Source: Hymenobacter oligotrophus
GTDB lineage: Bacteria > Bacteroidota > Bacteroidia > Cytophagales > Hymenobacteraceae
Assembly: GCF_003574965.1 (NCBI RefSeq)
Contig: NZ_CP032317.1
Span: 3,348,001-3,412,000 of the forward strand
DNA length: 64,000 bases
Direction: 5' to 3'
Shown: piece after piece, positions 1-64,000 of the stretch
How positions within the stretch are numbered: position 1 is the stretch's first letter
Layout: each line of letters opens with the position of its first letter
The notes under the pieces: model-generated
Told to the model about the DNA's origin: nothing
The model's database searches: none
The model's input: only the letters and a program-made list of their open reading frames with translations
Made by a program: the position numbers and the translations under genes

Positions 1-1968
1 CCCAAGCTGAGCATCAGCCGCGGCGGCATTGCGCCCCTAGGTGAGTACCGCGACATCTGGATCTTTCAGCAACTGAACCTGATTCTGAAGAAGAACAAGG
101 CTTCGCTGACCACGCCCATCGAGAAGCTGCCGCGCGAGCTGGTGGAACGCCTGCTCCACGGCGTGCCCGAAACCGAAGACGAGGACGACGACAAGAAAAA
201 AGCCACGTACAGCGAGCCGTTCGAGGGCATTATCCCCTTCCTGCAGCGGCAGATGGATTCCGACTCGGAGAACATTCGGGAGTGGATTCAGCAGTACACC
301 CAAGCTGTGGAGTGCCCCGAGTGCCACGGCCACCGCCTGAAAAAAGAATCGTTGCACTTCAAGATTGACGGCAAGCACATCGGCGAGCTGTCGATCATGG
401 ATATTGGCGAGCTGAGCCGCTGGTTTGAGGGCCTGGAGGAACGCCTGTCGGAACGCCAGAACCTGATTGCCCGCGAGCTGCTGAAGGAAATTCGCAAGCG
501 CATCGGCTTCTTGCTGGAGGTGGGTTTGGAGTACCTCAACCTGCACCGCTCGGTGCGCACGCTGTCGGGCGGCGAGTCGCAGCGCATTCGCTTGGCTACC
601 CAAATCGGTACCCAATTGGTGGGCGTGCTCTACATCATGGACGAGCCCAGCATTGGCCTGCACCAGCGCGACAACGAACGCCTCATCAACGCCCTCAAGC
701 ACCTGCGCGACCTAGGCAACTCGGTGATTGTGGTGGAACACGACAAGGACATGATCGTCCATGCCGACCACGTGCTCGACATCGGTCCCGGGGCCGGCAT
801 ACACGGCGGGCACGTGGTAGCCGAAGGCGAGCCCGACGCTTTCTTGCGCAGCGGCTCGCTCACGGCGCAGTACCTCAGCGGCGAAAAGCACATCGAGCTG
901 CGCAAAAAGAAGCGCGAGGGCGAAGGCAAGGATTTGGTGCTGAAAGGCGCCAAAGGCCACAACCTGAAGAACGTAACCCTGAAAGTGCCCCTGGGTAAGC
1001 TGGTGGCCGTTACGGGGGTGTCGGGCTCGGGCAAGTCGTCGCTCATCCACGATACCTTGTACCCCATCCTCAACCGTCACTTCTTCAACGCCAAGCGCGA
1101 GCCGCTGGCATTCGGCAGCATCGAGGGCCTGGAGCACATCGATAAGGTAATCGAGGTGGATCAGTCGCCGATTGGCCGCACGCCGCGCTCTAACCCGGCT
1201 ACGTACACCGGCGTGTTCACCGAAATCCGGCAGCTGTACTCCAACCTGCCCGAGGCCAAAATCCGGGGCTACGGGCCGGGCCGCTTCTCTTTCAACGTGA
1301 AGGGCGGCCGCTGCGAAACCTGCGAGGGCGCGGGCATGCGCACCATCGAGATGAACTTCTTGCCCGATGTGCACGTGCAGTGCGAAACCTGCAAGGGCCG
1401 CCGCTACAACCGCGAAACGCTGGAGGTGCGCTTTAAAGGCAAGAGCATCACCGATGTGCTCGACATGACCATTGAGAAGGCCGTGGAGTTCTTCGAGAAC
1501 CAGCCCCGTATTTTGCGCAAGATCAAGACCTTGGCCGATGTGGGCTTGGGCTACATCACCCTAGGTCAGCAGGCTACCACGCTGAGCGGGGGCGAGGCGC
1601 AGCGCGTAAAACTGGCCACCGAGCTGAGCAAAAAGGATACCGGCAAGACCTTCTACATCCTCGACGAGCCCACCACCGGCTTGCACTTCGAGGACATTCG
1701 TCACCTGTCGGATGTGCTGCAGAAGCTGGCCGACAAGGGCAACTCTGTACTCATCATCGAGCACAACCTCGACCTGATTAAGGTAGCCGACCACATCATC
1801 GACCTAGGACCCGAAGGCGGCGCCGGCGGCGGCATGATTGTGGCCCAAGGCACGCCCGAGCAAGTGGCCAAGGTGAAGAAAAGCCACACCGCACGCTTTT
1901 TGGCCGAAGAGCTGAAGGTGAGCAAGTACGCCGAGGAAAAACCCAAGGCAGCCGAAGAGGCCGCTTAG
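1..1968 (+). CDS. uvrA: Excinuclease ABC subunit A, C-terminal part (cut by window edge)
   Basis: C-terminal 655 residues of UvrA, the damage-recognising ATPase of nucleotide excision repair, which hands DNA to UvrB in the cytoplasm. The start lies upstream of the window, so the truncation is only the window edge. In order: a CPEC cysteine pair near nt 313, the first ABC signature LSGGESQR with DEPSIGLHQRDN (about nt 562-672), the second Walker A GVSGSGKSS (about nt 1015), the DNA-binding zinc module with two CETC pairs (about nt 1315-1395), and the second signature LSGGEAQR with DEPTTGLH (about nt 1582-1687). Motif order and spacing are normal. All four CCTAGG copies inside it are read as Leu-Gly. 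Confidence 0.98.
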   Translation, partial: PKLSISRGGIAPLGEYRDIWIFQQLNLILKKNKASLTTPIEKLPRELVERLLHGVPETEDEDDDKKKATYSEPFEGIIPFLQRQMDSDSENIREWIQQYTQAVECPECHGHRLKKESLHFKIDGKHIGELSIMDIGELSRWFEGLEERLSERQNLIARELLKEIRKRIGFLLEVGLEYLNLHRSVRTLSGGESQRIRLATQIGTQLVGVLYIMDEPSIGLHQRDNERLINALKHLRDLGNSVIVVEHDKDMIVHADHVLDIGPGAGIHGGHVVAEGEPDAFLRSGSLTAQYLSGEKHIELRKKKREGEGKDLVLKGAKGHNLKNVTLKVPLGKLVAVTGVSGSGKSSLIHDTLYPILNRHFFNAKREPLAFGSIEGLEHIDKVIEVDQSPIGRTPRSNPATYTGVFTEIRQLYSNLPEAKIRGYGPGRFSFNVKGGRCETCEGAGMRTIEMNFLPDVHVQCETCKGRRYNRETLEVRFKGKSITDVLDMTIEKAVEFFENQPRILRKIKTLADVGLGYITLGQQATTLSGGEAQRVKLATELSKKDTGKTFYILDEPTTGLHFEDIRHLSDVLQKLADKGNSVLIIEHNLDLIKVADHIIDLGPEGGAGGGMIVAQGTPEQVAKVKKSHTARFLAEELKVSKYAEEKPKAAEEAA

Positions 1969-1990
1969 TTGCGCATAAGCCTAGAGCGTT

Positions 1991-2033
1991 GCCGCCCCGC
2001 CCAATGTTAAATTTTAGGCGGGGCGGCGTTTTT
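1991..2033 (+). terminator. Rho-independent terminator of uvrA
   Basis: An 11-bp perfect stem (1991-2001 with 2017-2027) of C and G runs, a 15-nt A/T-rich loop and a T-run directly after it. It starts 22 bases after the uvrA stop. Confidence 0.85.
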
Positions 2034-2100
2034 ATGTTGCCTAAATATTACGCGCGGCCTATTTTAGGTGCTTCCATTCCTACCCACCCGCTCACCTATT

Positions 2101-2535
2101 GTGAAACATCTACTCTTCCCTGTCCTGTTGGCCGTTGCCATCATGAATGCCCCCGCCAAAGAAGCGCCGCCAAAAGGCACCAAATGGGAGGGCACCATCA
2201 GCAACGGCATGAAGGGCGACAAAATCAGCTTTGTGGTGTCGCCCGACGGCAAGAAGCTCTCCGACCTCACGTTTTCGGGCTACTGGCGCTGCAGCGGCAA
2301 GCTCGAGCAAACCACCGTGGGGCCCGATTCGGCATTTAACATCGTGGGCGGCAAAGTAGCCGGGGTGGCCGTCGATCCGCCCAACGGCGGCAGCACGGCT
2401 TGGCGCTTCGAGGTGCAAGGCGAGTTCAGCGGCAAAGCCGCGGCCAAAGGCACTTTCCGCATGAACATCAACAACCTGGGCTGCGACACTTACAAGCTGC
2501 AGTGGGCAGCCGCTCCTGTTGGCGTAGCTAAGTAA
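2101..2535 (+). CDS. Small exported protein of unknown function
   Basis: 144 residues. I chose the GTG at 2101 because it opens a clean Sec signal peptide (KHLLFPVLLAVAIMNAPA, cleavage near residue 17). A GTG at 2068 would add 11 residues ahead of the signal. The mature part is rich in Gly, Lys and short beta-like stretches and has two cysteines (in YWRCSG and NLGCDT), which could form a disulfide in the periplasm. I do not recognise the family. It ends 7 bases from the convergent RidA-like gene, leaving no room for a private terminator. Coding is supported by the signal peptide and third-position G/C use. Confidence 0.75.
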   Translation: MKHLLFPVLLAVAIMNAPAKEAPPKGTKWEGTISNGMKGDKISFVVSPDGKKLSDLTFSGYWRCSGKLEQTTVGPDSAFNIVGGKVAGVAVDPPNGGSTAWRFEVQGEFSGKAAAKGTFRMNINNLGCDTYKLQWAAAPVGVAK

Positions 2536-2542
2536 GCAACAC

Positions 2543-2992
2543 CTAGGGCGTAGGCTTCATGGCCACCAGCTCTATTTCCACCAACGCCGAGGGCATCAGT
2601 AAGCGTTTTACTTCCACCCAGGTAGCGGCGGGGTACACGCCGTTGTAGTACTTCTTGCGCAGCTCGTTTTCCTGCGGAAAGACGTTTAGGTCGACGGTAT
2701 ACACGTTTTCCTTTACCACGTGCTGGAAGCCAAGGCCGTGGTGCGCCAGCGTTTTCTCCAGGGTTCGGTAGATGCCTGCTACCTGCTCGGCCATGGTTTT
2801 GCCTGGGTGCACCGTGCCCGATATGTACAGGGTGTTGCCAACCAGTACGGCTTGCGCATAGCCGTATTGGTTTTCGCCGGCTGCATGCAGGTTAAAAGTT
2901 TGGCGATTAAGTGATTTGGCTGGCGCTGCGGTTTGCGCCGAGGTAAGTTGCGCACCGCCAAGCAGCGCGGCTGCCAAGAACAAGCGTTTCAT
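2543..2992 (-). CDS. RidA/YjgF/UK114-family protein with a signal peptide
   Basis: 149 residues. After a Sec signal (MKRLFLAAALLGGAQLTSAQ, about 20 residues) follows a full RidA-type domain: GNTLYISGTVHP, a helix with EQVAGIYRTLEKTLA, and the C-terminal VEVKRLLMPSALVEIELVA, which matches the family's end strand with the Arg that binds the carboxylate of imine substrates. Classical RidA hydrolyses reactive 2-aminoacrylate and other enamines/imines in the cytosol; this copy is predicted to be periplasmic, so its substrate may differ. The TAG stop lies inside the CCTAGG at 2542. It is transcribed alone, convergent with the preceding small gene. Confidence 0.87.
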   Translation of the reverse strand: MKRLFLAAALLGGAQLTSAQTAAPAKSLNRQTFNLHAAGENQYGYAQAVLVGNTLYISGTVHPGKTMAEQVAGIYRTLEKTLAHHGLGFQHVVKENVYTVDLNVFPQENELRKKYYNGVYPAATWVEVKRLLMPSALVEIELVAMKPTP

Positions 2993-3102
2993 AGTTGATG
3001 AGGTACTGAAGGTTGAATCTGCCCAACGTCGATCGGCACCGGCTACCGTTGCACCTCACCAAGCCAACTCACATCAGTATGTGAGCGGGCCTAGTGCTGC
3101 CC

Positions 3103-3150
3103 TAACAACAAAGCGCCGCCTGCTGGTTAGCAGGCGGCGCTTTGTTGTTA
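3103..3150 (-). terminator. Terminator downstream of the DUF4142 gene cluster
   Basis: A 22-bp perfect inverted repeat (3103-3124 and 3129-3150) with a 4-nt loop, 21 bases after the stop of the DUF4142 gene. The arms end in A/T-rich TAACAACAAA / TTTGTTGTTA, so it could work on either strand. Confidence 0.8.
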
Positions 3151-3171
3151 GCCTTCGAAGGGCCAGTCAGC

Positions 3172-3867
3172 TTACATTTTCATGTTGCTGTGCTGCTTCG
3201 AGGTATCGAGGTGCTTCTGAATCACGGGCGTGGTTTTGGTGATGAAGCCCTTGATGTCGGCGTCCTGGGTCATCTGCAGGTGAGCCTGCATGGTGTTCAG
3301 GGTTTTCTGGTGGTCGGTTACCATTTGCTGCATAAAGCGTTGGGCCAGCTGCTCGCCGCCCAGCTTGCGCATTTCGTCGGCAATGGCTTTGTGCTCGGCG
3401 TCCATGTCGGTGGGCAAGGTTACGCCTTTCTTTTTGGCAATGGCCGTCAGGTCAGCCGTCGACTTGGTGTGGTCGGTAATCATCATGTTGGCGTGGTCCT
3501 TGGCCATGCCCGTTACGCCCTTCTCCAGCACGAGGCGGCTTAGCTGAATCTCGTTCTGGTCGCTGTGCGCGGCTGATTTCATGAACTCGGGGTCGTCTTT
3601 GTGCGGTGCGGTTTCGCCCGAGTTGTTGCCGTTCATGCCCATCGGGGCAGTGCGGCTATCAGCCGACATGCCCGCGCCCTGGCCGGTGGTGTCGCCGTCG
3701 TTCGAGGCGTTGGCCATGCCGTTGGTGCCGTTGCCCATGGCGTTGTCGTCGGCGTTGTTGTTGGCCGTGGCAGTGGTGTCGGGGTTGCTGCCCTTGTTGT
3801 CGGTGCAGGCTGAGGTGCCGGCCAGCAGGGCCGCGCTAAGCAGCGCCGGCAGAAGTAGCTTTTTCAT
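3172..3867 (-). CDS. DUF4142 lipoprotein
   Basis: 231 residues. Lipobox LLAGTSAC at about 15-22 with Cys22 as the lipidated residue. A low-complexity linker rich in Asn, Asp, Thr, Gly and Met (about 23-90) follows, then a helical DUF4142 domain (about 93-222) with the family's DHANMMITDH and FMQQMVTDHQKTLNTMQ histidine-containing helices. The family has a ferritin-like four-helix look and is common in Bacteroidota envelopes; its biochemical role is not established. Last gene of a minus-strand set with the next two upstream genes (spacers of 35 and 38 bp), closed by the hairpin at 3103-3150. The Met/His-rich tail (KQHSNMKM) might bind metal, which is a guess. Confidence 0.88.
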   Translation of the reverse strand: MKKLLLPALLSAALLAGTSACTDNKGSNPDTTATANNNADDNAMGNGTNGMANASNDGDTTGQGAGMSADSRTAPMGMNGNNSGETAPHKDDPEFMKSAAHSDQNEIQLSRLVLEKGVTGMAKDHANMMITDHTKSTADLTAIAKKKGVTLPTDMDAEHKAIADEMRKLGGEQLAQRFMQQMVTDHQKTLNTMQAHLQMTQDADIKGFITKTTPVIQKHLDTSKQHSNMKM

Positions 3868-3902
3868 GAATGAAACAGTGTTATGGTTGGGTAGGGAAAA
3901 AA

Positions 3903-4166
3903 CTATTGGTTGGCGGCTGCGCCCGAGGTGTCGCCGGCGGCGCCGGCCTGGGCTGCGCTGTCGGCATCGGCCGAAACGGTGGGGCCGGCGTTGTTGTCGA
4001 TAACCACTGCCTCCGACTCTACACCGCCTTCATCGGCTGCTTTGTCCATATTGGAAACGGCCTCGCCGGCGGTGCCGTCGGTGCGCTGGGTGTCGTTGCC
4101 GGAGCAAGCGGTACCTAGGGTAAGCGAGCCAGCCAGCAGGGCCAGCCATAGGGTTGAGCGTTTCAT
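3903..4166 (-). CDS. Short acidic lipoprotein, unknown function
   Basis: 87 residues. Signal and lipobox (LTLGTAC, Cys21), then an entirely low-complexity acidic tail of Asp, Glu, Ala, Gly and Ser with no evident fold. It lies between two DUF4142 genes in the same orientation with short spacers, so it is probably co-transcribed with them. Tails of this kind often act as flexible spacers in envelope proteins; I cannot assign a function. The signal peptide, spacing and matching codon use support that it is real. Confidence 0.75.
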   Translation of the reverse strand: MKRSTLWLALLAGSLTLGTACSGNDTQRTDGTAGEAVSNMDKAADEGGVESEAVVIDNNAGPTVSADADSAAQAGAAGDTSGAAANQ

Positions 4167-4204
4167 GCGGTGCTAAGTAAAAGTGAACGAAAGGCCGGTG
4201 GCGC

Positions 4205-4777
4205 CTAGGGCTTTAGCTGGTCTTCTACCTGCTCGGCCTGCTTGCGGTGCTCCTCGAGCACGGGCGCGTACTTGGCGGCAAACGCGCGAATGTCGCCGTC
4301 GTACGCTTCGTCGGCCATGTCCTCAAAGGCATCTTCGGCGTTGCTATGCGCATCCACAATTTCCTCTACGTATTGGCGGTCGAATTCGGCACCCGTCAGG
4401 CCTGCCAATTCTTTGTACAGATCCTGCTGGTCACCGCCCAATCCATCGGGCACGGCAATGTTTTTCTGGCCGGCCAAGGTGCGCAACGAGGCGTTGATGC
4501 CCGTGTGCCCACGCATAAGCTGTTGGGCCAGGTTGCGCACTTCGGGGCGGGTCGCCTTCGACTGGGCAAGCTTGCTGAGCTCTACTTCGAGCAAGCCATT
4601 GGTGGTAGCCTCCACCAAAAATTCGGCGTCTTGCTCCTGGCGTTTGGTTATGTCTTCGTTGCCGATGCGCTGCTCGTTCTCAAACTTGGCGTCGGCCACT
4701 GGGTCGCGGTTGCCGGAGTTACAAGCCAGCAGGCTACCTAGGAGGCATAGCGGTAAGTATTGTTTGAGCAGGTGCAT
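4205..4777 (-). CDS. DUF4142 lipoprotein (second copy)
   Basis: 190 residues. Lipobox LLGSLLAC with Cys19. The helical DUF4142 region covers about residues 45-185: DAEFLVEATTNGLLEVELSKLA, VRNLAQQLMRGHTGINASLRTLA, and FDRQYVEEIVDAHSNAEDAF. It is a divergent paralogue of the DUF4142 gene at 3172-3867 and has no long linker. First gene of the three-gene minus-strand set. The TAG stop is inside the CCTAGG at 4204. Function is unknown beyond an envelope location. Confidence 0.87.
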   Translation of the reverse strand: MHLLKQYLPLCLLGSLLACNSGNRDPVADAKFENEQRIGNEDITKRQEQDAEFLVEATTNGLLEVELSKLAQSKATRPEVRNLAQQLMRGHTGINASLRTLAGQKNIAVPDGLGGDQQDLYKELAGLTGAEFDRQYVEEIVDAHSNAEDAFEDMADEAYDGDIRAFAAKYAPVLEEHRKQAEQVEDQLKP

Positions 4778-4968
4778 AATCGGTGCATTCGGGCCGGCCC
4801 ACGTCCGGTATCTGGGCTATACGCACCCATGCGCAAGCGGTTCATAGAAATTAGTTCCGCCTCCGGAAAATTTTTCTGCCAAGCCATTAAACCACAGCGT
4901 GGCAGCACCTTCTAAGCCATTGCTAATGCCCTTAACAGCCGGTATTTTACACCCCACACAACTCCATC

Positions 4969-5814
4969 ATGAAACACACCGCCTATCGTACCGCACTTGC
5001 TGTACTCCTTGGCTCGGGCCTGCTTGCCGGCCTCGGCAGCTGCGCCAAAGATGACCTAGGACTGGCTACCACCACCTCCGCTGAAGACCAGGCCGACGCC
5101 GAAGGCTCCGACGCCGCCACCCTGGAATACATCGATGCCAACGCCCCCGCCGATGTAAACCAAGCCGCTGCCGGCACCTACGCCTCCGCCGACGACTTGC
5201 GCTCGGTGTGTGGCTCCTGCGTTACGCGCACCTACGACGCCGCCACCCGCACCCTCACGCTCACTTTCGACCCCAACGGCTGCGTGGGCCGCGACGGCCG
5301 CGTGCGCCGCGGGCAAATTGTGGCGGTATTCAGCGGGCAGCACCGACAGCCGGGCGCGTCGGTGGTGGTTACGCAGGTGAACTACTCCGTAAACGGCAAC
5401 CCGCACAAAGGCACCCGCATCATTACCTACACCGGCAACGGCACCTATACGCTGCGGGTGCAGGAAGCGAGCATCACCACACCCACCGGCACGGCCAGCT
5501 GGAACTCCGAGCGCACCTACACGCAAACCGCCGGCCAAGCCACCCGCACCTTGCTTGATGACGAGTTTAGCGTAACCGGCAACGTAACGGGCACCAACCG
5601 CAAGGGCGTATCGTTTGTGGCCACCATTCAGCAGCCGCTGAAAAAGGTGTTTCAGCGCGGATGTGCCCGATTCTTCACCGCTGGCACCGTCGAAATCAAG
5701 ACGAGCAAGGAGAAAACCCTGCTGCTGAACTACGACCCCGCCGGCACTGCCGCCTGCGACAACATTGCGTCTGTTACCATCAACGGCCGCACCCGCACCA
5801 TTCGGCTGCGCTAA
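4969..5814 (+). CDS. Exported lipoprotein of unknown function
   Basis: 281 residues. Signal with lipobox LLAGLGSC (Cys26), an acidic linker (about 30-70), then a beta-rich domain. Six further cysteines sit as a close pair (VCGSC), one in DPNGCVGRDGR, one in RGCARF and one in TAACDN, suggesting disulfides. A segment with Arg-rich RDGRVRRGQI and repeated TYT/TRT strands suggests an extended beta sheet. Lipoproteins with this look occur in Hymenobacter relatives as hypothetical proteins (recollection). It is monocistronic and shares a 62-bp palindromic terminator with the convergent next gene. Confidence 0.78.
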   Translation: MKHTAYRTALAVLLGSGLLAGLGSCAKDDLGLATTTSAEDQADAEGSDAATLEYIDANAPADVNQAAAGTYASADDLRSVCGSCVTRTYDAATRTLTLTFDPNGCVGRDGRVRRGQIVAVFSGQHRQPGASVVVTQVNYSVNGNPHKGTRIITYTGNGTYTLRVQEASITTPTGTASWNSERTYTQTAGQATRTLLDDEFSVTGNVTGTNRKGVSFVATIQQPLKKVFQRGCARFFTAGTVEIKTSKEKTLLLNYDPAGTAACDNIASVTINGRTRTIRLR

Positions 5815-5819
5815 ATATC

Positions 5820-5881
5820 AGCGTTACCCTCAAAAAAGAAGCCCCAGCAATTGCTGGGGCTTCTTTTTTGAGGGTAACGCT
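5820..5881. terminator. Bidirectional terminator, 62-bp perfect palindrome
   Basis: 31-bp arms with no mismatch and no loop bases, centred between 5850 and 5851. Each arm carries CAAAAAAGAAG, giving a T-run on both strands after a GCCCCAGCAA stem. It fills the gap between convergent genes ending at 5814 and 5883. Confidence 0.9.
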
Positions 5882-5882
5882 A

Positions 5883-6500
5883 TTAAGACTCGCGAGGAAG
5901 TTCACCGGGGAGACTGCCAGGATCAGTACCGGTACCAGGACCAGGCGCTTGGCAGCTAGGTCCTTGCACTTGCCCTTCTTGGCAATTGTTGCCATACTTA
6001 ACCCACGACGCCGCATTGCCAACGTAGTAGGTCCCGTTTAAAGTAAAGGTGAAAGTGTGGGCCGCACCATCGGATACCGTAGAGGGCAAATTGTCGAATT
6101 TCAGAATATTGGCACCTACGGCGCTGCTGCAACCTGTGCCGCGGCCTTCGCTGCTGGCAAGGTTACGGTAAGCTCTGCCGTCGAGCGTAGCTCCTACTAC
6201 GTTTGCGAAGGTAACGGCTTGAGTGCAGCCTGTTGGCAAAGCCACAATCCAGTGGCTAAGCCCGTTGGCCCTAGCGGGGCCAGTGCGCCGGATAGAATAC
6301 GTATAGGTAGTAGTGTTGCGGTCGTAGCTTACTCCTTGAAAAGCAACGTCGTAGGCGCCGATAGTTGCACTTTGAACCAAGGCGGTAGCGGCATCGAGGT
6401 TGTCGGTGGCAGGACTCACGGATTCGTTTTTGCTGCAGGCAGCCGACAGCATCAGCCCGAGCATCAAACTGCTACGGTAAAACAAAGTAGAGAATTGCAT
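5883..6500 (-). CDS. Exported lipoprotein of unknown function
   Basis: 205 residues from the ATG at 6500. An upstream in-frame extension to 6635 lacks signal features and runs through A/T-rich promoter-like DNA. Lipobox LMLSAAC (Cys22). The mature part is one beta-rich domain with YSIRRTGPARANGLSHWIVALP and paired cysteines (PTGCTQ, GTGCSS, NNCQEGQ, GPSCQ), ending in a Gly/Pro/Thr tail. The GLSHWIVALP stretch resembles a secreted-protein domain seen in Bacteroidota, but I cannot name the family. Monocistronic, preceded by about 140 bp of A/T-rich DNA that probably holds its promoter. Confidence 0.75.
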   Translation of the reverse strand: MQFSTLFYRSSLMLGLMLSAACSKNESVSPATDNLDAATALVQSATIGAYDVAFQGVSYDRNTTTYTYSIRRTGPARANGLSHWIVALPTGCTQAVTFANVVGATLDGRAYRNLASSEGRGTGCSSAVGANILKFDNLPSTVSDGAAHTFTFTLNGTYYVGNAASWVKYGNNCQEGQVQGPSCQAPGPGTGTDPGSLPGELPRES

Positions 6501-6712
6501 TTGGTGGAGAGATAATGGGTGAAAAATTACGTTGGCGGCGAAATATACAGTACATATTTGGTTTATAATAAAGCGATATAATATAATATTTTCCGAAGCT
6601 TCATCTGCTTTGATTAACACGCATCCTGAACGCATTGCAAGCGTTCATTACTGATTGTGAAGTTGGTAGTGCAATGGAGTACAGACACTGCCATTTATAC
6701 TTGCCATCCACA

Positions 6713-6753
6713 AAAAAGCGGCACCGCCCTAGGTCAGGGCGGTGCCGCTTTTT
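6713..6753 (-). terminator. Terminator of the sigma/protease operon, CCTAGG at the apex
   Basis: 17-bp perfect stem (6713-6729, 6737-6753) ending in an A-run/T-run, with a 7-nt loop. The loop and the adjacent stem base contain CCTAGG (6728). It lies 25 bases after the protease gene stop. Confidence 0.88.
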
Positions 6754-6777
6754 GTTTGCGGGCTCAGCCAGTCAGTT

Positions 6778-7923
6778 CTATTCGAACACCTTCACAACAA
6801 ACACGAAATCCTGGAGTTTGCGCAGCTGCTGCGGGCGCGATTGGCCGGCCAGCTGGTTTTGGCGCGGCACGTTGTAGCCCGGCGCGGCACCGGCAGCCGA
6901 AAGCGAATCGACCAGGCGCATGAGGTACGACGACTTGGTGGCAAACGCGGCGCTTTGCACGTCCATCTGCCGGCCGCTGATTACGCCGATTAGGTTGCCG
7001 CGGTCGTCGAGCACAGGGCCGCCCGAGTTGCCGGGGTTCACGGGAATGCTGATTTGGTAGAAGCCCGAGTCGCCCTCAAAACCGCTGCGGGCGCTCAAGG
7101 AGCCTTCGCCGTACACCACGTCTTCGCGCGGGTAGCCCAGCGTGTAAACCCGTTCGCCTAGGTCGGCCTGGCGGCGCTTAAAGGCGTAGGGCAAGCGGCC
7201 GAAGCCGGTAAAGCGTGCGTCGGTGACGCGCAAGATGGCCAGGTCGTGAGCCACGTCGGTAAACACGGGCTGGGCGCGGTAGCGCTGCCGGTCGCGGCTT
7301 TCGATCAGCAGCGAGTCGGCCCCCTGAATTACGTGGTAGCTCGTCACGAGGTAGCCATCCGACGTCAGCGCGAAGCCCGTGCCGCTGAACTTGCCCAGGT
7401 TGGGCTGCTCCGAGCCGGAGCGCGCGCCAATTTGGGTAATGGCCTGGTTCATGGTGCGCTGGTTCTTCTTGATGCGGTCGACCTCGCGGCGCAAGGTGGC
7501 GTAGCCGTACACCGAAGGCTGCTGGCGGGCTTTCCACCACTCCATACCTAGGAGCGTGGTGAACACAGCCAGTACGGCCACGGCCGCGGCTACCGCCATG
7601 GTAGCGCGGTGCCCGTGCCAAAAATTGCGCAGCCACTGCTCGGTGCGCGATATGCGCATTACCGGCATTTCGGGCCGGCCCGTTTCCACAGTGGTTTCCT
7701 GCTCCGCGTCGATTTCGGCCTGCAGTGTGCGCAGCCGCTCACTCAGATGCAGCCGTTGCCCGTAGCTCTGCAGCGTGCCCGTAAGCTGCCGAAACTCGGC
7801 CAGACGGCCGGCCAAAACCGGATCGGCAGCGAGGCGCTGCTCCAGCTCGGCCCGCGCCGGCGGCGCCAGCTCATTGCTGAGGTAGCGCTCGAACAGGGCG
7901 TAATAATCTGCTTCGGTTTTCAT
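6778..7923 (-). CDS. Membrane-anchored trypsin-like serine protease with anti-sigma-like N-terminus
   Basis: 381 residues. Residues 1-100 are cytosolic and helical (FERYLSNELAPPARAELEQR, ADPVLAGRLAEFRQL), the arrangement of an anti-sigma N-terminus without zinc-finger cysteines. One membrane span follows (about 107-127), a short coiled stretch (about 143-165), then a chymotrypsin-fold protease with His197 (TSYHVI), Asp227 (AHDLAIL) and Ser300 (NPGNSGGP). No PDZ domain is visible. It lies 55 bp after an ECF sigma factor on the same strand, which suggests that the protein senses envelope events and holds the sigma factor. The protease family is clear; the anti-sigma role is inference from context and topology. 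Confidence 0.88.
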   Translation of the reverse strand: MKTEADYYALFERYLSNELAPPARAELEQRLAADPVLAGRLAEFRQLTGTLQSYGQRLHLSERLRTLQAEIDAEQETTVETGRPEMPVMRISRTEQWLRNFWHGHRATMAVAAAVAVLAVFTTLLGMEWWKARQQPSVYGYATLRREVDRIKKNQRTMNQAITQIGARSGSEQPNLGKFSGTGFALTSDGYLVTSYHVIQGADSLLIESRDRQRYRAQPVFTDVAHDLAILRVTDARFTGFGRLPYAFKRRQADLGERVYTLGYPREDVVYGEGSLSARSGFEGDSGFYQISIPVNPGNSGGPVLDDRGNLIGVISGRQMDVQSAAFATKSSYLMRLVDSLSAAGAAPGYNVPRQNQLAGQSRPQQLRKLQDFVFVVKVFE

Positions 7924-7978
7924 AACAATAGGGCGGGTGTTGCTCCCGCCAGAAGGAGAGAAAGAACAAGTGCGTTTG

Positions 7979-8566
7979 CTAGGGAAGCGGTTCTTCTTTG
8001 TATTGCTGGAAAAACAACTTTTTCAAACGCACGAGGCATTTGTACTTCTGGTTCTTGGCGTTGTCGGCGTTGGTATAGCCGTGTTCCGCCGTGAGTTCCT
8101 GCATGGACTTGTCGAGGAGGTAAAAGCCCTCCAGCAACGAGCGGCACGGCTCACCTAGGCGCAACAGCGCTTCGCTCATTACAGCGAATTGCTGATCGCG
8201 CTGTTCGGCTTCGGCCAGGTCGGCCTCGGCCCCCGTTTCGAGGTACGGTTCGTGGTCGTCGAGGCGGCCGCCGTAGCGGCCTTTCTCGGCCAACCGCTTC
8301 AGCCACAACCGGCGACACACGGCGTAGAGGTACGTTTTAATCTGGCAGCTCAGCTCGAGCGTGCCCTCGCGTACTTTCTCGTAAAACACCATCACGCCCT
8401 CCTGGTAAATGTCCTTGGCCTCGTCCTCGGTTCCGCTGTTGTGCGTTACCAAATGAATGACCATCGGCAGGTAGAGGCGGTACAGGTGTGCCAGTGCCCG
8501 GTCGTCGCCGCGGCGGATACCCGCCACCAGCTCCTCGTCGGTAATAGAAGGCTGTGCCTTGCCCAT
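7979..8566 (-). CDS. ECF-type RNA polymerase sigma factor
   Basis: 195 residues. Region 2 spans about 15-85: DDRALAHLYRLYLPMVIHLV and the core-binding EDEAKDIYQEGVMVFYEKV. Region 4 spans about 125-185: LLRLGEPCRSLLEGFYLLDKSMQELTAEHGYTNADNAKNQKYKCL, with a helix-turn-helix whose GYTNADNAKNQK stretch is typical of a Bacteroidota ECF subgroup. A linker with acidic residues lies between them. It is the first gene of a two-gene minus-strand unit with the membrane protease, the usual place for a cognate anti-sigma factor. ECF factors commonly drive their own operon; I could not define the target promoter. Confidence 0.93.
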   Translation of the reverse strand: MGKAQPSITDEELVAGIRRGDDRALAHLYRLYLPMVIHLVTHNSGTEDEAKDIYQEGVMVFYEKVREGTLELSCQIKTYLYAVCRRLWLKRLAEKGRYGGRLDDHEPYLETGAEADLAEAEQRDQQFAVMSEALLRLGEPCRSLLEGFYLLDKSMQELTAEHGYTNADNAKNQKYKCLVRLKKLFFQQYKEEPLP

Positions 8567-8705
8567 GCGCAGTTACTCGTTCTTAATACTTTGCCTCCGC
8601 TGCGGTAACCCAACAAATAAATTTTTTCTACCGATGGGTTACCTCTCTCGATCTGCGGTATGAAGGGCGTTTTTCAGACCCAACATTTTCAAACTTACCA
8701 CACAG

Positions 8706-8972
8706 ATGAAAAATCTGCTCAAAGTTGCCGCTCTGTTCGCTGTAGTTAGCCTCGCTTCGTGCGGCGGCGAGAAGGCTGCTGAGACCACCGAAGCTACCAC
8801 CACCACCGAAACCACCACGGCTGAGACCACGGCTCCTGCTGCTGATGCTACGGCTGCTCCGGCTGATTCGGCTGCTGCTGCTACCACCGAGGCTGGCGCT
8901 GCCACCACGACGGAAGCTGGTGCTGCTACCACCACCACGACCACCGAAGCTACCACCACTACCCAACAGTAG
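8706..8972 (+). CDS. Short Thr/Ala-rich lipoprotein
   Basis: 88 residues. Signal and lipobox VVSLASC (Cys19) followed by a mature part made almost only of Thr, Ala, Glu and a few Asp/Pro, in imperfect repeats of the kind TTEAGAATTTEAG. The repeats are also visible in the DNA (GGCTGGCGCTGCCACCAC and variants). No fold is expected; it may be a surface spacer or glycosylation substrate. Divergent from the ECF sigma gene across 139 bp, so the two promoters share this gap. A strong hairpin terminator follows. The repeat tract may vary in length between strains. Confidence 0.78.
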   Translation: MKNLLKVAALFAVVSLASCGGEKAAETTEATTTTETTTAETTAPAADATAAPADSAAAATTEAGAATTTEAGAATTTTTTEATTTTQQ

Positions 8973-9011
8973 TGCGGCCGGCCAGCCCAGCGCTGGCCCG
9001 CTAGCTTTCGG

Positions 9012-9051
9012 GCGGCCCGGTTTTCTCTGCGGAGAAAGCCGGGCCGCTTTT
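9012..9051 (+). terminator. Terminator of the Thr-rich lipoprotein gene
   Basis: 16-bp stem (9012-9027, 9032-9047) with one G-T pair, loop TGCG, then TTTTG. Confidence 0.82.
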
Positions 9052-9142
9052 GTTATCCAAAGGTGCTCATTCTCAATAGTCGAGCTGAGCATATCTCAAG
9101 TAGTTGTGTATCTTGGCCACCAGCACCAAGCATTGTTTGTTA

Positions 9143-9349
9143 ATGTCTGATCTGGTTACAGTGCCAAACGAGCCGAGCAATGCGCTGGCCAACCCCCACC
9201 ACACCAGCTGCCCCATTCTGGCCGATACCCTTGAGCACCGCGAAGAACCACAGGTGCTGCCCACCGCCAACGTGCTGCAAATAGGCAGCTACCTGGTGGG
9301 CGAGGCCCACGACCCGAAACTGTGCGGGCACCCGTATATCAGGTACTAA
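9143..9349 (+). CDS. Possible small protein of 68 residues
   Basis: Begins MSDLVTVPNEPSNALANP and ends GEAHDPKLCGHPYIRY. No signal peptide or known motif. In its favour are an ATG 27 bases after a weak -7-like TATCTTGG (9109-9116), G/C-rich third positions, and its place in a gap bounded by a terminator on the left and the convergent operon end on the right. Against it are its short length and overlapping open frames on the other strand. I cannot assign a function. Confidence 0.4.
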   Translation: MSDLVTVPNEPSNALANPHHTSCPILADTLEHREEPQVLPTANVLQIGSYLVGEAHDPKLCGHPYIRY

Positions 9350-9364
9350 TATTCCGCTGCGGGG

Positions 9365-11146
9365 CTAGCGTTTTTCATCGAGCCACAGCACACCCGCGGC
9401 CACTAGAAACAATGCGAAGAACCAGCCTGCAGGCCAAGGCTCGTGGCGCTGTTGCGGGAGCGAAGAAAAGGCCGCGCCGCCGCGCCATTGTTGCGCCGCC
9501 ACGTAGCGCTCGGCAGCTTGCGCGGCTAGCCAATCGCGCGGCGTATACACGTAGAAGGCGCCGGCAGCTTGCCCCGCAGCCTTAACGGTGTGCCAACCTG
9601 CGCTAGCAGGCCAGTAGCTGCCTTGCCACACAGCGCCCCGGTTGGGATGCTGACCTAAGGCTACCTGCACCGCGTTACCTTGGGCATCGAGCACGCGAGC
9701 CTGGCTCTGGCGAGCCGAGGTATACGTGGTGAGCCGCAGCTCGGCAGGCCGATGGGGTTGTGGCCAAGCTGCAGCTGCCCATTCGGCTGCGAGTTCGGCG
9801 GGGCGAGCGGCTGCGGTTAGCAGGCGGCTCCAGTAGCCGTCGTAGGTAGCGGTGGTGCCGGCTAGTTGCCACCGGTAGGTGTTGGCGGCGGTGCTCACCA
9901 CCACGGTGCCCCAACCCACGCGGTGGGCTGCTGCTACCACTTCGGTGGGCCGGGCGGACGTAATTAGCGGCTGCAGGCGCACCGAGGGGCGTAGCAAAGC
10001 AGGCAGTAGGGTTTGGCCGCTGCCCGTGGGCCAATGCAGTTGCTGCGGCCGCTCAGCCACTGCGGACGGGCGACTTTGCAAAGCAAACTGCGCCCGGCCC
10101 GGCAGGCTGCGCGGCAGTTCGGTTGGGGTGAGCAGCACCACGCCCAAGCCGTTGCTGGCTGCTGCACCTAGGGCCCGGGCCTCGGTACCCGAGAGGATAT
10201 TTAGCGCATCGGCATCGGCTACCAGCACATCGTGCGCGGCAAGCAGCGGGGCGGTCAGCTGACCCAGGCTTACCTGCGCGTGATTGATGAAATCGGTTTG
10301 CTGCAGCCCGCGGCCAACGCTTACGCGCAGCGCAACGTGGTGGCCTTGCTCGCCCAAACGGGTTTTCAGCAGGTTAAGCTCGAACGAAGGAGAACCGGCA
10401 AGCAGCAGCACGCGCAGCGGCCGAGCGGCTTCGACTTGGGTGGGTATCGGCTCGGCGGCCAGTAGTTTGCTGCCTTGCCGGGCCGAAAGCCGGGCAAGCA
10501 GCCGGCCAGCGCGGCGCGGTGTGTAGCTAAGCGAAAAAGCGCCGCTGCCCGAGTTTAGCTGCACCGAATCGCGCACGGCGCCGGCCTCCTCCAGGCGTAC
10601 CCACACCGGGCCTTTGCCTAGGTGATTGAAGCTGCCCTCGACGCGCAAGGCAGTGCCAAGCACCAATTTATCTGGCCAACTACCTGCGTTGAAACCGGTA
10701 GGGGCGTAGCCATGCGGTATCAGCTTTACCGATGCGGGCAACGTTGGCAAGTCGGCTTTGGGTAGCCCCACGCCCAGCACGTGCAGCTGCCGCACCTGCG
10801 GGTAAGCTTCGGGCAAAGCCGCCAACGACGACAAGCTAGCCGTGTCGGCGGCGGGGCTGCCCGTGCGGTAACGCAACACCGGTACCGGACCTAGGGCGCG
10901 CAGCAGGCGTTGCAAGGTATCGGGCTGGTAATGCTCGGTAAGTACAATGGCTGCATCGGGCGCTGCTACGGTTATGGTGCGCTGCGGCGGGTAGGCACTA
11001 AACCACAACGCTGCGGCGGCTACCAAGCCCGCCGCTAACCTGGCTATGCGGCGCCACCCCCGGTAGCGCAACGCTTGCCACCCGAGCAAGCCCGCCAGCA
11101 ACAGGCAAAGGAGAAGGTGCGCGTACGAAAGGGGCGTCGACATCAT
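9365..11146 (-). CDS. Large membrane protein, last gene of the MoxR/DUF58/BatA-type operon
   Basis: 593 residues. Two membrane helices at the N-terminus (about 9-26 and 33-50), a long periplasmic part, and a C-terminal helix ending in WLDEKR. The middle resembles the class 1 glutamine-amidotransferase-like fold found in such membrane proteins (PLRVLLLAGSPSFELNLLKTRL, then DVLVADADALNIL), with no obvious catalytic Cys-His-Glu set. The preceding part has beta-sandwich character. It lies 14 bp after the DUF4175 gene. Proteins at this operon position in Bacteroidota are uncharacterised; by context it probably works with the BatA-like and DUF4175 proteins at the inner membrane. Confidence 0.8.
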   Translation of the reverse strand: MMSTPLSYAHLLLCLLLAGLLGWQALRYRGWRRIARLAAGLVAAAALWFSAYPPQRTITVAAPDAAIVLTEHYQPDTLQRLLRALGPVPVLRYRTGSPAADTASLSSLAALPEAYPQVRQLHVLGVGLPKADLPTLPASVKLIPHGYAPTGFNAGSWPDKLVLGTALRVEGSFNHLGKGPVWVRLEEAGAVRDSVQLNSGSGAFSLSYTPRRAGRLLARLSARQGSKLLAAEPIPTQVEAARPLRVLLLAGSPSFELNLLKTRLGEQGHHVALRVSVGRGLQQTDFINHAQVSLGQLTAPLLAAHDVLVADADALNILSGTEARALGAAASNGLGVVLLTPTELPRSLPGRAQFALQSRPSAVAERPQQLHWPTGSGQTLLPALLRPSVRLQPLITSARPTEVVAAAHRVGWGTVVVSTAANTYRWQLAGTTATYDGYWSRLLTAAARPAELAAEWAAAAWPQPHRPAELRLTTYTSARQSQARVLDAQGNAVQVALGQHPNRGAVWQGSYWPASAGWHTVKAAGQAAGAFYVYTPRDWLAAQAAERYVAAQQWRGGAAFSSLPQQRHEPWPAGWFFALFLVAAGVLWLDEKR

Positions 11147-11160
11147 GCTAGTACAGCTGG

Positions 11161-13383
11161 CTAGCGGTTAAGCTCTTGAAAGTAACGGCGCGACATGGAG
11201 CCCACCGGCGGCCGCACCGGCGGCGCGCTGGGGGCGGGCAGCAGGTTGGTAAGGGCGCGCTCCACGGCCGCCAAATCGGCGGGGGCGGGTTGCTGGCCGA
11301 TGCGTACTTGCTGCAGCACTTGGCGCCAGGCGCGTAGCGTTGCCAGCGAGGCGCTGGGTTGGCTAAGCGCCGCTTGACCTAGCAAGGTGACGGCCGGTTG
11401 CAAGCGGCCTAGGTCGGCAGCGGTGGGGCGCTGGCCGGCGCGGTACGCGGCTATTTGCGCCAGCGCCGTGCGCACGGCCGGCTGCGTGGCCGGCGGTGTG
11501 CGTTGGGCTTGGCGGGTGGGTGGCTGCACCGCGCTTACATCGCCCGATAGGCGCTTTTCGGCCTCGGGTAGCGGCGGCAAATCGACGCCGGATTTGCGCA
11601 CGTACAGGCGGGTTTGCTGCTGCACTTCCTTCAGCAACCGCAGCGCGCGGTACTCAAACGGCAGGGCCTCGCTGAGCTGAGACAGGCGCAGGCGCAGCTC
11701 GGCTTCCCACATTTGGTTGAGCACGGCGCGCAGCTTGGTTTTTACCTGCGGCTCCAAAAAATCAGCGGTTTCTTCGTCCTCGTGCAAGTGCATGTAGGGT
11801 TGCGTCAGGGCTTCGGTGCTGGGCGCGCCTTCGCCGGCAATGGGCAGGTGCTCGTGGCCGTGGTCGTGCCCATCGTCGTCGCTGTGCTTCTCTTCCTCCT
11901 CTGCTTCGCCTTCTTCGGCAATGGGCGGGCGGGTGGAGGTTTCGGTGATGCCTTTTTCCGATTCTTCGCCCAAAAACTTGCCGTAGCGCAGGCGCAGCAT
12001 CTTCTGGTCGTCGCCTAGGTTGTTGGCGCGGCTTTGCAGCTCGGCAGCGGGCAGCTTGCGGCGCAGCGCTATCAGCTTTTCGGTATCGATGATGATCTGG
12101 CGCTGGCTGCGGAAGTAGGCCGGCATTTGGTTTACGCCCAACGAAATAGCAGCCGGGCCGCTGGTAGCGGCCGTGTCTTCCCACTGCACCAAGGCGGCGT
12201 CGGTGCGGGCGCGGTGGCCGGCGTTGTCCCAGGCCTCGGCGTACACGTACAGCTCGTCGCCGTAGGTGAGGCCCAAGGTGGGCAGGCGCAGCGTAACGCT
12301 GCCCGTGTGCTGGCGGGGTTTGTTGCCTAGGGCCGCGCTCAGGTCGCGGATGTGCTCCGTAAATTTCACGCCTTCGCCCGAGCCTTGGGCAGTAGTTACC
12401 ACTAGCCGGGCGCGGGTTAGGCCGTAATCATCCTGCAAGGCTACGCGCACGGCTACCTCAGGCCGGCGGCCGTACTCCACCAGCGTGTAAGGCTTCGGCG
12501 AAAGCATTTTGAGCGTAGGCGCGCGGTCGGGCACTACCTCAATGGCGTAATCCTCCGACTCTTGTCCCGCAAACCGCACGCGGTAAATCGTTGATTTGCT
12601 GATGCGAAACTCGGCCACGTATTGGTTGGGCTGACTAGCTGCCGCCCGGAACGACACCGGCCGCTGCCCCGCAACGAGCAGTTCCGAGGCCTTGGCGGGT
12701 TTATCGGTGCGCAGCGTCCAGCGAACGGTAGAGCCCTCGGGGCAGCGGAACGACAGCGCTTCGGGGGCAAAAACCGCTTGGCGCGTGTAAGCCGGCGGCA
12801 GCACCTGCACCGTGGTTGCGAGCAGGCGCGGCGCTGCAGGCGCTGGTGCCGCCTGGGCCGTGGCGGTCGGGAATTGCAGCTGCAGCCGCGGCGCAGTCGG
12901 TTGCGCCTGCGCTGCGGGCCACAGCCAAAGCGCTGCACCTAAGGCTGCCAGGCCGGCAGCTACGCCGGCCCTAGGTGCCCACGGCACGCGCAGCGCTGCG
13001 GGCAGCGGCAGGTGCACCAGGCGTTCGGCAATGCGTTCTTGTTGCAGGCGGGCCAAAAAGCCACTGGGTTCGGCTAGGAGCAGGCCGGTGCTGTCTTCCA
13101 GTTCCGGAAAACGCCGATCGAGGCGCTGCGCGAGGTGCGCCAAGCCGAAGCGCTGCAAGCGCCACAGTGCAACCGCCACCAACCCCAATACCGCTACCCC
13201 AACACCCAGCCACAGCGCGCGGCTTTGCGGCCAATGGTGCGCGGCGCCCAGCAAAGCCAGCAATGCGCCCGCGCCAAGTAAGCCAATCGAGAGAGCAGCG
13301 CGCCCTAGGTGCTGGCGCCGCACGCGGGCCAACTCGGCCTGCGCCTGCGCTACTTGCGAGTAGTGCTCCTGAACGGTGCTCAT
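11161..13383 (-). CDS. DUF4175-family membrane protein
   Basis: 740 residues. Two N-terminal membrane helices (about 29-46 and 54-71), a third near 138-158, then a long soluble part. Beta-rich segments (VQVLPPAYTRQAVF; YRVRFAGQESEDYAIEVVPDRAPTLKML; ALQDDYGLTRARLVV) match DUF4175 proteins of MoxR-linked operons. It then turns helical and carries an insert dense in Glu, Asp and His (DDDGHDHGHEHLP, near residue 510), which looks metal-binding. Its start overlaps the BatA-like gene by 4 bp (ATGA), indicating translational coupling. Function is unknown; by context it is part of an inner-membrane complex with the DUF58 and BatA-like proteins. Confidence 0.85.
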   Translation of the reverse strand: MSTVQEHYSQVAQAQAELARVRRQHLGRAALSIGLLGAGALLALLGAAHHWPQSRALWLGVGVAVLGLVAVALWRLQRFGLAHLAQRLDRRFPELEDSTGLLLAEPSGFLARLQQERIAERLVHLPLPAALRVPWAPRAGVAAGLAALGAALWLWPAAQAQPTAPRLQLQFPTATAQAAPAPAAPRLLATTVQVLPPAYTRQAVFAPEALSFRCPEGSTVRWTLRTDKPAKASELLVAGQRPVSFRAAASQPNQYVAEFRISKSTIYRVRFAGQESEDYAIEVVPDRAPTLKMLSPKPYTLVEYGRRPEVAVRVALQDDYGLTRARLVVTTAQGSGEGVKFTEHIRDLSAALGNKPRQHTGSVTLRLPTLGLTYGDELYVYAEAWDNAGHRARTDAALVQWEDTAATSGPAAISLGVNQMPAYFRSQRQIIIDTEKLIALRRKLPAAELQSRANNLGDDQKMLRLRYGKFLGEESEKGITETSTRPPIAEEGEAEEEEKHSDDDGHDHGHEHLPIAGEGAPSTEALTQPYMHLHEDEETADFLEPQVKTKLRAVLNQMWEAELRLRLSQLSEALPFEYRALRLLKEVQQQTRLYVRKSGVDLPPLPEAEKRLSGDVSAVQPPTRQAQRTPPATQPAVRTALAQIAAYRAGQRPTAADLGRLQPAVTLLGQAALSQPSASLATLRAWRQVLQQVRIGQQPAPADLAAVERALTNLLPAPSAPPVRPPVGSMSRRYFQELNR

Positions 13384-14930
13384 GCGGCTGTGGCGGTTGA
13401 GGTTCGACGACGCGCGAATAGCCGCTCAAGACCAAACAGTAGCCCGGCGGCTAGGGCTACCCACGGTTGCAAATCGGCGTAGCGGGTAGCGGGTTGTAGG
13501 TTTCTCTCGGGTGTGTCGGCCGAAGCGTGGGCCAGCACTTGCGCGGCGTCAAGCTGGCGAAAATCGTTGATGGCGCCTAGGTGCGCATCCGGAGTCATGA
13601 GGTTGAGCAGCACCTCGGGCAGCTGACCATCGGTAGGCAGACTGCTCCATTGCGGATGCACGCGCGTGAGCAGGCGGTACTCGGCCCCGCGGCCTGCTGG
13701 TTGGCGCACGAGCAATGGCTGCCCTGCGGCATCGCGCCACAGCACTTGGCTTCGGGCACCTAGGGGCGTAGCCACCGCGCGGCGGAAAAGCTGCGCCGCC
13801 GTGGCGTAAGCGCCCGGGCTGAAGCTGGTGGCTACTGCTTGTGCCTGCCTGCCGGCTGTTTGCAGCAGGTTAAGGCCTTGGTTTATCTGGGCACGCACGG
13901 CAGCCGGCGCCGGCGAGTTGCTCAGCCAGATAAGCCAATCAAGTGAGTCGGACGGGAGAGTTGAGCTTACCTGCAACTGCATGCCCGCCGGAAAAGCCGA
14001 CGCGGCCGCCCGCAGTGCTGCGCGTGCGTAGCGGGCGTCTTCGGTGTGGGTGCGCGCGTCGAAGTAAACGGCCACCCGCAGCGGCTTCTGAACAATTACG
14101 TTGGCTTGTGTGGCTGGCTTGGCCGAATCTGGCTGCTGCGGCTGCACCACATACCGGCGGCCTTGCTGCACCAATTGCATGGCCGGCAAGCCGGGCAGCG
14201 GTAGTGCGTGCGGCAGCTGTGCGGGCCAGGCCTGGCGGTAGTTGCGGAAGATGGTGCGCGTGTTGCTGCCGTAGCCAACTACTAGCCGAAGCGAATCGGG
14301 CACGGGGCGCACGGCCGCTTGCACCCACGCGCCGCTATCGGCGGCAGCCGGCACGGTTTGCCAGCGCACACGCGCCGGCAGCAGCGGGCGGGTACCCCGA
14401 AAGTGCTTGGCTTCGGCAGTGGTGTAGATGCGCAGCGGCCGGTTCGGAAAGCTGTCGGCGGCTTGGGCAGCACGGCCCCAATACCACTCCGAAGCAGCTT
14501 GCTGGGCTACCGCCGGAGCAGGCGCCTGCGGCAACGAGTCGGGCAGCAGCCGAAAACCAGCGCCTAGGTAACGCAGCTCGGCCCCGCTGCGGCGCAGCGA
14601 ATCGAGCGTGGGCAGCAGCAGTGGCCACGCGGGCGAGGCCAGCACGCCGGGGCTCAGCAGCACCTGCGGGCGCAGTGGCGGAGCGGGCTTGCTCCACCGA
14701 GGGCCGGCAATGGCTAGCCCCAACAGCCCTAGCAAAGCCAGGCGCAGCAGCAGCAAAGGCCACTGCGTGAGGTGCAGCTGCCGCATGCGGCGGTTGGCAC
14801 CCGGTGTAAGCCAGCGCAATGCGCCCACCGGTACCACCCGGCCGGGGCGCCGGTTCCAGAGGTGGATGGCCAGCGGCACCAGCAACCCGGCAAGGGCAAG
14901 CAAGGCAGCAGGATTGGCGAACGTGAGCAA
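13380..14930 (-). CDS. BatA-like membrane protein (aerotolerance regulator N-terminal domain)
   Basis: 516 residues. The N-terminus is the BatA N-terminal domain: FANPAALLALAGLLVPLAIH, WNRRPGRVVPVGALRWL, and a second helix LLLLRLALLGLLGLAIAGPRW (about 58-80). A long periplasmic region lacks a recognisable VWA MIDAS motif, and a C-terminal helix (WVALAAGLLFGLERLFARRR) anchors it again. The known Bat/MoxR systems are chaperone-like assemblies linked to envelope stress and metal insertion; the exact role here is unknown. It lies 62 bp after the DUF58 gene, with a CCTAGG hairpin in the gap, and overlaps the DUF4175 start. Confidence 0.85.
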   Translation of the reverse strand: MLTFANPAALLALAGLLVPLAIHLWNRRPGRVVPVGALRWLTPGANRRMRQLHLTQWPLLLLRLALLGLLGLAIAGPRWSKPAPPLRPQVLLSPGVLASPAWPLLLPTLDSLRRSGAELRYLGAGFRLLPDSLPQAPAPAVAQQAASEWYWGRAAQAADSFPNRPLRIYTTAEAKHFRGTRPLLPARVRWQTVPAAADSGAWVQAAVRPVPDSLRLVVGYGSNTRTIFRNYRQAWPAQLPHALPLPGLPAMQLVQQGRRYVVQPQQPDSAKPATQANVIVQKPLRVAVYFDARTHTEDARYARAALRAAASAFPAGMQLQVSSTLPSDSLDWLIWLSNSPAPAAVRAQINQGLNLLQTAGRQAQAVATSFSPGAYATAAQLFRRAVATPLGARSQVLWRDAAGQPLLVRQPAGRGAEYRLLTRVHPQWSSLPTDGQLPEVLLNLMTPDAHLGAINDFRQLDAAQVLAHASADTPERNLQPATRYADLQPWVALAAGLLFGLERLFARRRTSTATAA

Positions 14931-14964
14931 AGCAGGCGAAATAAGCAGGTAACAGACGGTAGAG

Positions 14965-14990
14965 CCCTAGGCAAGGATGCTTGCCTAGGG
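14965..14990 (-). other. Intra-operon hairpin with CCTAGG in both arms
   Basis: An 11-bp perfect stem (14965-14975 and 14980-14990) with loop GATG. Each arm holds a complete CCTAGG (14966 and 14984). It sits directly after the DUF58 stop and 35 bp before the BatA-like start. No T-run follows, so it could be an attenuator, an mRNA-processing or stability element, or simply two paired CCTAGG copies. Confidence 0.7.
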
Positions 14991-14992
14991 GG

Positions 14993-15874
14993 TCAGACGG
15001 GAGCACCCTGGCGGCGGCGCAGCACCTGCCGCAACGCTTGATCCGGTGGCTCGTCGGTAAGCAGGCGGAAGTAATCGAGGCCATGGCCGCGCACCGATTG
15101 TTCGGTGCGGCGCAACCAGTCTTCGAGCTGCCGTTGGTACTCGGGGCGCTGGGCAGGGTCGAGCTGCATGCGTTGGCCGGTTTCCAAGTCTTCGAGCGTA
15201 GCGGCATTGGGGTAATCCAGCGTCAGCTCGTTGGGCGCAAGCAGGTGCAGCACCACTACATCGCCGCCGGCTGCGCGCAAGTGCGTCAGGATTTGCTCCA
15301 GCTGCGAGCCTTCTTCCAGGTCGTACAAGTCGCTAACCACTACGGTTATCGTGGCGCCTTGCCGCCCAAACAGCGGCGCAAGGGTGGGCACGCCTGGCAA
15401 CGAGCCCGCGGCTTGCACGGCACCTAGGGCGTGGTAGAGGCGCTGCAGCTGGCCGGCGTCGGAGCGCGGCGGCACGGTTTGCAAGCCGGTAGCTTGCACG
15501 GCGTACAAGCCCACGGCATCGCCTTGCTGCTGCGCCACGTAGGCCAAGCCCGCCAGCAGCAGGCGCGCGTAATCAAGCTTGCTCACGCCGGCACTGTCGG
15601 GGTGGTTCATGGAGGCGCTGGCATCGAGCACCAGCCTTACAGTCAGGCGCGTATCCACATCCGACTCGCGAATGTAGTAACGGTCGGAGCGGGCGGCCAG
15701 GCGCCAGTCGAGGCGGCGCAGGTCGTCGCCGGGTTGGTAGGGGCGGTACTGGCTGAACTCCATACCTGCGCCGCGCCGGCGGCTGGGGTGCAGGCCAGCC
15801 TGCCCGCCCTCGGCAATCAGGCGGGCCACGAGGGGCAAGTTGCGCAGGGCAAGCAAGGCAGCGGCGTCGAGCAC
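14993..15874 (-). CDS. DUF58 domain protein (VWA-like)
   Basis: 293 residues from the GTG at 15874, which puts the N-terminus just before the family's usual first helix (LDAAALLALRNLPLVARLIA). The open frame continues upstream into moxR but has no start there that fits. DUF58 hallmarks: SRRRGAGMEFSQYRPYQPGD and DLRRLDWRLAARSDRYYIRE near residues 36-75. A VWA-type MIDAS motif DASAS follows (LVLDASASM, about 85). The protein is a partner of MoxR AAA+ ATPases. Spacing to moxR is 11 bp. No signal peptide is seen, so it is probably cytosolic or peripheral. Confidence 0.9.
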   Translation of the reverse strand: MLDAAALLALRNLPLVARLIAEGGQAGLHPSRRRGAGMEFSQYRPYQPGDDLRRLDWRLAARSDRYYIRESDVDTRLTVRLVLDASASMNHPDSAGVSKLDYARLLLAGLAYVAQQQGDAVGLYAVQATGLQTVPPRSDAGQLQRLYHALGAVQAAGSLPGVPTLAPLFGRQGATITVVVSDLYDLEEGSQLEQILTHLRAAGGDVVVLHLLAPNELTLDYPNAATLEDLETGQRMQLDPAQRPEYQRQLEDWLRRTEQSVRGHGLDYFRLLTDEPPDQALRQVLRRRQGAPV

Positions 15875-15885
15875 GGCAGCAGGGG

Positions 15886-16920
<1,035 letters not shown>

Positions 16921-16954
16921 TGGTGAGGGCAGGTTGATGGGCTAGCGGCGCGAG

Positions 16955-17617
16955 TTACGCCGTGAGGGCATACAGCAGAATATTGACGCCGAACTTGGTG
17001 TTGTCTTCGGCCAGAAAGCGTTTGTTGCGGAAGTCGTAGTCCCACTCGCAGCCGTAATCCTTGTTGGAATACAGCACCCCGATGCGGCCCTTTATTTCTA
17101 CGGCCTTGAGGTAGTCATGAATCAGGTCGTCGCCCCAGCCGTTCAGCTCAAAGGTGGTGGCCGGTGGCCCGTCCTTGAACTTGAAAAACTGCGAGTAGAT
17201 GGGGTGCGAGTTGGGCAGCTTTTTGAGGGCGCCGGCCCCAAAGCATTGGCGCATTTGCTCCTCAAACGAGCGGGCAAACAGCCCGTCGATGTCGTGGTTG
17301 CAGTCGTCGACGAACACAAAGCCGCCGTTGCGCACGTATTGCGTAAAGTTTTTCTTTTCGGCTGCCGTAAACTGCACCAGCCGGTGACCCGAGAGGTAGC
17401 AAAACGGGTAATTGAATAGCTCTGGCGAATCAAGAGCCACCACCTTCTCCTTGAGGTTCACCTTCACGGTGGTGTACTCGATAAGCGAGTGCAGCAGGTT
17501 GGCGGGCATGCGTTCGTCTACGGCATCCCAGTCGCCGGAACGGTAGCTGAGACGCACGAAGGTGAAAGGAGTGGGCACGGGAAGTAGTAACGCGGCGGGT
17601 ATTGCCGCCAATGACAC
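16955..17617 (-). CDS. DUF4159 domain protein
   Basis: 220 residues. The sequence FTFVRLSYRSGDWDAVDERMPANLL, then FNYPFCYLSGH and the glycine-rich strand RNGGFVFVDDCNHDIDG fit DUF4159, a Rossmann-like domain related to glutamine-amidotransferase folds and regularly encoded beside moxR and DUF58. The first 14 residues are hydrophobic (MSLAAIPAALLLPV), perhaps a short signal or anchor. It is the first gene of the six-gene minus-strand operon running to 9365 and lies 34 bp before moxR. The 230-bp gap upstream, shared with a divergent barrel gene, should hold the operon promoter. Function unknown. Confidence 0.87.
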   Translation of the reverse strand: MSLAAIPAALLLPVPTPFTFVRLSYRSGDWDAVDERMPANLLHSLIEYTTVKVNLKEKVVALDSPELFNYPFCYLSGHRLVQFTAAEKKNFTQYVRNGGFVFVDDCNHDIDGLFARSFEEQMRQCFGAGALKKLPNSHPIYSQFFKFKDGPPATTFELNGWGDDLIHDYLKAVEIKGRIGVLYSNKDYGCEWDYDFRNKRFLAEDNTKFGVNILLYALTA

Positions 17618-17847
17618 AAGCTAACCTAGGCAGGACGTACGGCCGCCTGCAACATTTTCGTTCTACAGCAGGCGCGGCCACCGGCAAAGTAACCATCCGA
17701 GGGCAAGCCCGAAAGCAAAATCGGCACAACTGCCGCCTGGGTGCCCGCGGCATCCTGCAATAGCCTGGGTTTTGTGCTAGTGTTCAGCCGCTTGGCGCAG
17801 TGCTGCGTACGTACACGAACTCTCTTCGCTCCGCTTACCTCACCGCT

Positions 17848-18471
17848 ATGAAACGTACTGCTTTAATACTGCTGGGCGGCCTGCTCGTCGCCGGCTCGGC
17901 CCATGCCCAACTCGGCGTGAAAGCGGGCCTGAACGCCGCCGTGCTCGACGGCGACAACCTTTCGGCCCGCACCAAATTCAAAACCACGCACCACGTAGGT
18001 GTTTTCTACGAAACCAAAATCCTAGGTCCGGTCTCCATTCAGCCCGAGTTGCAGTACTCGTTGCAGGGCGGCAGCTTCAAGTCGGCCGTTACTAACTTCG
18101 ATACCAAGCTGCACTACCTCTACGCACCGCTGGTGGCCAAAGTGCGCATTGCCCGGGCCTACGTAGAGGCCGGTCCGCAATTCGGCTTTTTGCTGAAAGC
18201 CCGCGAAGAGGGCGAGGTAGTGGTGGGCGAAGATGAGAACGGCGCGGCCGTAGTGGCCTCGCGCGCCCGCGACGCTTGGAGCCGCTACGAGAAAACCGAC
18301 ATGAGCCTGTGCGTAGGTGCAGGCTTTAAGCTCATCGGCGGCTTGTCGGTGGGCGCTAGGTTTGTGGCTGGCCTCAGCGACGTGAACGATGCCAACCGCA
18401 TTACCGGCCTCAACGACGAGCGGCTGCGCAACCGCGTGGTGCAAGGTTTTGTAGCCTTTCAGCTGCCCTAG
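17848..18471 (+). CDS. PorT-like outer-membrane beta-barrel protein (copy 1)
   Basis: 207 residues from the ATG at 17848, which opens a Sec signal (MKRTALILLGGLLVAGSAHA). The mature protein is a small eight-strand-type barrel: LGVKAGLNAAVLDG, HVGVFYETKILGPVSIQPEL, LHYLYAPLVAKVRI, AYVEAGPQFGFLL, and a final strand ending VVQGFVAFQLP. This is the outer-membrane beta-barrel family widespread in Bacteroidota. It is a close tandem paralogue of the next gene. The stop codon TAG lies within the CCTAGG at 18467. Transported substrate, if any, is unknown. Confidence 0.9.
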   Translation: MKRTALILLGGLLVAGSAHAQLGVKAGLNAAVLDGDNLSARTKFKTTHHVGVFYETKILGPVSIQPELQYSLQGGSFKSAVTNFDTKLHYLYAPLVAKVRIARAYVEAGPQFGFLLKAREEGEVVVGEDENGAAVVASRARDAWSRYEKTDMSLCVGAGFKLIGGLSVGARFVAGLSDVNDANRITGLNDERLRNRVVQGFVAFQLP

Positions 18472-18592
18472 GTGGCTCGGCCGCCCGCGGTACCCAGGGC
18501 CAAGTGGCGGGGCTCACCCAAACATGCTATTGTAAAGGCGGCCGCAGCGCCGGAACTTGCGACGCTTTCTTACCTCTCGCGTCGTTTTCGCC

Positions 18593-19225
18593 ATGAAAAA
18601 AATCCTGCTGTTGTTGCTGCTGAGCGTGTTTACGGGTGCCGCCGCCCAAGCCCAGTATTTCGGCGTGAAGGGCGGGGCCAACGCCGCTGTGCTCGACGGC
18701 GAACGGATATCGGCCAAGTCGGATTACAAAATCACCTACCACGCCGGCGTCTTCTACAATTACAACATCATCGGCCCGCTCTCTCTGCGGCCCGAGCTGC
18801 TGTACTCGCTGCAAGGCGGCGAGTTTAAGGGCGGGCAGGAGGCCTACGAAACCAAGCTGCACTACCTCAACCTGCCCTTGCTGCTCGACGTGAAAATTGG
18901 CCCCGTGCACCTGCAAGGCGGGCCGCAGTTTGGGGTGCTGCTCACGGCCAAAGAGGCCGGCGTGTTCCTGACGGGCTACTCGCCCACTGGGCAGGCCCAA
19001 TACAGTAACCTGAGCGGCCAAGTAACCGACCAGTACAAGAAGCAGGACTACAGCCTGTGCGCTGGCCTCGAGTTGGAAGTGACCAAGAACCTTTCCCTAG
19101 GTGGCCGCTTCAACTCGGGCCTGAGCAACGTCGAGGACTTCGATGACATTCGCAGCGCCAACGACCCGCGCCTGAAAAACCGCGTGTTCCAGGGCTACCT
19201 CGCCATCCGGATGAGCAACAAGTAA
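18593..19225 (+). CDS. PorT-like outer-membrane beta-barrel protein (copy 2)
   Basis: 210 residues from the ATG at 18593 with signal MKKILLLLLLSVFTGAAAQA. It shares strand after strand with the preceding gene (FGVKGGANAAVLDGERIS, HAGVFYNYNIIGPLSLRPEL, LHYLNLPLLLDVKIG, VHLQGGPQFGVLL), so the two arose by tandem duplication and then diverged, mostly in the extracellular loop around residues 118-140. The 121-bp spacer may hold its own promoter, or the two may be co-transcribed. A shared bidirectional terminator follows. Confidence 0.9.
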   Translation: MKKILLLLLLSVFTGAAAQAQYFGVKGGANAAVLDGERISAKSDYKITYHAGVFYNYNIIGPLSLRPELLYSLQGGEFKGGQEAYETKLHYLNLPLLLDVKIGPVHLQGGPQFGVLLTAKEAGVFLTGYSPTGQAQYSNLSGQVTDQYKKQDYSLCAGLELEVTKNLSLGGRFNSGLSNVEDFDDIRSANDPRLKNRVFQGYLAIRMSNK

Positions 19226-19241
19226 CAGCTGCCAACCCACC

Positions 19242-19274
19242 AAAAAAGCCCGGCCACCTAGGCCGGGCTTTTTT
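19242..19274. terminator. Bidirectional terminator with CCTAGG at the loop
   Basis: 14-bp perfect stem (19242-19255, 19261-19274) with A6/T6 ends on both strands and the 5-nt loop ACCTA. CCTAGG (19257) spans the loop and the first stem bases. It separates convergent genes. Confidence 0.92.
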
Positions 19275-19282
19275 GTGCTAGT

Positions 19283-19951
19283 TTATTTTGCTGCCTGCTC
19301 CTGCAGGTGTTGGTTGTAGAGGCTGACGATGTTAGGCATATCGCCATAGCGAAACCCTTTCGCGCCTTGCAGAATCTGTTCCTTCACAGCCAAGCAGTCC
19401 TGCGTGTAGGTGCTCATTTGCTCCTGAAAGTCTTTGCGGCGCACGCGCTCCAATTTGTTGTTGTGCCGTACATACCATGTGCAGTCCGGAATTCCACTTA
19501 GGGCCCCCGTGAGTGCCGCAACACCTACGCCCATAAGCGGTACCGGAAACACCTTGGCATCAACGTACGCAAACAGCTCTACGGGTCCATCCACCACGCG
19601 GCGGGCCATTATTTGTGGGTGTGCGTCGTTGGGCAAGCGCATGGTTTCAAAGTAATTGCCGCGCACCGTCATGGAATGCAGCTTTTCTACTTTGGCAAAG
19701 GCCGGCTCCGGAAATGGGCGTACCTCAGGGCTGGAGTTGCGGTAGGGTACCGTGCCTTCGTACCCTAGCTCTTTCCAGGGTAAAAAAGCCCGAATGGTAC
19801 GTCCGTCGGCAGCAACAACCATGGTACCCAGACCAAAACTTGCGGTGGGTTTGGTATCCTGCCACCGAAGCGAATCGGGCGGCAACTTGCGTTGCGCAAG
19901 GGCCGGCGCCAACGCCATCAAAGCAAGTAACAGAATAGAGATACGCAGCAT
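19283..19951 (-). CDS. Exported protein of unknown function
   Basis: 222 residues from the ATG at 19951 with Sec signal MLRISILLLALMALAPALAQ. An in-frame extension to 19978 overlaps the hairpin of the neighbouring gene and is unlikely. The mature part has a glycine-rich hydrophobic stretch in the middle (VPLMGVGVAALTGALSGIP, about 135-155), a cysteine pair (DCTWYV, DCLAVKEQI), and a helical C-terminus (FQEQMSTYTQDCLAVKEQIL). I do not recognise a family. Monocistronic between two terminators. Confidence 0.75.
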   Translation of the reverse strand: MLRISILLLALMALAPALAQRKLPPDSLRWQDTKPTASFGLGTMVVAADGRTIRAFLPWKELGYEGTVPYRNSSPEVRPFPEPAFAKVEKLHSMTVRGNYFETMRLPNDAHPQIMARRVVDGPVELFAYVDAKVFPVPLMGVGVAALTGALSGIPDCTWYVRHNNKLERVRRKDFQEQMSTYTQDCLAVKEQILQGAKGFRYGDMPNIVSLYNQHLQEQAAK

Positions 19952-19962
19952 AGGCAAGCAAA

Positions 19963-19988
19963 AAGCCGCCTCAACCACGAGGCGGCTT
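19963..19988 (-). terminator. Terminator after the PmbA gene
   Basis: 10-bp perfect stem (19963-19972, 19979-19988), 6-nt loop, followed on the minus strand by TTTTTGC. It lies 27 bases after the pmbA stop and just upstream of the next gene's start. Confidence 0.75.
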
Positions 19989-20014
19989 GTAAGTTAAGCG
20001 GTTCCGGGCAAGGG

Positions 20015-21340
20015 TTACACCGCGTCGGAAAGCGAGGTGAAGGTGAAGTCGCGGATCTTCAGGGGCGGCACCAGGTTGCCGCCTAGGCGCTGCGCCCGGC
20101 CCACGGCCTCAATGTTGTTCAGCATAATCACCGGCGACTCGTTGAAGCGCATGTTCTTCACCGGGTGCTTGATTTTGCCGTTCTCGATGTAGAAGGTACC
20201 GTCGCGTGTCAGGCCCGTTACCAGCAGTGTCTGCGGATCAACGTCGCGGATGTACCACAGGCGCGTTACCAGGATGCCTTTCTGGGTGCTCTTGATGAGG
20301 TCGGCCGTGGAGGCGGTTCCGCCTTCCATCACAAAGTTGCCGGTAAAGCCCGTGGGCGCCACCTTGTTTTTCTCGGCCCAAAAGCGCGAGTAGTACAAGT
20401 TCTTCACCACGCCCTTCTCGATGATGGGCAGCTTTTTCACCGGCAGGCCTTCGTTGTCGAACACGCCGCTGGGTGCCAGCAGGTTGGTAGGGTCGACGCT
20501 GATGCTTACGCGCGGGTCGAACAGCTTTTCGCCTTTGCGCGTGCCGCCGCCTTTTTTGCTCAGGAACGAGCGGCCCTCGTCGGCCTCGCGCGCGTCGAAG
20601 GCCCACACCAAGCGGTTAATCAGGCCTTCGTCGGATACCAAGGCGGCGGGCTCCAGAATTACGGTGTACTTGCCCGGCTCAATGGCCTTGGCGCTGACGG
20701 AAGCCGAGGCCTTGTCGGCGGCTACCTTGGTCATGGCTTTGGCATCGAACTTGGCGGCATCGGTAAAGTCGGCCACGGCGTAGCCCGAGCCGAGGCCGTC
20801 GGGCGTGCGCACCGTCACCGAAAAGTCGAGGTTGGTGAACTGCTGGTAGGCCTCCAGGCCCTTGCTGTTGCGGATGGCCGCAAAGCTTGCGCCGTCCTCC
20901 AGGTAGCCAGCGGCCGTGAGCTTGCGCGCTTCGCACAGGGCTATGCTGTCGCCGGCGGCCTGGGCCCGAAAATCGGGCGTGATGCCGGCCGTGCTTTGGG
21001 CAAACGAGTTGGCCGTGAGGTACTGCTGCGGACTGAGGCGCGGCATGTAGTCGGGGTCTTCGGGCGCAAGGCGGGCAATTTCCTCGGCGCGCTGCACGCA
21101 GCGGCGCAGCGTTTCGTCGTCGAACTGGTTGCAGGTGGCCACGCCCGAGCGGCGCCCAAACCAGCACTGCACCACCAACGACACGTTATCGGCCGCGCCG
21201 GCCGTGGTTACGGTGTTGCGGGCGTAGCGCACGTTGCCGGAGGTGCGGCCGTTCAGGTTCGCCTCGCACTCGTCGGCTTTCGTGAAGCTCATGACCTTCT
21301 TCAGAATGGTCTGAGCATCATCTTTTGATAGGATAGGCAT
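20015..21340 (-). CDS. TldD/PmbA-family protease, PmbA (TldE) type, copy 1
   Basis: 441 residues from the ATG at 21340, matching the N-terminus of the second PmbA copy. The gene ends with the family's C-terminal barrel (NNIEAVGRAQRLGGNLVPPLKIRDFTF), and the GGGT / FDNEGLPVKKLPIIEKGVVKNL segment is the usual hinge before it. The PmbA subunit has no HExxxH motif; in characterised pairs it forms a heterodimer with TldD, which carries the zinc. No signal peptide is present. It follows TldD copy 1 with a 161-bp gap occupied by a structured repeat. About 70% identical by eye to the PmbA at 23295-24626. Confidence 0.92.
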   Translation of the reverse strand: MPILSKDDAQTILKKVMSFTKADECEANLNGRTSGNVRYARNTVTTAGAADNVSLVVQCWFGRRSGVATCNQFDDETLRRCVQRAEEIARLAPEDPDYMPRLSPQQYLTANSFAQSTAGITPDFRAQAAGDSIALCEARKLTAAGYLEDGASFAAIRNSKGLEAYQQFTNLDFSVTVRTPDGLGSGYAVADFTDAAKFDAKAMTKVAADKASASVSAKAIEPGKYTVILEPAALVSDEGLINRLVWAFDAREADEGRSFLSKKGGGTRKGEKLFDPRVSISVDPTNLLAPSGVFDNEGLPVKKLPIIEKGVVKNLYYSRFWAEKNKVAPTGFTGNFVMEGGTASTADLIKSTQKGILVTRLWYIRDVDPQTLLVTGLTRDGTFYIENGKIKHPVKNMRFNESPVIMLNNIEAVGRAQRLGGNLVPPLKIRDFTFTSLSDAV

Positions 21341-21370
21341 TGGTTGCTGTTGAGAGAGGAGAGAAGAACG

Positions 21371-21498
21371 TGTAGCGCTGAGTGGCACTCGGCGCTGGCG
21401 CCGCAGGCGCCAATCCGGAACTGTGCCGCTCGGGTTAAAGCCGCGCAGTTCCGGATGGCCGCCGTGGACGGCCGCGCCGAGTGCCACTCAGCGCTACA
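21371..21498. repeat. 128-bp nested inverted repeat (REP/MITE-like)
   Basis: Outer arms 21371-21395 and 21474-21498 are a perfect 25-bp inverted repeat starting TGTAGCGCTGAGTGGCACTC. Inside lie three more symmetric blocks: a 7-bp hairpin (21396-21412), an 11-bp pair ATCCGGAACTG / CAGTTCCGGAT (21413-21423, 21446-21456), and a GGCCG/CGGCC hairpin (21457-21473). Folded, this is a multi-branched structure. It lies between tldD and pmbA of copy 1. No open frame or transposase is seen. The shape fits a non-autonomous dispersed repeat; copy number elsewhere is unknown. Confidence 0.8.
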
Positions 21499-21501
21499 TG
21501 C

Positions 21502-23151
21502 CTAGATTTTGCGGGCCGTGTTGATGACGTTGACGCCGTTGAAGCGCGTGGTGGCCGAGCCGTGGCTCACGGCCGAGCTCTGCGAAGGCTGGCCTTTGCC
21601 GTCGTTGAAGAAGCCCACGAGGCGGTAGTCCGACTGGTCGCAGGTAGCGGCGCAGGAGTTCCAGAACTCCAGCGTGTTGGCCTGGTAGGCCACGTCCTCC
21701 AGCATGCCTGTGATTTTGCCGTTCTCGATGGCGTAGAATACCTGCCCGCCGAACTGGAAGTTGTAGCGCTGCTGGTCGATGGAGAAGGAGCCGTTGCCGG
21801 CGATGTAGATACCTTTCTCCACGTTCTTCACCATGTCGTCCACGCTCAGCTTTTGCGCGCCGGGGCGCAGGCTCACGTTGGGCATGCGCTGGAACTGCAC
21901 ATCCTGCCACGATTGCGCGTAGCAGCAGCCGTCCGATTCGTTCTGCCCCACGATGTGCGCCTGGTCGCGGATTTTCTGGTAGTCCACTAGCTTGCCGTCC
22001 TTGATCAGGTCCCACTCCTTGGTTTGCACCCCTTCGTCGTCGTAGCCCACGGCACCTAGGGAGCCGGGCTGGCGCTTGTCGGCCACAATGTTGACGAGCT
22101 TCGAACCGTAGGGCTTGCCTTGTTTTTTCCAGTCCAAAGTAGCGAACGAGGTGCCGGCAAAGTTGGCTTCGTAGCCGAGCACGCGGTCGAGCTCCAGCGG
22201 GTGGCCCACCGATTCGTGAATGGTAAGCCCGAGGTGATGCGGATCGAGCACAAGGTCGTACTTGCCCGGCGTTACCGATTTGGCCGTGAGCTTTTGCTTG
22301 GTTTGCTTGGCGGCCAGGGCAGCGTCCTCGAGGATGTCGTACGAGTTCTTGTAGCCGATAACATCGGAGCCGGCCGGGCCGGCAATCTTGTCCTGGGCTT
22401 TGGGGGTAAGGTACTCGTATCCCAGGCCCATGGAGGCGCTCAGGGCCTGCCGCGTCCGGAACTTGCCGGTGCTGCGGTCGACCACGGTAATGCCGAACGT
22501 GGGCCAAATGCGGTGGATGTCCTGGTCGATGTACGAGCCGTCGGTGGAGGCAAAATACTTCTGCTCGTTCACCTGAAACAAGGCCGAGTTCACGAACGAA
22601 GCGCCGTTCTCCATGGCCTTGGCGTTGGCAGCTAGCAGCAAGTCAACCTTCTGGGCAATCGGCACCTCAAAGGCGTTCTGCTGAATCGGCGCTTTCCACG
22701 ACACCTCGCCGTAGCCTTTTTGCGGGGCCAGCTTCACGGGCTCCTTCTGGGCTTTGGCGTTGGCCTTGGCAATTTGCACCGCTAGCTGCGCGGCCTTGGC
22801 CAGGCCAGCTTCCGATACGTTGTTGGTAGCCGCAAAGCCCCAGGTGCCGTTGGCAATTACGCGCACCCCGGCGCCGTAGCTCTCGGTGTTGGCAATGTTC
22901 TGCACCTGCTTTTCGCGGGTAAACAGCGCCTGATTCAGGTAGCGCCCAATGCGCACATCGGCGTACGAAGCACCGGCCGATTTGGCCGCGTTCAGGGCCG
23001 CGTCGGCCAGGCGTTTATTAATAGCGGCGTCCATCACCGGATCGAGCAGGCGGGCCAGCTCTACCGGCTCGCCGGCCAGGCTCGGGAACGAAGGCAGGAA
23101 CAGGGCACCGGCAGCCAGGCTGGTAAGGCCTACAAAGTCGCGACGTTTCAA
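21502..23151 (-). CDS. tldD: TldD-family zinc protease with Tat signal, copy 1
   Basis: 549 residues from the TTG at 23151 (KRRDFVGLTSLAAGALFLPS), which places a twin-arginine signal at the N-terminus. No ATG is available nearby, and the second copy has the same TTG context. The zinc motif is HESVGH (His312, Glu313, His317). The C-terminal barrel ends FNGVNVINTARKI. TldD acts with PmbA to cleave or degrade peptides (for example microcin B17 precursor and CcdA in E. coli). The Tat signal predicts periplasmic location, unlike E. coli TldD. It forms a pair with the next PmbA gene. Confidence 0.92.
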   Translation of the reverse strand: MKRRDFVGLTSLAAGALFLPSFPSLAGEPVELARLLDPVMDAAINKRLADAALNAAKSAGASYADVRIGRYLNQALFTREKQVQNIANTESYGAGVRVIANGTWGFAATNNVSEAGLAKAAQLAVQIAKANAKAQKEPVKLAPQKGYGEVSWKAPIQQNAFEVPIAQKVDLLLAANAKAMENGASFVNSALFQVNEQKYFASTDGSYIDQDIHRIWPTFGITVVDRSTGKFRTRQALSASMGLGYEYLTPKAQDKIAGPAGSDVIGYKNSYDILEDAALAAKQTKQKLTAKSVTPGKYDLVLDPHHLGLTIHESVGHPLELDRVLGYEANFAGTSFATLDWKKQGKPYGSKLVNIVADKRQPGSLGAVGYDDEGVQTKEWDLIKDGKLVDYQKIRDQAHIVGQNESDGCCYAQSWQDVQFQRMPNVSLRPGAQKLSVDDMVKNVEKGIYIAGNGSFSIDQQRYNFQFGGQVFYAIENGKITGMLEDVAYQANTLEFWNSCAATCDQSDYRLVGFFNDGKGQPSQSSAVSHGSATTRFNGVNVINTARKI

Positions 23152-23235
23152 GGTATTAAGGGTAAGGCGGTGAGAGGAGGGGGAGAAGTAGCTGGCTGGC
23201 GCATGGGTGCCAAGTAGGCACCTAGTGCTCAGTGC

Positions 23236-23270
23236 AAAAAGACCCCGCCCGGCCGGGCCGAACGGGGTCC
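23236..23270 (-). terminator. Terminator after PmbA copy 2
   Basis: Stem GACCCCG/CGGGGTC (23241-23247, 23263-23269) with an inner CCCGGCCGGG palindrome, followed on the minus strand by TTTTTGC. It lies 25 bases after the pmbA copy 2 stop and separates the two tldD-pmbA units. Confidence 0.7.
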
Positions 23271-23294
23271 GCAGCATGCGGCAGCGCTGTTGGC

Positions 23295-24626
23295 TTAAAC
23301 AGCGTCCGACAGCGAGGTAAAGGTGAAGTCGCGGATCTTGAGTGGGGGCACGAAGTTGCCACCCAAGCGCACCGGGCGGCCAATGGCCTCCAGGTTGTTG
23401 AGCATGATAATGGGCGACTCGTTGAAGCGGAAGTTCTTCACCGGGTGCTTGATTTTGCCGTTCTCGATGTAGAACGTACCGTCGCGCGTCAGGCCCGTGT
23501 ACAGCAGCGTTTGCGGATCAACGGGGCGGATGTACCACAGGCGCGTTACCAAGATGCCCTTTTGGGTGCTCTTGATGAGGTCGGCGGTAGAAGCGGTGCC
23601 GCCGGCCATGATGAAGCCGCTGGGGCCGGGAATGTCCGGAATACCAGCTTTTTGAGCCCAAAAGCGCGACGAGTACAGGTTCTTCACCACGCCCTTCTCA
23701 ATCCAGGTAGTCTTCTGGCGCGGGCGGCCGTCGCCGGCAAACACCAGGCCCGGAATGTCGGCCGAAGTGGGGTCGGAGTAGATGGTAACGCGCTCGTCGA
23801 AAAGCTTTTCGCCTTTCTTGTTGCCGCCCCCTTTTTTGCTCAGGAACGAGCGGCCTTCGTCGGCCGAGCGGGCGTCGAAAGCATTCATCAGCGCACCCAA
23901 CAGCGAGGCATCGGTGTTCGATACCAAAGCGGCGGGCTCCAGAATGACGGTGTACTTGCCCGGCTCAATGGCCTTGGCGCCTACCGAAGCAGCGGCTTTG
24001 TCGGCCGCAATCTGCGTCATGCGGCCCGCATCAAACTTGCTGATGTCGGTGAAGTCGCCGGCGGCGTAGCCCGAGCCGAGGCCGTCGGGCGTGCGCACCG
24101 TTACCGAAAAGTCGAGGTTGGTGAACTGTTGGTAAGCCTCTAGGCCTTTGTTGTTGCGCTTGGCAATAAAGCCCGATTCGTCTTCCAGGAAGCTAGCCGA
24201 GCTGAGCTTCTTCTGGTCGCACAGCTTAATGCCGGCCAAGGCTTGCGAGGCGCGGTAATCGGGCGTGATGCCGGCCGTGCTTTGGGCAAACGATGGAGCC
24301 GTGAGGTACTGCTGCGCACCCAGCATGGGCACGTATTCGGGGCTTTCGGGGGCCAGGCGGGCAACCTCTTCGGCGCGCTGCACGCAGCGGCGCAGGGTAG
24401 CGTCGTCGAACTGGTTGCAGGTAGCCACGCCCGAGCGTTTGCCAAAACGGGCCTCTACGGCCAGCGAAATATTGTCGACGGCACCGGCGGTGCTCACCGT
24501 GTTGCGGGCGGTCCGGATGTTGCCGCCGTTGGTGCCGTTGAGCGTGGCTTCGCACTCGTCGGCGGTGGTGAAGCTCAGCACCTTTTTCAGGATGCTCTGG
24601 GCTTCGTCACGGGAAAGAATGGCCAT
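23295..24626 (-). CDS. TldD/PmbA-family protease, PmbA (TldE) type, copy 2
   Basis: 443 residues from the ATG at 24626 (MAILSRDEAQSILKKV). It follows PmbA copy 1 closely along its whole length (NQFDDATLRRCVQRAEEVAR, GLEAYQQFTNLDFSVTVRT, KAIEPGKYTVILEPAALVS) and ends with the same NFVPPLKIRDFTFTSLSDAV. No HExxxH motif and no signal peptide, as expected for the partner subunit. The region around residues 300-345 (YSDPTSADIPGLVFAGDGRP) is where the copies differ most. It follows TldD copy 2 after 211 bp that holds another inverted repeat. Confidence 0.92.
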   Translation of the reverse strand: MAILSRDEAQSILKKVLSFTTADECEATLNGTNGGNIRTARNTVSTAGAVDNISLAVEARFGKRSGVATCNQFDDATLRRCVQRAEEVARLAPESPEYVPMLGAQQYLTAPSFAQSTAGITPDYRASQALAGIKLCDQKKLSSASFLEDESGFIAKRNNKGLEAYQQFTNLDFSVTVRTPDGLGSGYAAGDFTDISKFDAGRMTQIAADKAAASVGAKAIEPGKYTVILEPAALVSNTDASLLGALMNAFDARSADEGRSFLSKKGGGNKKGEKLFDERVTIYSDPTSADIPGLVFAGDGRPRQKTTWIEKGVVKNLYSSRFWAQKAGIPDIPGPSGFIMAGGTASTADLIKSTQKGILVTRLWYIRPVDPQTLLYTGLTRDGTFYIENGKIKHPVKNFRFNESPIIMLNNLEAIGRPVRLGGNFVPPLKIRDFTFTSLSDAV

Positions 24627-24666
24627 TGTAAAGGAAAGATCTTGAGGAGGAGAGAGGAGGAAGAAA

Positions 24667-24829
24667 GCTCCCCTCCTCAGCTGAGGAGGGGATGCGGCCA
24701 CGCAGTGGACGCTGGGGTGGTTGGCGGGCGTCGGATAGTAACTACCTAGGCAAACAACGTCAGCAACGACGTTCAACCACCCCAGCCGCAGCTGCGCCGC
24801 GGCGTCCCCTCCTCATCTGAGGAGGGGAG
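24667..24829. repeat. Composite inverted repeat between tldD and pmbA of copy 2
   Basis: Two palindromic ends, CCCCTCCTCAGCTGAGGAGGGG (a 22-bp palindrome given here as its halves CCCCTCCTCAG and CTGAGGAGGGG, 24670-24691) and its near copy at 24806-24827. They flank an inner pair GGGGTGGTTG / CAACCACCCC (24714-24723, 24774-24783). The central part holds a CCTAGG (24745). I recall similar blocks between genes in related Bacteroidota (recollection, not checked). No coding capacity. Confidence 0.75.
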
Positions 24830-24837
24830 TTTGGGGC

Positions 24838-26484
24838 TTACACCTTGCGGGCCGTGTTGATGACGTTGACGCCGTTGAAGCGCGTGGTGGCCGAGCCGTG
24901 GCTCACGGCCGATACCTGCGAAGGCTGACCTTTGCCATCGAAGAACGAGCCAAACAAGCGGTAGTCCGATTGGTCGCAGATAGCGGCGCAGGAGTTCCAG
25001 AACTCCAGCGTGTTGGCCTGGTAAGCCACGTCTTCGATCTGCCCGGTGATTTTGCCTTTTTCGATGGCGTAGTACACCGTGCCGCCGAACTGGAAGTTGT
25101 AGCGCTGCTGGTCGATGGAGTACGAACCGCGGCCGGCGATGTAAATGCCCTTGTCCACGTTCTTCACCATGTCGTCGACGCTCATTTTCTGGGCGCCGGG
25201 GCGCAGGCTCACGTTGGGCATGCGCTGGAACTGCACCGAGTCCCACGAGTCGGCGTAGCAGCAGCCGTCCGATTCGTTTTGGCCCACGATGTGCGCCTGG
25301 TCGCGGATTTTCTGGTAGTCCACCAGCTTGCCGTCCTTGATCAGGTCCCACTCCTTGGTTTTCACGCCCTCGTCGTCGAAGCCCACAGCGCCCAGCGAGC
25401 CAGGCTGCAGTTTATCGGCCACGATGTTGACCAGCTTCGAGCCGTAGGGCTTGCCTTGCTTGCGCCAATCGAGCGTGGCGAAGGAGGTGCCGGCGTAGTT
25501 GGCTTCGTAGCCCAGCACGCGGTCGAGCTCCAGGGGGTGGCCTACCGATTCGTGAATGGTGAGACCTAGGTGGTTGGGGTCGAGCACAAGGTCGTACTTG
25601 CCGGGCGTTACCGATGGGGCCGTGAGCTTGCCCTTGGCCTGCTTGGCGGCCAAAGCCGCGTCTTCCAGAATGTCGTACGAGTTCTTGTAGCCAATCAGGC
25701 CGGTGTCGGCGGGGCCAGCAATCTTGTCCTGCGCTTTCGGCACCATGTACTCGTAGCCCAGGCCCATGGGCGCGCTCAGGGCTTCGCGGGTTTTAAACTT
25801 GCCCGTGCCGCGGTCGACGGCCGTTACGCTGAAGTTCGGCCAGATGCGGTGAATATCCTGGTTGATGTACGAGCCGTCGGTGGAGGCGAAGTACTTCTGC
25901 TCGTTCACTTGGAACAAGGCCGAGTTCACAAAGTTGGCGCCGTTGTCGAGGGCCTTGGCGTTGGCAGCCAGCAGCAGCTCCACCTTTTGCGCCACGGGCA
26001 CCTCAAAGGCGTTCTGCTGAATCGGCGTCTTCCAATTTACCTCGCCGTAGCCCTTTTGCGGGGCCAACTTTACGGGCTCCTTCTGCACCTTGGCGTTGGC
26101 TTTGGCAATTTGCACGGCCAGCTGCGCGGCCTTGGCCAGGCCTTGCTCGTTAAGCTGGTTGGTGGCCGCAAACCCCCACGTACCGTTGGCCAGTACCCGC
26201 ACGCCGGCACCTAGGCTTTCGCCGTTGGCGATGTTTTGCACCTGCTTTTCGCGGGTGAAAACGCTTTGGTTGAGGTAGCGCCCGATGCGCACGTCGGCGT
26301 ACGAAGCGCCGGCCGATTTGGCCGCGTTCAGGGCCGCATCAGCCAGGCGTTTGTTCATTGCCGCATCGAAGGGCTCGAGCAGGCGCGCCGCATCAACGGG
26401 CGTGCCGCCGAAGCCCGGAAAGCTCGGCAAGAACAGGGCGCCGACCCCTAGGCCGGTGAGCCCGACAAAATCACGTCGTTTCAA
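24838..26484 (-). CDS. tldD: TldD-family zinc protease with Tat signal, copy 2
   Basis: 548 residues from the TTG at 26484 (KRRDFVGLTGLGVGALFLPS), a twin-arginine signal in the same position and with the same start codon as copy 1. HESVGH zinc motif in HLGLTIHESVGHPLELDR. The C-terminal barrel ends FNGVNVINTARKV. Close to copy 1 throughout (LNAAKSAGASYADVRIGRYL, SALFQVNEQKYFASTDGSYI). First gene of the four-gene run tldD-pmbA-tldD-pmbA on the minus strand. The 176-bp gap upstream should hold its promoter. Annotating the long in-frame extension to 26703 would bury the Tat signal. Confidence 0.92.
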   Translation of the reverse strand: MKRRDFVGLTGLGVGALFLPSFPGFGGTPVDAARLLEPFDAAMNKRLADAALNAAKSAGASYADVRIGRYLNQSVFTREKQVQNIANGESLGAGVRVLANGTWGFAATNQLNEQGLAKAAQLAVQIAKANAKVQKEPVKLAPQKGYGEVNWKTPIQQNAFEVPVAQKVELLLAANAKALDNGANFVNSALFQVNEQKYFASTDGSYINQDIHRIWPNFSVTAVDRGTGKFKTREALSAPMGLGYEYMVPKAQDKIAGPADTGLIGYKNSYDILEDAALAAKQAKGKLTAPSVTPGKYDLVLDPNHLGLTIHESVGHPLELDRVLGYEANYAGTSFATLDWRKQGKPYGSKLVNIVADKLQPGSLGAVGFDDEGVKTKEWDLIKDGKLVDYQKIRDQAHIVGQNESDGCCYADSWDSVQFQRMPNVSLRPGAQKMSVDDMVKNVDKGIYIAGRGSYSIDQQRYNFQFGGTVYYAIEKGKITGQIEDVAYQANTLEFWNSCAAICDQSDYRLFGSFFDGKGQPSQVSAVSHGSATTRFNGVNVINTARKV

Positions 26485-26606
26485 GTGGGTACTGGTTAGT
26501 GAATACGGTGAGGGAAGTTTAGTGGGAAAAGCCCGGAGTTGCAAAAAGAAGGACGAAATGACTTTGCCAAGGCTGCATAATGTTTGGCCACAACTCGCAG
26601 AAAACG

Positions 26607-26640
26607 CAACAGCCCCTCCGCGGCGGCAGAGGGGCTGTTG
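26607..26640 (-). terminator. Terminator of the mcrBC operon
   Basis: 12-bp perfect stem (26607-26618, 26629-26640) with a 10-nt loop, 20 bases after the mcrC stop; GCGTTTT follows on the minus strand. Confidence 0.8.
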
Positions 26641-26660
26641 GCTAAATGTATTATTAAAGG

Positions 26661-27692
26661 CTAAGCTACCAGGCCGAGCAAGTCGGCTGCGATGCCGGGC
26701 CACGGCTGGTTCAGATCGATGGTAACAACGCGCATCGGAAACCCGCCTAGGGTATAGCGCAGGTAGGCCTCGTGTGCGGCGGCGGGGTATAGCAGCACGC
26801 CCTCGAGCTGCTGCCCGGCCCTAGGTGCCTGGTTTTGTAGGTAGGCAAAGAGCTGGTAGAGGTGCGGCGCAATCAGACGCTGCCGGTCGTAGTGCGGCTT
26901 AAGGGCCGCGGCGTAGTACTTGGTATCCAGAATGATTTTGCGCTCGGCTGATTCCAGCGAGGTGTCGGTAATCATGCTGGGCAGCAGCCCGAGGTCCTCG
27001 GGGCGCTCGGCTTCGGCTTGCCAGCTTATGGTTTCGGACAGCACGCGGTAGCGCCGCTGCTCGAGCCGGTAAAAGTTGCGCACAAACCGCTCGAAGATGC
27101 CGGCCATCAGCGTTTCGTCGCGGCGGAAATCGTGGAAGCGCGTGCGGCCTTCGGTGTCGGTATCGGGTAGGGCGGTGCGGTAAATCAGGTCGCAGATGTT
27201 GAGCAAAAAGCCCTCTTGCCCGGGCAGGCGCAGGCGGCGTACCGCGCGCAGCTCGTGGCGGGTAAAAGGTGCGGCTACCAACTCCTCCGGAAAGCGGGCC
27301 CGCAGGCGCCGCACCTCTTGGCGCAGCGCAGCCGACAAGTGGCGCGTGCGTCCCAGCACCTCCAAGGTGCCGGCCAGCAAGCGGTTGAAGGGCGTGTTGG
27401 GTCCTAGGTCGTCGTAAGCGCAAACGGCCCGGCCCTGCCGCAGCAAGTCGCGCGACAGGGTAGGGGCCAGCAGCACGCGGCCGCGCAGCTCGGTTAGTTC
27501 TTCCTCGTGCTCGGCATAACCTAGGGGCAAGCCCTGCTGCAACAGCCGCCGCGTGCCGGCCAGCAGCATGTGCGTAAGCAGCTCCAGCGGCCTATGAAAA
27601 GTGCTGGCCTCGAGGTGCTGCCACTCGCCTTGGCTGGGCAAGCGGTTCCAGGCGTAGCAGAGCAGGTAGTACAGGTTCTGGATGGGTATCAC
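26661..27692 (-). CDS. mcrC: McrC, nuclease subunit of the McrBC type IV restriction system
   Basis: 343 residues. N-terminal IQNLYYLLCYAWNRL and ELRGRV are typical of McrC; the C-terminal PD-(D/E)xK nuclease core is seen as ITD (Asp243) and ILDTKYY (Asp256, Lys258). McrC binds the McrB ring and cuts DNA carrying modified cytosine, using the GTP-driven translocation of McrB. The start overlaps the mcrB stop by 4 bp, so translation is coupled. Full family length and intact residues suggest an active protein. CCTAGG occurs four times in the gene. Confidence 0.93.
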   Translation of the reverse strand: MIPIQNLYYLLCYAWNRLPSQGEWQHLEASTFHRPLELLTHMLLAGTRRLLQQGLPLGYAEHEEELTELRGRVLLAPTLSRDLLRQGRAVCAYDDLGPNTPFNRLLAGTLEVLGRTRHLSAALRQEVRRLRARFPEELVAAPFTRHELRAVRRLRLPGQEGFLLNICDLIYRTALPDTDTEGRTRFHDFRRDETLMAGIFERFVRNFYRLEQRRYRVLSETISWQAEAERPEDLGLLPSMITDTSLESAERKIILDTKYYAAALKPHYDRQRLIAPHLYQLFAYLQNQAPRAGQQLEGVLLYPAAAHEAYLRYTLGGFPMRVVTIDLNQPWPGIAADLLGLVA

Positions 27693-29026
27693 TGCAGTAG
27701 GCGCTGCTTGTGCGCGGCGGCCTGCGCCGGCTGATCAAACCAATAATCATCGAGCAGAGGCGCTATTTCCTGCTCCAGCACCAGCGCGAGCCAACCGGCA
27801 GCAGCGGCAGCATCGGTGGGCGGTTGGCAAAAGTAGCTGTGGCCGAGCTGGAAGTCGGTGCCCAGTTCGGGGTCGTCGGCTATGGTTTGGTTGAGCTCGT
27901 TGAGGCGGGCCAACAGGCGCTCCGTTACGGTGGTGGGTACGCCGCGTGCCTTCAACAATTGGCGCAACGGCTCGCCAAACTCGGGCTGCATTGGCACGAA
28001 GGCAAAGCGGCGGCGCAAGGCGTAATCGAGCGGTGCCAACGAGCGGTCGGCCGTGTTCATGGTGCCGATTACGTACAGGTTGTCGGGCACGAAAAACCTA
28101 GGGGCGTCGGCCGGCGAGTAGGGCAGGCGCACGGCATGCCGCGGCCCGCGCTTATCGGCCTCGAGCAGCACCAGCAGCTCGCCGAAAATGCGGTTCAAAT
28201 GCCCGCGGTTGATTTCGTCGATGAGCAGCACAAAGGGGCGGTGCGGCTCCTGCGCGGCACGGCGGCACACATCGGGCAGCACGCCATCGGCCAGCCGGAA
28301 GCCACCCTGCCCATCGGGCCGAAAGCCCTGCACAAAGTCCTCGTAGCTGTAGCTCGGGTGGAACTGCACCAACTCGATACGCGCCTCGTCGGTGGCGCCC
28401 AGTAGCAGCCACGCCAGGCGGCGGGCCAGAAAGGTTTTGCCCGTGCCGGGCGGCCCCTGCAAAATCAGGTTCTTTTTCCGACCTAGGCCCGCCAGCGCAT
28501 CGTCAAGCTTTTCAGCCGAAACAAAAAGCTCCCGCAAAGCCATGTCGCGGTCGTAGGGCTCGGCCGGAGCGGCGCCGTAAGCCGTGGGCGGTTCCTGGGC
28601 TTGCGGACTGGAGGCGGGCAGGGTTGCCGGTGCTGTGGCTTTTTTGTGGGTGGGCAGCGGCACTTCGTCGGCGGCCAGGCCGGTATAAAGCTGCTGCAAG
28701 GCATCCTGCGCGGCCACGTCGCCATCGAGCGGCGAATTAGCCAGCGTTGGGCGCTTCGTGGTTACGGTAAAGCTCAGGCCTTCGAGCACTTGGTTGGTGG
28801 GCGCCCCGGCGGGCAGCGGCCACTCGGCATCGGTTTGGCCTGTGGCTAGGCGGTAGGCCAGTTGCGCCACCGGGCGCGGCGGGTAGCGCCGGCCCCGAAA
28901 CACCAAGTCGTACACGGTACTGGGCGTCAGTTCCGTGCCTTCGCGGTCGATCTGCTGCAGGGCACGCAGCACATGCTCGCGGGTAAGCAACGACAGGTCG
29001 GAAGGGGCAGTAGGAGTAGCGGCCAT
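27689..29026 (-). CDS. mcrB: McrB, GTP-dependent AAA+ subunit of McrBC
   Basis: 445 residues from the ATG at 29026. The AAA+ domain covers about 165-445: Walker A GPPGTGKT (191-198), Walker B LLIDEINRGH (Asp270, Glu271), and the McrB-specific MNTADRS (323-329), which replaces the usual sensor 1 and supports GTP use. The N-terminal DNA-reading part is not the DUF3578 domain of E. coli McrB; residues 14-62 (REGTELTPSTVYDLVFRG, YPPRPVAQLAYRLATG) resemble the small head domain of ScoMcrA-type restriction proteins. A Pro/Ala/Thr linker (about 120-160) joins the two parts. Which modification it reads cannot be told. Confidence 0.93.
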   Translation of the reverse strand: MAATPTAPSDLSLLTREHVLRALQQIDREGTELTPSTVYDLVFRGRRYPPRPVAQLAYRLATGQTDAEWPLPAGAPTNQVLEGLSFTVTTKRPTLANSPLDGDVAAQDALQQLYTGLAADEVPLPTHKKATAPATLPASSPQAQEPPTAYGAAPAEPYDRDMALRELFVSAEKLDDALAGLGRKKNLILQGPPGTGKTFLARRLAWLLLGATDEARIELVQFHPSYSYEDFVQGFRPDGQGGFRLADGVLPDVCRRAAQEPHRPFVLLIDEINRGHLNRIFGELLVLLEADKRGPRHAVRLPYSPADAPRFFVPDNLYVIGTMNTADRSLAPLDYALRRRFAFVPMQPEFGEPLRQLLKARGVPTTVTERLLARLNELNQTIADDPELGTDFQLGHSYFCQPPTDAAAAAGWLALVLEQEIAPLLDDYWFDQPAQAAAHKQRLLQ

Positions 29027-29098
29027 GCAAACGGGAAGGTACAGGCAAAACGCCAACTGGGCGGTAGTAGTTCGGCAACCTAAGTGCCCGCAAATGCC

Positions 29099-29134
29099 GC
29101 GCCCCGCACCAGCCTAGGGCCAGGTGCGGGGCGC
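29099..29134 (-). terminator. Hairpin with CCTAGG in the loop, after the 61-residue gene
   Basis: 12-bp perfect stem (29099-29110, 29123-29134) around a 12-nt loop holding CCTAGG (29113). It lies 23 bases after the stop of the small minus-strand gene. There is no clear T-run, so its efficiency as a terminator is uncertain. Confidence 0.6.
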
Positions 29135-29156
29135 GATGCGTAGGAGGCCGGCGGGC

Positions 29157-29342
29157 CTAGCGCTTGTTGCGCTGGTTGCTTTTCAGGCCCGGGTCGGCGT
29201 TGCGCTCGGGGTCGTGGGCTTTGTCGGGCGTGGGGTGCCGGTTGCTGGTTTTCATGGTATCGGGCCGCTGATCTTCCTGCTTCTTGCGGGCGGGGTCGTC
29301 GTGCGAGGGCGTGGCGGGCACGTTGGTTCGGTTCTTAGTCAT
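29157..29342 (-). CDS. Small, highly charged protein (61 residues)
   Basis: MTKNRTNVPATPSHDDPARK and onwards: very rich in Lys, Arg, Asp, Asn, Pro and His, with no hydrophobic core, hence probably disordered. Short proteins of this composition are common in Hymenobacter-like genomes as hypothetical proteins (recollection). It is preceded by a 166-bp gap and followed by a hairpin, so it would be transcribed alone. No function can be assigned. Confidence 0.6.
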   Translation of the reverse strand: MTKNRTNVPATPSHDDPARKKQEDQRPDTMKTSNRHPTPDKAHDPERNADPGLKSNQRNKR

Positions 29343-29508
29343 GGTTGTGGGTGGTTTTGGGTGAAACCATACCTAGGTGTACGCACCGCAGCGGCGGGTG
29401 GTTAGCTGCGCAACAAATTGATCATCAGTATAGATGAGCTTGCGTGGCCGACGCCCCTCCGTAGTTGCCTGCTCTCCTGCGGCCACCAACGGCACCCGCT
29501 ACCTAGGG

Positions 29509-30198
29509 CTAAAACGCCCAGCCCACGTTCAGGCCCGACGATATCTTCAGCGGCGTTTCCCGCTCGCGCGTGCCGGTGTAGTTGTCGTTCTGGTCGTAGG
29601 TTTTCTCGGTTTTGTGGCGGTAGCCGAGGCCGGTGAACAGCTCTACCGCCAAGTGGCGGCCCAGCACGGCTTGGTAACCAAACAGCGCGTTGAAGTTGCG
29701 GTTGACGGTGCGGCTGCCCACTTTGTAAGCGAAATCGGGCGCCTCAAAGGTGTAGTGGGCTCTGGTGTAGGAAAAGTGCGGCGACACGTAAAAGCCTTCC
29801 GGCGCCTGCCGCCGCTGGCCTAGGTAGTGCTTGTACTGCAACTGGTAGCGGTGGCCCGTAGTGCGCGTTTTCACATCCGTCCAGACGACGCGCGCGTGCC
29901 CGGCGGCCGCAAATGCTGTCATGATGGTTGCGCTCAGGGCTGCTTCGCCGATAAACGTAAACGGGTAATTGGTGCCCAGGTAAGAGTAGCTGCCCATCAG
30001 GCTGCCGTGTTGGCTTACTACCCGTTCGTATCCGAGGCGAGTTTCAACCGAAAACGGCTCCTGGCCGTGGATCCAACCGAGCGGGGCAATTTTGATGATG
30101 TTGCGCGGGGCCGAAGCCGGCGACGAAGCTGGCGCAACAGGGCCAGAACCGCCTAGCAAACCGCCTCCTAAAGCAGCGGCCAACAAAAACGAGGGCAT
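29509..30198 (-). CDS. Outer-membrane beta-barrel protein (DUF3575-like)
   Basis: 229 residues. Signal peptide MPSFLLAAALGGGLLGGSG and a Pro/Ala/Ser stretch, then barrel strands: IIKIAPLGWIHGQEPFSVETRLGYERVV, RYQLQYKHYLG, GFYVSPHFSYTRAHYTF, VNRNFNALFGYQAVLGRHLAVELFTGLGYRH, ending LKISSGLNVGWAF with the terminal Phe expected for BAM-inserted proteins. The RxxxxYKHYLG...GFYVSPHF layout is typical of DUF3575-type barrels. Divergent from the roadblock pair across 182 bp of A/T-rich DNA. Confidence 0.83.
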   Translation of the reverse strand: MPSFLLAAALGGGLLGGSGPVAPASSPASAPRNIIKIAPLGWIHGQEPFSVETRLGYERVVSQHGSLMGSYSYLGTNYPFTFIGEAALSATIMTAFAAAGHARVVWTDVKTRTTGHRYQLQYKHYLGQRRQAPEGFYVSPHFSYTRAHYTFEAPDFAYKVGSRTVNRNFNALFGYQAVLGRHLAVELFTGLGYRHKTEKTYDQNDNYTGTRERETPLKISSGLNVGWAF

Positions 30199-30380
30199 AA
30201 AGACAAGTATTTTATATAGGTAAAAATAGATGTTTTTGCCGGGTTAGGGCGCTTTTTCTTTCGATAAGACAGTTGAGCTGGCACTTAATCGATAAAATAC
30301 TGTAATGTTTAACTTTTTAGGTATAAAGGTTAAACATAGGCGGCGGCAGTTTAGTATACGATCTGCTTTCGCCCTCAAGT

Positions 30381-30803
30381 ATGAAACTGCCGTTACTCGA
30401 CCGCATCGTTCGTTTGGCTCCGCTGGGAGCCGCCGCAGCGCCCCCCGATGCCGCCGCCGCGGCCGTGGTGCAGCGCTTGTGCGAGGCATTGCCCGAGTTG
30501 TTGGCCGCGGCCGTAATCGAGCTGCAAACCGGCCGACTGCTGGCTAGCCACTCGCAGCAACGGGGCCTCACCCTAGGGCGCGCCGCCCAACACCACGCGG
30601 CCATTGTGCGGCAAAAGCAGCAAGCCGTAGCGGCCCTGCGCCTCGAGGGCGAACAAATTGCCGACATCCTCATCAGCACCCGCGAGCAGCTGCACCTGTT
30701 GCGCCTGCTGCCCGGCGGACAGCGCCTGCTATACCTCGCCGTAAGTGCCCACGACACCAATCTGGCTGTGGCCCGCAGCGTACTGCACGACGTGACTGCC
30801 TAA
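30381..30803 (+). CDS. Roadblock/LC7-fold protein, copy 1
   Basis: 140 residues. The domain spans about 25-138: VVQRLCEALPELLAAAVIELQTGRLLASHS, a helix with HHAAIVRQKQQAVAALRLEG, ILISTREQLHLLRLL, and LLYLAVSAHDTNLAVARSVL. This is the pattern of roadblock/LC7 proteins, which bind or activate small Ras-like GTPases (as MglB does for MglA) or act as scaffolds. It is more Ala/Leu-rich than its paralogue 33 bp downstream. No GTPase gene lies in the window. The pair may form a heterodimer (inference). Confidence 0.8.
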   Translation: MKLPLLDRIVRLAPLGAAAAPPDAAAAAVVQRLCEALPELLAAAVIELQTGRLLASHSQQRGLTLGRAAQHHAAIVRQKQQAVAALRLEGEQIADILISTREQLHLLRLLPGGQRLLYLAVSAHDTNLAVARSVLHDVTA

Positions 30804-30836
30804 TCTGTTTTTCCTCAACTCTTTCTTCACCAACGT

Positions 30837-31217
30837 ATGGCGTACTCCTCTACTAACCCGGCCGGCAAGGCCGTCGAAAACATTATCAACGATTTGCCCC
30901 AGCTGATAGCCGTTGCCGTTGTCGATACCCAATCGGGCATGACGTTGGCCTCGCACAGCAACTCGCCTTCGCTCAACCCCGAAACGGCCGCGGCCTACAA
31001 CACCGAGGTAGTAAAGCAAAAGCAAAAAGCCATGGCGGCTTTGAAACTGCAAGGCGAAACCATCGACGACATTCTGATTTCGCTGACCAATCAGCTGCAC
31101 CTCATCAACCTCGTCGACGGCGGCAAGAAGTTTATTTACCTGGCCGTAAACGCGCGCGATACCAACCTGGCCATTGCCCGCGACGTGCTGCGCCAGCAAA
31201 GCGAGCTGCTGAAATAA
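30837..31217 (+). CDS. Roadblock/LC7-fold protein, copy 2
   Basis: 126 residues. Same order of elements as the preceding gene: AVENIINDLPQLIAVAVVDT, GMTLASHS, a helix with TEVVKQKQKAMAALKLQGE, DDILISLTNQLHLINLV, FIYLAVNARDTNLAIARDVL. It aligns with copy 1 without gaps in the core. Co-directional and 33 bp apart, hence almost surely co-transcribed. Cytosolic. Likely a dimeric regulator of a small GTPase or a polarity or gliding scaffold, by family resemblance only. Confidence 0.85.
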   Translation: MAYSSTNPAGKAVENIINDLPQLIAVAVVDTQSGMTLASHSNSPSLNPETAAAYNTEVVKQKQKAMAALKLQGETIDDILISLTNQLHLINLVDGGKKFIYLAVNARDTNLAIARDVLRQQSELLK

Positions 31218-31426
31218 CCCACCCGTAGTTGCCCGGGGCTGCGGCCCCGCCCTAGGTGCTCAAGCGCGCTGTTGCGCTTTGGGCCGGCTGCCCTATTGCC
31301 TTTTCCCTCAGCTGTTAGCTGCTCCTTCGCTTCGCAATAAGGCGGTTGTTTGTCTGCGTTTTTCCGGGCGGGGCGCCCAGGTGCCCCGCCGGGGTTTATT
31401 CATCCACCACTTTTACCGCATTGCTT

Positions 31427-32101
31427 ATGAAACTGACAGCTTCCCCCTTCCATCCGCAAACCGGCGAACTGCTGCCCGTGTACCGCGACGCGTACCTGCG
31501 CGGCGATTTGTCGCGGCAGCACACCGCCGCCGTTGATGCCTACCTGAAAGCCAACCGCGCGCTGGCCGACGAAACCTTGGGCCGCTTCTACGACTTGCGC
31601 CAGCAGGGCGAAGCCGTGCGGCCCTTGGGTTGGGTGGGGCGCCAGCTCGAGCTCATGCGTACCGAGCCCGAGCGCCTGCGCCGCCGCGCCGCCGTGCTGG
31701 TAGCCGGGGCGGTCCTGGCCGGCGGAGCCGTAATGGCCAATGCCAACCTGCCGAACCGCAACCTGCCCGAAAGCGCGCCTGCCGAGTTGGTAGCCCCCGC
31801 CGCCGAGGCCGCCAGCGCGGCGCGCTTTGTAACGGTGCGCGGCCGCGTACTAAACGAAAACGGCCAGCCGCTGGTGGGCGCCACTGTGCTCGATAAAACC
31901 ACTGGCCTAGGTGTCGGCACCGATGCCCAGGGCAACTACGCCCTGCGCCTGCCCGCCGGCGAGGCGGCCCGGTTGCAGTTCGGCTACGCCGGCTACACCG
32001 AAGAAGAACTGCCCCTCGACGCCCGCTACACCCGCACCGTAACGCTGCTCCCGCGCGAAGAAGCTTCCGTGCGCAAAGCCCGCCGCTGGTGGATTTTCTA
32101 A
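31427..32101 (+). CDS. Membrane protein with CarboxypepD-reg-like domain
   Basis: 224 residues from the ATG at 31427. The N-terminal about 85 residues are cytosolic and helical (TGELLPVYRDAYLRGDLSRQ, NRALADETLGRFYDL), resembling an anti-sigma-type N-terminus. A membrane span lies at about 92-112 (AAVLVAGAVLAGGAVMANA). The periplasmic part (about 138-215) is a carboxypeptidase-regulatory-like beta-sandwich: TVRGRVLNENGQPLVGATVLDKTTGLGV, GNYALRLPAG, RLQFGYAGYTEEEL. This domain opens many SusC-like receptors. It lies 209 bp after the roadblock pair. Function unknown; it could relay an envelope signal. Confidence 0.82.
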   Translation: MKLTASPFHPQTGELLPVYRDAYLRGDLSRQHTAAVDAYLKANRALADETLGRFYDLRQQGEAVRPLGWVGRQLELMRTEPERLRRRAAVLVAGAVLAGGAVMANANLPNRNLPESAPAELVAPAAEAASAARFVTVRGRVLNENGQPLVGATVLDKTTGLGVGTDAQGNYALRLPAGEAARLQFGYAGYTEEELPLDARYTRTVTLLPREEASVRKARRWWIF

Positions 32102-32145
32102 GCCCGCACACCCGTTGCTGGCTACCGTACAGCGCGTAACTAGTG

Positions 32146-32190
32146 CAACAAAAAACCCGCAGCGCCCTAGGTGCTGCGGGTTTTTTGTTG
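32146..32190. terminator. Bidirectional terminator with CCTAGG in the loop
   Basis: 18-bp perfect stem (32146-32163, 32173-32190) with A6 and T6 tracts and a 9-nt loop, GCCCTAGGT, that holds a full CCTAGG (32166). Convergent genes end at 32101 and 32208. Confidence 0.92.
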
Positions 32191-32207
32191 GCCTGGGGCC
32201 TAAGCGC

Positions 32208-33251
32208 TTACTGGTACTGAATGTACAGCGGCTTGGGGTCCAGCTCGGCCAGTACTTCCTTGGGCGTCATCATGTGGTGCGGCGCCGGGCGCGGGTCGTA
32301 CTCGTAGAACAGCTTGAAGCCGGTGTACTGCACGGGCTCCTTCACGATGTAGTCGCGGTACGAGTCCTTTTTCAGGATGGGGTTGCCCCAGCCGTCCATG
32401 TGCATTACCACCTGCACGCGCGGATCGAGCTTGATGTTCTTGTAGTTCGTAATCATGCCCTGCGTAAAGCGGTGCACGATAAGCACCTTCGGGGGTAGCT
32501 TGTTTTCGGCCACGATGCGCGCCAGGAAGTTGATGGCGTAGTTCACATCCTTGGCGTCGTAGGTGCCGATTTTGCGGTTGGGCTTCACCTTCTTGGTTTT
32601 CAGGGCAAACTCCGGGTCGATGCCCAGGTGAATGTCCGGCGACTTCAGGTACTGCTCCAGCTTGGGTAGCTCCGATTCCAGGTCGCTCCAGCCCACCTGC
32701 ACGTCCAGAAACAGGATGCAGTTGTTTTCGCGGGCCCACTTAATAACCTCCTCAATAGTGGCTTTGGAGTTCATCAGGCGGTACTTGCCGTCCTTGCCGG
32801 GGCTGCCTTGGGCCGTGATGGTTACGTTGTGCAAAGCCGGCTGAACAGGTATCGAGGGGTCGGCTGCTTGCCACTCCTTCTGCACCTTCCGGAACTTGGC
32901 CAGCATTTGCTCTTTGGGTTCGCGGCCCAAAATGCCCATGCCCTTGGAGCGAATGTTGCCGTAGAACGCGATGATGCGCTTGCCCGGCAAAATAGAGCCC
33001 GGCAGCTGTCCGCTGGCTTTCACAATGGAATCGGCCTTGAGCGAATCGCGGCGCATGGCCTCGCGCTTCAGGGCCACCGTATCGACAACGGCCGGTTTGG
33101 CGGCAGCGGCCTCGGCGGCCTCCGCAGTGGCGTTGCCCTCGGCGTCGGTGCGGGTGCCGCAGCTGGGCAGCAGAGCGGTAAGAAACAGGCCCAGTGCCGG
33201 AAGCACGACAGCCTTTAAGCGGGAAGCGTAAGCGAAATCAGTCACTAGCAA
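32208..33251 (-). CDS. Lipoprotein with possible (beta/alpha)-barrel domain, unknown function
   Basis: 347 residues. Signal with lipobox TALLPSC (Cys31), an Ala/Glu linker to about 85, then one long domain: ILPGKRIIAFYGNIRSKGMG, alternating strands and helices such as IEEVIKWARENNCILFLDVQ, DIHLGIDPEFAL, LPPKVLIVHRFTQGMI, VQVVMHMDGWGNP, and GFKLFYEYDPRPA. The repeated strand-ends with Asp, Glu and His look like an active-site rim of a TIM-barrel hydrolase; I cannot name the family. Monocistronic, with a good -7 box 26 bp upstream of the start. Confidence 0.8.
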   Translation of the reverse strand: MLVTDFAYASRLKAVVLPALGLFLTALLPSCGTRTDAEGNATAEAAEAAAAKPAVVDTVALKREAMRRDSLKADSIVKASGQLPGSILPGKRIIAFYGNIRSKGMGILGREPKEQMLAKFRKVQKEWQAADPSIPVQPALHNVTITAQGSPGKDGKYRLMNSKATIEEVIKWARENNCILFLDVQVGWSDLESELPKLEQYLKSPDIHLGIDPEFALKTKKVKPNRKIGTYDAKDVNYAINFLARIVAENKLPPKVLIVHRFTQGMITNYKNIKLDPRVQVVMHMDGWGNPILKKDSYRDYIVKEPVQYTGFKLFYEYDPRPAPHHMMTPKEVLAELDPKPLYIQYQ

Positions 33252-33276
33252 GCGGTTGATGGGCAGAAGACTGTCT

Positions 33277-33284
33277 CAAAGTTA
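33277..33284 (-). promoter_or_regulatory. -7 promoter box TAACTTTG
   Basis: Exact match on the minus strand to the Bacteroidota consensus TAnnTTTG, 26 bases upstream of the lipoprotein gene starting at 33251. I do not see a TTG at the ideal -33 distance. Confidence 0.6.
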
Positions 33285-33340
33285 GGGCCTTTTTCAGGAA
33301 CCCTTCCGCCGAAAGCGCTTTGGCCGGGGTAAATCGGTGA

Positions 33341-33379
33341 TAAAAAACCGGCCGGCCCCACAAGCAGGGCCGGCCGGTT
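33341..33379 (-). terminator. Terminator of the blaI-M56 operon
   Basis: 13-bp perfect stem (33346-33358, 33367-33379), 8-nt loop and a T6 run on the minus strand, 13 bases after the M56 gene stop. Confidence 0.88.
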
Positions 33380-33392
33380 CAGCCCGGCTGGG

Positions 33393-34721
33393 TTATAGTG
33401 CAAACGAAATGGGAACGGTGTAGGCAACCCGAACGGGCCGGCCGTTTTGCTCGCCGGGCGTCCAGCGGCCGGGCAGCGCTTCTACTGCCCGCAACGCAGC
33501 CTGGTTCATGGCATCGGCTAGGGGCTGCTGGGCTGCGTCGGCCGCTTCGATGCCTTTTAATACTTCGGCACCGCTTAGCTGGCCATCGGGCTCTACCACA
33601 AAATTCACAAATACCTGACCGGTAAGCTTTGCCGCGGCGGCCTCGCTAGGATACCTAACGGAAGCAGCCAAGTCCTTCATCAGGTGCGCTATGCCGCCCG
33701 GGTACTCGGGCATTTTATCAACGCTGGTGTGCACCTGATCGGTGCCCTTGTACATCGGCGGAGCCGGGGGCGCAGGCGGCGGAGCCGGTGCCTCGGGCGC
33801 GGCCGGGGGCGGCGGTGGGGGAGGTGGCGTACCCAGCGAGTTCATCTTCTCGCAGGCCAGTAGCAGCAGCAGCGAGGCGGCTACGGGCAGTACGGCCCAT
33901 TTGCGCCAGGTCGCGGTGCGTTGGAGGTGGTGCAGCATACGAATGCGATTCAAGGTGTTGGAAGTGGCGAAAGAGTGCGCGAGTACCGGGGCCGAGCGCC
34001 ACGCGTTGGTAGCCTGCCGGGCAAGCAAACCGGCGTAGCTGCCGGGAGTAGCGGTGCGCTGCCGACCTAGGGCTGCAGCATCGGCGAGGTACTCGTGGGT
34101 AAGCTCCAGGGCGCGCAAATACAGGTGCATAAGCGGGTTGAACCACAAGGCAGCGCGCCAGAGCTCAAGCCACAGGCGGTCGGCGCTATGGCCCTGGCGC
34201 ACGTGGGCCAGCTCGTGCATCAGCACCTGCTTGGCCTCGGCCTCGGAGAGCGGGGCGGTGTCATCCCAATACACGGTGTGGGCAAAGGAGCTTATTGGCA
34301 ACTGCCCGCCCGTGAGGCGCAGCGTGTAGCCAAGCCGGGCCACCGCGGGCAGGCGCCGGGTAAGCAGCCATAGCTTGCCCAAGCGCAGGCCGAGCAACAA
34401 CAAACTTAGGGCCGCGCCGCTTACATAAAGCAGCAAGGGCCAATTGGTTGTGCTGGCCGCAGCTTTTTGGGTTGCCCCTACGTGCAGCATCGGCAACACC
34501 GCCGTGGGCATGCCTACCTGGCGCACGGCCATGGTTACCGGCCACCATTGCTCCCAAGGCAACAGCGGCGCTACGGCGGCCAGCAAAGGCGTAAGCAGCA
34601 AATAGGCGCGGTTGTAGCCAAAGCACGACTCGCGCCGGAGCAAGGCCCAGTACAGCAGCCAGCAAGCACCCAGGCACAGGGCGCTTTGCCACATCCAATT
34701 AAGCAGGCTTGGCATCGTCAT
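33393..34721 (-). CDS. M56-family (BlaR1-like) membrane metalloprotease with C-terminal TonB domain
   Basis: 442 residues. Four membrane helices (about 8-28, 38-55, 93-115 and 288-305) surround the cytosolic zinc protease: HELAH (His169, Glu170, His173) and Glu210 in LTHEYLADAA. After the last helix comes a Pro/Ala-rich periplasmic linker (about 310-335) and a TonB C-terminal domain (about 345-442: MPEYPGGI, RYPSEAAAAKLTGQVFVNFVV). It replaces the penicillin-binding sensor of BlaR1, so the signal is likely an envelope or TonB-dependent receptor state. It overlaps the BlaI-type repressor gene by 23 bp; by analogy it cleaves that repressor. Confidence 0.92.
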   Translation of the reverse strand: MTMPSLLNWMWQSALCLGACWLLYWALLRRESCFGYNRAYLLLTPLLAAVAPLLPWEQWWPVTMAVRQVGMPTAVLPMLHVGATQKAAASTTNWPLLLYVSGAALSLLLLGLRLGKLWLLTRRLPAVARLGYTLRLTGGQLPISSFAHTVYWDDTAPLSEAEAKQVLMHELAHVRQGHSADRLWLELWRAALWFNPLMHLYLRALELTHEYLADAAALGRQRTATPGSYAGLLARQATNAWRSAPVLAHSFATSNTLNRIRMLHHLQRTATWRKWAVLPVAASLLLLLACEKMNSLGTPPPPPPPPAAPEAPAPPPAPPAPPMYKGTDQVHTSVDKMPEYPGGIAHLMKDLAASVRYPSEAAAAKLTGQVFVNFVVEPDGQLSGAEVLKGIEAADAAQQPLADAMNQAALRAVEALPGRWTPGEQNGRPVRVAYTVPISFAL

Positions 34722-35118
34722 CGTTGGTGCGGGGCGGTTGGTTGAGGTCTTGCTGGGCGTGGCGCAGCAGCTCGTCGAGTTGCTGCGCGGTCAGGTTTTC
34801 TTCCTTGGCGAAAAATGAAACCAAGCGGCCGAAGGAATTGCCGAAGTACCCGCCCAGCAGCTTGCGCAGCGAGTGGCGGCGGTAGTCGTCCTGCGCTACC
34901 AAGGCGTGGTAGCGGTGGGTGCGGCCGAAGGCCTCGTGGCCTACATAGCCTTTCTGCTCCAGAATGCGGATGATGGTGGACACCGTGTTGTAAGCAGGTT
35001 GTGGGGCGGGCATTTCAGCCAGCACTTCTTTCACAAAGGCCGGACCTAGGCGCCAAAGCACTTGCATTACCTGCTCTTCGGCGCGGGTTAGTTCGGGTAG
35101 TTTTTCCATGGGCGACAT
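34699..35118 (-). CDS. BlaI/MecI-family transcriptional repressor
   Basis: 139 residues. Winged-helix domain at about 5-75: LTRAEEQVMQVLWRLGPAFVKEVLAEM, YNTVSTIIRILEQKGYVGHE, and the wing RTHRYHALV, followed by a dimerisation helix region (SLRKLLGGYFGNSFGRLVSFF). BlaI proteins repress their own operon until cleaved by the partner M56 protease. The start may be 35118 or the Met at 35109. Two operator-like dyads sit just upstream, one between the -7 box and the -33 region. First gene of the two-gene unit with the M56-TonB protein. Confidence 0.94.
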   Translation of the reverse strand: MSPMEKLPELTRAEEQVMQVLWRLGPAFVKEVLAEMPAPQPAYNTVSTIIRILEQKGYVGHEAFGRTHRYHALVAQDDYRRHSLRKLLGGYFGNSFGRLVSFFAKEENLTAQQLDELLRHAQQDLNQPPRTNDDDAKPA

Positions 35119-35126
35119 CGATATGC

Positions 35127-35171
35127 TAAACGTATAACTAATAATTTAGTTTAAAAACTAATTGTGTAGTT
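35127..35171 (-). promoter_or_regulatory. blaI promoter with two operator-like dyads
   Basis: On the minus strand a -7-like box TACGTTTA (35127-35134) is followed upstream by two 16-bp dyads with the half-site AACTAA/TTAGTT. Dyad 1 is at 35136-35151 (6-bp perfect arms, 4-bp centre), dyad 2 at 35156-35171 (5 of 6 arm bases). Their centres are 20 bp apart, about two helical turns, so two repressor dimers would bind the same DNA face. Autoregulation is inferred. Confidence 0.65.
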
Positions 35172-35400
35172 GATCTTGCGAATTGGCAGTTATATTCCAA
35201 GTACACGCGGTGCGGGCTTTGGCATACATGCACGTCAGCAGCAGCTATTTCCGCTTTTGGCAAAGCCGCTAGCGCCGCTGAACGGAACCTGAATTCGTCG
35301 ATACGGGCCGATAGAAGCTGGCGCAGTTCTTTTTGGGGGCGTCGCGAAATCTTTTGCCCGTTGAAGTGTTGAGGAAAAACCAATCAGAAGTTACTCCTCC

Positions 35401-36630
35401 GTGATACAGAACAAGCTTTTTCAACGGGTTACGCGCTACACGTGGCTCCTTTCCGCGGCCTTGTTGCTTGCGCCCACGCCCAGCTGCCAAAAAGAATCGG
35501 CGGCGAAGCCGGCTCCTGCTGCCACGCCCCAAGCGCCGGAGCCTACCGGTGGCCGGCTTATCAGCAGCACGCTTATTGGCGAGTACGACCAACGCACACT
35601 GGCCAACCGGGTAGCCTCGGTTCCGCTGGTGGGCGCCTTGGCGCAGTACCCTATTAAGGTGTACAAGCTTACTTACAGCACGCGCAACACCGATGGGCAG
35701 GACGTTACGGCTTCGGGGGCATTGCTGGTGCCGGTTACTACCAAGGCCTTGCCGCTGCTGAGCTACCAGCACGGCACCATCTCGCCAACCGACGAAGACC
35801 GCGCGCCTTCGTACTATAGCTCGAGCAGCGAGGTGTGGTCGGCGGTGTCGGTACTGGCTTCCACGGGCTATATCGTGTCGGCGCCGGACTATATCGGCTA
35901 CGGCGCTTCTAAGGCGCTGCCGCACCCCTACGAGCATGCCCCGTCGTTGGCTTCGGCTTCGTTGGATATGCTGCGGGCCGCGCGCGAGTTTTGCCAAAAG
36001 CAGCAGGTGCAGCTCAACAAGAAGAACTTCCTACTGGGTTACTCCGAAGGCGGCTTTGCTACCATGGCTTTGCACAAGCTAATTGAGGAGCAGGCCAGCA
36101 ACGAGTTTGCTGTTACGGCCAGTGCGCCCGGCGCCGGCGCTTACCACAAAACGGCTTTTGCCAAGTACATCCTCAACTCCACGCAACCGCTCAACTTCCT
36201 GAATTCATACGTGTGGGTGCTGAACACCTACAACCGGGTGTATGACATCAAGCGGCCGCTTACGCACTACTACAACCAGCCCTACGCCACGCAGCTGCAA
36301 AACAACCCCTTTAGCGCAGTGCCGAAGCAGGTGCAAGAGCTCTTTACGGAGTCGTTCCGCACGAGCGTGCTTGCCAACAACGACGCGCCGATGAGCACCG
36401 CCTTCCGCAACAACGACGTGTACGACTGGAAGCCCAAAGCGCCGCTGGCCCTGTTCCACGGCACCGCCGACGACTACGTGCCCTTCTTCAACTCGCAGGA
36501 TGCCTACAACGCCATGCGCGCCAAGGGAGCCACGCAGGTGCAGCTGCGTCCCATTCAGGGCGGCAACCACTTTAGCGCGGCCGGGGCTTACACGCTCGAG
36601 GCTTTCGGCTTCATCTCGCAGTATTACTAA
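35401..36630 (+). CDS. Alpha/beta-hydrolase lipoprotein (secreted lipase/esterase type)
   Basis: 409 residues from a GTG start. Signal with lipobox LAPTPSC (Cys29). The hydrolase fold has the nucleophile elbow GYSEGG (Ser215), an oxyanion stretch YQHGT (about 122-126), the acid in FHGTADDYVP (Asp357 or Asp358) and the base in GGNHFS (His390). The layout, with a lid-like region at about 245-330, fits the secretory lipase / LIP-type hydrolase group. The substrate is unknown but is likely an ester in the periplasm or at the cell surface. Divergent from the blaI operon across 282 bp; an inverted repeat follows. Confidence 0.88.
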   Translation: MIQNKLFQRVTRYTWLLSAALLLAPTPSCQKESAAKPAPAATPQAPEPTGGRLISSTLIGEYDQRTLANRVASVPLVGALAQYPIKVYKLTYSTRNTDGQDVTASGALLVPVTTKALPLLSYQHGTISPTDEDRAPSYYSSSSEVWSAVSVLASTGYIVSAPDYIGYGASKALPHPYEHAPSLASASLDMLRAAREFCQKQQVQLNKKNFLLGYSEGGFATMALHKLIEEQASNEFAVTASAPGAGAYHKTAFAKYILNSTQPLNFLNSYVWVLNTYNRVYDIKRPLTHYYNQPYATQLQNNPFSAVPKQVQELFTESFRTSVLANNDAPMSTAFRNNDVYDWKPKAPLALFHGTADDYVPFFNSQDAYNAMRAKGATQVQLRPIQGGNHFSAAGAYTLEAFGFISQYY

Positions 36631-36655
36631 GAGTAGCCGCTGAGGCATTACTTGT

Positions 36656-36740
36656 TGTCATTCCGAGCGAAAGCGAGGAATCTGAGTTGCTCCGTACGCG
36701 GCGCACAACTCCAGATTCCTCGCTTTCGCTCGGAATGACA
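36656..36740. repeat. 85-bp inverted repeat with 29-bp perfect arms
   Basis: Arms 36656-36684 and 36712-36740 begin TGTCATTCCGAGCGAAAGCG and are perfectly complementary; a second short pair (GAGTTG / CAACTC) lies inside. It fills the gap between convergent genes. The TGTCATTCCGAGCG...GAGGAATCT core is, as far as I recall, a widespread intergenic repeat in this phylum. It may also serve as a terminator, although no T-run is present. Confidence 0.8.
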
Positions 36741-36742
36741 GT

Positions 36743-37108
36743 TTAGGCCGAAACGGTATCGGCAGATGTTGGACTAATAGCCTGCCGCAGCCAGCAGCCC
36801 GTCAGCGCGGCCAAGGCGCCCACCAACCCCGCAATTACCGCCGCTACCAGCACCACTGCCCAGCCTTGCCCACCCAGGGGCAACAGCTCGGCTACACGGT
36901 TGGCCAAGTGGCCGCCGTTGCGCACGTACAAATAGCCGGCCGGCAGCAGCCAACCTAATGCCGCGCCGCCGAAGCCAGCCCCAAAGGCCTGCCCACCGCG
37001 GCGGGCGAGCAAGGCACCTAGGAGCAGGGCTGCCGCGGCCAGCGTCCACCACGGCAGCAGCAGTTGAACCACGGCCGCCAGCACCAGTATTGCTAAGAAG
37101 AGTTTCAT
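36743..37108 (-). CDS. Small integral membrane protein, unknown function
   Basis: 121 residues with four hydrophobic segments: about 3-18, 23-35, 43-62 and 80-108. Gly/Ala-rich packing is seen (RRGGQAFGAGFGGAALGWLLPAG). No signal peptide or motif of a known transporter. It lies 19 bp after the penicillin acylase gene on the same strand and so is probably co-transcribed with it. Function unknown. Confidence 0.75.
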   Translation of the reverse strand: MKLFLAILVLAAVVQLLLPWWTLAAAALLLGALLARRGGQAFGAGFGGAALGWLLPAGYLYVRNGGHLANRVAELLPLGGQGWAVVLVAAVIAGLVGALAALTGCWLRQAISPTSADTVSA

Positions 37109-37127
37109 ACTAGAAAAGACTAGGTGG

Positions 37128-39569
37128 TTAGCGGCTTTGCAGCGTCCAGGCGGCTTGCACGCGCGGGTGCTGTTGCGTGGGCGAGGTCAGGTAAATCAGC
37201 TCGTTGAGTTGGCCTGTGCGCCAAGTTTCGATCAGGTTGTCGTAGTAGCGGGAGCCAGGGTTGCCGCTTTGCCCACCGGGGAACACACCATAGGCTTTCG
37301 GCTCGGGGCCCAGGGCCACTACCATGCGCCACGAAGGACCGTTGCGCTCGGTGGTGGCATTCACGATGGCCGCCCCGCCGCCGCAATCCAAATCCAGGCG
37401 GCCGAAGCCGGGCAGGCGGGCCAGGTGCAGGATGTCGGTGCTTTTGTGGTTGGCCCAGCGCCACTTGGGCCCTAGGTCGCCGTACTTGCGCGTGAGCGAA
37501 TCGGTAGCAAACCGGAACGACTGCAAGGCCAGCTGCGGCAGCGACTCGCGCTGCGGCGTGCGGCGGTCGTCGATCCAGCGCGAGGTGTCTTCGCGCAAGA
37601 TGAGGTTGGCCGTACGGTCGCGGGGCGGGTAGCGCATTTCCAGGCCGGTAGCTTCCGGGCCGAAGTCGTCTTCCCAGATGCTATCTACCAGCTCGGCGTA
37701 CCACATATCGAAGATGCTCGGGGCAATGGCCTGGGCATCGTGCATGTAGTTCCAGCGGCGCAGCTCGTCGTAGGCGCGGCGCTGGGCGGGCGTAAGCTGC
37801 TCGGGCTGCACCAAAGCCAGCATACGCGGCAGCATCAGCTGGGCGTGCAGGTTCAGGTTATCGTTTTGCAGCACGCGCAGCGAGTCGGGCGTGGCTTTGC
37901 TCATGCGCGCCAACCGCTCGTTGATGCGGTGGCCGCGCTCGTAGCTGGCAAAGCTCCAGCCTAGGTAGTAGGGGTAATCGGGCCCGGCCGGAAACTGGTT
38001 GGCCGACGACACAAAGCCGCGCGCCGGGTTTTTTACGTGCGGATTCTGCTGCTGCGGAATCCAGCCCTGCCAGTCGTGCTGCGGGTTGGAGCCATCGAGC
38101 ACAAACTTGCCCTGGTTTTTCCACTTCAGCGGAAACTTGCCGTTGGGCCAAATGGCCACGTCGTTTTGCTTGCTGGCGAAGATGAAGTTTTGGGCCGGCG
38201 AGGCGTAGGTACTTAGGGCCGCGGCGTAATCCTGGTAGTTGCGGGCGCGGTTGAGGTTATAGAACGTAAGCACCTCGTTGCCGCCCTCGTGGGCCGTCCA
38301 GCGCAGGGCGTGCCGAATGGGCGTTTGCTCGTTGAATACTTTCTCGGCGCGGTCGTAGGTGATGGGGCCGTGGTGGGTGTAGAGCACGGTATCAAGCCGC
38401 TCGGGCAGGCCGCGCACTTTAATGCGCTCCACCACCTGCCGGATGGGCTTCCACTGCCCGTCGTGCCAGTACTCGCGCTTGGTGTTGTCCTTGAACTTCA
38501 GCTGATACCAATCGAGCACGTCGGCGCCAACGTTCGTCACGCCCCACGCCACCTCCTGGTTGAAGCCGATGATGATGGTAGGCGCGCCTGGAATGGTAAC
38601 GCCGTACACGTTTACGCCCGGCGCCGAAAGCTGCACCTGGTACCAAATGCTGGGCAGGTTGAGCTGCAGGTGCGGGTCGTTGGCCAAAATGGGCAAGCCC
38701 GAGGCCGAGCGCGCGCCGCTCACGGCAAAGTTGTTCGAGCCCAGGTCGGCGTCGGGCTCCCGGGCGGGCACCTTATCCGAGGCCGAGGCGGCAAATACCT
38801 GGGGCACCGGCGGCGTTTTCACGGGCGTGTAGTCGAGCGGCGTGCCCACGGGCACAATCGGGTCTTCGCGCGTGGGGTAGTCCGGGAACAAGTCGCGCAC
38901 CACCTCGGGGCCGTACTTGTGCAGGGCGTTGGAGAGACGCAAGTCGTCGGAGCGGCCGCTCAGGTCCCAGGCCATCAGCTTCAGCAGCAGGGCGCACTTC
39001 AGCGGCGTCCAGGCTTCGGGGGCGTAGTTCAGCAGCTTGTACTCGAGCGGATAATCGCGCGGCGAGAGGCTGCCGATGTAGGCATTCACGCCGGCCGTGT
39101 ACGACTCCAGCACCGTGCGGGTGGTGGGGTTGGCCATCATCACCTGCAGCGACTTTTCGGCTCCGTACGGCAAGCCCATGCGGCGCTGAAACCGGTCGTA
39201 CTCCAGGGCCCTAGGTCCAACGACCTCCGAGATGCGCCCGGCCGCTACGTGCGTCTGAAACTCCATTTGCCAGAGCCGGTCGCGGGCCGTGAAGTAGCCC
39301 TGCGCGAAGTACAGGTCGTGGTCGTTCTGGGCAAAAATGTGCGGCACCCGCTGGTCGTCGAAGCGCACCGTTACGGGCTGCTGCAGGCCGGGCAGTTCCA
39401 GGGTCTGCTCGGCGGCAAAGTCGTTGGGGGCTTCGGCGTTGCGCCAAAAACCCTCGTACGGGCTCAGAAACTTGCCAAAAGCCGGCACCTCGCCGTGGTT
39501 GGTGTTCAGGGCCCACACCAGGGTACCCGTAGTCAGAAGAGCCAAACCGGCCCGGATGTAACGCAGCAT
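37128..39569 (-). CDS. Penicillin acylase family protein (Ntn hydrolase)
   Basis: 813 residues from Met at 39569; a start at 39587 would add 6 residues before the hydrophobic N-terminus (YIRAGLALLTTGTLVWAL). The precursor should split itself before Ser in LGSNNFAVSG (about residue 278), which becomes the N-terminal nucleophile of the beta chain. The alpha part carries VTVRFDDQRVPHIFA and YFTARDRLWQMEFQ; the beta part has ANDPHLQLNLPSIWY and the Asn-containing oxyanion region. The family cleaves amides such as acyl-homoserine lactones, beta-lactams and cyclic peptides; the substrate is not readable from sequence. Anchored in the periplasm. Confidence 0.95.
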   Translation of the reverse strand: MLRYIRAGLALLTTGTLVWALNTNHGEVPAFGKFLSPYEGFWRNAEAPNDFAAEQTLELPGLQQPVTVRFDDQRVPHIFAQNDHDLYFAQGYFTARDRLWQMEFQTHVAAGRISEVVGPRALEYDRFQRRMGLPYGAEKSLQVMMANPTTRTVLESYTAGVNAYIGSLSPRDYPLEYKLLNYAPEAWTPLKCALLLKLMAWDLSGRSDDLRLSNALHKYGPEVVRDLFPDYPTREDPIVPVGTPLDYTPVKTPPVPQVFAASASDKVPAREPDADLGSNNFAVSGARSASGLPILANDPHLQLNLPSIWYQVQLSAPGVNVYGVTIPGAPTIIIGFNQEVAWGVTNVGADVLDWYQLKFKDNTKREYWHDGQWKPIRQVVERIKVRGLPERLDTVLYTHHGPITYDRAEKVFNEQTPIRHALRWTAHEGGNEVLTFYNLNRARNYQDYAAALSTYASPAQNFIFASKQNDVAIWPNGKFPLKWKNQGKFVLDGSNPQHDWQGWIPQQQNPHVKNPARGFVSSANQFPAGPDYPYYLGWSFASYERGHRINERLARMSKATPDSLRVLQNDNLNLHAQLMLPRMLALVQPEQLTPAQRRAYDELRRWNYMHDAQAIAPSIFDMWYAELVDSIWEDDFGPEATGLEMRYPPRDRTANLILREDTSRWIDDRRTPQRESLPQLALQSFRFATDSLTRKYGDLGPKWRWANHKSTDILHLARLPGFGRLDLDCGGGAAIVNATTERNGPSWRMVVALGPEPKAYGVFPGGQSGNPGSRYYDNLIETWRTGQLNELIYLTSPTQQHPRVQAAWTLQSR

Positions 39570-39638
39570 AGGAACAACAGCTAGCAATAGCTGCCCTCAA
39601 CATCCGACAAAAAAACGCGCCGCGCAAACCTAGGGGTG

Positions 39639-39738
39639 TTTCTCGCTGAGGTTCGCAGAGGTTCACGCCGAGGTGCGCAGGGGCCGTTGGATAACTCAGC
39701 GAACCTCGGCGCCGGCCTCTGCGAACCTCAGCGAGAAA
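39639..39738. repeat. 100-bp inverted repeat with 23-bp perfect arms
   Basis: Arms 39639-39661 and 39716-39738 (TTTCTCGCTGAGGTTCGCAG... and complement) are perfect. Inside, CGCCGAGGT and ACCTCGGCG give a second nested stem, and the unit GAGGTTCGC recurs as a direct repeat. It lies upstream of the penicillin acylase gene and downstream of the RlpA gene. No coding potential. Confidence 0.78.
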
Positions 39739-39744
39739 TAAACC

Positions 39745-39781
39745 AAGCGGCCCCGGCTGCGCAGTGCAACCAGGGCCGCTT
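39745..39781 (-). terminator. Probable terminator of the RlpA gene
   Basis: 9-bp stem AAGCGGCCC/GGGCCGCTT (39745-39753, 39773-39781) with a 19-nt loop, 28 bases after the RlpA stop; only a weak T-rich stretch follows on the minus strand. Confidence 0.5.
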
Positions 39782-39809
39782 GTAAGGCTTGCTGATGAGA
39801 GTAGGCGTG

Positions 39810-40562
39810 CTACAGATTTTCGGCCTGACGCACGAGCCCGTTGATGCCGCGGGTTTGCAGGCGCTGCCACAGCTCGTCGGCTTGCGGGCGGGGCAGCCGC
39901 TCGCCCACAATCACGCGGTTAAGGGCGCGGCCATTTACGTTGTCGGTGTGCACGGCCACGGGCAGCTGCGCGTCGAGGGCTTTGATTTGGGCCGCTAGAG
40001 CTTCGGCATTGCGCAGCTCGCCGAAAGTGCCGGCCTGCACCACGTAGGTTTCGGCGGGCTCGGGCGAGGTTTCGGTTACTACAATGTCGGTTTCCTGTTC
40101 GGCGGGCACGCTAGCCACGCCATTCACCGGACCCAGGGGCGTATCGGCAGGCACGATTTGGGCCACTACGCCGGCCGAGCCCAGCTGCACGATGCCCAGC
40201 GGGCGGGCCGCTACTTCCGATAAATCGAGGATGCGCTGGTGGCGGTAGGGGCCGCGGTCGGTTACGCGCACTACCACGGCTTTGCCGTTCTGGGGGTTGG
40301 TTACGCGCAGGCGGGTGCCGAAGGGCAGGGTTTTGTGCGCGCAGGTGTATTGGTTGCGGTCGAAACGCTCACCGTTGCTGGTGCGTTTGCCTTGGTGCTC
40401 GCGTCCGTACCACGAGGCCCGGCCGCGCAAAACAGCGCTTTTCGAGGCGGTGGCGGTGGGGGTGTCGTCGGCCAGGGTGGGGAATGAGCCAGCGAGTAGC
40501 AGCAGGGCTACCAGCCACGTCATCAGCAAGCCCGAGAGGTTCTGTCGTTGGTTCAACTTCAT
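39810..40562 (-). CDS. rlpA: RlpA-like septal ring lytic transglycosylase with SPOR domain
   Basis: 250 residues. Signal peptide to about residue 31. The double-psi beta-barrel (about 44-140) shows RGRASWYGREHQGKRTSNGE, TCAHKTLPFGTRLRV and VVVRVTDRGPYRHQRILDLS with the catalytic-type Asp in TDRGP. The SPOR domain (about 170-245) shows TYVVQAGTFGELRNAEALAA and RVIVGERL, and binds denuded glycan at division sites. Known relatives cleave naked peptidoglycan strands during daughter-cell separation. Domain order and length are normal. Monocistronic with its own terminator; its promoter lies in the long gap shared with the DUF72 gene. Confidence 0.93.
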   Translation of the reverse strand: MKLNQRQNLSGLLMTWLVALLLLAGSFPTLADDTPTATASKSAVLRGRASWYGREHQGKRTSNGERFDRNQYTCAHKTLPFGTRLRVTNPQNGKAVVVRVTDRGPYRHQRILDLSEVAARPLGIVQLGSAGVVAQIVPADTPLGPVNGVASVPAEQETDIVVTETSPEPAETYVVQAGTFGELRNAEALAAQIKALDAQLPVAVHTDNVNGRALNRVIVGERLPRPQADELWQRLQTRGINGLVRQAENL

Positions 40563-40909
40563 TGATTCTCTGCTTTGGTGAACGGGCCAAAACTATTGGC
40601 CTCGCCGGAATACAATCCAAATACCACGGCGGCGTAACCTAAGCAGAATAGTTGAAAATTGTGCTATAGACGGAAGATTTGCATTTAAGATTATTTCTGA
40701 GCGGATGAAAAATGGCTGATTGTGTTTCCTTAAGGGCGATTTAGGATTCTGTGTGGATAATTGGGCTGCCGAGCCAGAAATAAGATTATCCGCCGCTGAA
40801 AAAAGTTACTGTCGAGCCTCCGGGTTTTGTTCAAAAGCTGGTTGGTAATTACCAAAATTTTGTGTAAGGCAGTAACAGCCGCGCCGTTCGCCATTGCGTA
40901 GGTTTGCAC
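40563..40909. other. 347-bp divergent intergenic region
   Basis: Separates rlpA (minus) and the DUF72 gene (plus). It is clearly more A/T-rich than its surroundings, carries no open frame I would call, and contains a 14-bp palindrome (40842-40855) and a TAGGTTTG box (40899-40906). It probably holds both promoters. Confidence 0.7.
40842..40855. promoter_or_regulatory. 14-bp perfect palindrome TTGGTAATTACCAA
   Basis: A perfect dyad in A/T-rich DNA about 55 bp upstream of the DUF72 start. Size and position suit an operator for a dimeric regulator, but no regulator gene is adjacent. Confidence 0.45.
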
Positions 40910-41821
40910 ATGGATTTTGGCCGCTTACCCGATGTGCGCGGGCTCGACTTTACCCTGCCGCCCGACCACCCCGACACCGCCCCGCTGCTGGCCCGCACGG
41001 CACTGCCCGCCGAGCCCGCCGGCATTTGGGTGGGCTGCCCCACCTGGACAAACCGCTCGTGGCTAGGCCAATGGTACCCGTTGGGGCTGCGCGAGGCCGA
41101 CCAACTCATGTGGTACGCCAAGCAATTCAATAGCTTGGAGGTGAACGTGACGCACTACCGCATCCCCGATGCCGACATGGTGCGGCGCTGGCGCCAGGCC
41201 GTGCCGCCGCAGTTTCGCTTCTGCCCCAAAGTGCCGCAAGCCATCAGCCACGACCGGGAGTTGTTTCGGGCCGAAGACCTCACCAACTCGTTTTGCCGCG
41301 CCCTCGAGGGGTTGGGCGAGCAGCTAGGCATGGCCTTTCTGCAGCTGCCGCCGCACTTTGCGCCCCAGCAGCTGCCGCGCCTCGAGCGGTATTTGCTCGA
41401 TTGGCCCCAGCACTTGCCCCTGGCCGTGGAGTTGCGCCACCCCGCCTGGTACCACGACAAAGGCCTGCTGGCCGAAACCGCCGCCCTGCTCGAGGCCCTA
41501 GGTAAAACCTGGGTAATCAGCGACGTGGCCGGCCGCCGCGACGTGCTGCACCAGCGGCTTACCACGCCCACGGCCTTTATCCGCTTCAACGGCCACGCCC
41601 TGCACCGCTCCGATTACCTCCGCGCCGATGCCTGGGCCGAGCGCATAGCCGCCTGGATGCAGAGTGGCTTGCAGCAGGTGTATTTCTTTATTCACCAGCG
41701 CGAGGTAAACGATGCCCCGGTGTGGGCGCAGTACTTTTTGCAGCGCCTGGGCAAGCTCACGGGCCGCGAGCTGCCCGCCCCCAAGCTGGTGGTGCAGCCG
41801 GTGCAGGGCAAGCTGTTTTAG
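40910..41821 (+). CDS. DUF72 family protein
   Basis: 303 residues from the ATG at 40910; a TTG at 40904 is less likely. The TIM-barrel DUF72 pattern is clear: IWVGCPTWTNRSWLGQWYPLG, FNSLEVNVTHYRIPDADMV, FRFCPKVPQAISHDREL, LGMAFLQLPPHFAPQQLPRLE, LPLAVELRHPAWY, FIRFNGHALHRSDYLRADAW, and YFFIHQREVNDAPVWAQYF. The family's activity is not established; conserved Glu, Asn and Arg residues at strand ends suggest an enzyme. A TAGGTTTG box ends only 3 bases before the ATG, so the transcript may be leaderless. Ends at a large palindromic terminator. Confidence 0.92.
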   Translation: MDFGRLPDVRGLDFTLPPDHPDTAPLLARTALPAEPAGIWVGCPTWTNRSWLGQWYPLGLREADQLMWYAKQFNSLEVNVTHYRIPDADMVRRWRQAVPPQFRFCPKVPQAISHDRELFRAEDLTNSFCRALEGLGEQLGMAFLQLPPHFAPQQLPRLERYLLDWPQHLPLAVELRHPAWYHDKGLLAETAALLEALGKTWVISDVAGRRDVLHQRLTTPTAFIRFNGHALHRSDYLRADAWAERIAAWMQSGLQQVYFFIHQREVNDAPVWAQYFLQRLGKLTGRELPAPKLVVQPVQGKLF

Positions 41822-41889
41822 CGCCAAAGCGGTTCGGGCACCTAGGGTGCGGCCACGGCCGCACCCTAGGTGCCCGAACCGCTTTGGCG
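41822..41889. terminator. 68-bp palindrome with a CCTAGG in each arm, between convergent genes
   Basis: 33-bp perfect arms (41822-41854, 41857-41889) and a 2-nt loop. Each arm contains CCTAGG (41841, 41865). It begins 1 base after the DUF72 stop and ends 8 bases before the convergent stop. No T-run is present, so it may act as a stem-loop 3' end protecting both mRNAs rather than as a classical terminator. Confidence 0.85.
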
Positions 41890-41897
41890 GGTAGGCA

Positions 41898-42527
41898 TCA
41901 GAAAGCAAAGCCCGCCCGCACCCGCAGCAAAATGCTGGGCTGCCACCGGTAGCTGGGCGTGCTGTAGCCCTGGTACCAGGGCTGCTGCCGCATTTGCAGG
42001 CCGGCACCCGCATCCACAAAGCCATACCGGCCCAACTGCCGCTGCCAGCCCCACAGCAGCTCGGCGCTGGGCTCGTGCTGAAACTGCGCTGGTCCGTCGT
42101 AGGTGAGGGGCGAATACATGCGGGTGAAGTTGCTGGTGTATTGCAGCTGCACGTAGGTGCCGCCCAGGCGGGTGGTGGCTTTGCCGAGGCGCTGGCGGCG
42201 GGCCTGGTTGTAGTAGTAACGCACGCCAACCGAGGGCGTAAGGCCGGCCAGCCGCCCTCCGCGCGAGAATCCCACGAGCACGTCGCTATCGAGGGTAGCC
42301 GAAAAATGCTTGCCTACCGCCCGCTCAACGCCTACATACAAAGGCGCCTTGAAGCCCCAGTATGAGCCCCAGGCTTTGGGAGGACTTACCCCCAGCTTGA
42401 ACAAGGTTTGGGGCGTGGCCGTGGCCGTGCGCGCCGAATCGGGGACGGGCGACTGACCTAGGGCGACGGTGGTAGATAACGGCAGGCCCACGAGGCAGCC
42501 CGCGGCGGGTAATAACAGCTTATGCAC
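41898..42527 (-). CDS. Outer-membrane beta-barrel protein, unknown function
   Basis: 209 residues from a GTG start. Signal peptide MHKLLLPAAGCLVGLPLSTT, a short Thr/Ala linker, then strands such as WGFKAPLYVGVERAVGKHFSA, LAGLTPSVGVRYYYNQARRQR, TYVQLQYTSNFTRMYSPLTY, and a terminal strand ILLRVRAGFAF ending in Phe. Small barrel of the type found alone in Bacteroidota outer membranes. No operon partner. Convergent with the DUF72 gene. Confidence 0.78.
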   Translation of the reverse strand: MHKLLLPAAGCLVGLPLSTTVALGQSPVPDSARTATATPQTLFKLGVSPPKAWGSYWGFKAPLYVGVERAVGKHFSATLDSDVLVGFSRGGRLAGLTPSVGVRYYYNQARRQRLGKATTRLGGTYVQLQYTSNFTRMYSPLTYDGPAQFQHEPSAELLWGWQRQLGRYGFVDAGAGLQMRQQPWYQGYSTPSYRWQPSILLRVRAGFAF

Positions 42528-42665
42528 AAATAATGCGTTTGGTGGTTGTAAGTACCTGCACGAGGCTGCGGCACCCTACTTGGGTTGCATGGGCGGCAGG
42601 CAAGCCACCTAGGCCTGTTTGTTCGTATGTTGTTATCCTACTTCCGACCCTGACCCTATCTGCCG

Positions 42666-44792
42666 ATGCATACTTTCTCTACTCTACGGCGCGGTGCTTG
42701 GGCAATTGCCCTGGCGGCGGCCCTGTTTAGCCCCGCGGCGGCGCAGCAACCTTTGCCAGCAACAGCATCGGCTACCTCCTGCCTGTTGCTCCCGCTCGAG
42801 CCCGCCACGCGGGCCCAGCGTGCCGCGTTGGTGGTAGAGGCCGAGGTAGTGGCACAGCGTAGCTTTTGGGACCAGGAGCGCCGCCACATCTTCACGGCCA
42901 ATACCTTGCGCGTGTACAAGCTGCTGAAGGGCCAGTGGGTGGCCGGGCAACCCCTTACGGTAATAACCGAGGGCGGCACCGTGGAGCTAGCGCGCGAAAC
43001 CCTTACCAACACCCTCGCCCTGAAAGCGGGCGAACAAGGTTTGTTCTTCCTGAGCCCGGCCGCGTTCCGGGGCGTCAACGAGCCGCAGGCTTACACGCCC
43101 TATGGCAGCCTGCAGGGGTTTATCCGCTACGATGTAGCCGCTGCTACCGCTGCCGAACCCTTCCGGCAGTACCCGCTGCTCGACGATACCTTTTACCAGC
43201 AGCAACTAGCCTTTACAGGCCAGGCCCTGCGCCAACTGCAGCCCAACGCCGCGCTTGCGGCAGCCGTGGCCAAGCGCCTGCGCCCCGCCACCGCTTCGCG
43301 CGTTACGGCACCCGTAATTACTACCCTCGCGCCGCTTACCGTTACGGCCGGGACCGGCACGGTGCTTACCATCAGCGGTACGGGTTTTGGCGCCACGCCG
43401 GGCAGCGTCGAGTTCCGCAACGCCGACGACGGCGGGGCCTCGTTTACGCGGGCGCCCGGTTCCGAAATCGTGTCATGGTCCGATTCGCGCATTCAGGTGC
43501 GGGTGCCTTCTTTTACCGAGCAGGGGCGCCCGGCCGGCACGGGCAACATCCGCGTGAACACGGCCGATAACCAAAGCACCATCAGCGCGCTTAGCATTAC
43601 GGTGGTGTATGCCATTTCCAATGTGCAGGAAACCAACAGCCTCGCCTTGTTCCCCACGGAGCATTTCAACCAAAACCGGCGCGGCGGCTACTCGTTTCAG
43701 CCGGATGCCGGCTTTGCCCAAAATGCGGCGGCCATGCAGGCCTTCAACCGCGCGCTGGCCAGCTGGCGCTGCCAAACGGCCATCAACTGGGAGATGGGCA
43801 GCACCCGCAGCAGCCGCGGCATTGCCTCCGACGACGTAAACGCCCTCGAGTTCGACCAGGGCGGCGAGCTGCCCGCGCAGGTATTGGGCCGCACTACCAG
43901 CTATTTCCTGGGATGCCGCGATGCCAGCGGGCAAATCCGCTTCTGGGTAAAAGAGATTGATATGGTCTACGACGACGGCACGCCCTGGCAGTTTGGGCCG
44001 GCGCTGCCCACGGCGCTGCAAATCGATTTTGAGTCGGTGGCGGTGCACGAGCTGGGCCACGGCCACCAACTTTCGCACATTATTGCGCCAGCCGCCGCCG
44101 GCCGCCCCGGCGCCGTGATGCACTACGCCATCGGGCGGGGCCAAGTAAACCGCACCCTCGATTTCGACCGCGACATTCAAGGGGGCTACACGGTGCTGCA
44201 GCGCAGCTTTGCGCCCGATAACTGCGGCGCCGCCCCCATGATACCTGCCCCGCTTACGGGCGCGCTCACGGCCCAAACCGCGGGTCCGCGGGTGCTGCTT
44301 ACCTGGGCAGTGCGCGACGAGTGCAATGTGCGCAACTACGTGGTGGAGCGCAGCACCAACAACCAGCAAACCTGGGCGCGGGCCGGCGAGGTGCGGCCCA
44401 CGGGCGCGGCCTCCTACACCTTCACCGACAACAACCCCGGCGCCGAGCTGGTGCACTACCGCGTGCTGGTGCAGCTCAGCAACGGCCTCACCCTCACGGT
44501 GGCGCCCGTTACGGTGCGCACCATACCCGGGCCCGAGTTTGCGCTGTACCCCAACCCCCGGCGCGGCACCGAGGTGTACGTAGCCCTGAATGCGGCCTCC
44601 ACCGACAACCTGGTTATCCGCCTCTACGACGCCGTGGGGCGCTATTACGGCGCCAGGGCCTACACGGTGCCGCAGGCAGGTTTTAACCCAAAGCTGCTCA
44701 TCTCGCTGCCGCAATTGCGCGCCGGCTGGTACCTGATTCGGTGGGAAGCGGGCAGCCAAAAAGGCACTGTGCCGTTCATTCAGGTAGAGTAG
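42666..44792 (+). CDS. Secreted zinc metalloprotease with IPT/TIG domain and T9SS sorting signal
   Basis: 708 residues. Signal peptide to about residue 27; an N-terminal domain (about 30-200); an IPT/TIG Ig-like domain (about 214-320: APVITTLAPLTVTAGTGTVL, ISGTGFGATPGSVEFRN). The catalytic domain has the metzincin-type motif HELGHGHQLSH (His461, Glu462, His465, His471) and a Met-turn-like VMHYAIG. A fibronectin-like segment follows (about 535-620), then a type A C-terminal sorting domain (about 625-708) with FALYPNPRRG, VIRLYDAVGR and LRAGWYLIRW. It should be exported by Sec and T9SS to the surface or medium. Probably matrixin-like; substrate unknown. Confidence 0.9.
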   Translation: MHTFSTLRRGAWAIALAAALFSPAAAQQPLPATASATSCLLLPLEPATRAQRAALVVEAEVVAQRSFWDQERRHIFTANTLRVYKLLKGQWVAGQPLTVITEGGTVELARETLTNTLALKAGEQGLFFLSPAAFRGVNEPQAYTPYGSLQGFIRYDVAAATAAEPFRQYPLLDDTFYQQQLAFTGQALRQLQPNAALAAAVAKRLRPATASRVTAPVITTLAPLTVTAGTGTVLTISGTGFGATPGSVEFRNADDGGASFTRAPGSEIVSWSDSRIQVRVPSFTEQGRPAGTGNIRVNTADNQSTISALSITVVYAISNVQETNSLALFPTEHFNQNRRGGYSFQPDAGFAQNAAAMQAFNRALASWRCQTAINWEMGSTRSSRGIASDDVNALEFDQGGELPAQVLGRTTSYFLGCRDASGQIRFWVKEIDMVYDDGTPWQFGPALPTALQIDFESVAVHELGHGHQLSHIIAPAAAGRPGAVMHYAIGRGQVNRTLDFDRDIQGGYTVLQRSFAPDNCGAAPMIPAPLTGALTAQTAGPRVLLTWAVRDECNVRNYVVERSTNNQQTWARAGEVRPTGAASYTFTDNNPGAELVHYRVLVQLSNGLTLTVAPVTVRTIPGPEFALYPNPRRGTEVYVALNAASTDNLVIRLYDAVGRYYGARAYTVPQAGFNPKLLISLPQLRAGWYLIRWEAGSQKGTVPFIQVE

Positions 44793-44914
44793 CCTAGGTA
44801 GCCAACACTTGCAGCAGGGCCTTGCAGTACCGCAAAACCCGGCCGCCGTGTAGCGACCTAGGCACGGCGGGGTAAGCCTTCGGCCTAGTTTAGCCAAACG
44901 TGCGTGGTTGTCAG

Positions 44915-44922
44915 TAGCTTTG
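44915..44922 (+). promoter_or_regulatory. -7 promoter box TAGCTTTG
   Basis: Exact TAnnTTTG match 54 bases upstream of the exported protein starting at 44977. No TTG at a good -33 distance. Confidence 0.55.
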
Positions 44923-44976
44923 TTGGGCCCGCGCTGGTGGCACCGCCTGCCCCGCAGCAGCTCACGTTTTTGCTCT

Positions 44977-45426
44977 ATGAACTTACGAGTACTTGTTACG
45001 CTATGGTTGGTAATGGCCGCGTTGGGGCTGAAAGCGCAATCGGTAGCCGACCTGGATGCCAAAAACGGTTTCGGCAACGATGTTTTCGGCACCGACCTCA
45101 GCGCCCTACCCGGCATGGTTTGCACCAGCAAGCAAAAGTCGGAGTACCAGCTGTATGCCCGCCCTGCCGATGAGCTTGCTTGGGGCGGCGGCAAGCTGCA
45201 AAGCATCAAGTATGGCTTCTATAACAACAAGCTCAGGGAGGTAATTCTGACCATCGACGGAGCCAGCAACGCAGCCCTGGTGCTGCAAGCCCTAACGGCG
45301 TTGTACGGGCCCGGCACACCCGGCCACAAGCCCAACTCCACGGTGTGGCAGGGGCAAAAGGTGAAGATGGAATGCGTGACGGACAGCCCGTTCGGCTCGT
45401 TTGTGTTCATCGGCCAAACCAAGTAG
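44977..45426 (+). CDS. Small exported protein, unknown function
   Basis: 149 residues from the ATG at 44977; signal peptide MNLRVLVTLWLVMAALGLKA. The mature part has KNGFGNDVFGTDLSALPGM, YARPADELAWGGGKLQSIKYGFYNNKLREVILTI, and VWQGQKVKMEC. This layout (input DNA-binding-like? no; rather an alternating strand-helix fold with a KLREVILTI strand) recurs in small periplasmic proteins of this phylum, but I cannot name a family. Two cysteines (MVCTSK, KMECVT) may pair. Own promoter box upstream. Confidence 0.75.
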   Translation: MNLRVLVTLWLVMAALGLKAQSVADLDAKNGFGNDVFGTDLSALPGMVCTSKQKSEYQLYARPADELAWGGGKLQSIKYGFYNNKLREVILTIDGASNAALVLQALTALYGPGTPGHKPNSTVWQGQKVKMECVTDSPFGSFVFIGQTK

Positions 45427-45498
45427 CTAGCCCATAGTTGGTTGTGGCCACGTGCACTTTGGGGCCTAAAGCCGCGGGCCAGTACTAAACTTGGCTTT

Positions 45499-45531
45499 TT
45501 GGAACGAAGCTGCGGCCGGGCCGTACTTTTG
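45499..45531 (+). promoter_or_regulatory. Promoter with -33 TTG and -7 TACTTTTG
   Basis: TTG at 45499-45501, 22 bases, then the exact -7 box TACTTTTG at 45524-45531. The start codon of the barrel gene is at 45578, giving a leader of about 40 nt. It matches the Bacteroidota housekeeping promoter layout (-33 TTG, -7 TAnnTTTG). Confidence 0.7.
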
Positions 45532-45577
45532 CCCGCTGCTCTGCGTTTTAGAGCCTCCGCTTAGCCCTTTGTTGCCC

Positions 45578-46168
45578 ATGCGTTTTGCTTTTTTGCGCCC
45601 CGTGCTGGCTTTGGCCTTGGGGGTTGTTTCGCTGCCGGTGGCAGCTCAGAAGTACCGCACCGCGGCCGGCGCGCGCATTGGTGCCGGCAACTACGGCCTC
45701 ACGGTGCAGCAGCGCATCTTCGAGAAAACCACACTCGAGGGGTTGGGCTTGCTGAACTCACGCGAGGTAACGGCCACAGTACTGGCCGAACAGCACTTTC
45801 CGCTGCTGGGCCGCAGCCTCAACTACTACCTAGGGGCCGGGGCGCACCTAGGGCGCCACAAAGACCGCGGCACCGTGGGCGGCTTCGACGGCATTGTGGG
45901 CGTGGAGTGGAAGCTGCCCATCACCCCGCTGCTGGTGTCGTTTGATTTGAAGCCGACCTACGAAATCAACAACGACGACTGGTTCCGCTTCCCAACGGCC
46001 GTGTCGGTGCGCTACGTGCTCGTGAAGGAGAAAGAGAAGCCGTTCATGGGCGGCCTGTTTGGCGGCGGCAACAACGACGGCGACCGGGAAGGCAAGCGCA
46101 AGTCGAAAACCAAAACCAAGCGCAAAGGCGAGTCGGGCGGGTTTTTCGACGGGTTGTTCGGCAACTAA
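45578..46168 (+). CDS. Exported protein, barrel-like with basic C-terminal tail
   Basis: 196 residues from the ATG at 45578; signal MRFAFLRPVLALALGVVSLP. About 135 residues of beta-rich sequence follow (YRTAAGARIGAGNYGLTVQQ, TVLAEQHFPLLGRSLNYYLGAG, FDGIVGVEWKLPITPLLVSFDLKPTY, VSVRYVLV), consistent with a small outer-membrane barrel. The C-terminus is a Gly/Asn/Asp stretch, then a Lys/Arg-rich segment (KRKSKTKTKRK) and GGFFDGLFGN, unusual for this family. Its promoter at 45499-45531 is among the clearest in the window. Confidence 0.8.
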   Translation: MRFAFLRPVLALALGVVSLPVAAQKYRTAAGARIGAGNYGLTVQQRIFEKTTLEGLGLLNSREVTATVLAEQHFPLLGRSLNYYLGAGAHLGRHKDRGTVGGFDGIVGVEWKLPITPLLVSFDLKPTYEINNDDWFRFPTAVSVRYVLVKEKEKPFMGGLFGGGNNDGDREGKRKSKTKTKRKGESGGFFDGLFGN

Positions 46169-46180
46169 GCCCTAGGTGCG

Positions 46181-47203
46181 CTACAGCAACGCGAGGCTCA
46201 GCAGCAGCACCGACAGCAGCACAAAGCTGATAATCAGCAGGTAAACTACCGAAACTACCAAGGCTTTGGCAATGGTTTTGGCCCAGCCTTGCTCGTACAC
46301 GTGGTGCAAGGCCAGCACCAGGTACAGCGGCGGCGCCAGCGTAAGCACCACGTCGAACCAATCGTTGCGTACGAACTCCGTCCAGAGCATGCCAGCCAGC
46401 ACCAACACAAACAAAAAGCAGTGCAGGTGCAGCGAAAACACCAGGTGGTTGATGTAGAGCCGCTTGCGCCGCGCGTATACGCCCTTGAGCAGCAGGGCAA
46501 ACAGCGGCATCAGCACAAACATCGAGACGGATGCGTTTTTGGTGATGCGCTGGCGCACTTGGTCCACCGTCGACTCGCGCACGCGCGCCCATTGGCGCAG
46601 GGCCAGGCGGTTCCAGAACGTGGGCGTGGCGCCCTTGCTCCGGATAAGCGAATCGGTGCGGGCGGGGCTGGGGTTGCGGGCGTAGCGCTCCAGCTCGGCG
46701 GTGCCAAAGCGCACGCGGCCCACCTCAATCGAGTCGGGGCTGCTGGCGGCCCGCATCAGCAGGCTGGCATCGAGGTTGGGGCGGGCCTTTACAACGGCGG
46801 CGCGCGTGCTGTCGAGGGCGGCGCTGGCCGCCTCCGAGGCTTGAGCGGTGGTGTCAACCAGGCGGCGCTCGTCGTGGCCCATCAGCAGGCCCACCAGCAA
46901 AAAGAAAACAAAGCTGACGAACACGTACAGCCGGATGGGCGGCACGTAGGCCACGCGGTGCCCTAAGTTAAACTTCCGCGTGAGGCGCCCGGGCCGGAAC
47001 AGCAGCAGGCCCAGCGTGCGGAAAAACTTGCTGTCGAAGTGAAACAGGCCTTCCAGGGTTTCCTCAACCAGGTGGCCGAACGAGATGTTCAGGTCGTGGT
47101 TTTCCTGGCCGCAGCTGGGGCAGAAGCTGTTGGGGCCGCCGGCGGCCACAAAATCGTAGCCGCAGTTGGCACAAGTGGGCAACCGGTGCGGAGTGTGCGC
47201 CAT
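46181..47203 (-). CDS. DUF3667 family membrane protein with zinc ribbon
   Basis: 340 residues. N-terminal zinc ribbon CANCG...CPSCGQ (about 11-32), then HLVEETLEGLFHFDSKFFRTLGLLLFRPG, the DUF3667 signature. First membrane span about 92-110 (LYVFVSFVFFLLVGLLMG), a soluble, probably periplasmic loop (about 112-215), then four spans in the C-terminal part (SMFVLMPLFALLLKGVY; LVFSLHLHCFLFVLVLAGML; DVVLTLAPPLYLVLALHHVY; ALVVSVVYLLIISFVLLSVL). Function of the family is unknown; the zinc ribbon faces the cytosol. Monocistronic. Confidence 0.9.
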   Translation of the reverse strand: MAHTPHRLPTCANCGYDFVAAGGPNSFCPSCGQENHDLNISFGHLVEETLEGLFHFDSKFFRTLGLLLFRPGRLTRKFNLGHRVAYVPPIRLYVFVSFVFFLLVGLLMGHDERRLVDTTAQASEAASAALDSTRAAVVKARPNLDASLLMRAASSPDSIEVGRVRFGTAELERYARNPSPARTDSLIRSKGATPTFWNRLALRQWARVRESTVDQVRQRITKNASVSMFVLMPLFALLLKGVYARRKRLYINHLVFSLHLHCFLFVLVLAGMLWTEFVRNDWFDVVLTLAPPLYLVLALHHVYEQGWAKTIAKALVVSVVYLLIISFVLLSVLLLSLALL

Positions 47204-47398
47204 AGGAGCTTGGGGTCAGCGGCGGGTGGGCCGCGGGCGCAAGTAAGCATTTCCGCTGCTACGGTTGTGCTTTTTCGTGCGCCGGGCCCTGGCAAGGCCC
47301 CTGGCGGCGCAAGCCGCCTGCCCACCTAGGGGCCCGCCGTAACCTCTCGGGCCGGGCACTAGGCTACTGGCTGCCTAGCCCGGCCCAAACACCTAGGG

Positions 47399-48142
47399 CT
47401 AGCCCTTCCGGACGCGGCCGCTGCCCGAAATGTGCGTGGTAATGCGCGGCGCGCCGGTGTAGTAAATGCTGCCCGAGCCGCTGATGCGGGCCTCGAGCGT
47501 TTGGGCAACCCCCACGCGGCAATTGCCCGAGCCGCTGACGTGGGCCGTGCAACTGGCGGTTTGCAGGCCGGCCGCCTCGATGCGCCCCGAGCCGCTAATG
47601 TGCATTGCGGCGGCGGGGCTGGTGCCGCTCAGGCGCAGGCTGCCCGAGCCCGAAACGCTGGCCTTTAGCTGCTCAGTTGCTACGGCCACGCGCAGGGCCC
47701 CCGAGCCGCTCACCGACAAATCGAGGGCGGCGGCGCGCAGTGGCTGCGCGGCCTCGATGCTGCCCGAACCGCTAACGCCCAGGGCCTCAACCCGCGGCAT
47801 GGTTACGTACACCTTTACCGGGGCCGAAAACCCGCGCCAGTTTTTCCAGTTGCCGTCGGGCTGACCAATGCGCAGGCGGCCGTCCTTCACGGTGGTTTCT
47901 ATGGTGCGCAGGTCGTCGGGGTTGCCCACCAGCTCCACCTTTTGCACGTTGCCTTGTACCAGCACCAGCTCGGCCGAGGTAGCCAACGACAACCGCGTGA
48001 AGGCCGGTACCTGGCGCACTTCGCGCGTTGACTCGGGGCGGCTGAAGGTGCTGGCAACGGCTGCCGGCGCGGGCCAATACACCGGTGCAGCGGCCAACAG
48101 CGCCAGCGGCAAAGTGAGCAGAGGCAGGAGGAAGGTTTTCAT
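47399..48142 (-). CDS. Head-GIN domain (DUF2807) exported protein
   Basis: 247 residues from the ATG at 48142 with signal MKTFLLPLLTLPLALLAA. The mature part (about 45-245) is a right-handed beta-helix: seven turns carry the motif SGSG (LGVSGSGSIEAA, LSVSGSGALRVA, ASVSGSGSLRLS, MHISGSGRIEAA, AHVSGSGNCRVG, ARISGSGSIYYT, THISGSGRVRKG). The repeats are about 16-20 residues long. This is the putative auto-transporter adhesin head-GIN family, very common in Bacteroidota; location is periplasm or surface, role unclear. Monocistronic. Confidence 0.93.
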   Translation of the reverse strand: MKTFLLPLLTLPLALLAAAPVYWPAPAAVASTFSRPESTREVRQVPAFTRLSLATSAELVLVQGNVQKVELVGNPDDLRTIETTVKDGRLRIGQPDGNWKNWRGFSAPVKVYVTMPRVEALGVSGSGSIEAAQPLRAAALDLSVSGSGALRVAVATEQLKASVSGSGSLRLSGTSPAAAMHISGSGRIEAAGLQTASCTAHVSGSGNCRVGVAQTLEARISGSGSIYYTGAPRITTHISGSGRVRKG

Positions 48143-48254
48143 GGCTAGGCTTTTACGGGTTGGCGTGTTCAAGATAGCAGATGCAGCGGAACCCTGCACC
48201 GTTGCTTGGTCTGCCGAAAGCACAGGGTATCAGCTGCTAGCAACGCCGAAAAGC

Positions 48255-48644
48255 CTAGGTGGCCAGGGCCTGCTCGCGCTGCAGGTAGCTTTGGCCCCAG
48301 CCAATCAACGCCTCAAACAGGGGCTGCACGCGGCGCCCGTGCTCGGTCAGGTGGTATTCTACTTTGGGCGGCACTTGCTGGTACACCGTCCGCTGCACCA
48401 CGGCATCGAGCTCCAACTCGCGCAATTCCTGAATCAGCATCTTTTCGGTGATTTCGGGCATCAGGCGCTTCAGCTCGCCGTAGCGGCGCGGGCCCTCGAG
48501 CAAGTACGATAAAATGAGCAGCTTCCATTTGCCGCCCAGCACGTTGAGGGTGGTGCGCACCGGGCAAAAGGCGTTGGGCGGCGGGGCCGTGCGGCAGGTT
48601 TTCCACTCGGTTTCGGCTTGCTGCTGCTTCGTGAGTTTGTCCAT
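48255..48644 (-). CDS. HxlR-family winged-helix transcriptional regulator
   Basis: 129 residues from the ATG at 48644. The HxlR core is complete: AFCPVRTTLNVLGGKWKLLILSYLL, RRYGELKRLMPEITEKMLIQELRELELDAVV, and the wing PPKVEYHLTEHGRRVQPLFEAL. The single conserved Cys27 near the N-terminus is the residue that senses electrophiles or oxidants in relatives such as YodB and HypR. It is divergent from an NmrA-family oxidoreductase gene, the usual target arrangement. The TAG stop lies within the CCTAGG at 48254. Confidence 0.95.
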   Translation of the reverse strand: MDKLTKQQQAETEWKTCRTAPPPNAFCPVRTTLNVLGGKWKLLILSYLLEGPRRYGELKRLMPEITEKMLIQELRELELDAVVQRTVYQQVPPKVEYHLTEHGRRVQPLFEALIGWGQSYLQREQALAT

Positions 48645-48658
48645 GACGAAATAAATTA

Positions 48659-48690
48659 GCTGATAATCAGCATAACTACCCAAAAGGTAG
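48659..48690. promoter_or_regulatory. Candidate operators between hxlR and the NmrA gene
   Basis: GCTGATAATCAGC (48659-48671), a 13-bp palindrome, lies 15 bases upstream of the hxlR start. Next to it CTACC-CAAAA-GGTAG (about 48676-48690) forms a second dyad. The 165-bp divergent gap should hold both promoters and the regulator's site. Confidence 0.5.
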
Positions 48691-48809
48691 GTAGCATACT
48701 TTTTGGTGGGTACTTGCTTAAACCAAAGGTAAGGGGCGTCCTTTGAACCGCCAACGCGGCCCAGGTGGCCGGCGTGGCAGTTCGCGTTCAACCCACACGT
48801 TTCTTTGTT

Positions 48810-49736
48810 ATGCAAAAGCACATTGTAGTAACCGGTGCCACCGGCAACATTGGCAGCCGCCTGGCCCACGAGTTGTTGCGCCGCGGCCACCGCGTAACGG
48901 CCGTAGCCCGCTCGGCCGCCCACCTCGAGGCACTGCGCCAGGCCGGCGCCGAGGTGCGACCCGGCCAACTCAGCGACGTTGCCTTCCTGAGCGAGGTATT
49001 GCGCTCGGCCGACGCGGCTTTTCTGATGCTGCCGCCCAACGTAACCGCCCCCGACAACCTGGCTTACCAAGACGACCTAGGGCAAGCCGTGACCGAGGCC
49101 GTGCGCGCCGCGGGCCTGCCGCAGGCCGTAAACCTGAGCAGCATTGCCGCCGATTTGCCCGCCGGTACCGGGCCCATTGTGGGCGTACACCGGCAGGAGC
49201 AACGCCTCAACGCCATCGAGGGGCTGCGCGTGGTGCACCTGCGCCCGGCTTATTTCATGGAAAACTTTTTGCCCAACATCGGCCTGATACTGGGCATGGG
49301 CATCAACGGCTCGGCCACGCGGCCCGAGGTGGCGTTTCCGATGATTGCCACGCAGGACATTGCCGACCGCGCCGCTGCGTTGCTCGATGGGCCGGAGTTG
49401 CCCGCCGGCCACACGGCGCAATTGCTGCTGGGGCCGCGCAACTACTCCATGCAGGAAGCCACCGCCCTGCTGGGCGCCGCCGTGGGCCGCCCCGAACTCC
49501 CCTACGTGCCGTTTTCGTACGAGCAAGCCCGGCAGGGCATGGTGGGCGCGGGCCTATCGGAGTCGATGGCCGATTTGTACATCGAGATGACCCAAACACT
49601 CAACGCCGAAAAAGCCATGGTGCACGAGGTGCGCACCCCCGACAACACCACGCCCACCACGCTCGAGCAGTTTGCCCAGCAGGTGTTTGCGCCGGCTTAC
49701 CAAGCTGCCGCTGGCGCCGCCCAGCCAGTGGCCTAA
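48810..49736 (+). CDS. NmrA-like NAD(P)-binding oxidoreductase
   Basis: 308 residues from the ATG at 48810. Rossmann fold with TGATGNIGSRLAHELL (glycine motif at about 8-14) and NADP-type basic residues after strand 2 (VTAVARSAAH). The middle carries DAAFLMLPPN, AVNLSSIAAD and LRPAYFMENFLPNI, typical of NmrA/QOR2-type proteins, which sense NADP(H) or reduce quinones. No SDR Tyr-x-x-x-Lys pair is evident. It is divergent from the HxlR regulator, as in many quinone- or electrophile-response loci, and is probably controlled by it. Confidence 0.93.
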   Translation: MQKHIVVTGATGNIGSRLAHELLRRGHRVTAVARSAAHLEALRQAGAEVRPGQLSDVAFLSEVLRSADAAFLMLPPNVTAPDNLAYQDDLGQAVTEAVRAAGLPQAVNLSSIAADLPAGTGPIVGVHRQEQRLNAIEGLRVVHLRPAYFMENFLPNIGLILGMGINGSATRPEVAFPMIATQDIADRAAALLDGPELPAGHTAQLLLGPRNYSMQEATALLGAAVGRPELPYVPFSYEQARQGMVGAGLSESMADLYIEMTQTLNAEKAMVHEVRTPDNTTPTTLEQFAQQVFAPAYQAAAGAAQPVA

Positions 49737-49764
49737 GCCAGCCAGTAAGGTGAGCCCCCAGCAA

Positions 49765-49799
49765 AGCCCCCGCCGGCAATCCGCCGGCGGGGGCTTTTT
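49765..49799 (+). terminator. Terminator of the NmrA gene
   Basis: 12-bp stem (49765-49776, 49784-49795) with a 7-nt loop and a T-run, 28 bases after the stop. Confidence 0.88.
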
Positions 49800-49826
49800 G
49801 TTAAGGCTTGCGTATGCATCAGCAAA

Positions 49827-50261
49827 ATGCCCGCGCCCATGCCCGATAAACTGCTTCTGCTCCTCAACTTTGCCTTGGCGGCTTACCTTACCGGCGTCAT
49901 CTGGACGGTGCAGCTGGTGCACTACCCGGGTTTTGCGCTGGTGCCGGCCGATGCCTTTCGGGCCTACCACCAAGCGCACCTAGGGCGTATGGGTTGGGTG
50001 GTAATGGCGCCTATGGTGGCCGAGCTGCTGCTCGCCGCGTGGTGGGCGTGGGCAGCGCGCTCGGCCGTGGGCTGGAGCAGCCTGGGGCTGGTGGTGTTTG
50101 TGTGGGCCGTTACGTTCTTCGTGTCGGTGCCGCTGCACAACCGCCTTGCCACCGACGGCGGCAGCTACGTGGCCGTATACGCCCTGGTGCGCACCAACTG
50201 GCTTCGTACTTTGGCCTGGAGCATCCGCTTGGGCCTGCTGGGTTGGGCTTTGGTTAAATAA
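49827..50261 (+). CDS. Integral membrane protein with four predicted helices
   Basis: 144 residues; ATG at 49827, or Met5 at 49839. Helices at about 10-30, 55-75, 80-103 and 125-143. Notable motifs are VQLVHYPGF near the start, PLHNRLA after helix 3, and LVRTNWLRTLAW before helix 4; this layout is conserved among hypothetical membrane proteins of Bacteroidota and is DUF1772-like in spirit. No charged residues suggest a transport path. Monocistronic. Function unknown. Confidence 0.8.
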   Translation: MPAPMPDKLLLLLNFALAAYLTGVIWTVQLVHYPGFALVPADAFRAYHQAHLGRMGWVVMAPMVAELLLAAWWAWAARSAVGWSSLGLVVFVWAVTFFVSVPLHNRLATDGGSYVAVYALVRTNWLRTLAWSIRLGLLGWALVK

Positions 50262-50443
50262 GAAATGAAAAAGGGCGAAGGCTGAACCAGGCGCGTGGTT
50301 GGCCTGGTGGCCCAAGCAAGGCTTAAGTTGGGCGGCCGCTCAAGCGCGTGTTTACGGTGCAATGCGCAGTTGGTAAGCCCTAACGCCCGGCCGTGCGTAC
50401 ACCCAATTCAGCGTTCATAATTCTTAATTCAGCATTAAAAACA

Positions 50444-50848
50444 ATGCTTCCTCCGCCCGATGCTTTTTTGCCCGAACTTCAGTTCCAAACGGCCCGCAGC
50501 AGCGGGCCAGGCGGGCAAAACGTGAACAAGGTCGAAACCAAAGTGGAGCTGCGCTTTCAGCCCCAGGCCTCGGCCTTGCTTACGGAGGAGCAAAAGCTAC
50601 GCGTGCTCGAAAAGCTGGCTTCGCGCCTCACGGCCGACGGCGTGCTCATCATTACGGCGCAGGAGTCGCGCAGCCAGCAGCGCAATAAGGAGTTGGCCGT
50701 GCAAAAGTTCTACGAGTTGCTGCAGCGCAGCCTGCACCAGCCCAAAGCCCGCAAAGCCACCAAGCCCGGCGCGGGGGCAGTGCGCAAGCGGCTCGAGGGC
50801 AAGCGGCGGCAATCGGAGAAGAAAGCCAACCGCCGCGCCGACTACTAA
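50444..50848 (+). CDS. arfB: Alternative ribosome-rescue factor ArfB (YaeJ-like peptidyl-tRNA hydrolase)
   Basis: 134 residues from the ATG at 50444. The release-factor domain has SSGPGGQNVNKVETKVEL, with the catalytic GGQ at 23-25, and the C-terminal tail is strongly basic (GAVRKRLEGKRRQSEKKANR), the part that reaches into the empty mRNA channel of stalled ribosomes. It hydrolyses peptidyl-tRNA on non-stop complexes, as a backup for trans-translation. The length matches the family. An A/T-rich stretch with AATTCAGC repeats precedes it (50402-50437). Confidence 0.95.
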   Translation: MLPPPDAFLPELQFQTARSSGPGGQNVNKVETKVELRFQPQASALLTEEQKLRVLEKLASRLTADGVLIITAQESRSQQRNKELAVQKFYELLQRSLHQPKARKATKPGAGAVRKRLEGKRRQSEKKANRRADY

Positions 50849-50985
50849 AGCTGTTGCCGCTTGTGGCCCGCACGGGCCTTGCTGCCGCCGCGTTGCCTTG
50901 CCCATACCGCGCCCGGCATCGGAAAACGCGTAGCCGGAAGCCCTTTAACCTAGATTCGGCTTAACCACCGTTGCTCCCCTGATTT

Positions 50986-51603
50986 ATGGACGCCGCCCCA
51001 ACCCGCACGCCGCTGTTCGGCTCGTACGCCGTAGCCGAAGTAGGCCCCGACGAATGGAGCGCCTTTGCCGGCCAGCACTTCGAGCGCGTGTTTCCGCACG
51101 AAATTAACCTGCCGCTCGACGGCGCCCTCGGCCCCGATGAGCAGGATAAGCTGGCCCGCCTGCGCCGCAACATGGCCGGTAGCCTGCAGTTGTATTTCAT
51201 TCTGTACGACGGCGAAACGCCCGTTGGCTGGCATTTTGGTTTGCAGCGCAACGAGTTGGAGTACCATATGGCCAACACCGCCGTATTGCCCGAACACCAG
51301 GGCCGCGGGGTGTACTCGGCGTTTCTGCAGTTTGCCAAGGCGCGCATCTTCGCCGAGGGGTTTCAGTACATCACCAGCCTGCACCGGGCCGATAACAACG
51401 CCGTGCTGGTGCCCAAGCTCAAGGCCGGGTTCCAGATTCAGGCTTTCGGCTACCTGATTCAGCCCATGTTGTTCGAGGTCAACTACGGCCCCATGATTCA
51501 GCTGATTTGCCCGGCCAAGGAGCTGTACCGCAAGCTGTTCGACGCGCAAGCCGGTACCCGCGCGCTGGCCCAAGAACTGGCGCCGCAGCTGGGGGCGCTG
51601 TAA
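50986..51603 (+). CDS. GNAT-family N-acetyltransferase
   Basis: 205 residues. Core about 60-165: YFILYDGETPVGWHFGLQ, ELEYHMANTAVLPEHQGRGV (motif A with the acetyl-CoA loop EHQGRGVYSAFL), GFQYITSLHRADNNAVLVPKLKAGF (motif B-like). The C-terminus adds a helix (ICPAKELYRKLFDA). No antibiotic-resistance type could be assigned; the substrate is unknown. Monocistronic, convergent with the following lipoprotein gene, with only 24 bp between stops. Confidence 0.9.
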   Translation: MDAAPTRTPLFGSYAVAEVGPDEWSAFAGQHFERVFPHEINLPLDGALGPDEQDKLARLRRNMAGSLQLYFILYDGETPVGWHFGLQRNELEYHMANTAVLPEHQGRGVYSAFLQFAKARIFAEGFQYITSLHRADNNAVLVPKLKAGFQIQAFGYLIQPMLFEVNYGPMIQLICPAKELYRKLFDAQAGTRALAQELAPQLGAL

Positions 51604-51627
51604 GCCCCCCGTGTGCGCACTCGGGGG

Positions 51628-52347
51628 CTAATTCAGATCGAGGCCAAACAGGATGCCCACCCAAGGCTTGTGCTGGTACAGCCAATGGCGGCCATCGGGG
51701 CCAAACAGGTGGTCGGCACCTAGGGCCAGGCCAATGTTGAACACGCGCGCATCGTAAATAAAAGCCGCGCCCGCGTGGGCCACCATGCCCTCGTACTCGG
51801 CCACGCGCGCCTGCTGGTTGGTTACATCGGGGTTGATGACCGCGGCGCCCAACCCGGCAAACACCCCGTAGCCAAAGCCTAGGTCGCGCACGGCAGGCGG
51901 CCGGCCGGGGCGCCCGCTTGGGGAGTGTAGGTGGTAAAAATCGAGGCGCCGGCCTAGGTACAAGGCCGCGTTGAACTGGGTATTCAGCTGCACGGGCAGC
52001 GGCCCGCGCGCCGGCCGAATCTTGAAAGGCAGCGTGAACACGTCCACATCGAAGCGGCGGGCCAGCACGGTGGTGTGCTGGCCGGGCGGCAGGGCCACGG
52101 CTTGGGCGTTCGGGGCGTCTTCGGAGGAGGCGAGCAGCAGCGTGTCGGCGGCCTGGTGCAGGTAGGCGGGCCGATGGCGCTGGGCTTGCAAAGCGGGCAC
52201 AGTGCTGTGTAGCACGCGGTAGCGGCCGTCGGGTAGGGTATCTATTTTGCCCACCACGGCGCAGCCGCTCAGCAGCGCGGCCAAAGCGCCAACCACCAGG
52301 GTCAGGCAGCAGGGGCGGCGCCCGGCCGGGTATTGCTTCGGAGCCAT
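51628..52347 (-). CDS. Lipoprotein with barrel-like C-terminal part
   Basis: 239 residues. Signal with lipobox ALLSGC (Cys29). The N-terminal half (about 30-110) has KIDTLPDGRYRVLHS and two hydrophobic strands; the C-terminal half has barrel-like strands (QLNTQFNAALYLGRRLDFY, GFGYGVFAGLGAAVINPDV, GMVAHAGAAFIYDARVFNIGLALGADHL, WVGILFGLDLN). The combination of a lipid anchor with outer-membrane-type strands is odd; it could be a surface-attached barrel or a soluble beta-sandwich. It follows mgtE on the same strand after 19 bp and may be co-transcribed. Confidence 0.75.
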   Translation of the reverse strand: MAPKQYPAGRRPCCLTLVVGALAALLSGCAVVGKIDTLPDGRYRVLHSTVPALQAQRHRPAYLHQAADTLLLASSEDAPNAQAVALPPGQHTTVLARRFDVDVFTLPFKIRPARGPLPVQLNTQFNAALYLGRRLDFYHLHSPSGRPGRPPAVRDLGFGYGVFAGLGAAVINPDVTNQQARVAEYEGMVAHAGAAFIYDARVFNIGLALGADHLFGPDGRHWLYQHKPWVGILFGLDLN

Positions 52348-52366
52348 AGCGAGGCGGGTTGTGGGC

Positions 52367-53752
52367 TTACAGCAGCGTACCGCTCAAAATGGCCGATGCC
52401 AACGAGAAGTAAATAATCAGCCCGGTTACATCGACCAAGGTAGCCACAAACGGCGCCGACGAGGTGGCCGGGTCGAGGCCCAGGCGCTTGAGCAGCAGCG
52501 GCAACATGGAGCCGGCCAGCGTACCCCACAGCACAATGCCCATCAGCGAGAGGGCCACGGTGGCGCCCACCAGCCTCCAGTACGGGCCGTATTCCTGAAA
52601 CATGGTGGCCCACACGGCAATGCGCAGAAAACCCACCAGCCCCAGAATGGCGCCCAAAATCAGGCCCGAAAGCACCTCACGGCGCATAATCAGCCACCAG
52701 TCCGACAGGCTGATTTCGCCCAGCGACAAGGCCCGGATTACCAGCGTTACGGCCTGCGAGCCGGAGTTGCCGCCCGAGCTGATGATGAGCGGCACAAACG
52801 AAGCCAGCACCACGGCCCGCTGAATTTCGTCTTCGAAGTGGTGCATGGCCGAGGCCGTGAGCATTTCGCCCAGCAGCAGCAGCACCAGCCAACCGGCACG
52901 CTTTTTCACCATTTGGCCCACAGAGGTGGCCAAGTAGGGCTCGTCGAGGGCCTCGGAGCCACCCAATTTCTGGATATCCTCGGTGTCTTCTTCTTCCCGA
53001 ATGGCCAGGATATCGTCGATGGTAACGATGCCGAACAGCACGCCCTCTTCGTTGACGACGGGCAGGGCGGTGCGGTCGTTTTTGCGGAACACCTCAATGG
53101 CTTCTTCCTGGTCCTGCATGGCTTGCAGGCGCACAAAGCGGCGGTCCATCAGCTCGTGTACGCGCTGGGTGGGTTGCGCAAACAGGAATTCCCGGATGCG
53201 GATGTCGTCGATGAGCACGCCGCGCTCGTCGACCACAAACACCACGCTTACGGTTTCGGAGCCGCGGCCGTGCTCGCGCACGTACTCAAACACGTGCTCC
53301 ACCGTCCAGTCCTCGCGCACGGCAATGTAGTCGGGCGTCATCAGGCGGCCCACCGAATACTCGGGGTAGCCCAGCAGCTCCAGCGTAATGCGGCGCTCTT
53401 TTTCCGACAGTGTCTGAATCAGCTCGCGCACCAAATCGTCGGGCAAAAACTCGAGCAGCGCCGTGCGGTCGTCGGGCGACATCTCGTTCAGGATGTCGGC
53501 AATCTTTTCTTGCGAAAGGCTTTCCAGGAAGTGGCGCTGCACCTCCAAATCCAGGAACTCGAACACCTCGGTGGCGTGCTTCAGCGGCAGCAACCGGAAG
53601 ATGATAAGCTGTTCCCGTTCTTCCTGCGCCTCAATCAGGTCTACCAGTTCCGGCGTGTCCAAACTTCGGAGCAGCTTTTTAAGCCGTAAAAACTCCCGCT
53701 GTTCAAGCAGGTCCGGAATTTGTTCGAGGGCCAGTTGCTGTTCGGTAGTCAT
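52367..53752 (-). CDS. mgtE: MgtE-family magnesium transporter
   Basis: 461 residues from the ATG at 53752; the long in-frame extension to 53944 crosses the promoter and is rejected. Order: MgtE N domain (about 10-130; HATEVFEFLDLEVQRHFLES), two CBS domains (about 135-255; YSVGRLMTPDYIAVREDWTV, NEEGVLFGIVTIDDIL), then five membrane helices (about 285-460) with the pore residues in PLIISSGGNSGSQA and LDPATSSAPFVATLVDVTG. It imports Mg2+ and gates by Mg2+ binding to the N and CBS domains. No M-box riboswitch fits in the short leader. Length is normal. Confidence 0.96.
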   Translation of the reverse strand: MTTEQQLALEQIPDLLEQREFLRLKKLLRSLDTPELVDLIEAQEEREQLIIFRLLPLKHATEVFEFLDLEVQRHFLESLSQEKIADILNEMSPDDRTALLEFLPDDLVRELIQTLSEKERRITLELLGYPEYSVGRLMTPDYIAVREDWTVEHVFEYVREHGRGSETVSVVFVVDERGVLIDDIRIREFLFAQPTQRVHELMDRRFVRLQAMQDQEEAIEVFRKNDRTALPVVNEEGVLFGIVTIDDILAIREEEDTEDIQKLGGSEALDEPYLATSVGQMVKKRAGWLVLLLLGEMLTASAMHHFEDEIQRAVVLASFVPLIISSGGNSGSQAVTLVIRALSLGEISLSDWWLIMRREVLSGLILGAILGLVGFLRIAVWATMFQEYGPYWRLVGATVALSLMGIVLWGTLAGSMLPLLLKRLGLDPATSSAPFVATLVDVTGLIIYFSLASAILSGTLL

Positions 53753-54163
53753 GACGTGGCGGCAAAAAAGGTGTTTCGCTAGGCAAAACGGGGTTTGGTG
53801 AAAGGGCGCGCAAAAGTACCCGAAGGGGCGCAAAAATCCTCTCCCGAAACGGTTCTGCTTACAAGAAAATTTCGCGGCCCACAGCCAGTGGCCCCAAGCC
53901 AGCTGAGGTGGCCGTGCAAAGCAAAGCTTGATGCTGACTATCAATATTTTGCTGCGGATACCTAGGGGCGGGTTGCAAGTGCGAAGCAGCTAGGCCCTAG
54001 GTGCCTATGGGTTGCGCCTGGGCCGGCAGCACGGGGCAGCCAGTGCAAACCGTATTGCAGAGCACCGCGGCGCTTAAAAGTGTATTTCGTAGCTTTTTCG
54101 GCGGGGCTACGTAGCAGAGCCCTGGTGCCTTGGTGCGCCTGCGCCCTTTTTTGCCCATCCGTT
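53753..54163. other. 411-bp divergent intergenic region
   Basis: Lies between mgtE and the cyanophycinase gene. It carries the mgtE -7 box (53811-53818), two CCTAGG sites 35 bp apart (53961 and 53996), and no convincing coding frame or large hairpin. The cyanophycinase promoter must lie in its right half; TAGCTTTT at about 54091 is a possible but imperfect -7 box. Confidence 0.7.
53811..53818 (-). promoter_or_regulatory. mgtE -7 promoter box TACTTTTG
   Basis: Exact TAnnTTTG on the minus strand, 58 bases upstream of the mgtE start. The same 8-mer is used at 45524-45531. Confidence 0.65.
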
Positions 54164-54985
54164 ATGCCCAATCCTACGATTCCGCGCGGTACGCTTATCG
54201 CCCTAGGTGGTGGCGACGACGATCCGCTGCTGGCCCTCGTCAGCGAGCTAGTGCCCACGCCCGATACCCCGGTGGAGGTAATTACCACGGCCGTACCGCG
54301 CTACCCCGTGCGCACGGGCAAAGCCTACGTGCAGGCGCTCAACGAAATGGGCTGCACCAACGTGCGCCATTTGCGCATCGATGCCAAGCACTCGGCCGCC
54401 AACCCCGCCACGCTGCGCCGCCTCGAGCGGGCAGGGGCGGTGTTCTTCACCGGCGGCGACCAGGAAAACATCACCGATTATTGGCTTGATACCCCGGCCG
54501 TGGAGCTGCTGTGCGAACGGTACCACACCGACCCCAACTTCATCGTGTCGGGCACCAGCGCGGGAGCTTCCGTAATGCCGGCGTACATGATTGTATCGGG
54601 CTACGGCTACCGCTCGCTTACCAAGGGCGGCATCGAAATGGCCCGCGGCTTGGGGCTGATTTCGTACGTGTACATCGACCAGCACTTTGTGGAGCGCGGG
54701 CGCTTCAACCGCCTCTCGCACGCCGTACTTAAGCACCCCACCACCCTGGGCATTGGTTTGGCCGAGCAAACGGGCATCGTCATTCGGCAAGGCCGCGAAA
54801 TGGAAGTGTTCGGCGACGGCGTGGTAACCATCATCGACGGCAACGAAGTGCGCCACGACAACCTAGGGCGCGTGGGACGTGGCGAGGCCGTAGGCGGCCA
54901 AAACCTGCGCGTGCACTTAATGGTGGCCGGCCAGCGCCTCGATTTGCGCACGCGCCGCGTGCTGGAGTTGGCTGCCGAAGGCTAG
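54164..54985 (+). CDS. Cyanophycinase-like serine peptidase (S51 family)
   Basis: 273 residues from the ATG at 54164. The alpha/beta fold of S51 is clear: GTLIALGGGDDD at the start, AGAVFFTGGDQENI, then the nucleophile elbow VSGTSAGASVM with Ser132, and FVERGRFNRLSHAVLKHPTTLGIGLAEQTGIVI near the end. Cyanophycinases cleave the Arg-Asp polymer cyanophycin to beta-Asp-Arg; relatives are dipeptidases or asparaginase-like. There is no signal peptide, so it acts in the cytosol. No cyanophycin synthetase or isoaspartyl peptidase lies in the window, so the true substrate is open. Confidence 0.9.
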   Translation: MPNPTIPRGTLIALGGGDDDPLLALVSELVPTPDTPVEVITTAVPRYPVRTGKAYVQALNEMGCTNVRHLRIDAKHSAANPATLRRLERAGAVFFTGGDQENITDYWLDTPAVELLCERYHTDPNFIVSGTSAGASVMPAYMIVSGYGYRSLTKGGIEMARGLGLISYVYIDQHFVERGRFNRLSHAVLKHPTTLGIGLAEQTGIVIRQGREMEVFGDGVVTIIDGNEVRHDNLGRVGRGEAVGGQNLRVHLMVAGQRLDLRTRRVLELAAEG

Positions 54986-55100
54986 TGGCGCTAGCGGCGG
55001 CGTAGCCAACAATACGCGCGGCGTACCGCGCGCCTTTTCACTAGTTGAATAATCCTTCTAATATTGGCTTCGGATGCGTCGCAATAGTAGGCATGCCGCA

Positions 55101-55130
55101 TTGTAGGATGCCCGCAACCGCATACATTTA
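55101..55130 (+). promoter_or_regulatory. Probable promoter of the FadL-SGNH operon
   Basis: TTG (55101-55103), 19 bases, then TACATTTA (55123-55130), which matches TAnnTTTG at all but the last base. The first start codon is at 55164. Confidence 0.5.
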
Positions 55131-55163
55131 GCTCCCACAACCCTTTTTCCCTTTTCTTTGGGT

Positions 55164-56414
55164 ATGAACCTAAAACATCTACTATTTGCCGGCGGAGCCC
55201 TGCTGGGCGCCACGGCCGCGCAGGCGGGCGGGTTCCAGCTCACGCTGGCCGGGCAGAAAAACAACGGCATGGGTGGCGTAGGCACGGGCCTGGCCCTCGA
55301 TCAGGCCGCCATGTTCTACAACCCCGGTGCGCTGGCGATGGTGCGCGAGCGGGGCGTGCAAATCGGCGTAAATGCTACACTGGCGCGGCAGGCGTTTCGG
55401 GCGCAGTACGGCGGAACCGAACGCCAGCTCGACAACACCGTGAGCACCCCGTTTAACTTTTACGCGGGTTTTGGGCCAACCGAAGGCAAATGGAAAGCGG
55501 GCATCGGCGTGTACACGCCCTTCGGCTCGCGCCTCGACTACAACGACAACTGGGAAGGTCGCACGTCGCTCACCAGCATTGATCTAAAATCGATTTTTGT
55601 GCAGCCCACCGTTAGCTACGCCCTCACCGACCAGCTAAGCGTTGGGGCCGGCCTGGTGGTGTTTGCTGCCGGCTCGGTTAACCTGCAGCGCGACATCCAA
55701 GACCCCGCCCAGGGCAGCATTGAGCTCGATGGCAAGGCCGACACCAAGTTTGGCTGGAACGCGGGCGTGTACTTTAAGCCCTCGGATAAATTTAGCCTCG
55801 GCATCAGCCACCGCTCCAAAATGGACGCCGTGGTTAGCGGCGGCGACGTGATTATTTCGGGCGTAAACGCCTCGTTAGCCAACCGCTTCGCCGCCCGCAA
55901 GTTCGACGTTACGTTGCCGCTGCCGGCTACCACCACCATCGGCTTCGGCCTGATGCCTACCGAAAAGCTAACTCTGGGCTTCGACGTGAACTACGCCACC
56001 TGGAGCCGCTACCAGGAGCTGGTATTTACGTTTGATGCTCCCATCAACGGCCAGACGGTTTCCCGCTCGCGCCGCGAATACCAGGACGCCCTCACGTTCC
56101 GCCTCGGCGGCCAGTACCAAGTTACCGACGCCCTAACCGTGCGCTTGGGTGGTGCCTTCGACGAAACGCCCGTGAAAGACGGCTTTGTAACGCCCGAAAC
56201 CCCCGACAACGACCGCCTGACGGCTACCGCCGGCGTGAGCTACAAGTTTGGCGAACGGTTCGGCATCGATGTATCGGCCCAGTACGTGAACATTGCCAAG
56301 CGCAGCCAAACCCAGGAAGACCTGCTGAACAACGGCGTGGCCAACGACCGCGTGGCTGGTACTTACAAAACCGTTGCCGTAGTGCCGGGCTTTGGCCTGA
56401 ACTACAACTTCTAA
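55164..56414 (+). CDS. OmpP1/FadL/TodX-family outer-membrane transporter
   Basis: 416 residues from the ATG at 55164 with signal MNLKHLLFAGGALLGATAAQ. The mature N-terminus GGFQLTLAGQKNNGMGGVGTGLALDQAAMFYNPGAL is the FadL plug/hatch signature. Barrel strands follow (FNFYAGFGPTEGKWKAGIGVY, YALTDQLSVGAGLVVFAAG, TTIGFGLMPTEKLTLGFDVNYATWS), with terminal strand VVPGFGLNYNF. The family carries long-chain fatty acids or other hydrophobic molecules across the outer membrane. The SGNH-esterase gene follows after 24 bp, so the pair may release and import acyl chains. Confidence 0.94.
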   Translation: MNLKHLLFAGGALLGATAAQAGGFQLTLAGQKNNGMGGVGTGLALDQAAMFYNPGALAMVRERGVQIGVNATLARQAFRAQYGGTERQLDNTVSTPFNFYAGFGPTEGKWKAGIGVYTPFGSRLDYNDNWEGRTSLTSIDLKSIFVQPTVSYALTDQLSVGAGLVVFAAGSVNLQRDIQDPAQGSIELDGKADTKFGWNAGVYFKPSDKFSLGISHRSKMDAVVSGGDVIISGVNASLANRFAARKFDVTLPLPATTTIGFGLMPTEKLTLGFDVNYATWSRYQELVFTFDAPINGQTVSRSRREYQDALTFRLGGQYQVTDALTVRLGGAFDETPVKDGFVTPETPDNDRLTATAGVSYKFGERFGIDVSAQYVNIAKRSQTQEDLLNNGVANDRVAGTYKTVAVVPGFGLNYNF

Positions 56415-56438
56415 TCACTTGCATTGCCACTCCTCACC

Positions 56439-57884
56439 ATGTATACGTTTCTGAAAAAAGGAGCTCCGGCGCTGGCTTTGCTAGGCTTGGCGCTCGGCAG
56501 CTGCCAGCCCGAGCTGGAAGAACCCAAGGCAAGTGCCGGTTCGGCTGATTTCTCCCGCTACATCGCGGTTGGTAACTCGCTGACGGCCGGCTTTATGGAC
56601 GGCGGCCTCTACCGCGAAGGCCAGGCCAGCTCGTACCCGGCCCTGCTGGCCCAGCAGTTCAGCCGTGTGGGCGGGGGCGCGTTTACGCAGCCGCTGTTTA
56701 CCGAGGCTCAGGCCAACGGCTCGGGCTACCTGCGCCTGGCGGGCTTTACGGCGCAAGGCTCGCCCATTACGGCGCCCGTTGTTACCAGCCTGGCCATTCG
56801 GGGCTTTGCCGGCAACGACCCCACCAAGCCCCTCTACACCAAATTCACCGAGCCCGTTAACAACCTGGGCGTGCCCGGCATTCGCATGTCGGACATTACC
56901 ACGGCGGGCTACGGCAGCACCCAGGGCAACCCGTACTTCGAGCGTATTACGCCCGATGCTTCGGGCACCCAAACTTACCTGCAGCGCATCAGCGCTTCCA
57001 ACCCCACGTTCTTCACGTTCTGGCTCGGCAACAACGACGTGCTTGGCTTTGCCACGGCGGGCGGTGCGGCCAACAGCATTACGGCGCGCACTACCTTCAC
57101 CAACAATGCCAACAGCGCCATCGACGCCCTCACGGCCAACGGCGCCAAGGGCGTGGTGGCCCTGATTCCGGACGTAGCCAACATTCCGTTCTTTACCACG
57201 GTAGGCCCGGCCTTCCGCAGCACGTTGGCGCAGGCCAATGTGCCTTCGGCCGCTCCGTTTGTGTACACCACCGGCACGCTGGCGCCCGGCCAGCCCAACA
57301 CCCGCGTAAGCACCACCGTGGCCAGCATCCGCGACGCGGCCGGCACCGGCAACCTGCTGCTTACGCTCACGGCCTCGCCTTACCTAGGGCTCTACGGCCA
57401 GCCCAGCGGCAAGTACTGGCGCGATTTTTACCAGCAGGCGCGGCCCTCGTTGCCGGCCACCATCCCGAACCTGGCCACGTTCCTGTTGGTGATGCAAATC
57501 GACACGTTGCGCCCCTTCGGCCAAACCACGCAAAACCCCTTCCCGAGCACGCTGGTGCTTGATGCTACGGAGCAAACCACCGTGCGCACCGCTACCACCA
57601 ACTTCAATGCCGACCTGACGGCCAAGGCTACCGCCAAGGACCTGGCTATTTTCGATGCCAACAGTTTCTTCAACGGTGTGGCCGCGAATGGCTACGCCAC
57701 GAATGGGCAGATAAATTCGGCTAGCTTTATTTCGGGCAACCTGTTTTCGCTCGACGGCGTGCACCCCACGCCGCGTGGCTACGCCGTGGTGGCCAACGAA
57801 ATGATCCGCGTGATCAATCAGAAGTACGGCTCGACGATTCCGTTTGTAGATGCCAACGCCTACCGCGGCGTGCGTTTCCCCTAG
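56439..57884 (+). CDS. SGNH/GDSL-type esterase lipoprotein
   Basis: 481 residues from the ATG at 56439. Lipobox LALGSC (Cys22). Block I VGNSLTAGF (nucleophile Ser47), block II with NNLGVPGIR, block III WLGNNDVLG with the Asn, and block V LDGVHPTPRGYAVVA with Asp439 and His442. The four blocks are in normal order; the large insertion between blocks III and V (about 200-430) is common in Bacteroidota members. It should be an esterase or lipase anchored in the periplasm or on the surface. Co-transcribed with the FadL-type gene. The TAG stop lies in the CCTAGG at 57880. Confidence 0.93.
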   Translation: MYTFLKKGAPALALLGLALGSCQPELEEPKASAGSADFSRYIAVGNSLTAGFMDGGLYREGQASSYPALLAQQFSRVGGGAFTQPLFTEAQANGSGYLRLAGFTAQGSPITAPVVTSLAIRGFAGNDPTKPLYTKFTEPVNNLGVPGIRMSDITTAGYGSTQGNPYFERITPDASGTQTYLQRISASNPTFFTFWLGNNDVLGFATAGGAANSITARTTFTNNANSAIDALTANGAKGVVALIPDVANIPFFTTVGPAFRSTLAQANVPSAAPFVYTTGTLAPGQPNTRVSTTVASIRDAAGTGNLLLTLTASPYLGLYGQPSGKYWRDFYQQARPSLPATIPNLATFLLVMQIDTLRPFGQTTQNPFPSTLVLDATEQTTVRTATTNFNADLTAKATAKDLAIFDANSFFNGVAANGYATNGQINSASFISGNLFSLDGVHPTPRGYAVVANEMIRVINQKYGSTIPFVDANAYRGVRFP

Positions 57885-57906
57885 GTCGCCGCGTTTCCTG
57901 CTTTGC

Positions 57907-57947
57907 AAAACGGCTCCTTCCGATGGCGGAAGGAGCCGTTTTTTTAT
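57907..57947 (+). terminator. Terminator of the FadL-SGNH operon
   Basis: 16-bp perfect stem (57907-57922, 57927-57942), loop ATGG and a T-run of at least seven, 22 bases after the stop. Confidence 0.93.
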
Positions 57948-58143
57948 GCCTTGGGGCCAGGGAAACAGTTGCAAAAACCTTGCGGCGGGCACATGACTAT
58001 GTGATGCACCGCCCTAAAATTTTCTTACGAGCAAGGTGCAGTGGCGCGGCACATAGCACAATCGTGTCTGGTTAAAATTCTGTTTGAGCTGGTTGGCGGG
58101 TGTAGAATTGCATCATCATTCACGACCACACAAACCAACTGCT

Positions 58144-58629
58144 ATGAAAACCCTGCGCTTCCCCCTGTACCTGGCCCTAGGTGCCGCCGCCCTGCTCTCC
58201 TCCTGCAAGAAGGACAAAGACAAAGACGAGGTAAAGCCCAAAACCAAAACCGAGCTGCTGACCGACAAAAGCTGGATGATGACGGCCCAAACCATTACCC
58301 CGGGCCTGCGCACCTCCTCGGGCGAGGTAGTCACGGATTTGTATGCCCAAATGGACGCCTGCGACCAAGACGACCTGCTGCAGTTTGCCAAACCCGATGG
58401 CTATACCCTGAACGAAGGTGCCACCAAGTGTAACCCCAACGGCCCGCAGTCCTACCCCGGTACGTGGTCGTTCGGCAGCAACGAGAGCACCCTCACGCTG
58501 AAGCTGGGCAACCAGGACCCCAACACCTACACCGTGCAGGAAATCAGCGACAACACCATGCGCCTAACCGAAAGCGGTACCTCGGGCGGTACTTCGTACA
58601 CCATCACGTACACGTTCAGCAAGCGCTAA
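58144..58629 (+). CDS. Lipocalin-like lipoprotein, copy 1
   Basis: 161 residues from the ATG at 58144. Lipobox AALLSSC (Cys21) followed by a Lys/Asp-rich run, then KTELLTDKSWMMTAQTITPG, which is the start of a lipocalin-like domain of the type common in Bacteroidota, DLYAQMDACDQDDLLQF, GTWSFGSNESTLTLKLG, and a final strand SYTITYTFSKR. Two cysteines (DACDQD and TKCNPN) recur in the paralogues. It belongs to three related genes with 59887-60360 and 60513-60968. Ligand unknown. Confidence 0.87.
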   Translation: MKTLRFPLYLALGAAALLSSCKKDKDKDEVKPKTKTELLTDKSWMMTAQTITPGLRTSSGEVVTDLYAQMDACDQDDLLQFAKPDGYTLNEGATKCNPNGPQSYPGTWSFGSNESTLTLKLGNQDPNTYTVQEISDNTMRLTESGTSGGTSYTITYTFSKR

Positions 58630-58657
58630 ACGCCGCCTTGCGTACGGCGCTCAACGG

Positions 58658-58693
58658 CAACGGCCGCTGCCCTAGGTGGGGCAGCGGCCGTTG
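58658..58693. terminator. Hairpin with CCTAGG at the loop, between convergent genes
   Basis: 15-bp perfect stem (58658-58672, 58679-58693) with a 6-nt loop; CCTAGG (58671) spans the loop edge. There is no T-run on either strand, but the place between convergent stops suits a 3'-end structure. Confidence 0.7.
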
Positions 58694-58716
58694 CGGCTTA
58701 GGGTAGGCACAAGCAC

Positions 58717-59721
58717 CTAGGGCAGCGGCGCGGCAGGGTGCAGTTGGCCGGCCAGGTGGCGGGCAATTACCTGCGCGTGGTGGCGGCCGTTCTCGATAAA
58801 CCAACGGCTGGTGTTGAGGCCGCCGCATACGGTGCCGGCCAAGTACACGCCGGGGCGGTTTGTCTCGAAGGTTTCTTCGTGGTGGGTGGGCGTGCAGGCG
58901 GCATCGGGTTGGGTGCTTACACCTAGGGCTTCGAGCAGCGCGTAATCGGGGCGGTAGCCGGTGAGGGCGTACACAAAGTCGGCCTGCAAGGTACGCGGGC
59001 CTTCGGGCGTCAGCACATCCACCTCGCCGGGCCTGATGGCCTGCACCGTGGTGTTGTAGTGGCAGCCAATGCGGCCCTCGGCAATGCGGTTAAGCAAATC
59101 GGGCCGCAGCCAGTACTTCACCGAGGGCGATATTTCGGTGCCGCGCACCACCAAAGTGGCTTGTGCCCCCGAGCGGTTGAGCGCCAGGGCAGCTTTGGCC
59201 GCCGAGTTTTTGGCCCCGATTACCACTACGCGCTGCCCGGCGTGGGCGTAGGGCTCTTTGTAGTAATAGCTTACGTGCGGCAAATCGGCGCCGGGCACGC
59301 TCAGGCGGTTGGGCACATCGAAAAAGCCGGTGGCCACAATTACGCGGCTGGCCTGCAGCTCGCCGCGTTCGGTGTGTAGGCTGAAGTTGCCGGCTTGGCC
59401 CTCGAGGCGCAGCACGCGCTCGTAAAGGCGCAAAGCAAGGCGCTCGGTCTCGGCCACGCGGCGGTAGTAGTCGAGGGCTTCTTCGCGCAGGGGCTTATAG
59501 TTGCCCGTCACGAAGGGATGGCCGCCAATTTCGAGCAGCTCGGGCGTCGAAAAGAACTCCATGTTGGTGGGGTAGCCCACCACCGAGTTCACGAGGGCGC
59601 CTTTGTCGACCACGCAGGTGCGCAAACCTAGGCGCTGGGTTTCGATGGCGCAGGCCAGGCCCACAGGGCCCGCGCCCACCACCACCACATCGAAGCGGCC
59701 AGCAGCAACAGTGTTTTCCAT
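58717..59721 (-). CDS. ypdA: YpdA-family bacillithiol disulfide reductase-like flavoprotein
   Basis: 334 residues from the ATG at 59721. FAD-binding GAGPVGLACAIE (glycines near 16-21), then VDKGALVNSVVGYPTNMEFFSTPELLEIGGHPF, which is diagnostic for YpdA. A second dinucleotide motif (VVVIGAKNSAAKAALAL, about 163-180) binds NADPH. The C-terminus has GVYLAGTVCGGLNTSRWFIENGRHHA, with the Cys used by YpdA enzymes. It reduces bacillithiol disulfide, keeping the low-molecular-weight thiol pool reduced in the cytosol. The TAG stop lies in the CCTAGG at 58716. It sits on the opposite strand within the three lipocalin-like genes. Confidence 0.93.
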   Translation of the reverse strand: MENTVAAGRFDVVVVGAGPVGLACAIETQRLGLRTCVVDKGALVNSVVGYPTNMEFFSTPELLEIGGHPFVTGNYKPLREEALDYYRRVAETERLALRLYERVLRLEGQAGNFSLHTERGELQASRVIVATGFFDVPNRLSVPGADLPHVSYYYKEPYAHAGQRVVVIGAKNSAAKAALALNRSGAQATLVVRGTEISPSVKYWLRPDLLNRIAEGRIGCHYNTTVQAIRPGEVDVLTPEGPRTLQADFVYALTGYRPDYALLEALGVSTQPDAACTPTHHEETFETNRPGVYLAGTVCGGLNTSRWFIENGRHHAQVIARHLAGQLHPAAPLP

Positions 59722-59886
59722 AAGCGAATTGCATACAGCGGCACCGGGAAAGATGTTCGGTTGCGGCACGGCTTTTTCGCGGGCCAAAGCGCAGCCGCCT
59801 GCCCGCAATAGTTGAGCTTACAGTGCTTTAACAGCCCTCGATAACGCTTATACTTGTAGGCGTTTAACTGGCCTCACCCGTTGCAT

Positions 59887-60360
59887 ATGAAAAAAGCTCG
59901 ACTCCTTTATTACTCCACGTTGCTGGTTGCTGGTTGCACCTTCACGGCTTGCGAAGACGACGCGGAGCTACCCAATAAAACCGACTTGCTTACCGGCAAG
60001 GACTGGAAGATGACTGCCGCCTCGGTAACGCCCGGCATCCCCGACGGCAACGGCGGCACCATTCGCGACGTGTACGCCCGCTACCCCTCGTGCCGCCAAG
60101 ACGATTTGCTGCGCTTCGAAACCCCCAGCACGCTCAAAGAACTCAGCGGCCCCTCGATGTGCACCGGCGACGTGGCCAGCAAAACCGGCACGTGGTCGTT
60201 CAGCAGCGACCAAAAGCAGCTGTATCTGGTGCGCCAAGGCAAATCAACCACCGACGATTTCTCGGTTGATGAGCTAACCAGCTCGTCGATGCGGCTAAAA
60301 ACCACCGAGCGCAGCAACGGTGTGGATTACACCTTTACCTACACCTACGCCAAGCAGTAG
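59887..60360 (+). CDS. Lipocalin-like lipoprotein, copy 2
   Basis: 157 residues from the ATG at 59887. Lipobox CTFTAC (Cys22), then KTDLLTGKDWKMTAASVTPGI, DVYARYPSCRQDDLLRF, GTWSFSSDQKQLYLV and a last strand VDYTFTYTYAKQ. It follows copy 1 element by element, including the two cysteines (YPSCRQD and SMCTGD), but has fewer lysines after the lipobox. Monocistronic, with a CCTAGG-loop terminator behind it. Confidence 0.87.
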   Translation: MKKARLLYYSTLLVAGCTFTACEDDAELPNKTDLLTGKDWKMTAASVTPGIPDGNGGTIRDVYARYPSCRQDDLLRFETPSTLKELSGPSMCTGDVASKTGTWSFSSDQKQLYLVRQGKSTTDDFSVDELTSSSMRLKTTERSNGVDYTFTYTYAKQ

Positions 60361-60376
60361 GCCCCCAACCGCTGCC

Positions 60377-60411
60377 AACTCCGGGCTACCTAGGCAGCCC
60401 GGAGTTTTTAA
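60377..60411 (+). terminator. Terminator with CCTAGG in the loop
   Basis: 11-bp perfect stem (60377-60387, 60396-60406) and a T-run. The 8-nt loop ACCTAGGC holds a full CCTAGG (60389). Confidence 0.9.
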
Positions 60412-60512
60412 TGCCGAGCTTTAGATAGCAGGCAAAACCGGTGGAGGGGTTGGCATAACTGTTGAGCTTGGCTGGCGCCTACCAAAGCCTTTACCACATC
60501 TTTTTTTATTGG

Positions 60513-60968
60513 ATGAAAACGATACCGCTGTTTGGCGCCTTGGCGCTTGGTTTGGCACTTGTGGCCTGCAAAAAAGAAGACGAGAAACCCAAGTCGAAGA
60601 CGGAGCTGCTCACCGCCAAAAACTGGCGCATCACCGCCGACAAACGCACCTCCGTCACCAACGGCCAAACCACCACAACGGACGCGTACGCCTCGTACCC
60701 CGATTGCACGAAGGACGATTTCTACAAGTATTCAACCGAGTACAAAGTCGATATGAATGCCGGTGCCACCAAGTGCTCGGCCACTCAGGCGCAAAGCACG
60801 GTTGCCAACTGGAATTTTAGCTCGGACGAAACCCGGCTGGTAATTACGGACCCGCGCTCGGGCCTGAGCATTAACTCCGAAGTGCTGGAGCTGAGCGCAA
60901 CCACCCTTCGGCTTAAGAACACCCAAAGCGGAGGCAGTTCGCAGGAGCTAACCTTCGCTGCTTTCTAG
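60513..60968 (+). CDS. Lipocalin-like lipoprotein, copy 3
   Basis: 151 residues from the ATG at 60513. Lipobox LALVAC (Cys19), KKEDEKPKSKTELLTAKNWRITADK, DAYASYPDCTKDDFYKY, the paired cysteine in ATKCSAT, NWNFSSDETRLVITD and final strand QELTFAAF. Most diverged of the three copies toward the C-terminus, with a shorter tail. It keeps the KSKTELL start after a lysine-rich spacer as in copy 1. A strong hairpin separates it from polA. Confidence 0.86.
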   Translation: MKTIPLFGALALGLALVACKKEDEKPKSKTELLTAKNWRITADKRTSVTNGQTTTTDAYASYPDCTKDDFYKYSTEYKVDMNAGATKCSATQAQSTVANWNFSSDETRLVITDPRSGLSINSEVLELSATTLRLKNTQSGGSSQELTFAAF

Positions 60969-60998
60969 GCCGGTTGCAGCAAACCCTCTTCAGAAAAC

Positions 60999-61042
60999 AC
61001 CGCAGCGCCGCCGTTTGCCCAGGCAAACGGCGGCGCTGCGGT
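60999..61042. terminator. Hairpin between convergent lipocalin-like gene and polA
   Basis: 21-bp perfect arms (60999-61019, 61022-61042) and a 2-nt loop. No long T-run follows on either strand. It ends 23 bases from the polA stop. Confidence 0.82.
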
Positions 61043-61065
61043 TGGTGCCCTAGGTTCGGCGGGCG

Positions 61066-63936
61066 TTAGTGCGCCTGCAGCCAGTTGGTGCCGGTACCAA
61101 TTTCTACCTCCAAGGGCACTTGCATGGGCAGGGCGTCCACCATCAGGCGCTTGATGTGGGGCTGAATAAACGCCACTTCTTCCTTGGGCGCATCGAACAC
61201 CAATTCGTCGTGCACTTGCAGAATCATGCGCGTGCCGAGTTTTTCCTGCTCAATCCAATCGTTGATGTGGATCATGGCCACCTTGATGATGTCGGCCGCG
61301 GTGCCCTGAATGGGCGCGTTGATGGCGTTGCGCTCGGTGTAGCCGCGCAGCGTGGCGTTGCGCGAGTTGATGTCGCGCAGGTAGCGGCGCCGACCTAGGA
61401 GGGTTTCGGCGTATTCCAGGTCGCGGGCTTTCTGAATGCTGGCGTCCATGTACTGTTTCACGGCCGGAAATTCCTCGAAGTAGGCTTCAATCAGGTCCTG
61501 CGCTTCTTTGCGCGGAATGCTCAGGCGCTGTGCCAAACCAAAGGCCGAAATGCCGTAGATGATGCCGAAGTTGGCCGTTTTGGCTTTGCGGCGCATGTCC
61601 GAATCAACCTGATCGAGCGACACCTTAAAGATTTTGCTCGCCGTGCTGGTGTGGATGTCGATGCCTTGGCGGAACGACTCGATCATGGTCGGGTCCTGCG
61701 AGAACGAGGCCATGATGCGCAACTCGATTTGCGAGTAGTCGGCCGCCACCAGAACGTGGTCTTTATCGCGCGGCACAAAAGCGCGGCGGATTTCGCGGCC
61801 TTTCTCCGTCCGAATCGGAATGTTTTGCAGGTTGGGGTTGGTGCTGCTCAAGCGCCCCGTGGCCGTTACGGCCTGGTTGAAGGAAGTATGGATGCGGCCG
61901 TCCATTTCGCACACCAGCTGCGGCAGCGCATCCACGTACGTGCTCTTGAGCTTGGTAAGCTGGCGGTGCTCCAAAATAAGCGCCGCAATGGGGTGGTCGG
62001 CGGCTAGCACGCTCAGTACCTCTTCGCCGGTGGCGTACTGGCCGGTTTTGGTTTTCTTGGGCTTGCCGCCGATCTGCAGCTTATCAAACAACACCTCGCC
62101 CAGCTGCTTGGGCGAGCCAATGTTGAACGGCTCGCCGGCCACCTTAAAAATTTGGTCTTCTACCTCCTGAATGTAGCCTTGCAGTTGGCCCGAGTAGTCG
62201 GCCAGGGCCGAGGCATCGATGCGCACGCCCTCGTACTCCACGTTGGCCAGTACGCGCACCAGCGGGTTTTCCACGTCGGTGAGCAAAGGCAATAGGCCTT
62301 GCTCGCGCAGCTTGGGCTCGAACACGTGCTTGAGTTGCAGCGTCACGTCGGCATCTTCGCAGGCATAGTCTTTTACCTCGGCCGGCGGTACATCGGCCAT
62401 GGTTTTCTGGTTTTTGCCCTTCGGGCCGATGAGCTCCAGAATGCTAATAGGCGTGTAGTGCAGGTAGGTTTCGGCCAGCACATCCATGCCGTGGCGCATA
62501 TCGGGCTCGAGCAGGTAGTGGGCCAGCATGGTATCGAACAAGGGCCCGCGCACCGTCACCTGGTAGTGCTTCAGAATCAGCAAGTCGTACTTGATGTTCT
62601 GGCCCACCTTGGTGATGTGCTCGGCGTCGAAAAACGGCCGGAACTCATCCACGATTTGCTGCGCGGCGTCCAGGTCGTCGGCGGGCACGGGCACGTAGTA
62701 AGCCTCGCCCTGGCGCCAGCAAAACGACATGCCCACCATGCGCGCCGTCATGGTGTCGAGGCCGGTGGTTTCGGTGTCGAAGCTGACTTCCTTTTGCTTC
62801 AGCAGAAACTGCAGCAGGCTGCGGCGGGCCCCGGGCGTATCCACGAGGTGGTAGGAGTGGGCCACGTCGTCGAGGGTGCGGCGGGCCCCTAGGTGCGCAG
62901 GTTCGTCGAGGTCGATTTCGTCACTGTCGGCGCCTTCGGCCACGCGCTTCAGTAGCTCGGCGTCGGGCGCGTCGAACAGGCCGGGCGCGGCAGTAACCTT
63001 GGGTCGGCGGGCGCCGCGCGTGCCGCCGGTGGTTACGCCCCCGCCCGCGCCGGCGTTGCCCAAAATGCGCGCCGCCAATTGCCGGAACTCCAGCTCATCA
63101 AACAACGACGACAGCGCCTGCTCGTTGGGGCGCTCCACCACCAGCTCCTCGGCGCTGAACTCGATGGGCACGGAGGTATGAATGGTGGCCAACTCCTTCG
63201 ACATGAGGCCCTGCTGCGCGTAAGTTTCCACGTTTTCGCGCTGCTTGCCCTTCAGCTTATCGGAGTTGGCAATCAGGTTCTCGACCGAGCCGAACTGCTG
63301 AATCAGGGATTTGGCAGTTTTCTCGCCGATGCCCGGAATGCCGGGGATGTTGTCGACGGCGTCGCCCTGCAGACCTAGGATATCGATAACCTGCTCCACG
63401 CGCTCCACGCCGAATTTCTCCTTTACCCGCTCCACGTCGAGCACCTCGGCGGCGTTGCCCATAAACGCCGGGCGATACTGCTTGATGCGCTCCGTCACGA
63501 GCTGGCAGTAGTCCTTATCGGGCGTCATCATGAACACCTCGAAGCCTTCCTTTTCGGCTTTGCAGGCCAGGGTGCCAATCACGTCGTCGGCCTCGTAGCC
63601 ATCCATAATCAGGATGGGAATGCGGAAGGCCTGAATGATTTGCTTGATGTACGGAATGGCCACGCCAATATCCTCGGGCATGGCCTGGCGGTGGGCTTTG
63701 TAGTCGGCAAACGACTCGTGGCGAAAGGTTTTCTTGGCCGCGTCGAAGGCTACGCCGATGTGCGTGGGCTTTTCCTTCTGCAGCACCTCCACCAAGGTGT
63801 TGGTAAAGCCCAAAATGGCGCCGGTATTCAGGCCTTTGGAGTTGATGCGCGGGTTTTTGCTGAACGCGAAGTGTGAGCGGTAAATCAGCGCAAAGGCATC
63901 GAGCAGGAAGAGTTTCTTGGGAGCGGCGTCGGTCAT
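61066..63936 (-). CDS. polA: DNA polymerase I
   Basis: 956 residues with the complete three-domain layout: 5'-nuclease/FEN (about 1-300: LFLLDAFALIYRSHFAF, DGYEADDVIGTLACKAEK, GIPGIGEKTAKSLI), an Ala/Gly/Arg linker (about 290-330), a 3'-5' exonuclease (about 360-540: FDTETTGLD near 385), and the polymerase (about 580-956: motif A DYSQIELR near 733, O-helix KTANFGIIYG near 787, motif C QVHDELVF near 909). The exonuclease DxE pair is present, so proofreading is likely. It removes Okazaki primers and fills repair gaps. The start MTDAAPKKLFLLDA is typical. Confidence 0.98.
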   Translation of the reverse strand: MTDAAPKKLFLLDAFALIYRSHFAFSKNPRINSKGLNTGAILGFTNTLVEVLQKEKPTHIGVAFDAAKKTFRHESFADYKAHRQAMPEDIGVAIPYIKQIIQAFRIPILIMDGYEADDVIGTLACKAEKEGFEVFMMTPDKDYCQLVTERIKQYRPAFMGNAAEVLDVERVKEKFGVERVEQVIDILGLQGDAVDNIPGIPGIGEKTAKSLIQQFGSVENLIANSDKLKGKQRENVETYAQQGLMSKELATIHTSVPIEFSAEELVVERPNEQALSSLFDELEFRQLAARILGNAGAGGGVTTGGTRGARRPKVTAAPGLFDAPDAELLKRVAEGADSDEIDLDEPAHLGARRTLDDVAHSYHLVDTPGARRSLLQFLLKQKEVSFDTETTGLDTMTARMVGMSFCWRQGEAYYVPVPADDLDAAQQIVDEFRPFFDAEHITKVGQNIKYDLLILKHYQVTVRGPLFDTMLAHYLLEPDMRHGMDVLAETYLHYTPISILELIGPKGKNQKTMADVPPAEVKDYACEDADVTLQLKHVFEPKLREQGLLPLLTDVENPLVRVLANVEYEGVRIDASALADYSGQLQGYIQEVEDQIFKVAGEPFNIGSPKQLGEVLFDKLQIGGKPKKTKTGQYATGEEVLSVLAADHPIAALILEHRQLTKLKSTYVDALPQLVCEMDGRIHTSFNQAVTATGRLSSTNPNLQNIPIRTEKGREIRRAFVPRDKDHVLVAADYSQIELRIMASFSQDPTMIESFRQGIDIHTSTASKIFKVSLDQVDSDMRRKAKTANFGIIYGISAFGLAQRLSIPRKEAQDLIEAYFEEFPAVKQYMDASIQKARDLEYAETLLGRRRYLRDINSRNATLRGYTERNAINAPIQGTAADIIKVAMIHINDWIEQEKLGTRMILQVHDELVFDAPKEEVAFIQPHIKRLMVDALPMQVPLEVEIGTGTNWLQAH

Positions 63937-63940
63937 GGTG

Positions 63941-63969
63941 CGAAACTAAGCAAGAAGCAAGCGGCACAA
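63941..63969 (-). promoter_or_regulatory. Candidate polA promoter
   Basis: On the minus strand TTG (63967-63969), 18 bases, TAGTTTCG (63941-63948; one mismatch to TAnnTTTG). The box ends only 4 bases before the ATG, so the mRNA would be leaderless or nearly so. Confidence 0.4.
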
Positions 63970-64000
63970 CAGGCAAAGCAGCGACTACTTTGGCGTAGCT

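What the first reader, a model, noticed from the sequence alone, without database searches (positions are those of the whole stretch)
36..63379. CCTAGG is a highly iterated palindrome in this genome
I count about 93 copies in 64 kb. With roughly 63% G+C, base composition alone predicts about 20. CTAG is generally rare in bacteria, and of about 170 CTAG tetramers seen here more than half sit in CCTAGG, where flank composition predicts about one in ten. Copies occur in almost every gene type and in most gaps, spaced from 18 bp to 2.7 kb. This resembles cyanobacterial HIP1 (GCGATCGC) in kind, which suggests a DNA-level role (methylation, repair, recombination, nucleoid or segregation signal). I know of no described equivalent for this hexamer in Bacteroidota.
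Basis: partly seen in the sequence, partly recalled or inferred. Interest (0 to 1): 0.88.

Follow-up and report, generated by a model that had tools for sequence, protein, structure and literature searches.

The report
Lineage-specific self-accumulating DNA motif
This bacterium has sprinkled one short DNA word thousands of times over its chromosome, related lineages use similar but different words or none, and the pattern resembles the DNA 'passwords' some bacteria use to recognise their own DNA during gene uptake, although what reads this word is not known.

Summary
Copies are evenly present on the chromosome, nearly absent from two plasmid-like contigs, and densest outside genes. Inside genes they override codon choice (CTA in 66% of C|CTN|GG, 7% of C|CTN|not-GG). 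They are gained faster and lost more slowly than the same codon elsewhere, so the word is driven or selected, not compositional.

'HIP1-like palindrome' holds only in part. In this clade the unit is the asymmetric ACCTAGGV. Other Hymenobacteraceae carry equally dense but different words (ACCTAGGT, CCCTAGGG, CCCTACCCC, AGTGGCCTA, AAGTATAA, AACTATAG), each with a G/C-TA core; close relatives tend to share a word and many genomes show none. No tested methyltransferase family, nor Vsr, is common to the CCTAGG genomes; this genome's one hit is a type I restriction-modification operon in motif-poor DNA.

The closest functional analogue is the dialect system of DNA uptake sequences. But 0 of 48 genomes has a type IV pilus/T2SS ATPase over the Pfam cut-off, so membership in the known system fails. 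I propose a pilus-independent uptake-sequence-like drive (0.4); rivals are a chromosome-organising or repair signal and an unseen modification enzyme.

The parts
36..63379 (.). Span of the 93 CCTAGG copies: 54 in frame C|CTA|GG (Leu-Gly), 7 in frame CCT|AGG, 4 at an ORF edge, 28 outside ORFs of 300 bp or more
   Evidence: positions; classes (greedy longest-ORF calls, no gene finder)
711..63379 (+). 45 copies of the oriented octamer ACCTAGGV on the + strand. First C of CCTAGG at 711, 1803, 2542, 4114, 4737, 5055, 7547, 8154, 10167, 10890, 13759, 15423, 17625, 19257, 22055, 24745, 26210, 27520, 28097, 28482, 29502, 34066, 35045, 37017, 39629, 41841, 42457, 42608, 44857, 45829, 45847, 47325, 47392, 49076, 49979, 51719, 53961, 54862, 57383, 58716, 58922, 59627, 60389, 61394, 63374
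36..62893 (-). 37 copies of the same octamer on the - strand (read BCCTAGGT on +). First C of CCTAGG at 36, 1560, 6728, 7157, 10617, 11408, 12014, 12970, 13304, 13576, 14563, 18021, 18467, 19096, 26820, 27403, 29819, 31251, 31906, 32166, 37471, 37960, 39210, 41497, 41865, 44793, 46171, 48254, 51878, 51953, 53996, 54202, 57880, 58176, 58671, 61049, 62888
4204..30577 (.). 11 copies without the asymmetric flank (neither or both): 4204, 12326, 14966, 14984, 20082, 25565, 26447, 26746, 29113, 29372, 30572
17800..18471 (+). Example of an ORF whose stop codon is the motif's TAG (CC|TAG|G); three other ORFs end so, at 2543 (-), 57884 (+) and 58717 (-)
   Evidence: in the 504-kb sample 31 of 179 TAG stops are CC|TAG|G, in off-state G003 0 of 43, in G006 0 of 32
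61066..63936 (-). DNA polymerase I gene used as the anchor for the comparison across 80 named genomes (not itself part of the motif system)
   Evidence: Pfam; loci; tree

Best explanation
CCTAGG here is the core of an oriented 8-bp word (ACCTAGGV), one dialect of a family of short words with a G/C-TA core that accumulate about once per kilobase in some Hymenobacteraceae lineages. I propose that it works like a DNA uptake sequence: a sequence-specific DNA-binding component of natural transformation prefers DNA carrying the word, so alleles that gain it are imported by recombination more often. The word therefore spreads over the chromosome by self-promoting drive wherever coding constraint allows, and changes when the receptor changes. 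Shown: genome-wide abundance, clade restriction, dialects, strict central TA, near absence from two small contigs, faster gain and slower loss, no strand bias. Inferred: the receptor, and transformation as the agent. Because no type IV pilus ATPase was found, the machinery would have to be a pilus-independent route like that proposed for the Bacteroidota genus Riemerella (surface protein, outer-membrane protein, ComEC).
For: Density 1.31-1.56/kb in three on-state genomes against 0.02-0.04/kb in syntenic DNA of three off-state congeners. Gain: where two on-state genomes have Leu CTG, the third has CTA in 12 of 23 contexts with core and flank, 7 of 32 with core only and 130 of 3,318 others. Loss: CTA of G000 is kept in G005 and G007 at 90 of 122 and 82 of 102 motif sites against 49 of 192 and 60 of 168 other CTA codons; where two on-state genomes have CTA the third keeps it in 154 of 179 (core and flank), 14 of 20 (core only), 99 of 146 (other). 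At the sites, left-flank G became A in 9 of 23 and right-flank C became T in 10 of 27, against 5-6% for these changes overall. Words of relatives share S-TA and are 1.6-3.7 times denser outside ORFs; CCTACCCC 1,019-5,122 copies in 7 genomes against 76-536 in 31. Close relatives share a word; two words in one Pontibacter genome. 1 copy in 40 kb of two small contigs, CTA in 1 of 37 C|CTN|GG contexts there. Neisseriaceae DUS show about 0.8/kb and more, a conserved core, clade-specific dialects, relatives without DUS and one genome with two dialects (PMC3630211, sections read). Riemerella columbina prefers its own DNA, and four of eight genes essential for R. anatipestifer transformation resemble no known uptake machinery (abstract part and passages).
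Against: PF00437 (T2SS/T4P ATPase) is over the Pfam cut-off in 0 of 48 genomes, so the known DUS machinery is absent. I did not look for Riemerella-type uptake genes (no genome searches left). My searches found no report of natural transformation in Hymenobacteraceae. Close motif pairs show no dominant inverted arrangement as in Neisseria terminators (39 pairs). Even spacing holds in G000 and G007 only, of 13 samples. All 15 single-step gains are at the two central bases, 14 of them C>T or G>A; synonymous constraint explains this (all lie in ORFs), but so would a targeted mutation. As a bare hexamer CCTAGG is not unusually conserved: held by all three on-state genomes at 74 of 218 sites (34%) against 7-36% for seven control hexamers. 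The small contigs could lack the word because they are recent arrivals. The S-TA core is a pattern I noticed after the fact.
Confidence: 0.4

Rival explanations
1. Chromosome-maintenance signal: a nucleoid, repair or recombination protein (NAP-like or Chi-like) with a fast-evolving DNA-binding specificity needs a site about every kilobase, and selection maintains them.
For: Chromosome rather than small contigs; maintained; gaps more even than 300 label permutations in G000 and G007, 65 of 300 as even in G005, and more even than uniform placement in G000 and G007; sites rarer near other sites (z 2.4, 1.4, 2.6 in G000, G005, G007).
Against: No strand bias, unlike Chi and KOPS. Even spacing not general. 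Congeners live without any comparable word. Selection on 5,000 nearly redundant sites would have to be very fine (inference).
Confidence: 0.24
2. HIP-like by-product of DNA modification: a methyltransferase or other DNA-modifying enzyme specific for the word biases mismatch repair so that sites accumulate (Elhai's model for cyanobacterial HIPs).
For: Elhai reports a putative methyltransferase for every overrepresented word in cyanobacteria (PMC4390886), though he also notes HIP1 genomes without a CGATCG enzyme. Single-step gains at the core are mainly C>T/G>A. PF02384 occurs in 8 of the 9 genomes with over 5,000 CCTAGG, against 11 of 15 low-count genomes.
Against: Of four families, G000 has only HsdM of a complete type I operon in DNA with 3 CCTAGG per 18 kb; G007 has only a PF01555 enzyme beside a SmaI-type endonuclease on a 12.5-kb contig with 2 copies. 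In the nine: PF01555 4, PF02086 0, PF02384 8 (not G007). Of nine methyltransferase neighbourhoods of 12.5-18 kb eight have 0-0.50 CCTAGG/kb and one, in G070, 1.33. Flanks changed as well as core. Several words are not palindromic.
Confidence: 0.11
3. Self-tag for a defence nuclease: the word marks self DNA and spares it from a degradation system, so plasmids and phages that lack it are attacked.
For: Near absence from plasmid-like contigs; rapid lineage turnover.
Against: A system that needs thousands of tags could hardly start in a tag-free genome (inference); two nearly untagged contigs coexist with the tagged chromosome in G000. No candidate gene was tested.
Confidence: 0.08
4. Mutation hotspot, codon-pair habit or base composition.
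For: 447 of 513 copies inside ORFs are C|CTA|GG. CTCGAG in the same genomes shows that codon-pair excess exists.
Against: Density is higher outside ORFs (2.80/kb against 1.14/kb) whereas that of CTCGAG is lower; a second frame and stop codons are used; syntenic off-state congeners of 61-67% G+C lack it; the flanks matter.
Confidence: 0.07

Closest known systems
DNA uptake sequence dialects of Neisseriaceae (DUS; Frye et al. 2013, PMC3630211; abstract and two sections read)
   Same: Thousands of copies, a conserved small core (CTG there, S-TA here) with variable surroundings by clade, relatives with no word, sometimes two dialects in one genome, in genes and between them.
   Different: 8 bp rather than 10-12; no type IV pilus ATPase over the cut-off in 48 genomes; receptor unknown; uptake bias untested; a different phylum.
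Uptake signal sequences of Pasteurellaceae (recalled; PMC1939737, one section and one passage read)
   Same: Short word, genome-wide, self-accumulating.
   Different: Type IV pilus machinery there; word less variable between related species (recalled).
Cyanobacterial HIP1 and alternate HIPs (Elhai 2015, PMC4390886; abstract and parts of three sections read)
   Same: 500-2,500 sites per Mb, sporadic replacement of one word by another.
   Different: No common methyltransferase found; unit asymmetric in this clade; several related words are not palindromic.
Chi and KOPS (recalled; E. coli Chi 1,008 copies in PMC1939737)
   Same: Short chromosome-wide words that differ between species.
   Different: No strand bias here; about six times denser than E. 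coli Chi; on and off within a genus.
Riemerella natural transformation (PMC8459023, PMC7965970, PMC8383284; passages)
   Same: Bacteroidota; essential genes partly unrelated to known uptake machinery; preference for own DNA in R. columbina.
   Different: No established uptake word there; the genes were not searched for here.

Membership tests
Cyanobacterial-type HIP | Short palindrome at hundreds to thousands per Mb | tested here: met
   CCTAGG 1,355 per Mb genome-wide
Cyanobacterial-type HIP | The palindrome itself is the conserved unit | tested here: not met
   ACCTAGGV asymmetric in G000, G005, G007; it is palindromic in H. cavernae (ACCTAGGT) and G109 (CCCTAGGG)
Cyanobacterial-type HIP | A methyltransferase able to modify the word is present | tested here: inconclusive
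   No family common to the CCTAGG genomes among PF00145 (8 genomes), PF01555, PF02086, PF02384 (28 genomes each); G000 has a type I HsdM only, G007 a SmaI-type system only. Other enzyme types and methylation itself not tested
DNA uptake sequence (DUS/USS) | Dominant genome-wide overrepresented word, about 1/kb | tested here: met
DNA uptake sequence (DUS/USS) | Dialects with a conserved core following phylogeny | tested here: met
   at least 15 changes of label on a 72-protein tree; four sister pairs share a word; core noticed post hoc
DNA uptake sequence (DUS/USS) | Depleted in mobile DNA | tested here: met
   1 copy in 40 kb of two small contigs of G000; 3 in 22 kb of a 102-kb contig of G140; 3 in 18 kb around the type I operon of G000. 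That the small contigs are plasmids is inferred from size
DNA uptake sequence (DUS/USS) | Type IV pilus or T2SS-like uptake machinery | tested here: not met
   PF00437 over cut-off in 0 of 48 genomes (14 of 48 with weaker matches), in 13 of 14 controls
DNA uptake sequence (DUS/USS) | Inverted pairs in terminators | tested here: inconclusive
   39 pairs within 60 bp: RF 13, FR 7, FF 6, RR 5, 8 with an unoriented copy; density 3.6-5.2/kb within 100 bp after ORF ends, 2.8-4.2/kb within 100 bp before ORF starts
DNA uptake sequence (DUS/USS) | Preferential uptake of DNA carrying the word | not testable with these tools
   needs a transformation assay
Chi / KOPS | Orientation bias relative to replication | tested here: not met
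   318 against 320; no flip along 19 stretches

The most novel reading that the evidence does not exclude
Hymenobacteraceae possess a pilus-independent natural-transformation system with sequence-specific DNA recognition. Its receptor has diversified into dialects around a G/C-TA core (ACCTAGGV, ACCTAGGT, CCCTAGGG, CCCTACCCC, AGTGGCCTA, AAGTATAA, AACTATAG), rewriting codon choice and stop codons genome-wide and isolating lineages sexually: an independent origin of uptake sequences outside the Proteobacteria.
Probability: 0.35. Interest if true: 0.92.

Novelty: new variant of a known kind. Interest (0 to 1): 0.8.

Why it matters
Uptake sequences are known from two proteobacterial families (recalled). 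Several dialects, with clear on and off states in related species, in a family that lacks the pilus ATPases, would make the origin of DNA-recognition words testable by simple transformation assays and give a handle for genetic tools in these environmental bacteria. Whatever the agent, it is a clean natural experiment in how a genome is rewritten by an 8-bp preference: three on-state and five off-state genomes in one genus.

Tried and rejected
Rejected: base composition (off-state congeners of 61-67% G+C lack it); pure codon bias; Vsr-driven repair (PF03852 in 3 of 13 CCTAGG-rich and 3 of 15 other genomes, absent in G000 and G007); KOPS/Chi orientation; CTCGAG, about 7-fold up in the same clade, as a second signal: in G000 177 of 195 in one codon phase and 0.09/kb outside ORFs against 0.44/kb inside. 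Even spacing as a general property: dropped, 2 of 13 samples. Polarising gains with off-state outgroups left few sites (6 conversions of 90 one-off hexamers), so gains were also counted within the three on-state genomes. The maximal-order Markov test is uninformative here.

Caveats of method: ORFs are greedy longest ORFs of 300 bp or more (240), not gene calls. Tables of overrepresented words, and the UP/DOWN lists, show half the two-strand count for non-palindromic words, observed and expected alike. Ortholog counts drop unaligned sites: of 201 CCTAGG, 19 (G005), 48 (G007), 110 (G003), 153 (G001), 116 (G006). Flank changes use sites where at least two of three outgroups agree; besides the changes quoted there were 5 other changes to A/T on the motif side (transversions), 5 right-flank C>G and 4 other single changes. 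The tree uses 71 of the 80 loci plus the window; I left out nine distant ones. Genome names rest on equal contig lengths.
Full report
What was checked. Expectation is 13-21 under order 0-3 models and 71 under the maximal-order model, which is circular here. The genome holds 5,678 copies in 4.19 Mb; the same word read backwards (GGATCC) has 67, though GGATCC is itself depleted. Eighteen 20-kb samples around the chromosome have 22-38 copies each, while the first 20 kb of two small contigs (42 and 31.6 kb, 64-65% G+C) have 1 and 0.

Distribution. Of 8 genomes held in the genus, three have 5,325-6,212 copies and five have 123-249. Of 204 genomes of the family (own included), nine exceed 5,000 (three here, six in genus code g5, of which I count 120 genomes in the listing), four have 1,209-2,331, and the other 191 have 54-888. 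In 395 genomes drawn from the phylum the next highest count is 734. Equal contig lengths suggest that G007 is Solirubrum puertoriconensis MC1A, G003 Hymenobacter busanensis MA3, G006 Hymenobacter sp. CRA2 and G070 H. cavernae, G140 Hymenobacter sp. BT559 and G080 H. fodinae.

It is at DNA level. In synteny with the window region three on-state genomes (60-62% G+C) have 1.31-1.56/kb and three off-state ones (61-67% G+C) 0.02-0.04/kb. Copies of G000 are shared by G005 (121 of 182 aligned) and G007 (110 of 153) but by G003, G001 and G006 in 2 of 91, 1 of 48 and 0 of 85. Density is 1.14/kb inside ORFs and 2.80/kb outside. Inside ORFs 447 of 513 are C|CTA|GG (Leu-Gly) and 66 CCT|AGG; in the context C|CTN|GG the codon is CTA in 447 of 675, against 262 of 3,983 for C|CTN| not followed by GG. 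Stop codons are recruited too: 31 of 179 TAG stops are CC|TAG|G, against 0 of 43 in G003 and 0 of 32 in G006. On the two small contigs CTA is used in 1 of 37 such contexts.

The unit is asymmetric in this clade. Of 707 copies sampled, 638 have A on the left or T on the right but not both; both occur in 15 where 158 are expected; flanks that would extend the palindrome occur in 38 where 245 are expected, against 118/114, 104/122 and 50/47 for the controls CTGCAG, TGCGCA and GGTACC. G005 and G007 agree. Coding contexts with exactly one of the two flanks are CTA in 77-85%, with neither in 21%, with both in 9 of 15. Near-misses of the octamer are not raised at the central TA or the first C, but some are at the other outer positions, mostly by C>T/G>A, as decay of full copies would give.

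It is driven or maintained. Where two on-state genomes have Leu CTG, the third has CTA in 12 of 23 contexts with core and flank, 7 of 32 with core only and 130 of 3,318 elsewhere; where two have CTA, the third keeps it in 154 of 179, 14 of 20 and 99 of 146. CTA of G000 is kept in 90 of 122 (G005) and 82 of 102 (G007) motif sites against 49 of 192 and 60 of 168 others; outside ORFs 24 of 36 and 19 of 31 copies are kept against 44% and 42% of all hexamers. Left-flank G became A in 9 of 23 and right-flank C became T in 10 of 27, with five A/T-ward transversions besides. Against this: as a bare hexamer CCTAGG is held by all three on-state genomes at 74 of 218 sites, 34%, within the 7-36% of seven control hexamers; and all 15 single-step gains from a shared one-off word are at the two central bases, 14 of them transitions. 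All 15 lie in ORFs, where synonymous constraint predicts it, so a targeted mutation is not excluded by this test. Density dependence is seen in G000 and G007 (z 2.4 and 2.6), weakly in G005 (1.4); even spacing in G000 and G007 only, of 13 samples. There is no strand bias (318 against 320). Density is 3.6-5.2/kb in the first 100 bp after ORF ends and 2.8-4.2/kb in the 100 bp before ORF starts.

Words of relatives. A DNA polymerase I query gave 80 named loci with flanks, the cap of the tool. CCTAGG density is bimodal: four loci at 1.22-1.66/kb (H. setariae, BT559, S. puertoriconensis, H. cavernae), two at about 0.5 and 74 at 0.14 or less. Of the 80, by my threshold, 8 have CTACCCC, 5 (Pontibacter) AAGTATA, 4 CCTAGG, 2 TAGGCCA, 1 CCATACC, 1 AACTATA with AAGTATA, and 59 none of these. 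Larger samples confirm them: AAGTATAA in P. oryzae and P. ruber, AACTATAG plus AAGTATAA in an uncultured Pontibacter, CCATACC/GGTATAA in Pontibacter sp. E15-1, CCCTACCCC in H. ginkgonis and UV11, CTAGGCCA/AGTGGCCTA in a pool of H. wooponensis and G082 and in G172 (CTAGGCCA/CTGGCCTA in H. fodinae), ACCTAGGT in H. cavernae, CCCTAGGG in G109; nine samples measured are 1.6-3.7 times denser outside ORFs. Whole-genome counts of CCTACCCC on both strands are 1,019-5,122 in seven genomes and 76-536 in 31 others. On one strand at least, each word has G or C before a central TA. The off-state members G001, G003 and G006 show no comparable word. On the polymerase tree (72 rows, quick method) four sister pairs share a word (BT559 with H. 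setariae; H. fodinae with H. wooponensis; H. citatus with H. profundi; the window with S. puertoriconensis); H. ginkgonis and UV11 (CCCTACCCC) fall in one six-row clade with BT559 and H. setariae (CCTAGG), words that agree in the left half; at least 15 changes of label are needed.

Enzymes looked for. PF00145 in 3 of 8 genomes of the genus (G000 and G007 none). Among 13 genomes first taken as CCTAGG-rich and 15 others: PF01555 5 and 11, none in G000; PF02086 0 and 3; PF02384 11 and 11, none in G007; Vsr 3 and 3. Restricted to the nine with over 5,000 copies: PF01555 4, PF02086 0, PF02384 8, Vsr 2. The G000 match is HsdM, followed by HsdS and HsdR of a type I operon, in an 18-kb stretch with 3 CCTAGG where the chromosome average predicts about 25; the G007 match lies on a 12.5-kb contig beside a SmaI-type endonuclease. 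Of nine such neighbourhoods eight have 0-0.50 CCTAGG/kb and that of G070 1.33. So most of these enzymes look like later arrivals. T2SS/type IV pilus ATPase is over the cut-off in 0 of 48 genomes (14 have weaker matches), and in 13 of 14 control genomes. Other enzyme types and actual methylation remain untested.

Reading. Elhai's HIP survey (abstract, section 2.3, section 2.5.3 and part 1 of section 3.4) ties overrepresented cyanobacterial words to methyltransferases and explains them by biased repair, while noting HIP1 genomes without a CGATCG enzyme. The DUS dialect paper (abstract and two sections) describes thousands of copies, a conserved CTG core, clade-specific dialects, relatives without DUS, a genome with two dialects, and overlapping dyad arrangements. 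The second pattern fits what is seen here better. The missing pilus is a real obstacle, softened by Riemerella, a Bacteroidota genus in which four of eight genes essential for transformation resemble no known uptake machinery (a predicted surface protein, an outer-membrane protein, a helix-hairpin-helix protein and one more), besides ComEC, DprA, ComF and RecA (passages). R. columbina prefers its own DNA, but the authors' search for a word gave A/T-rich repeats in the part I saw (passages). I therefore commit to an uptake-sequence-like drive at 0.4, with a chromosomal binding factor next.

Literature. Ten searches, several with more hits than were listed, showed no description of these words in Bacteroidota. 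In the one Bakkali 2007 section read, GCCTAGGC stands in the E. coli column as underrepresented (0 observed, 151 expected). The library lacks most subscription journals.

Noticed in passing
window 21371-21501, 24664-24833, 36656-36740, 39635-39738: Dispersed elements of about 85-170 bp built as long imperfect hairpins, with relatives of 74-95% identity at many places in G000 and in other genomes of the genus; one of the four carries a CCTAGG.
   Followed up: partly
G000:C1:2982001-3000000 (L257): Type I restriction-modification operon (HsdM, HsdS, HsdR) in the only motif-poor chromosomal stretch met in G000 (3 CCTAGG in 18 kb): the word marks it as a probable late arrival.
   Followed up: partly
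G000 sample, 504 kb: CGATCG (25 against 257 expected) and GGATCC (6 against 46) are strongly depleted, and across the family GGATCC ranges from 0 to 645 copies per genome, which looks like past restriction avoidance.
   Followed up: no
G000, G005, G007 samples: CTCGAG is about 7 times denser than in off-state congeners but mostly in codon phase 0, a codon-pair effect rather than a DNA word.
   Followed up: yes
G616:C2 (L236, 20 kb) and G080:C11 (L219, 20 kb): Stretches with 2 CCTACCC and 1 TAGGCCA although their genomes carry these words: candidate islands or plasmids that the word could help to detect.
   Followed up: no
G627 (uncultured Pontibacter 903): AACTATA and AAGTATA together reach about 4 sites per kb, the densest case seen, two words in one genome.
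   Followed up: partly
window 21502-23277 and 24838-26703: Two neighbouring PmbA/TldD-like protease paralogs on the - strand.
   Followed up: no
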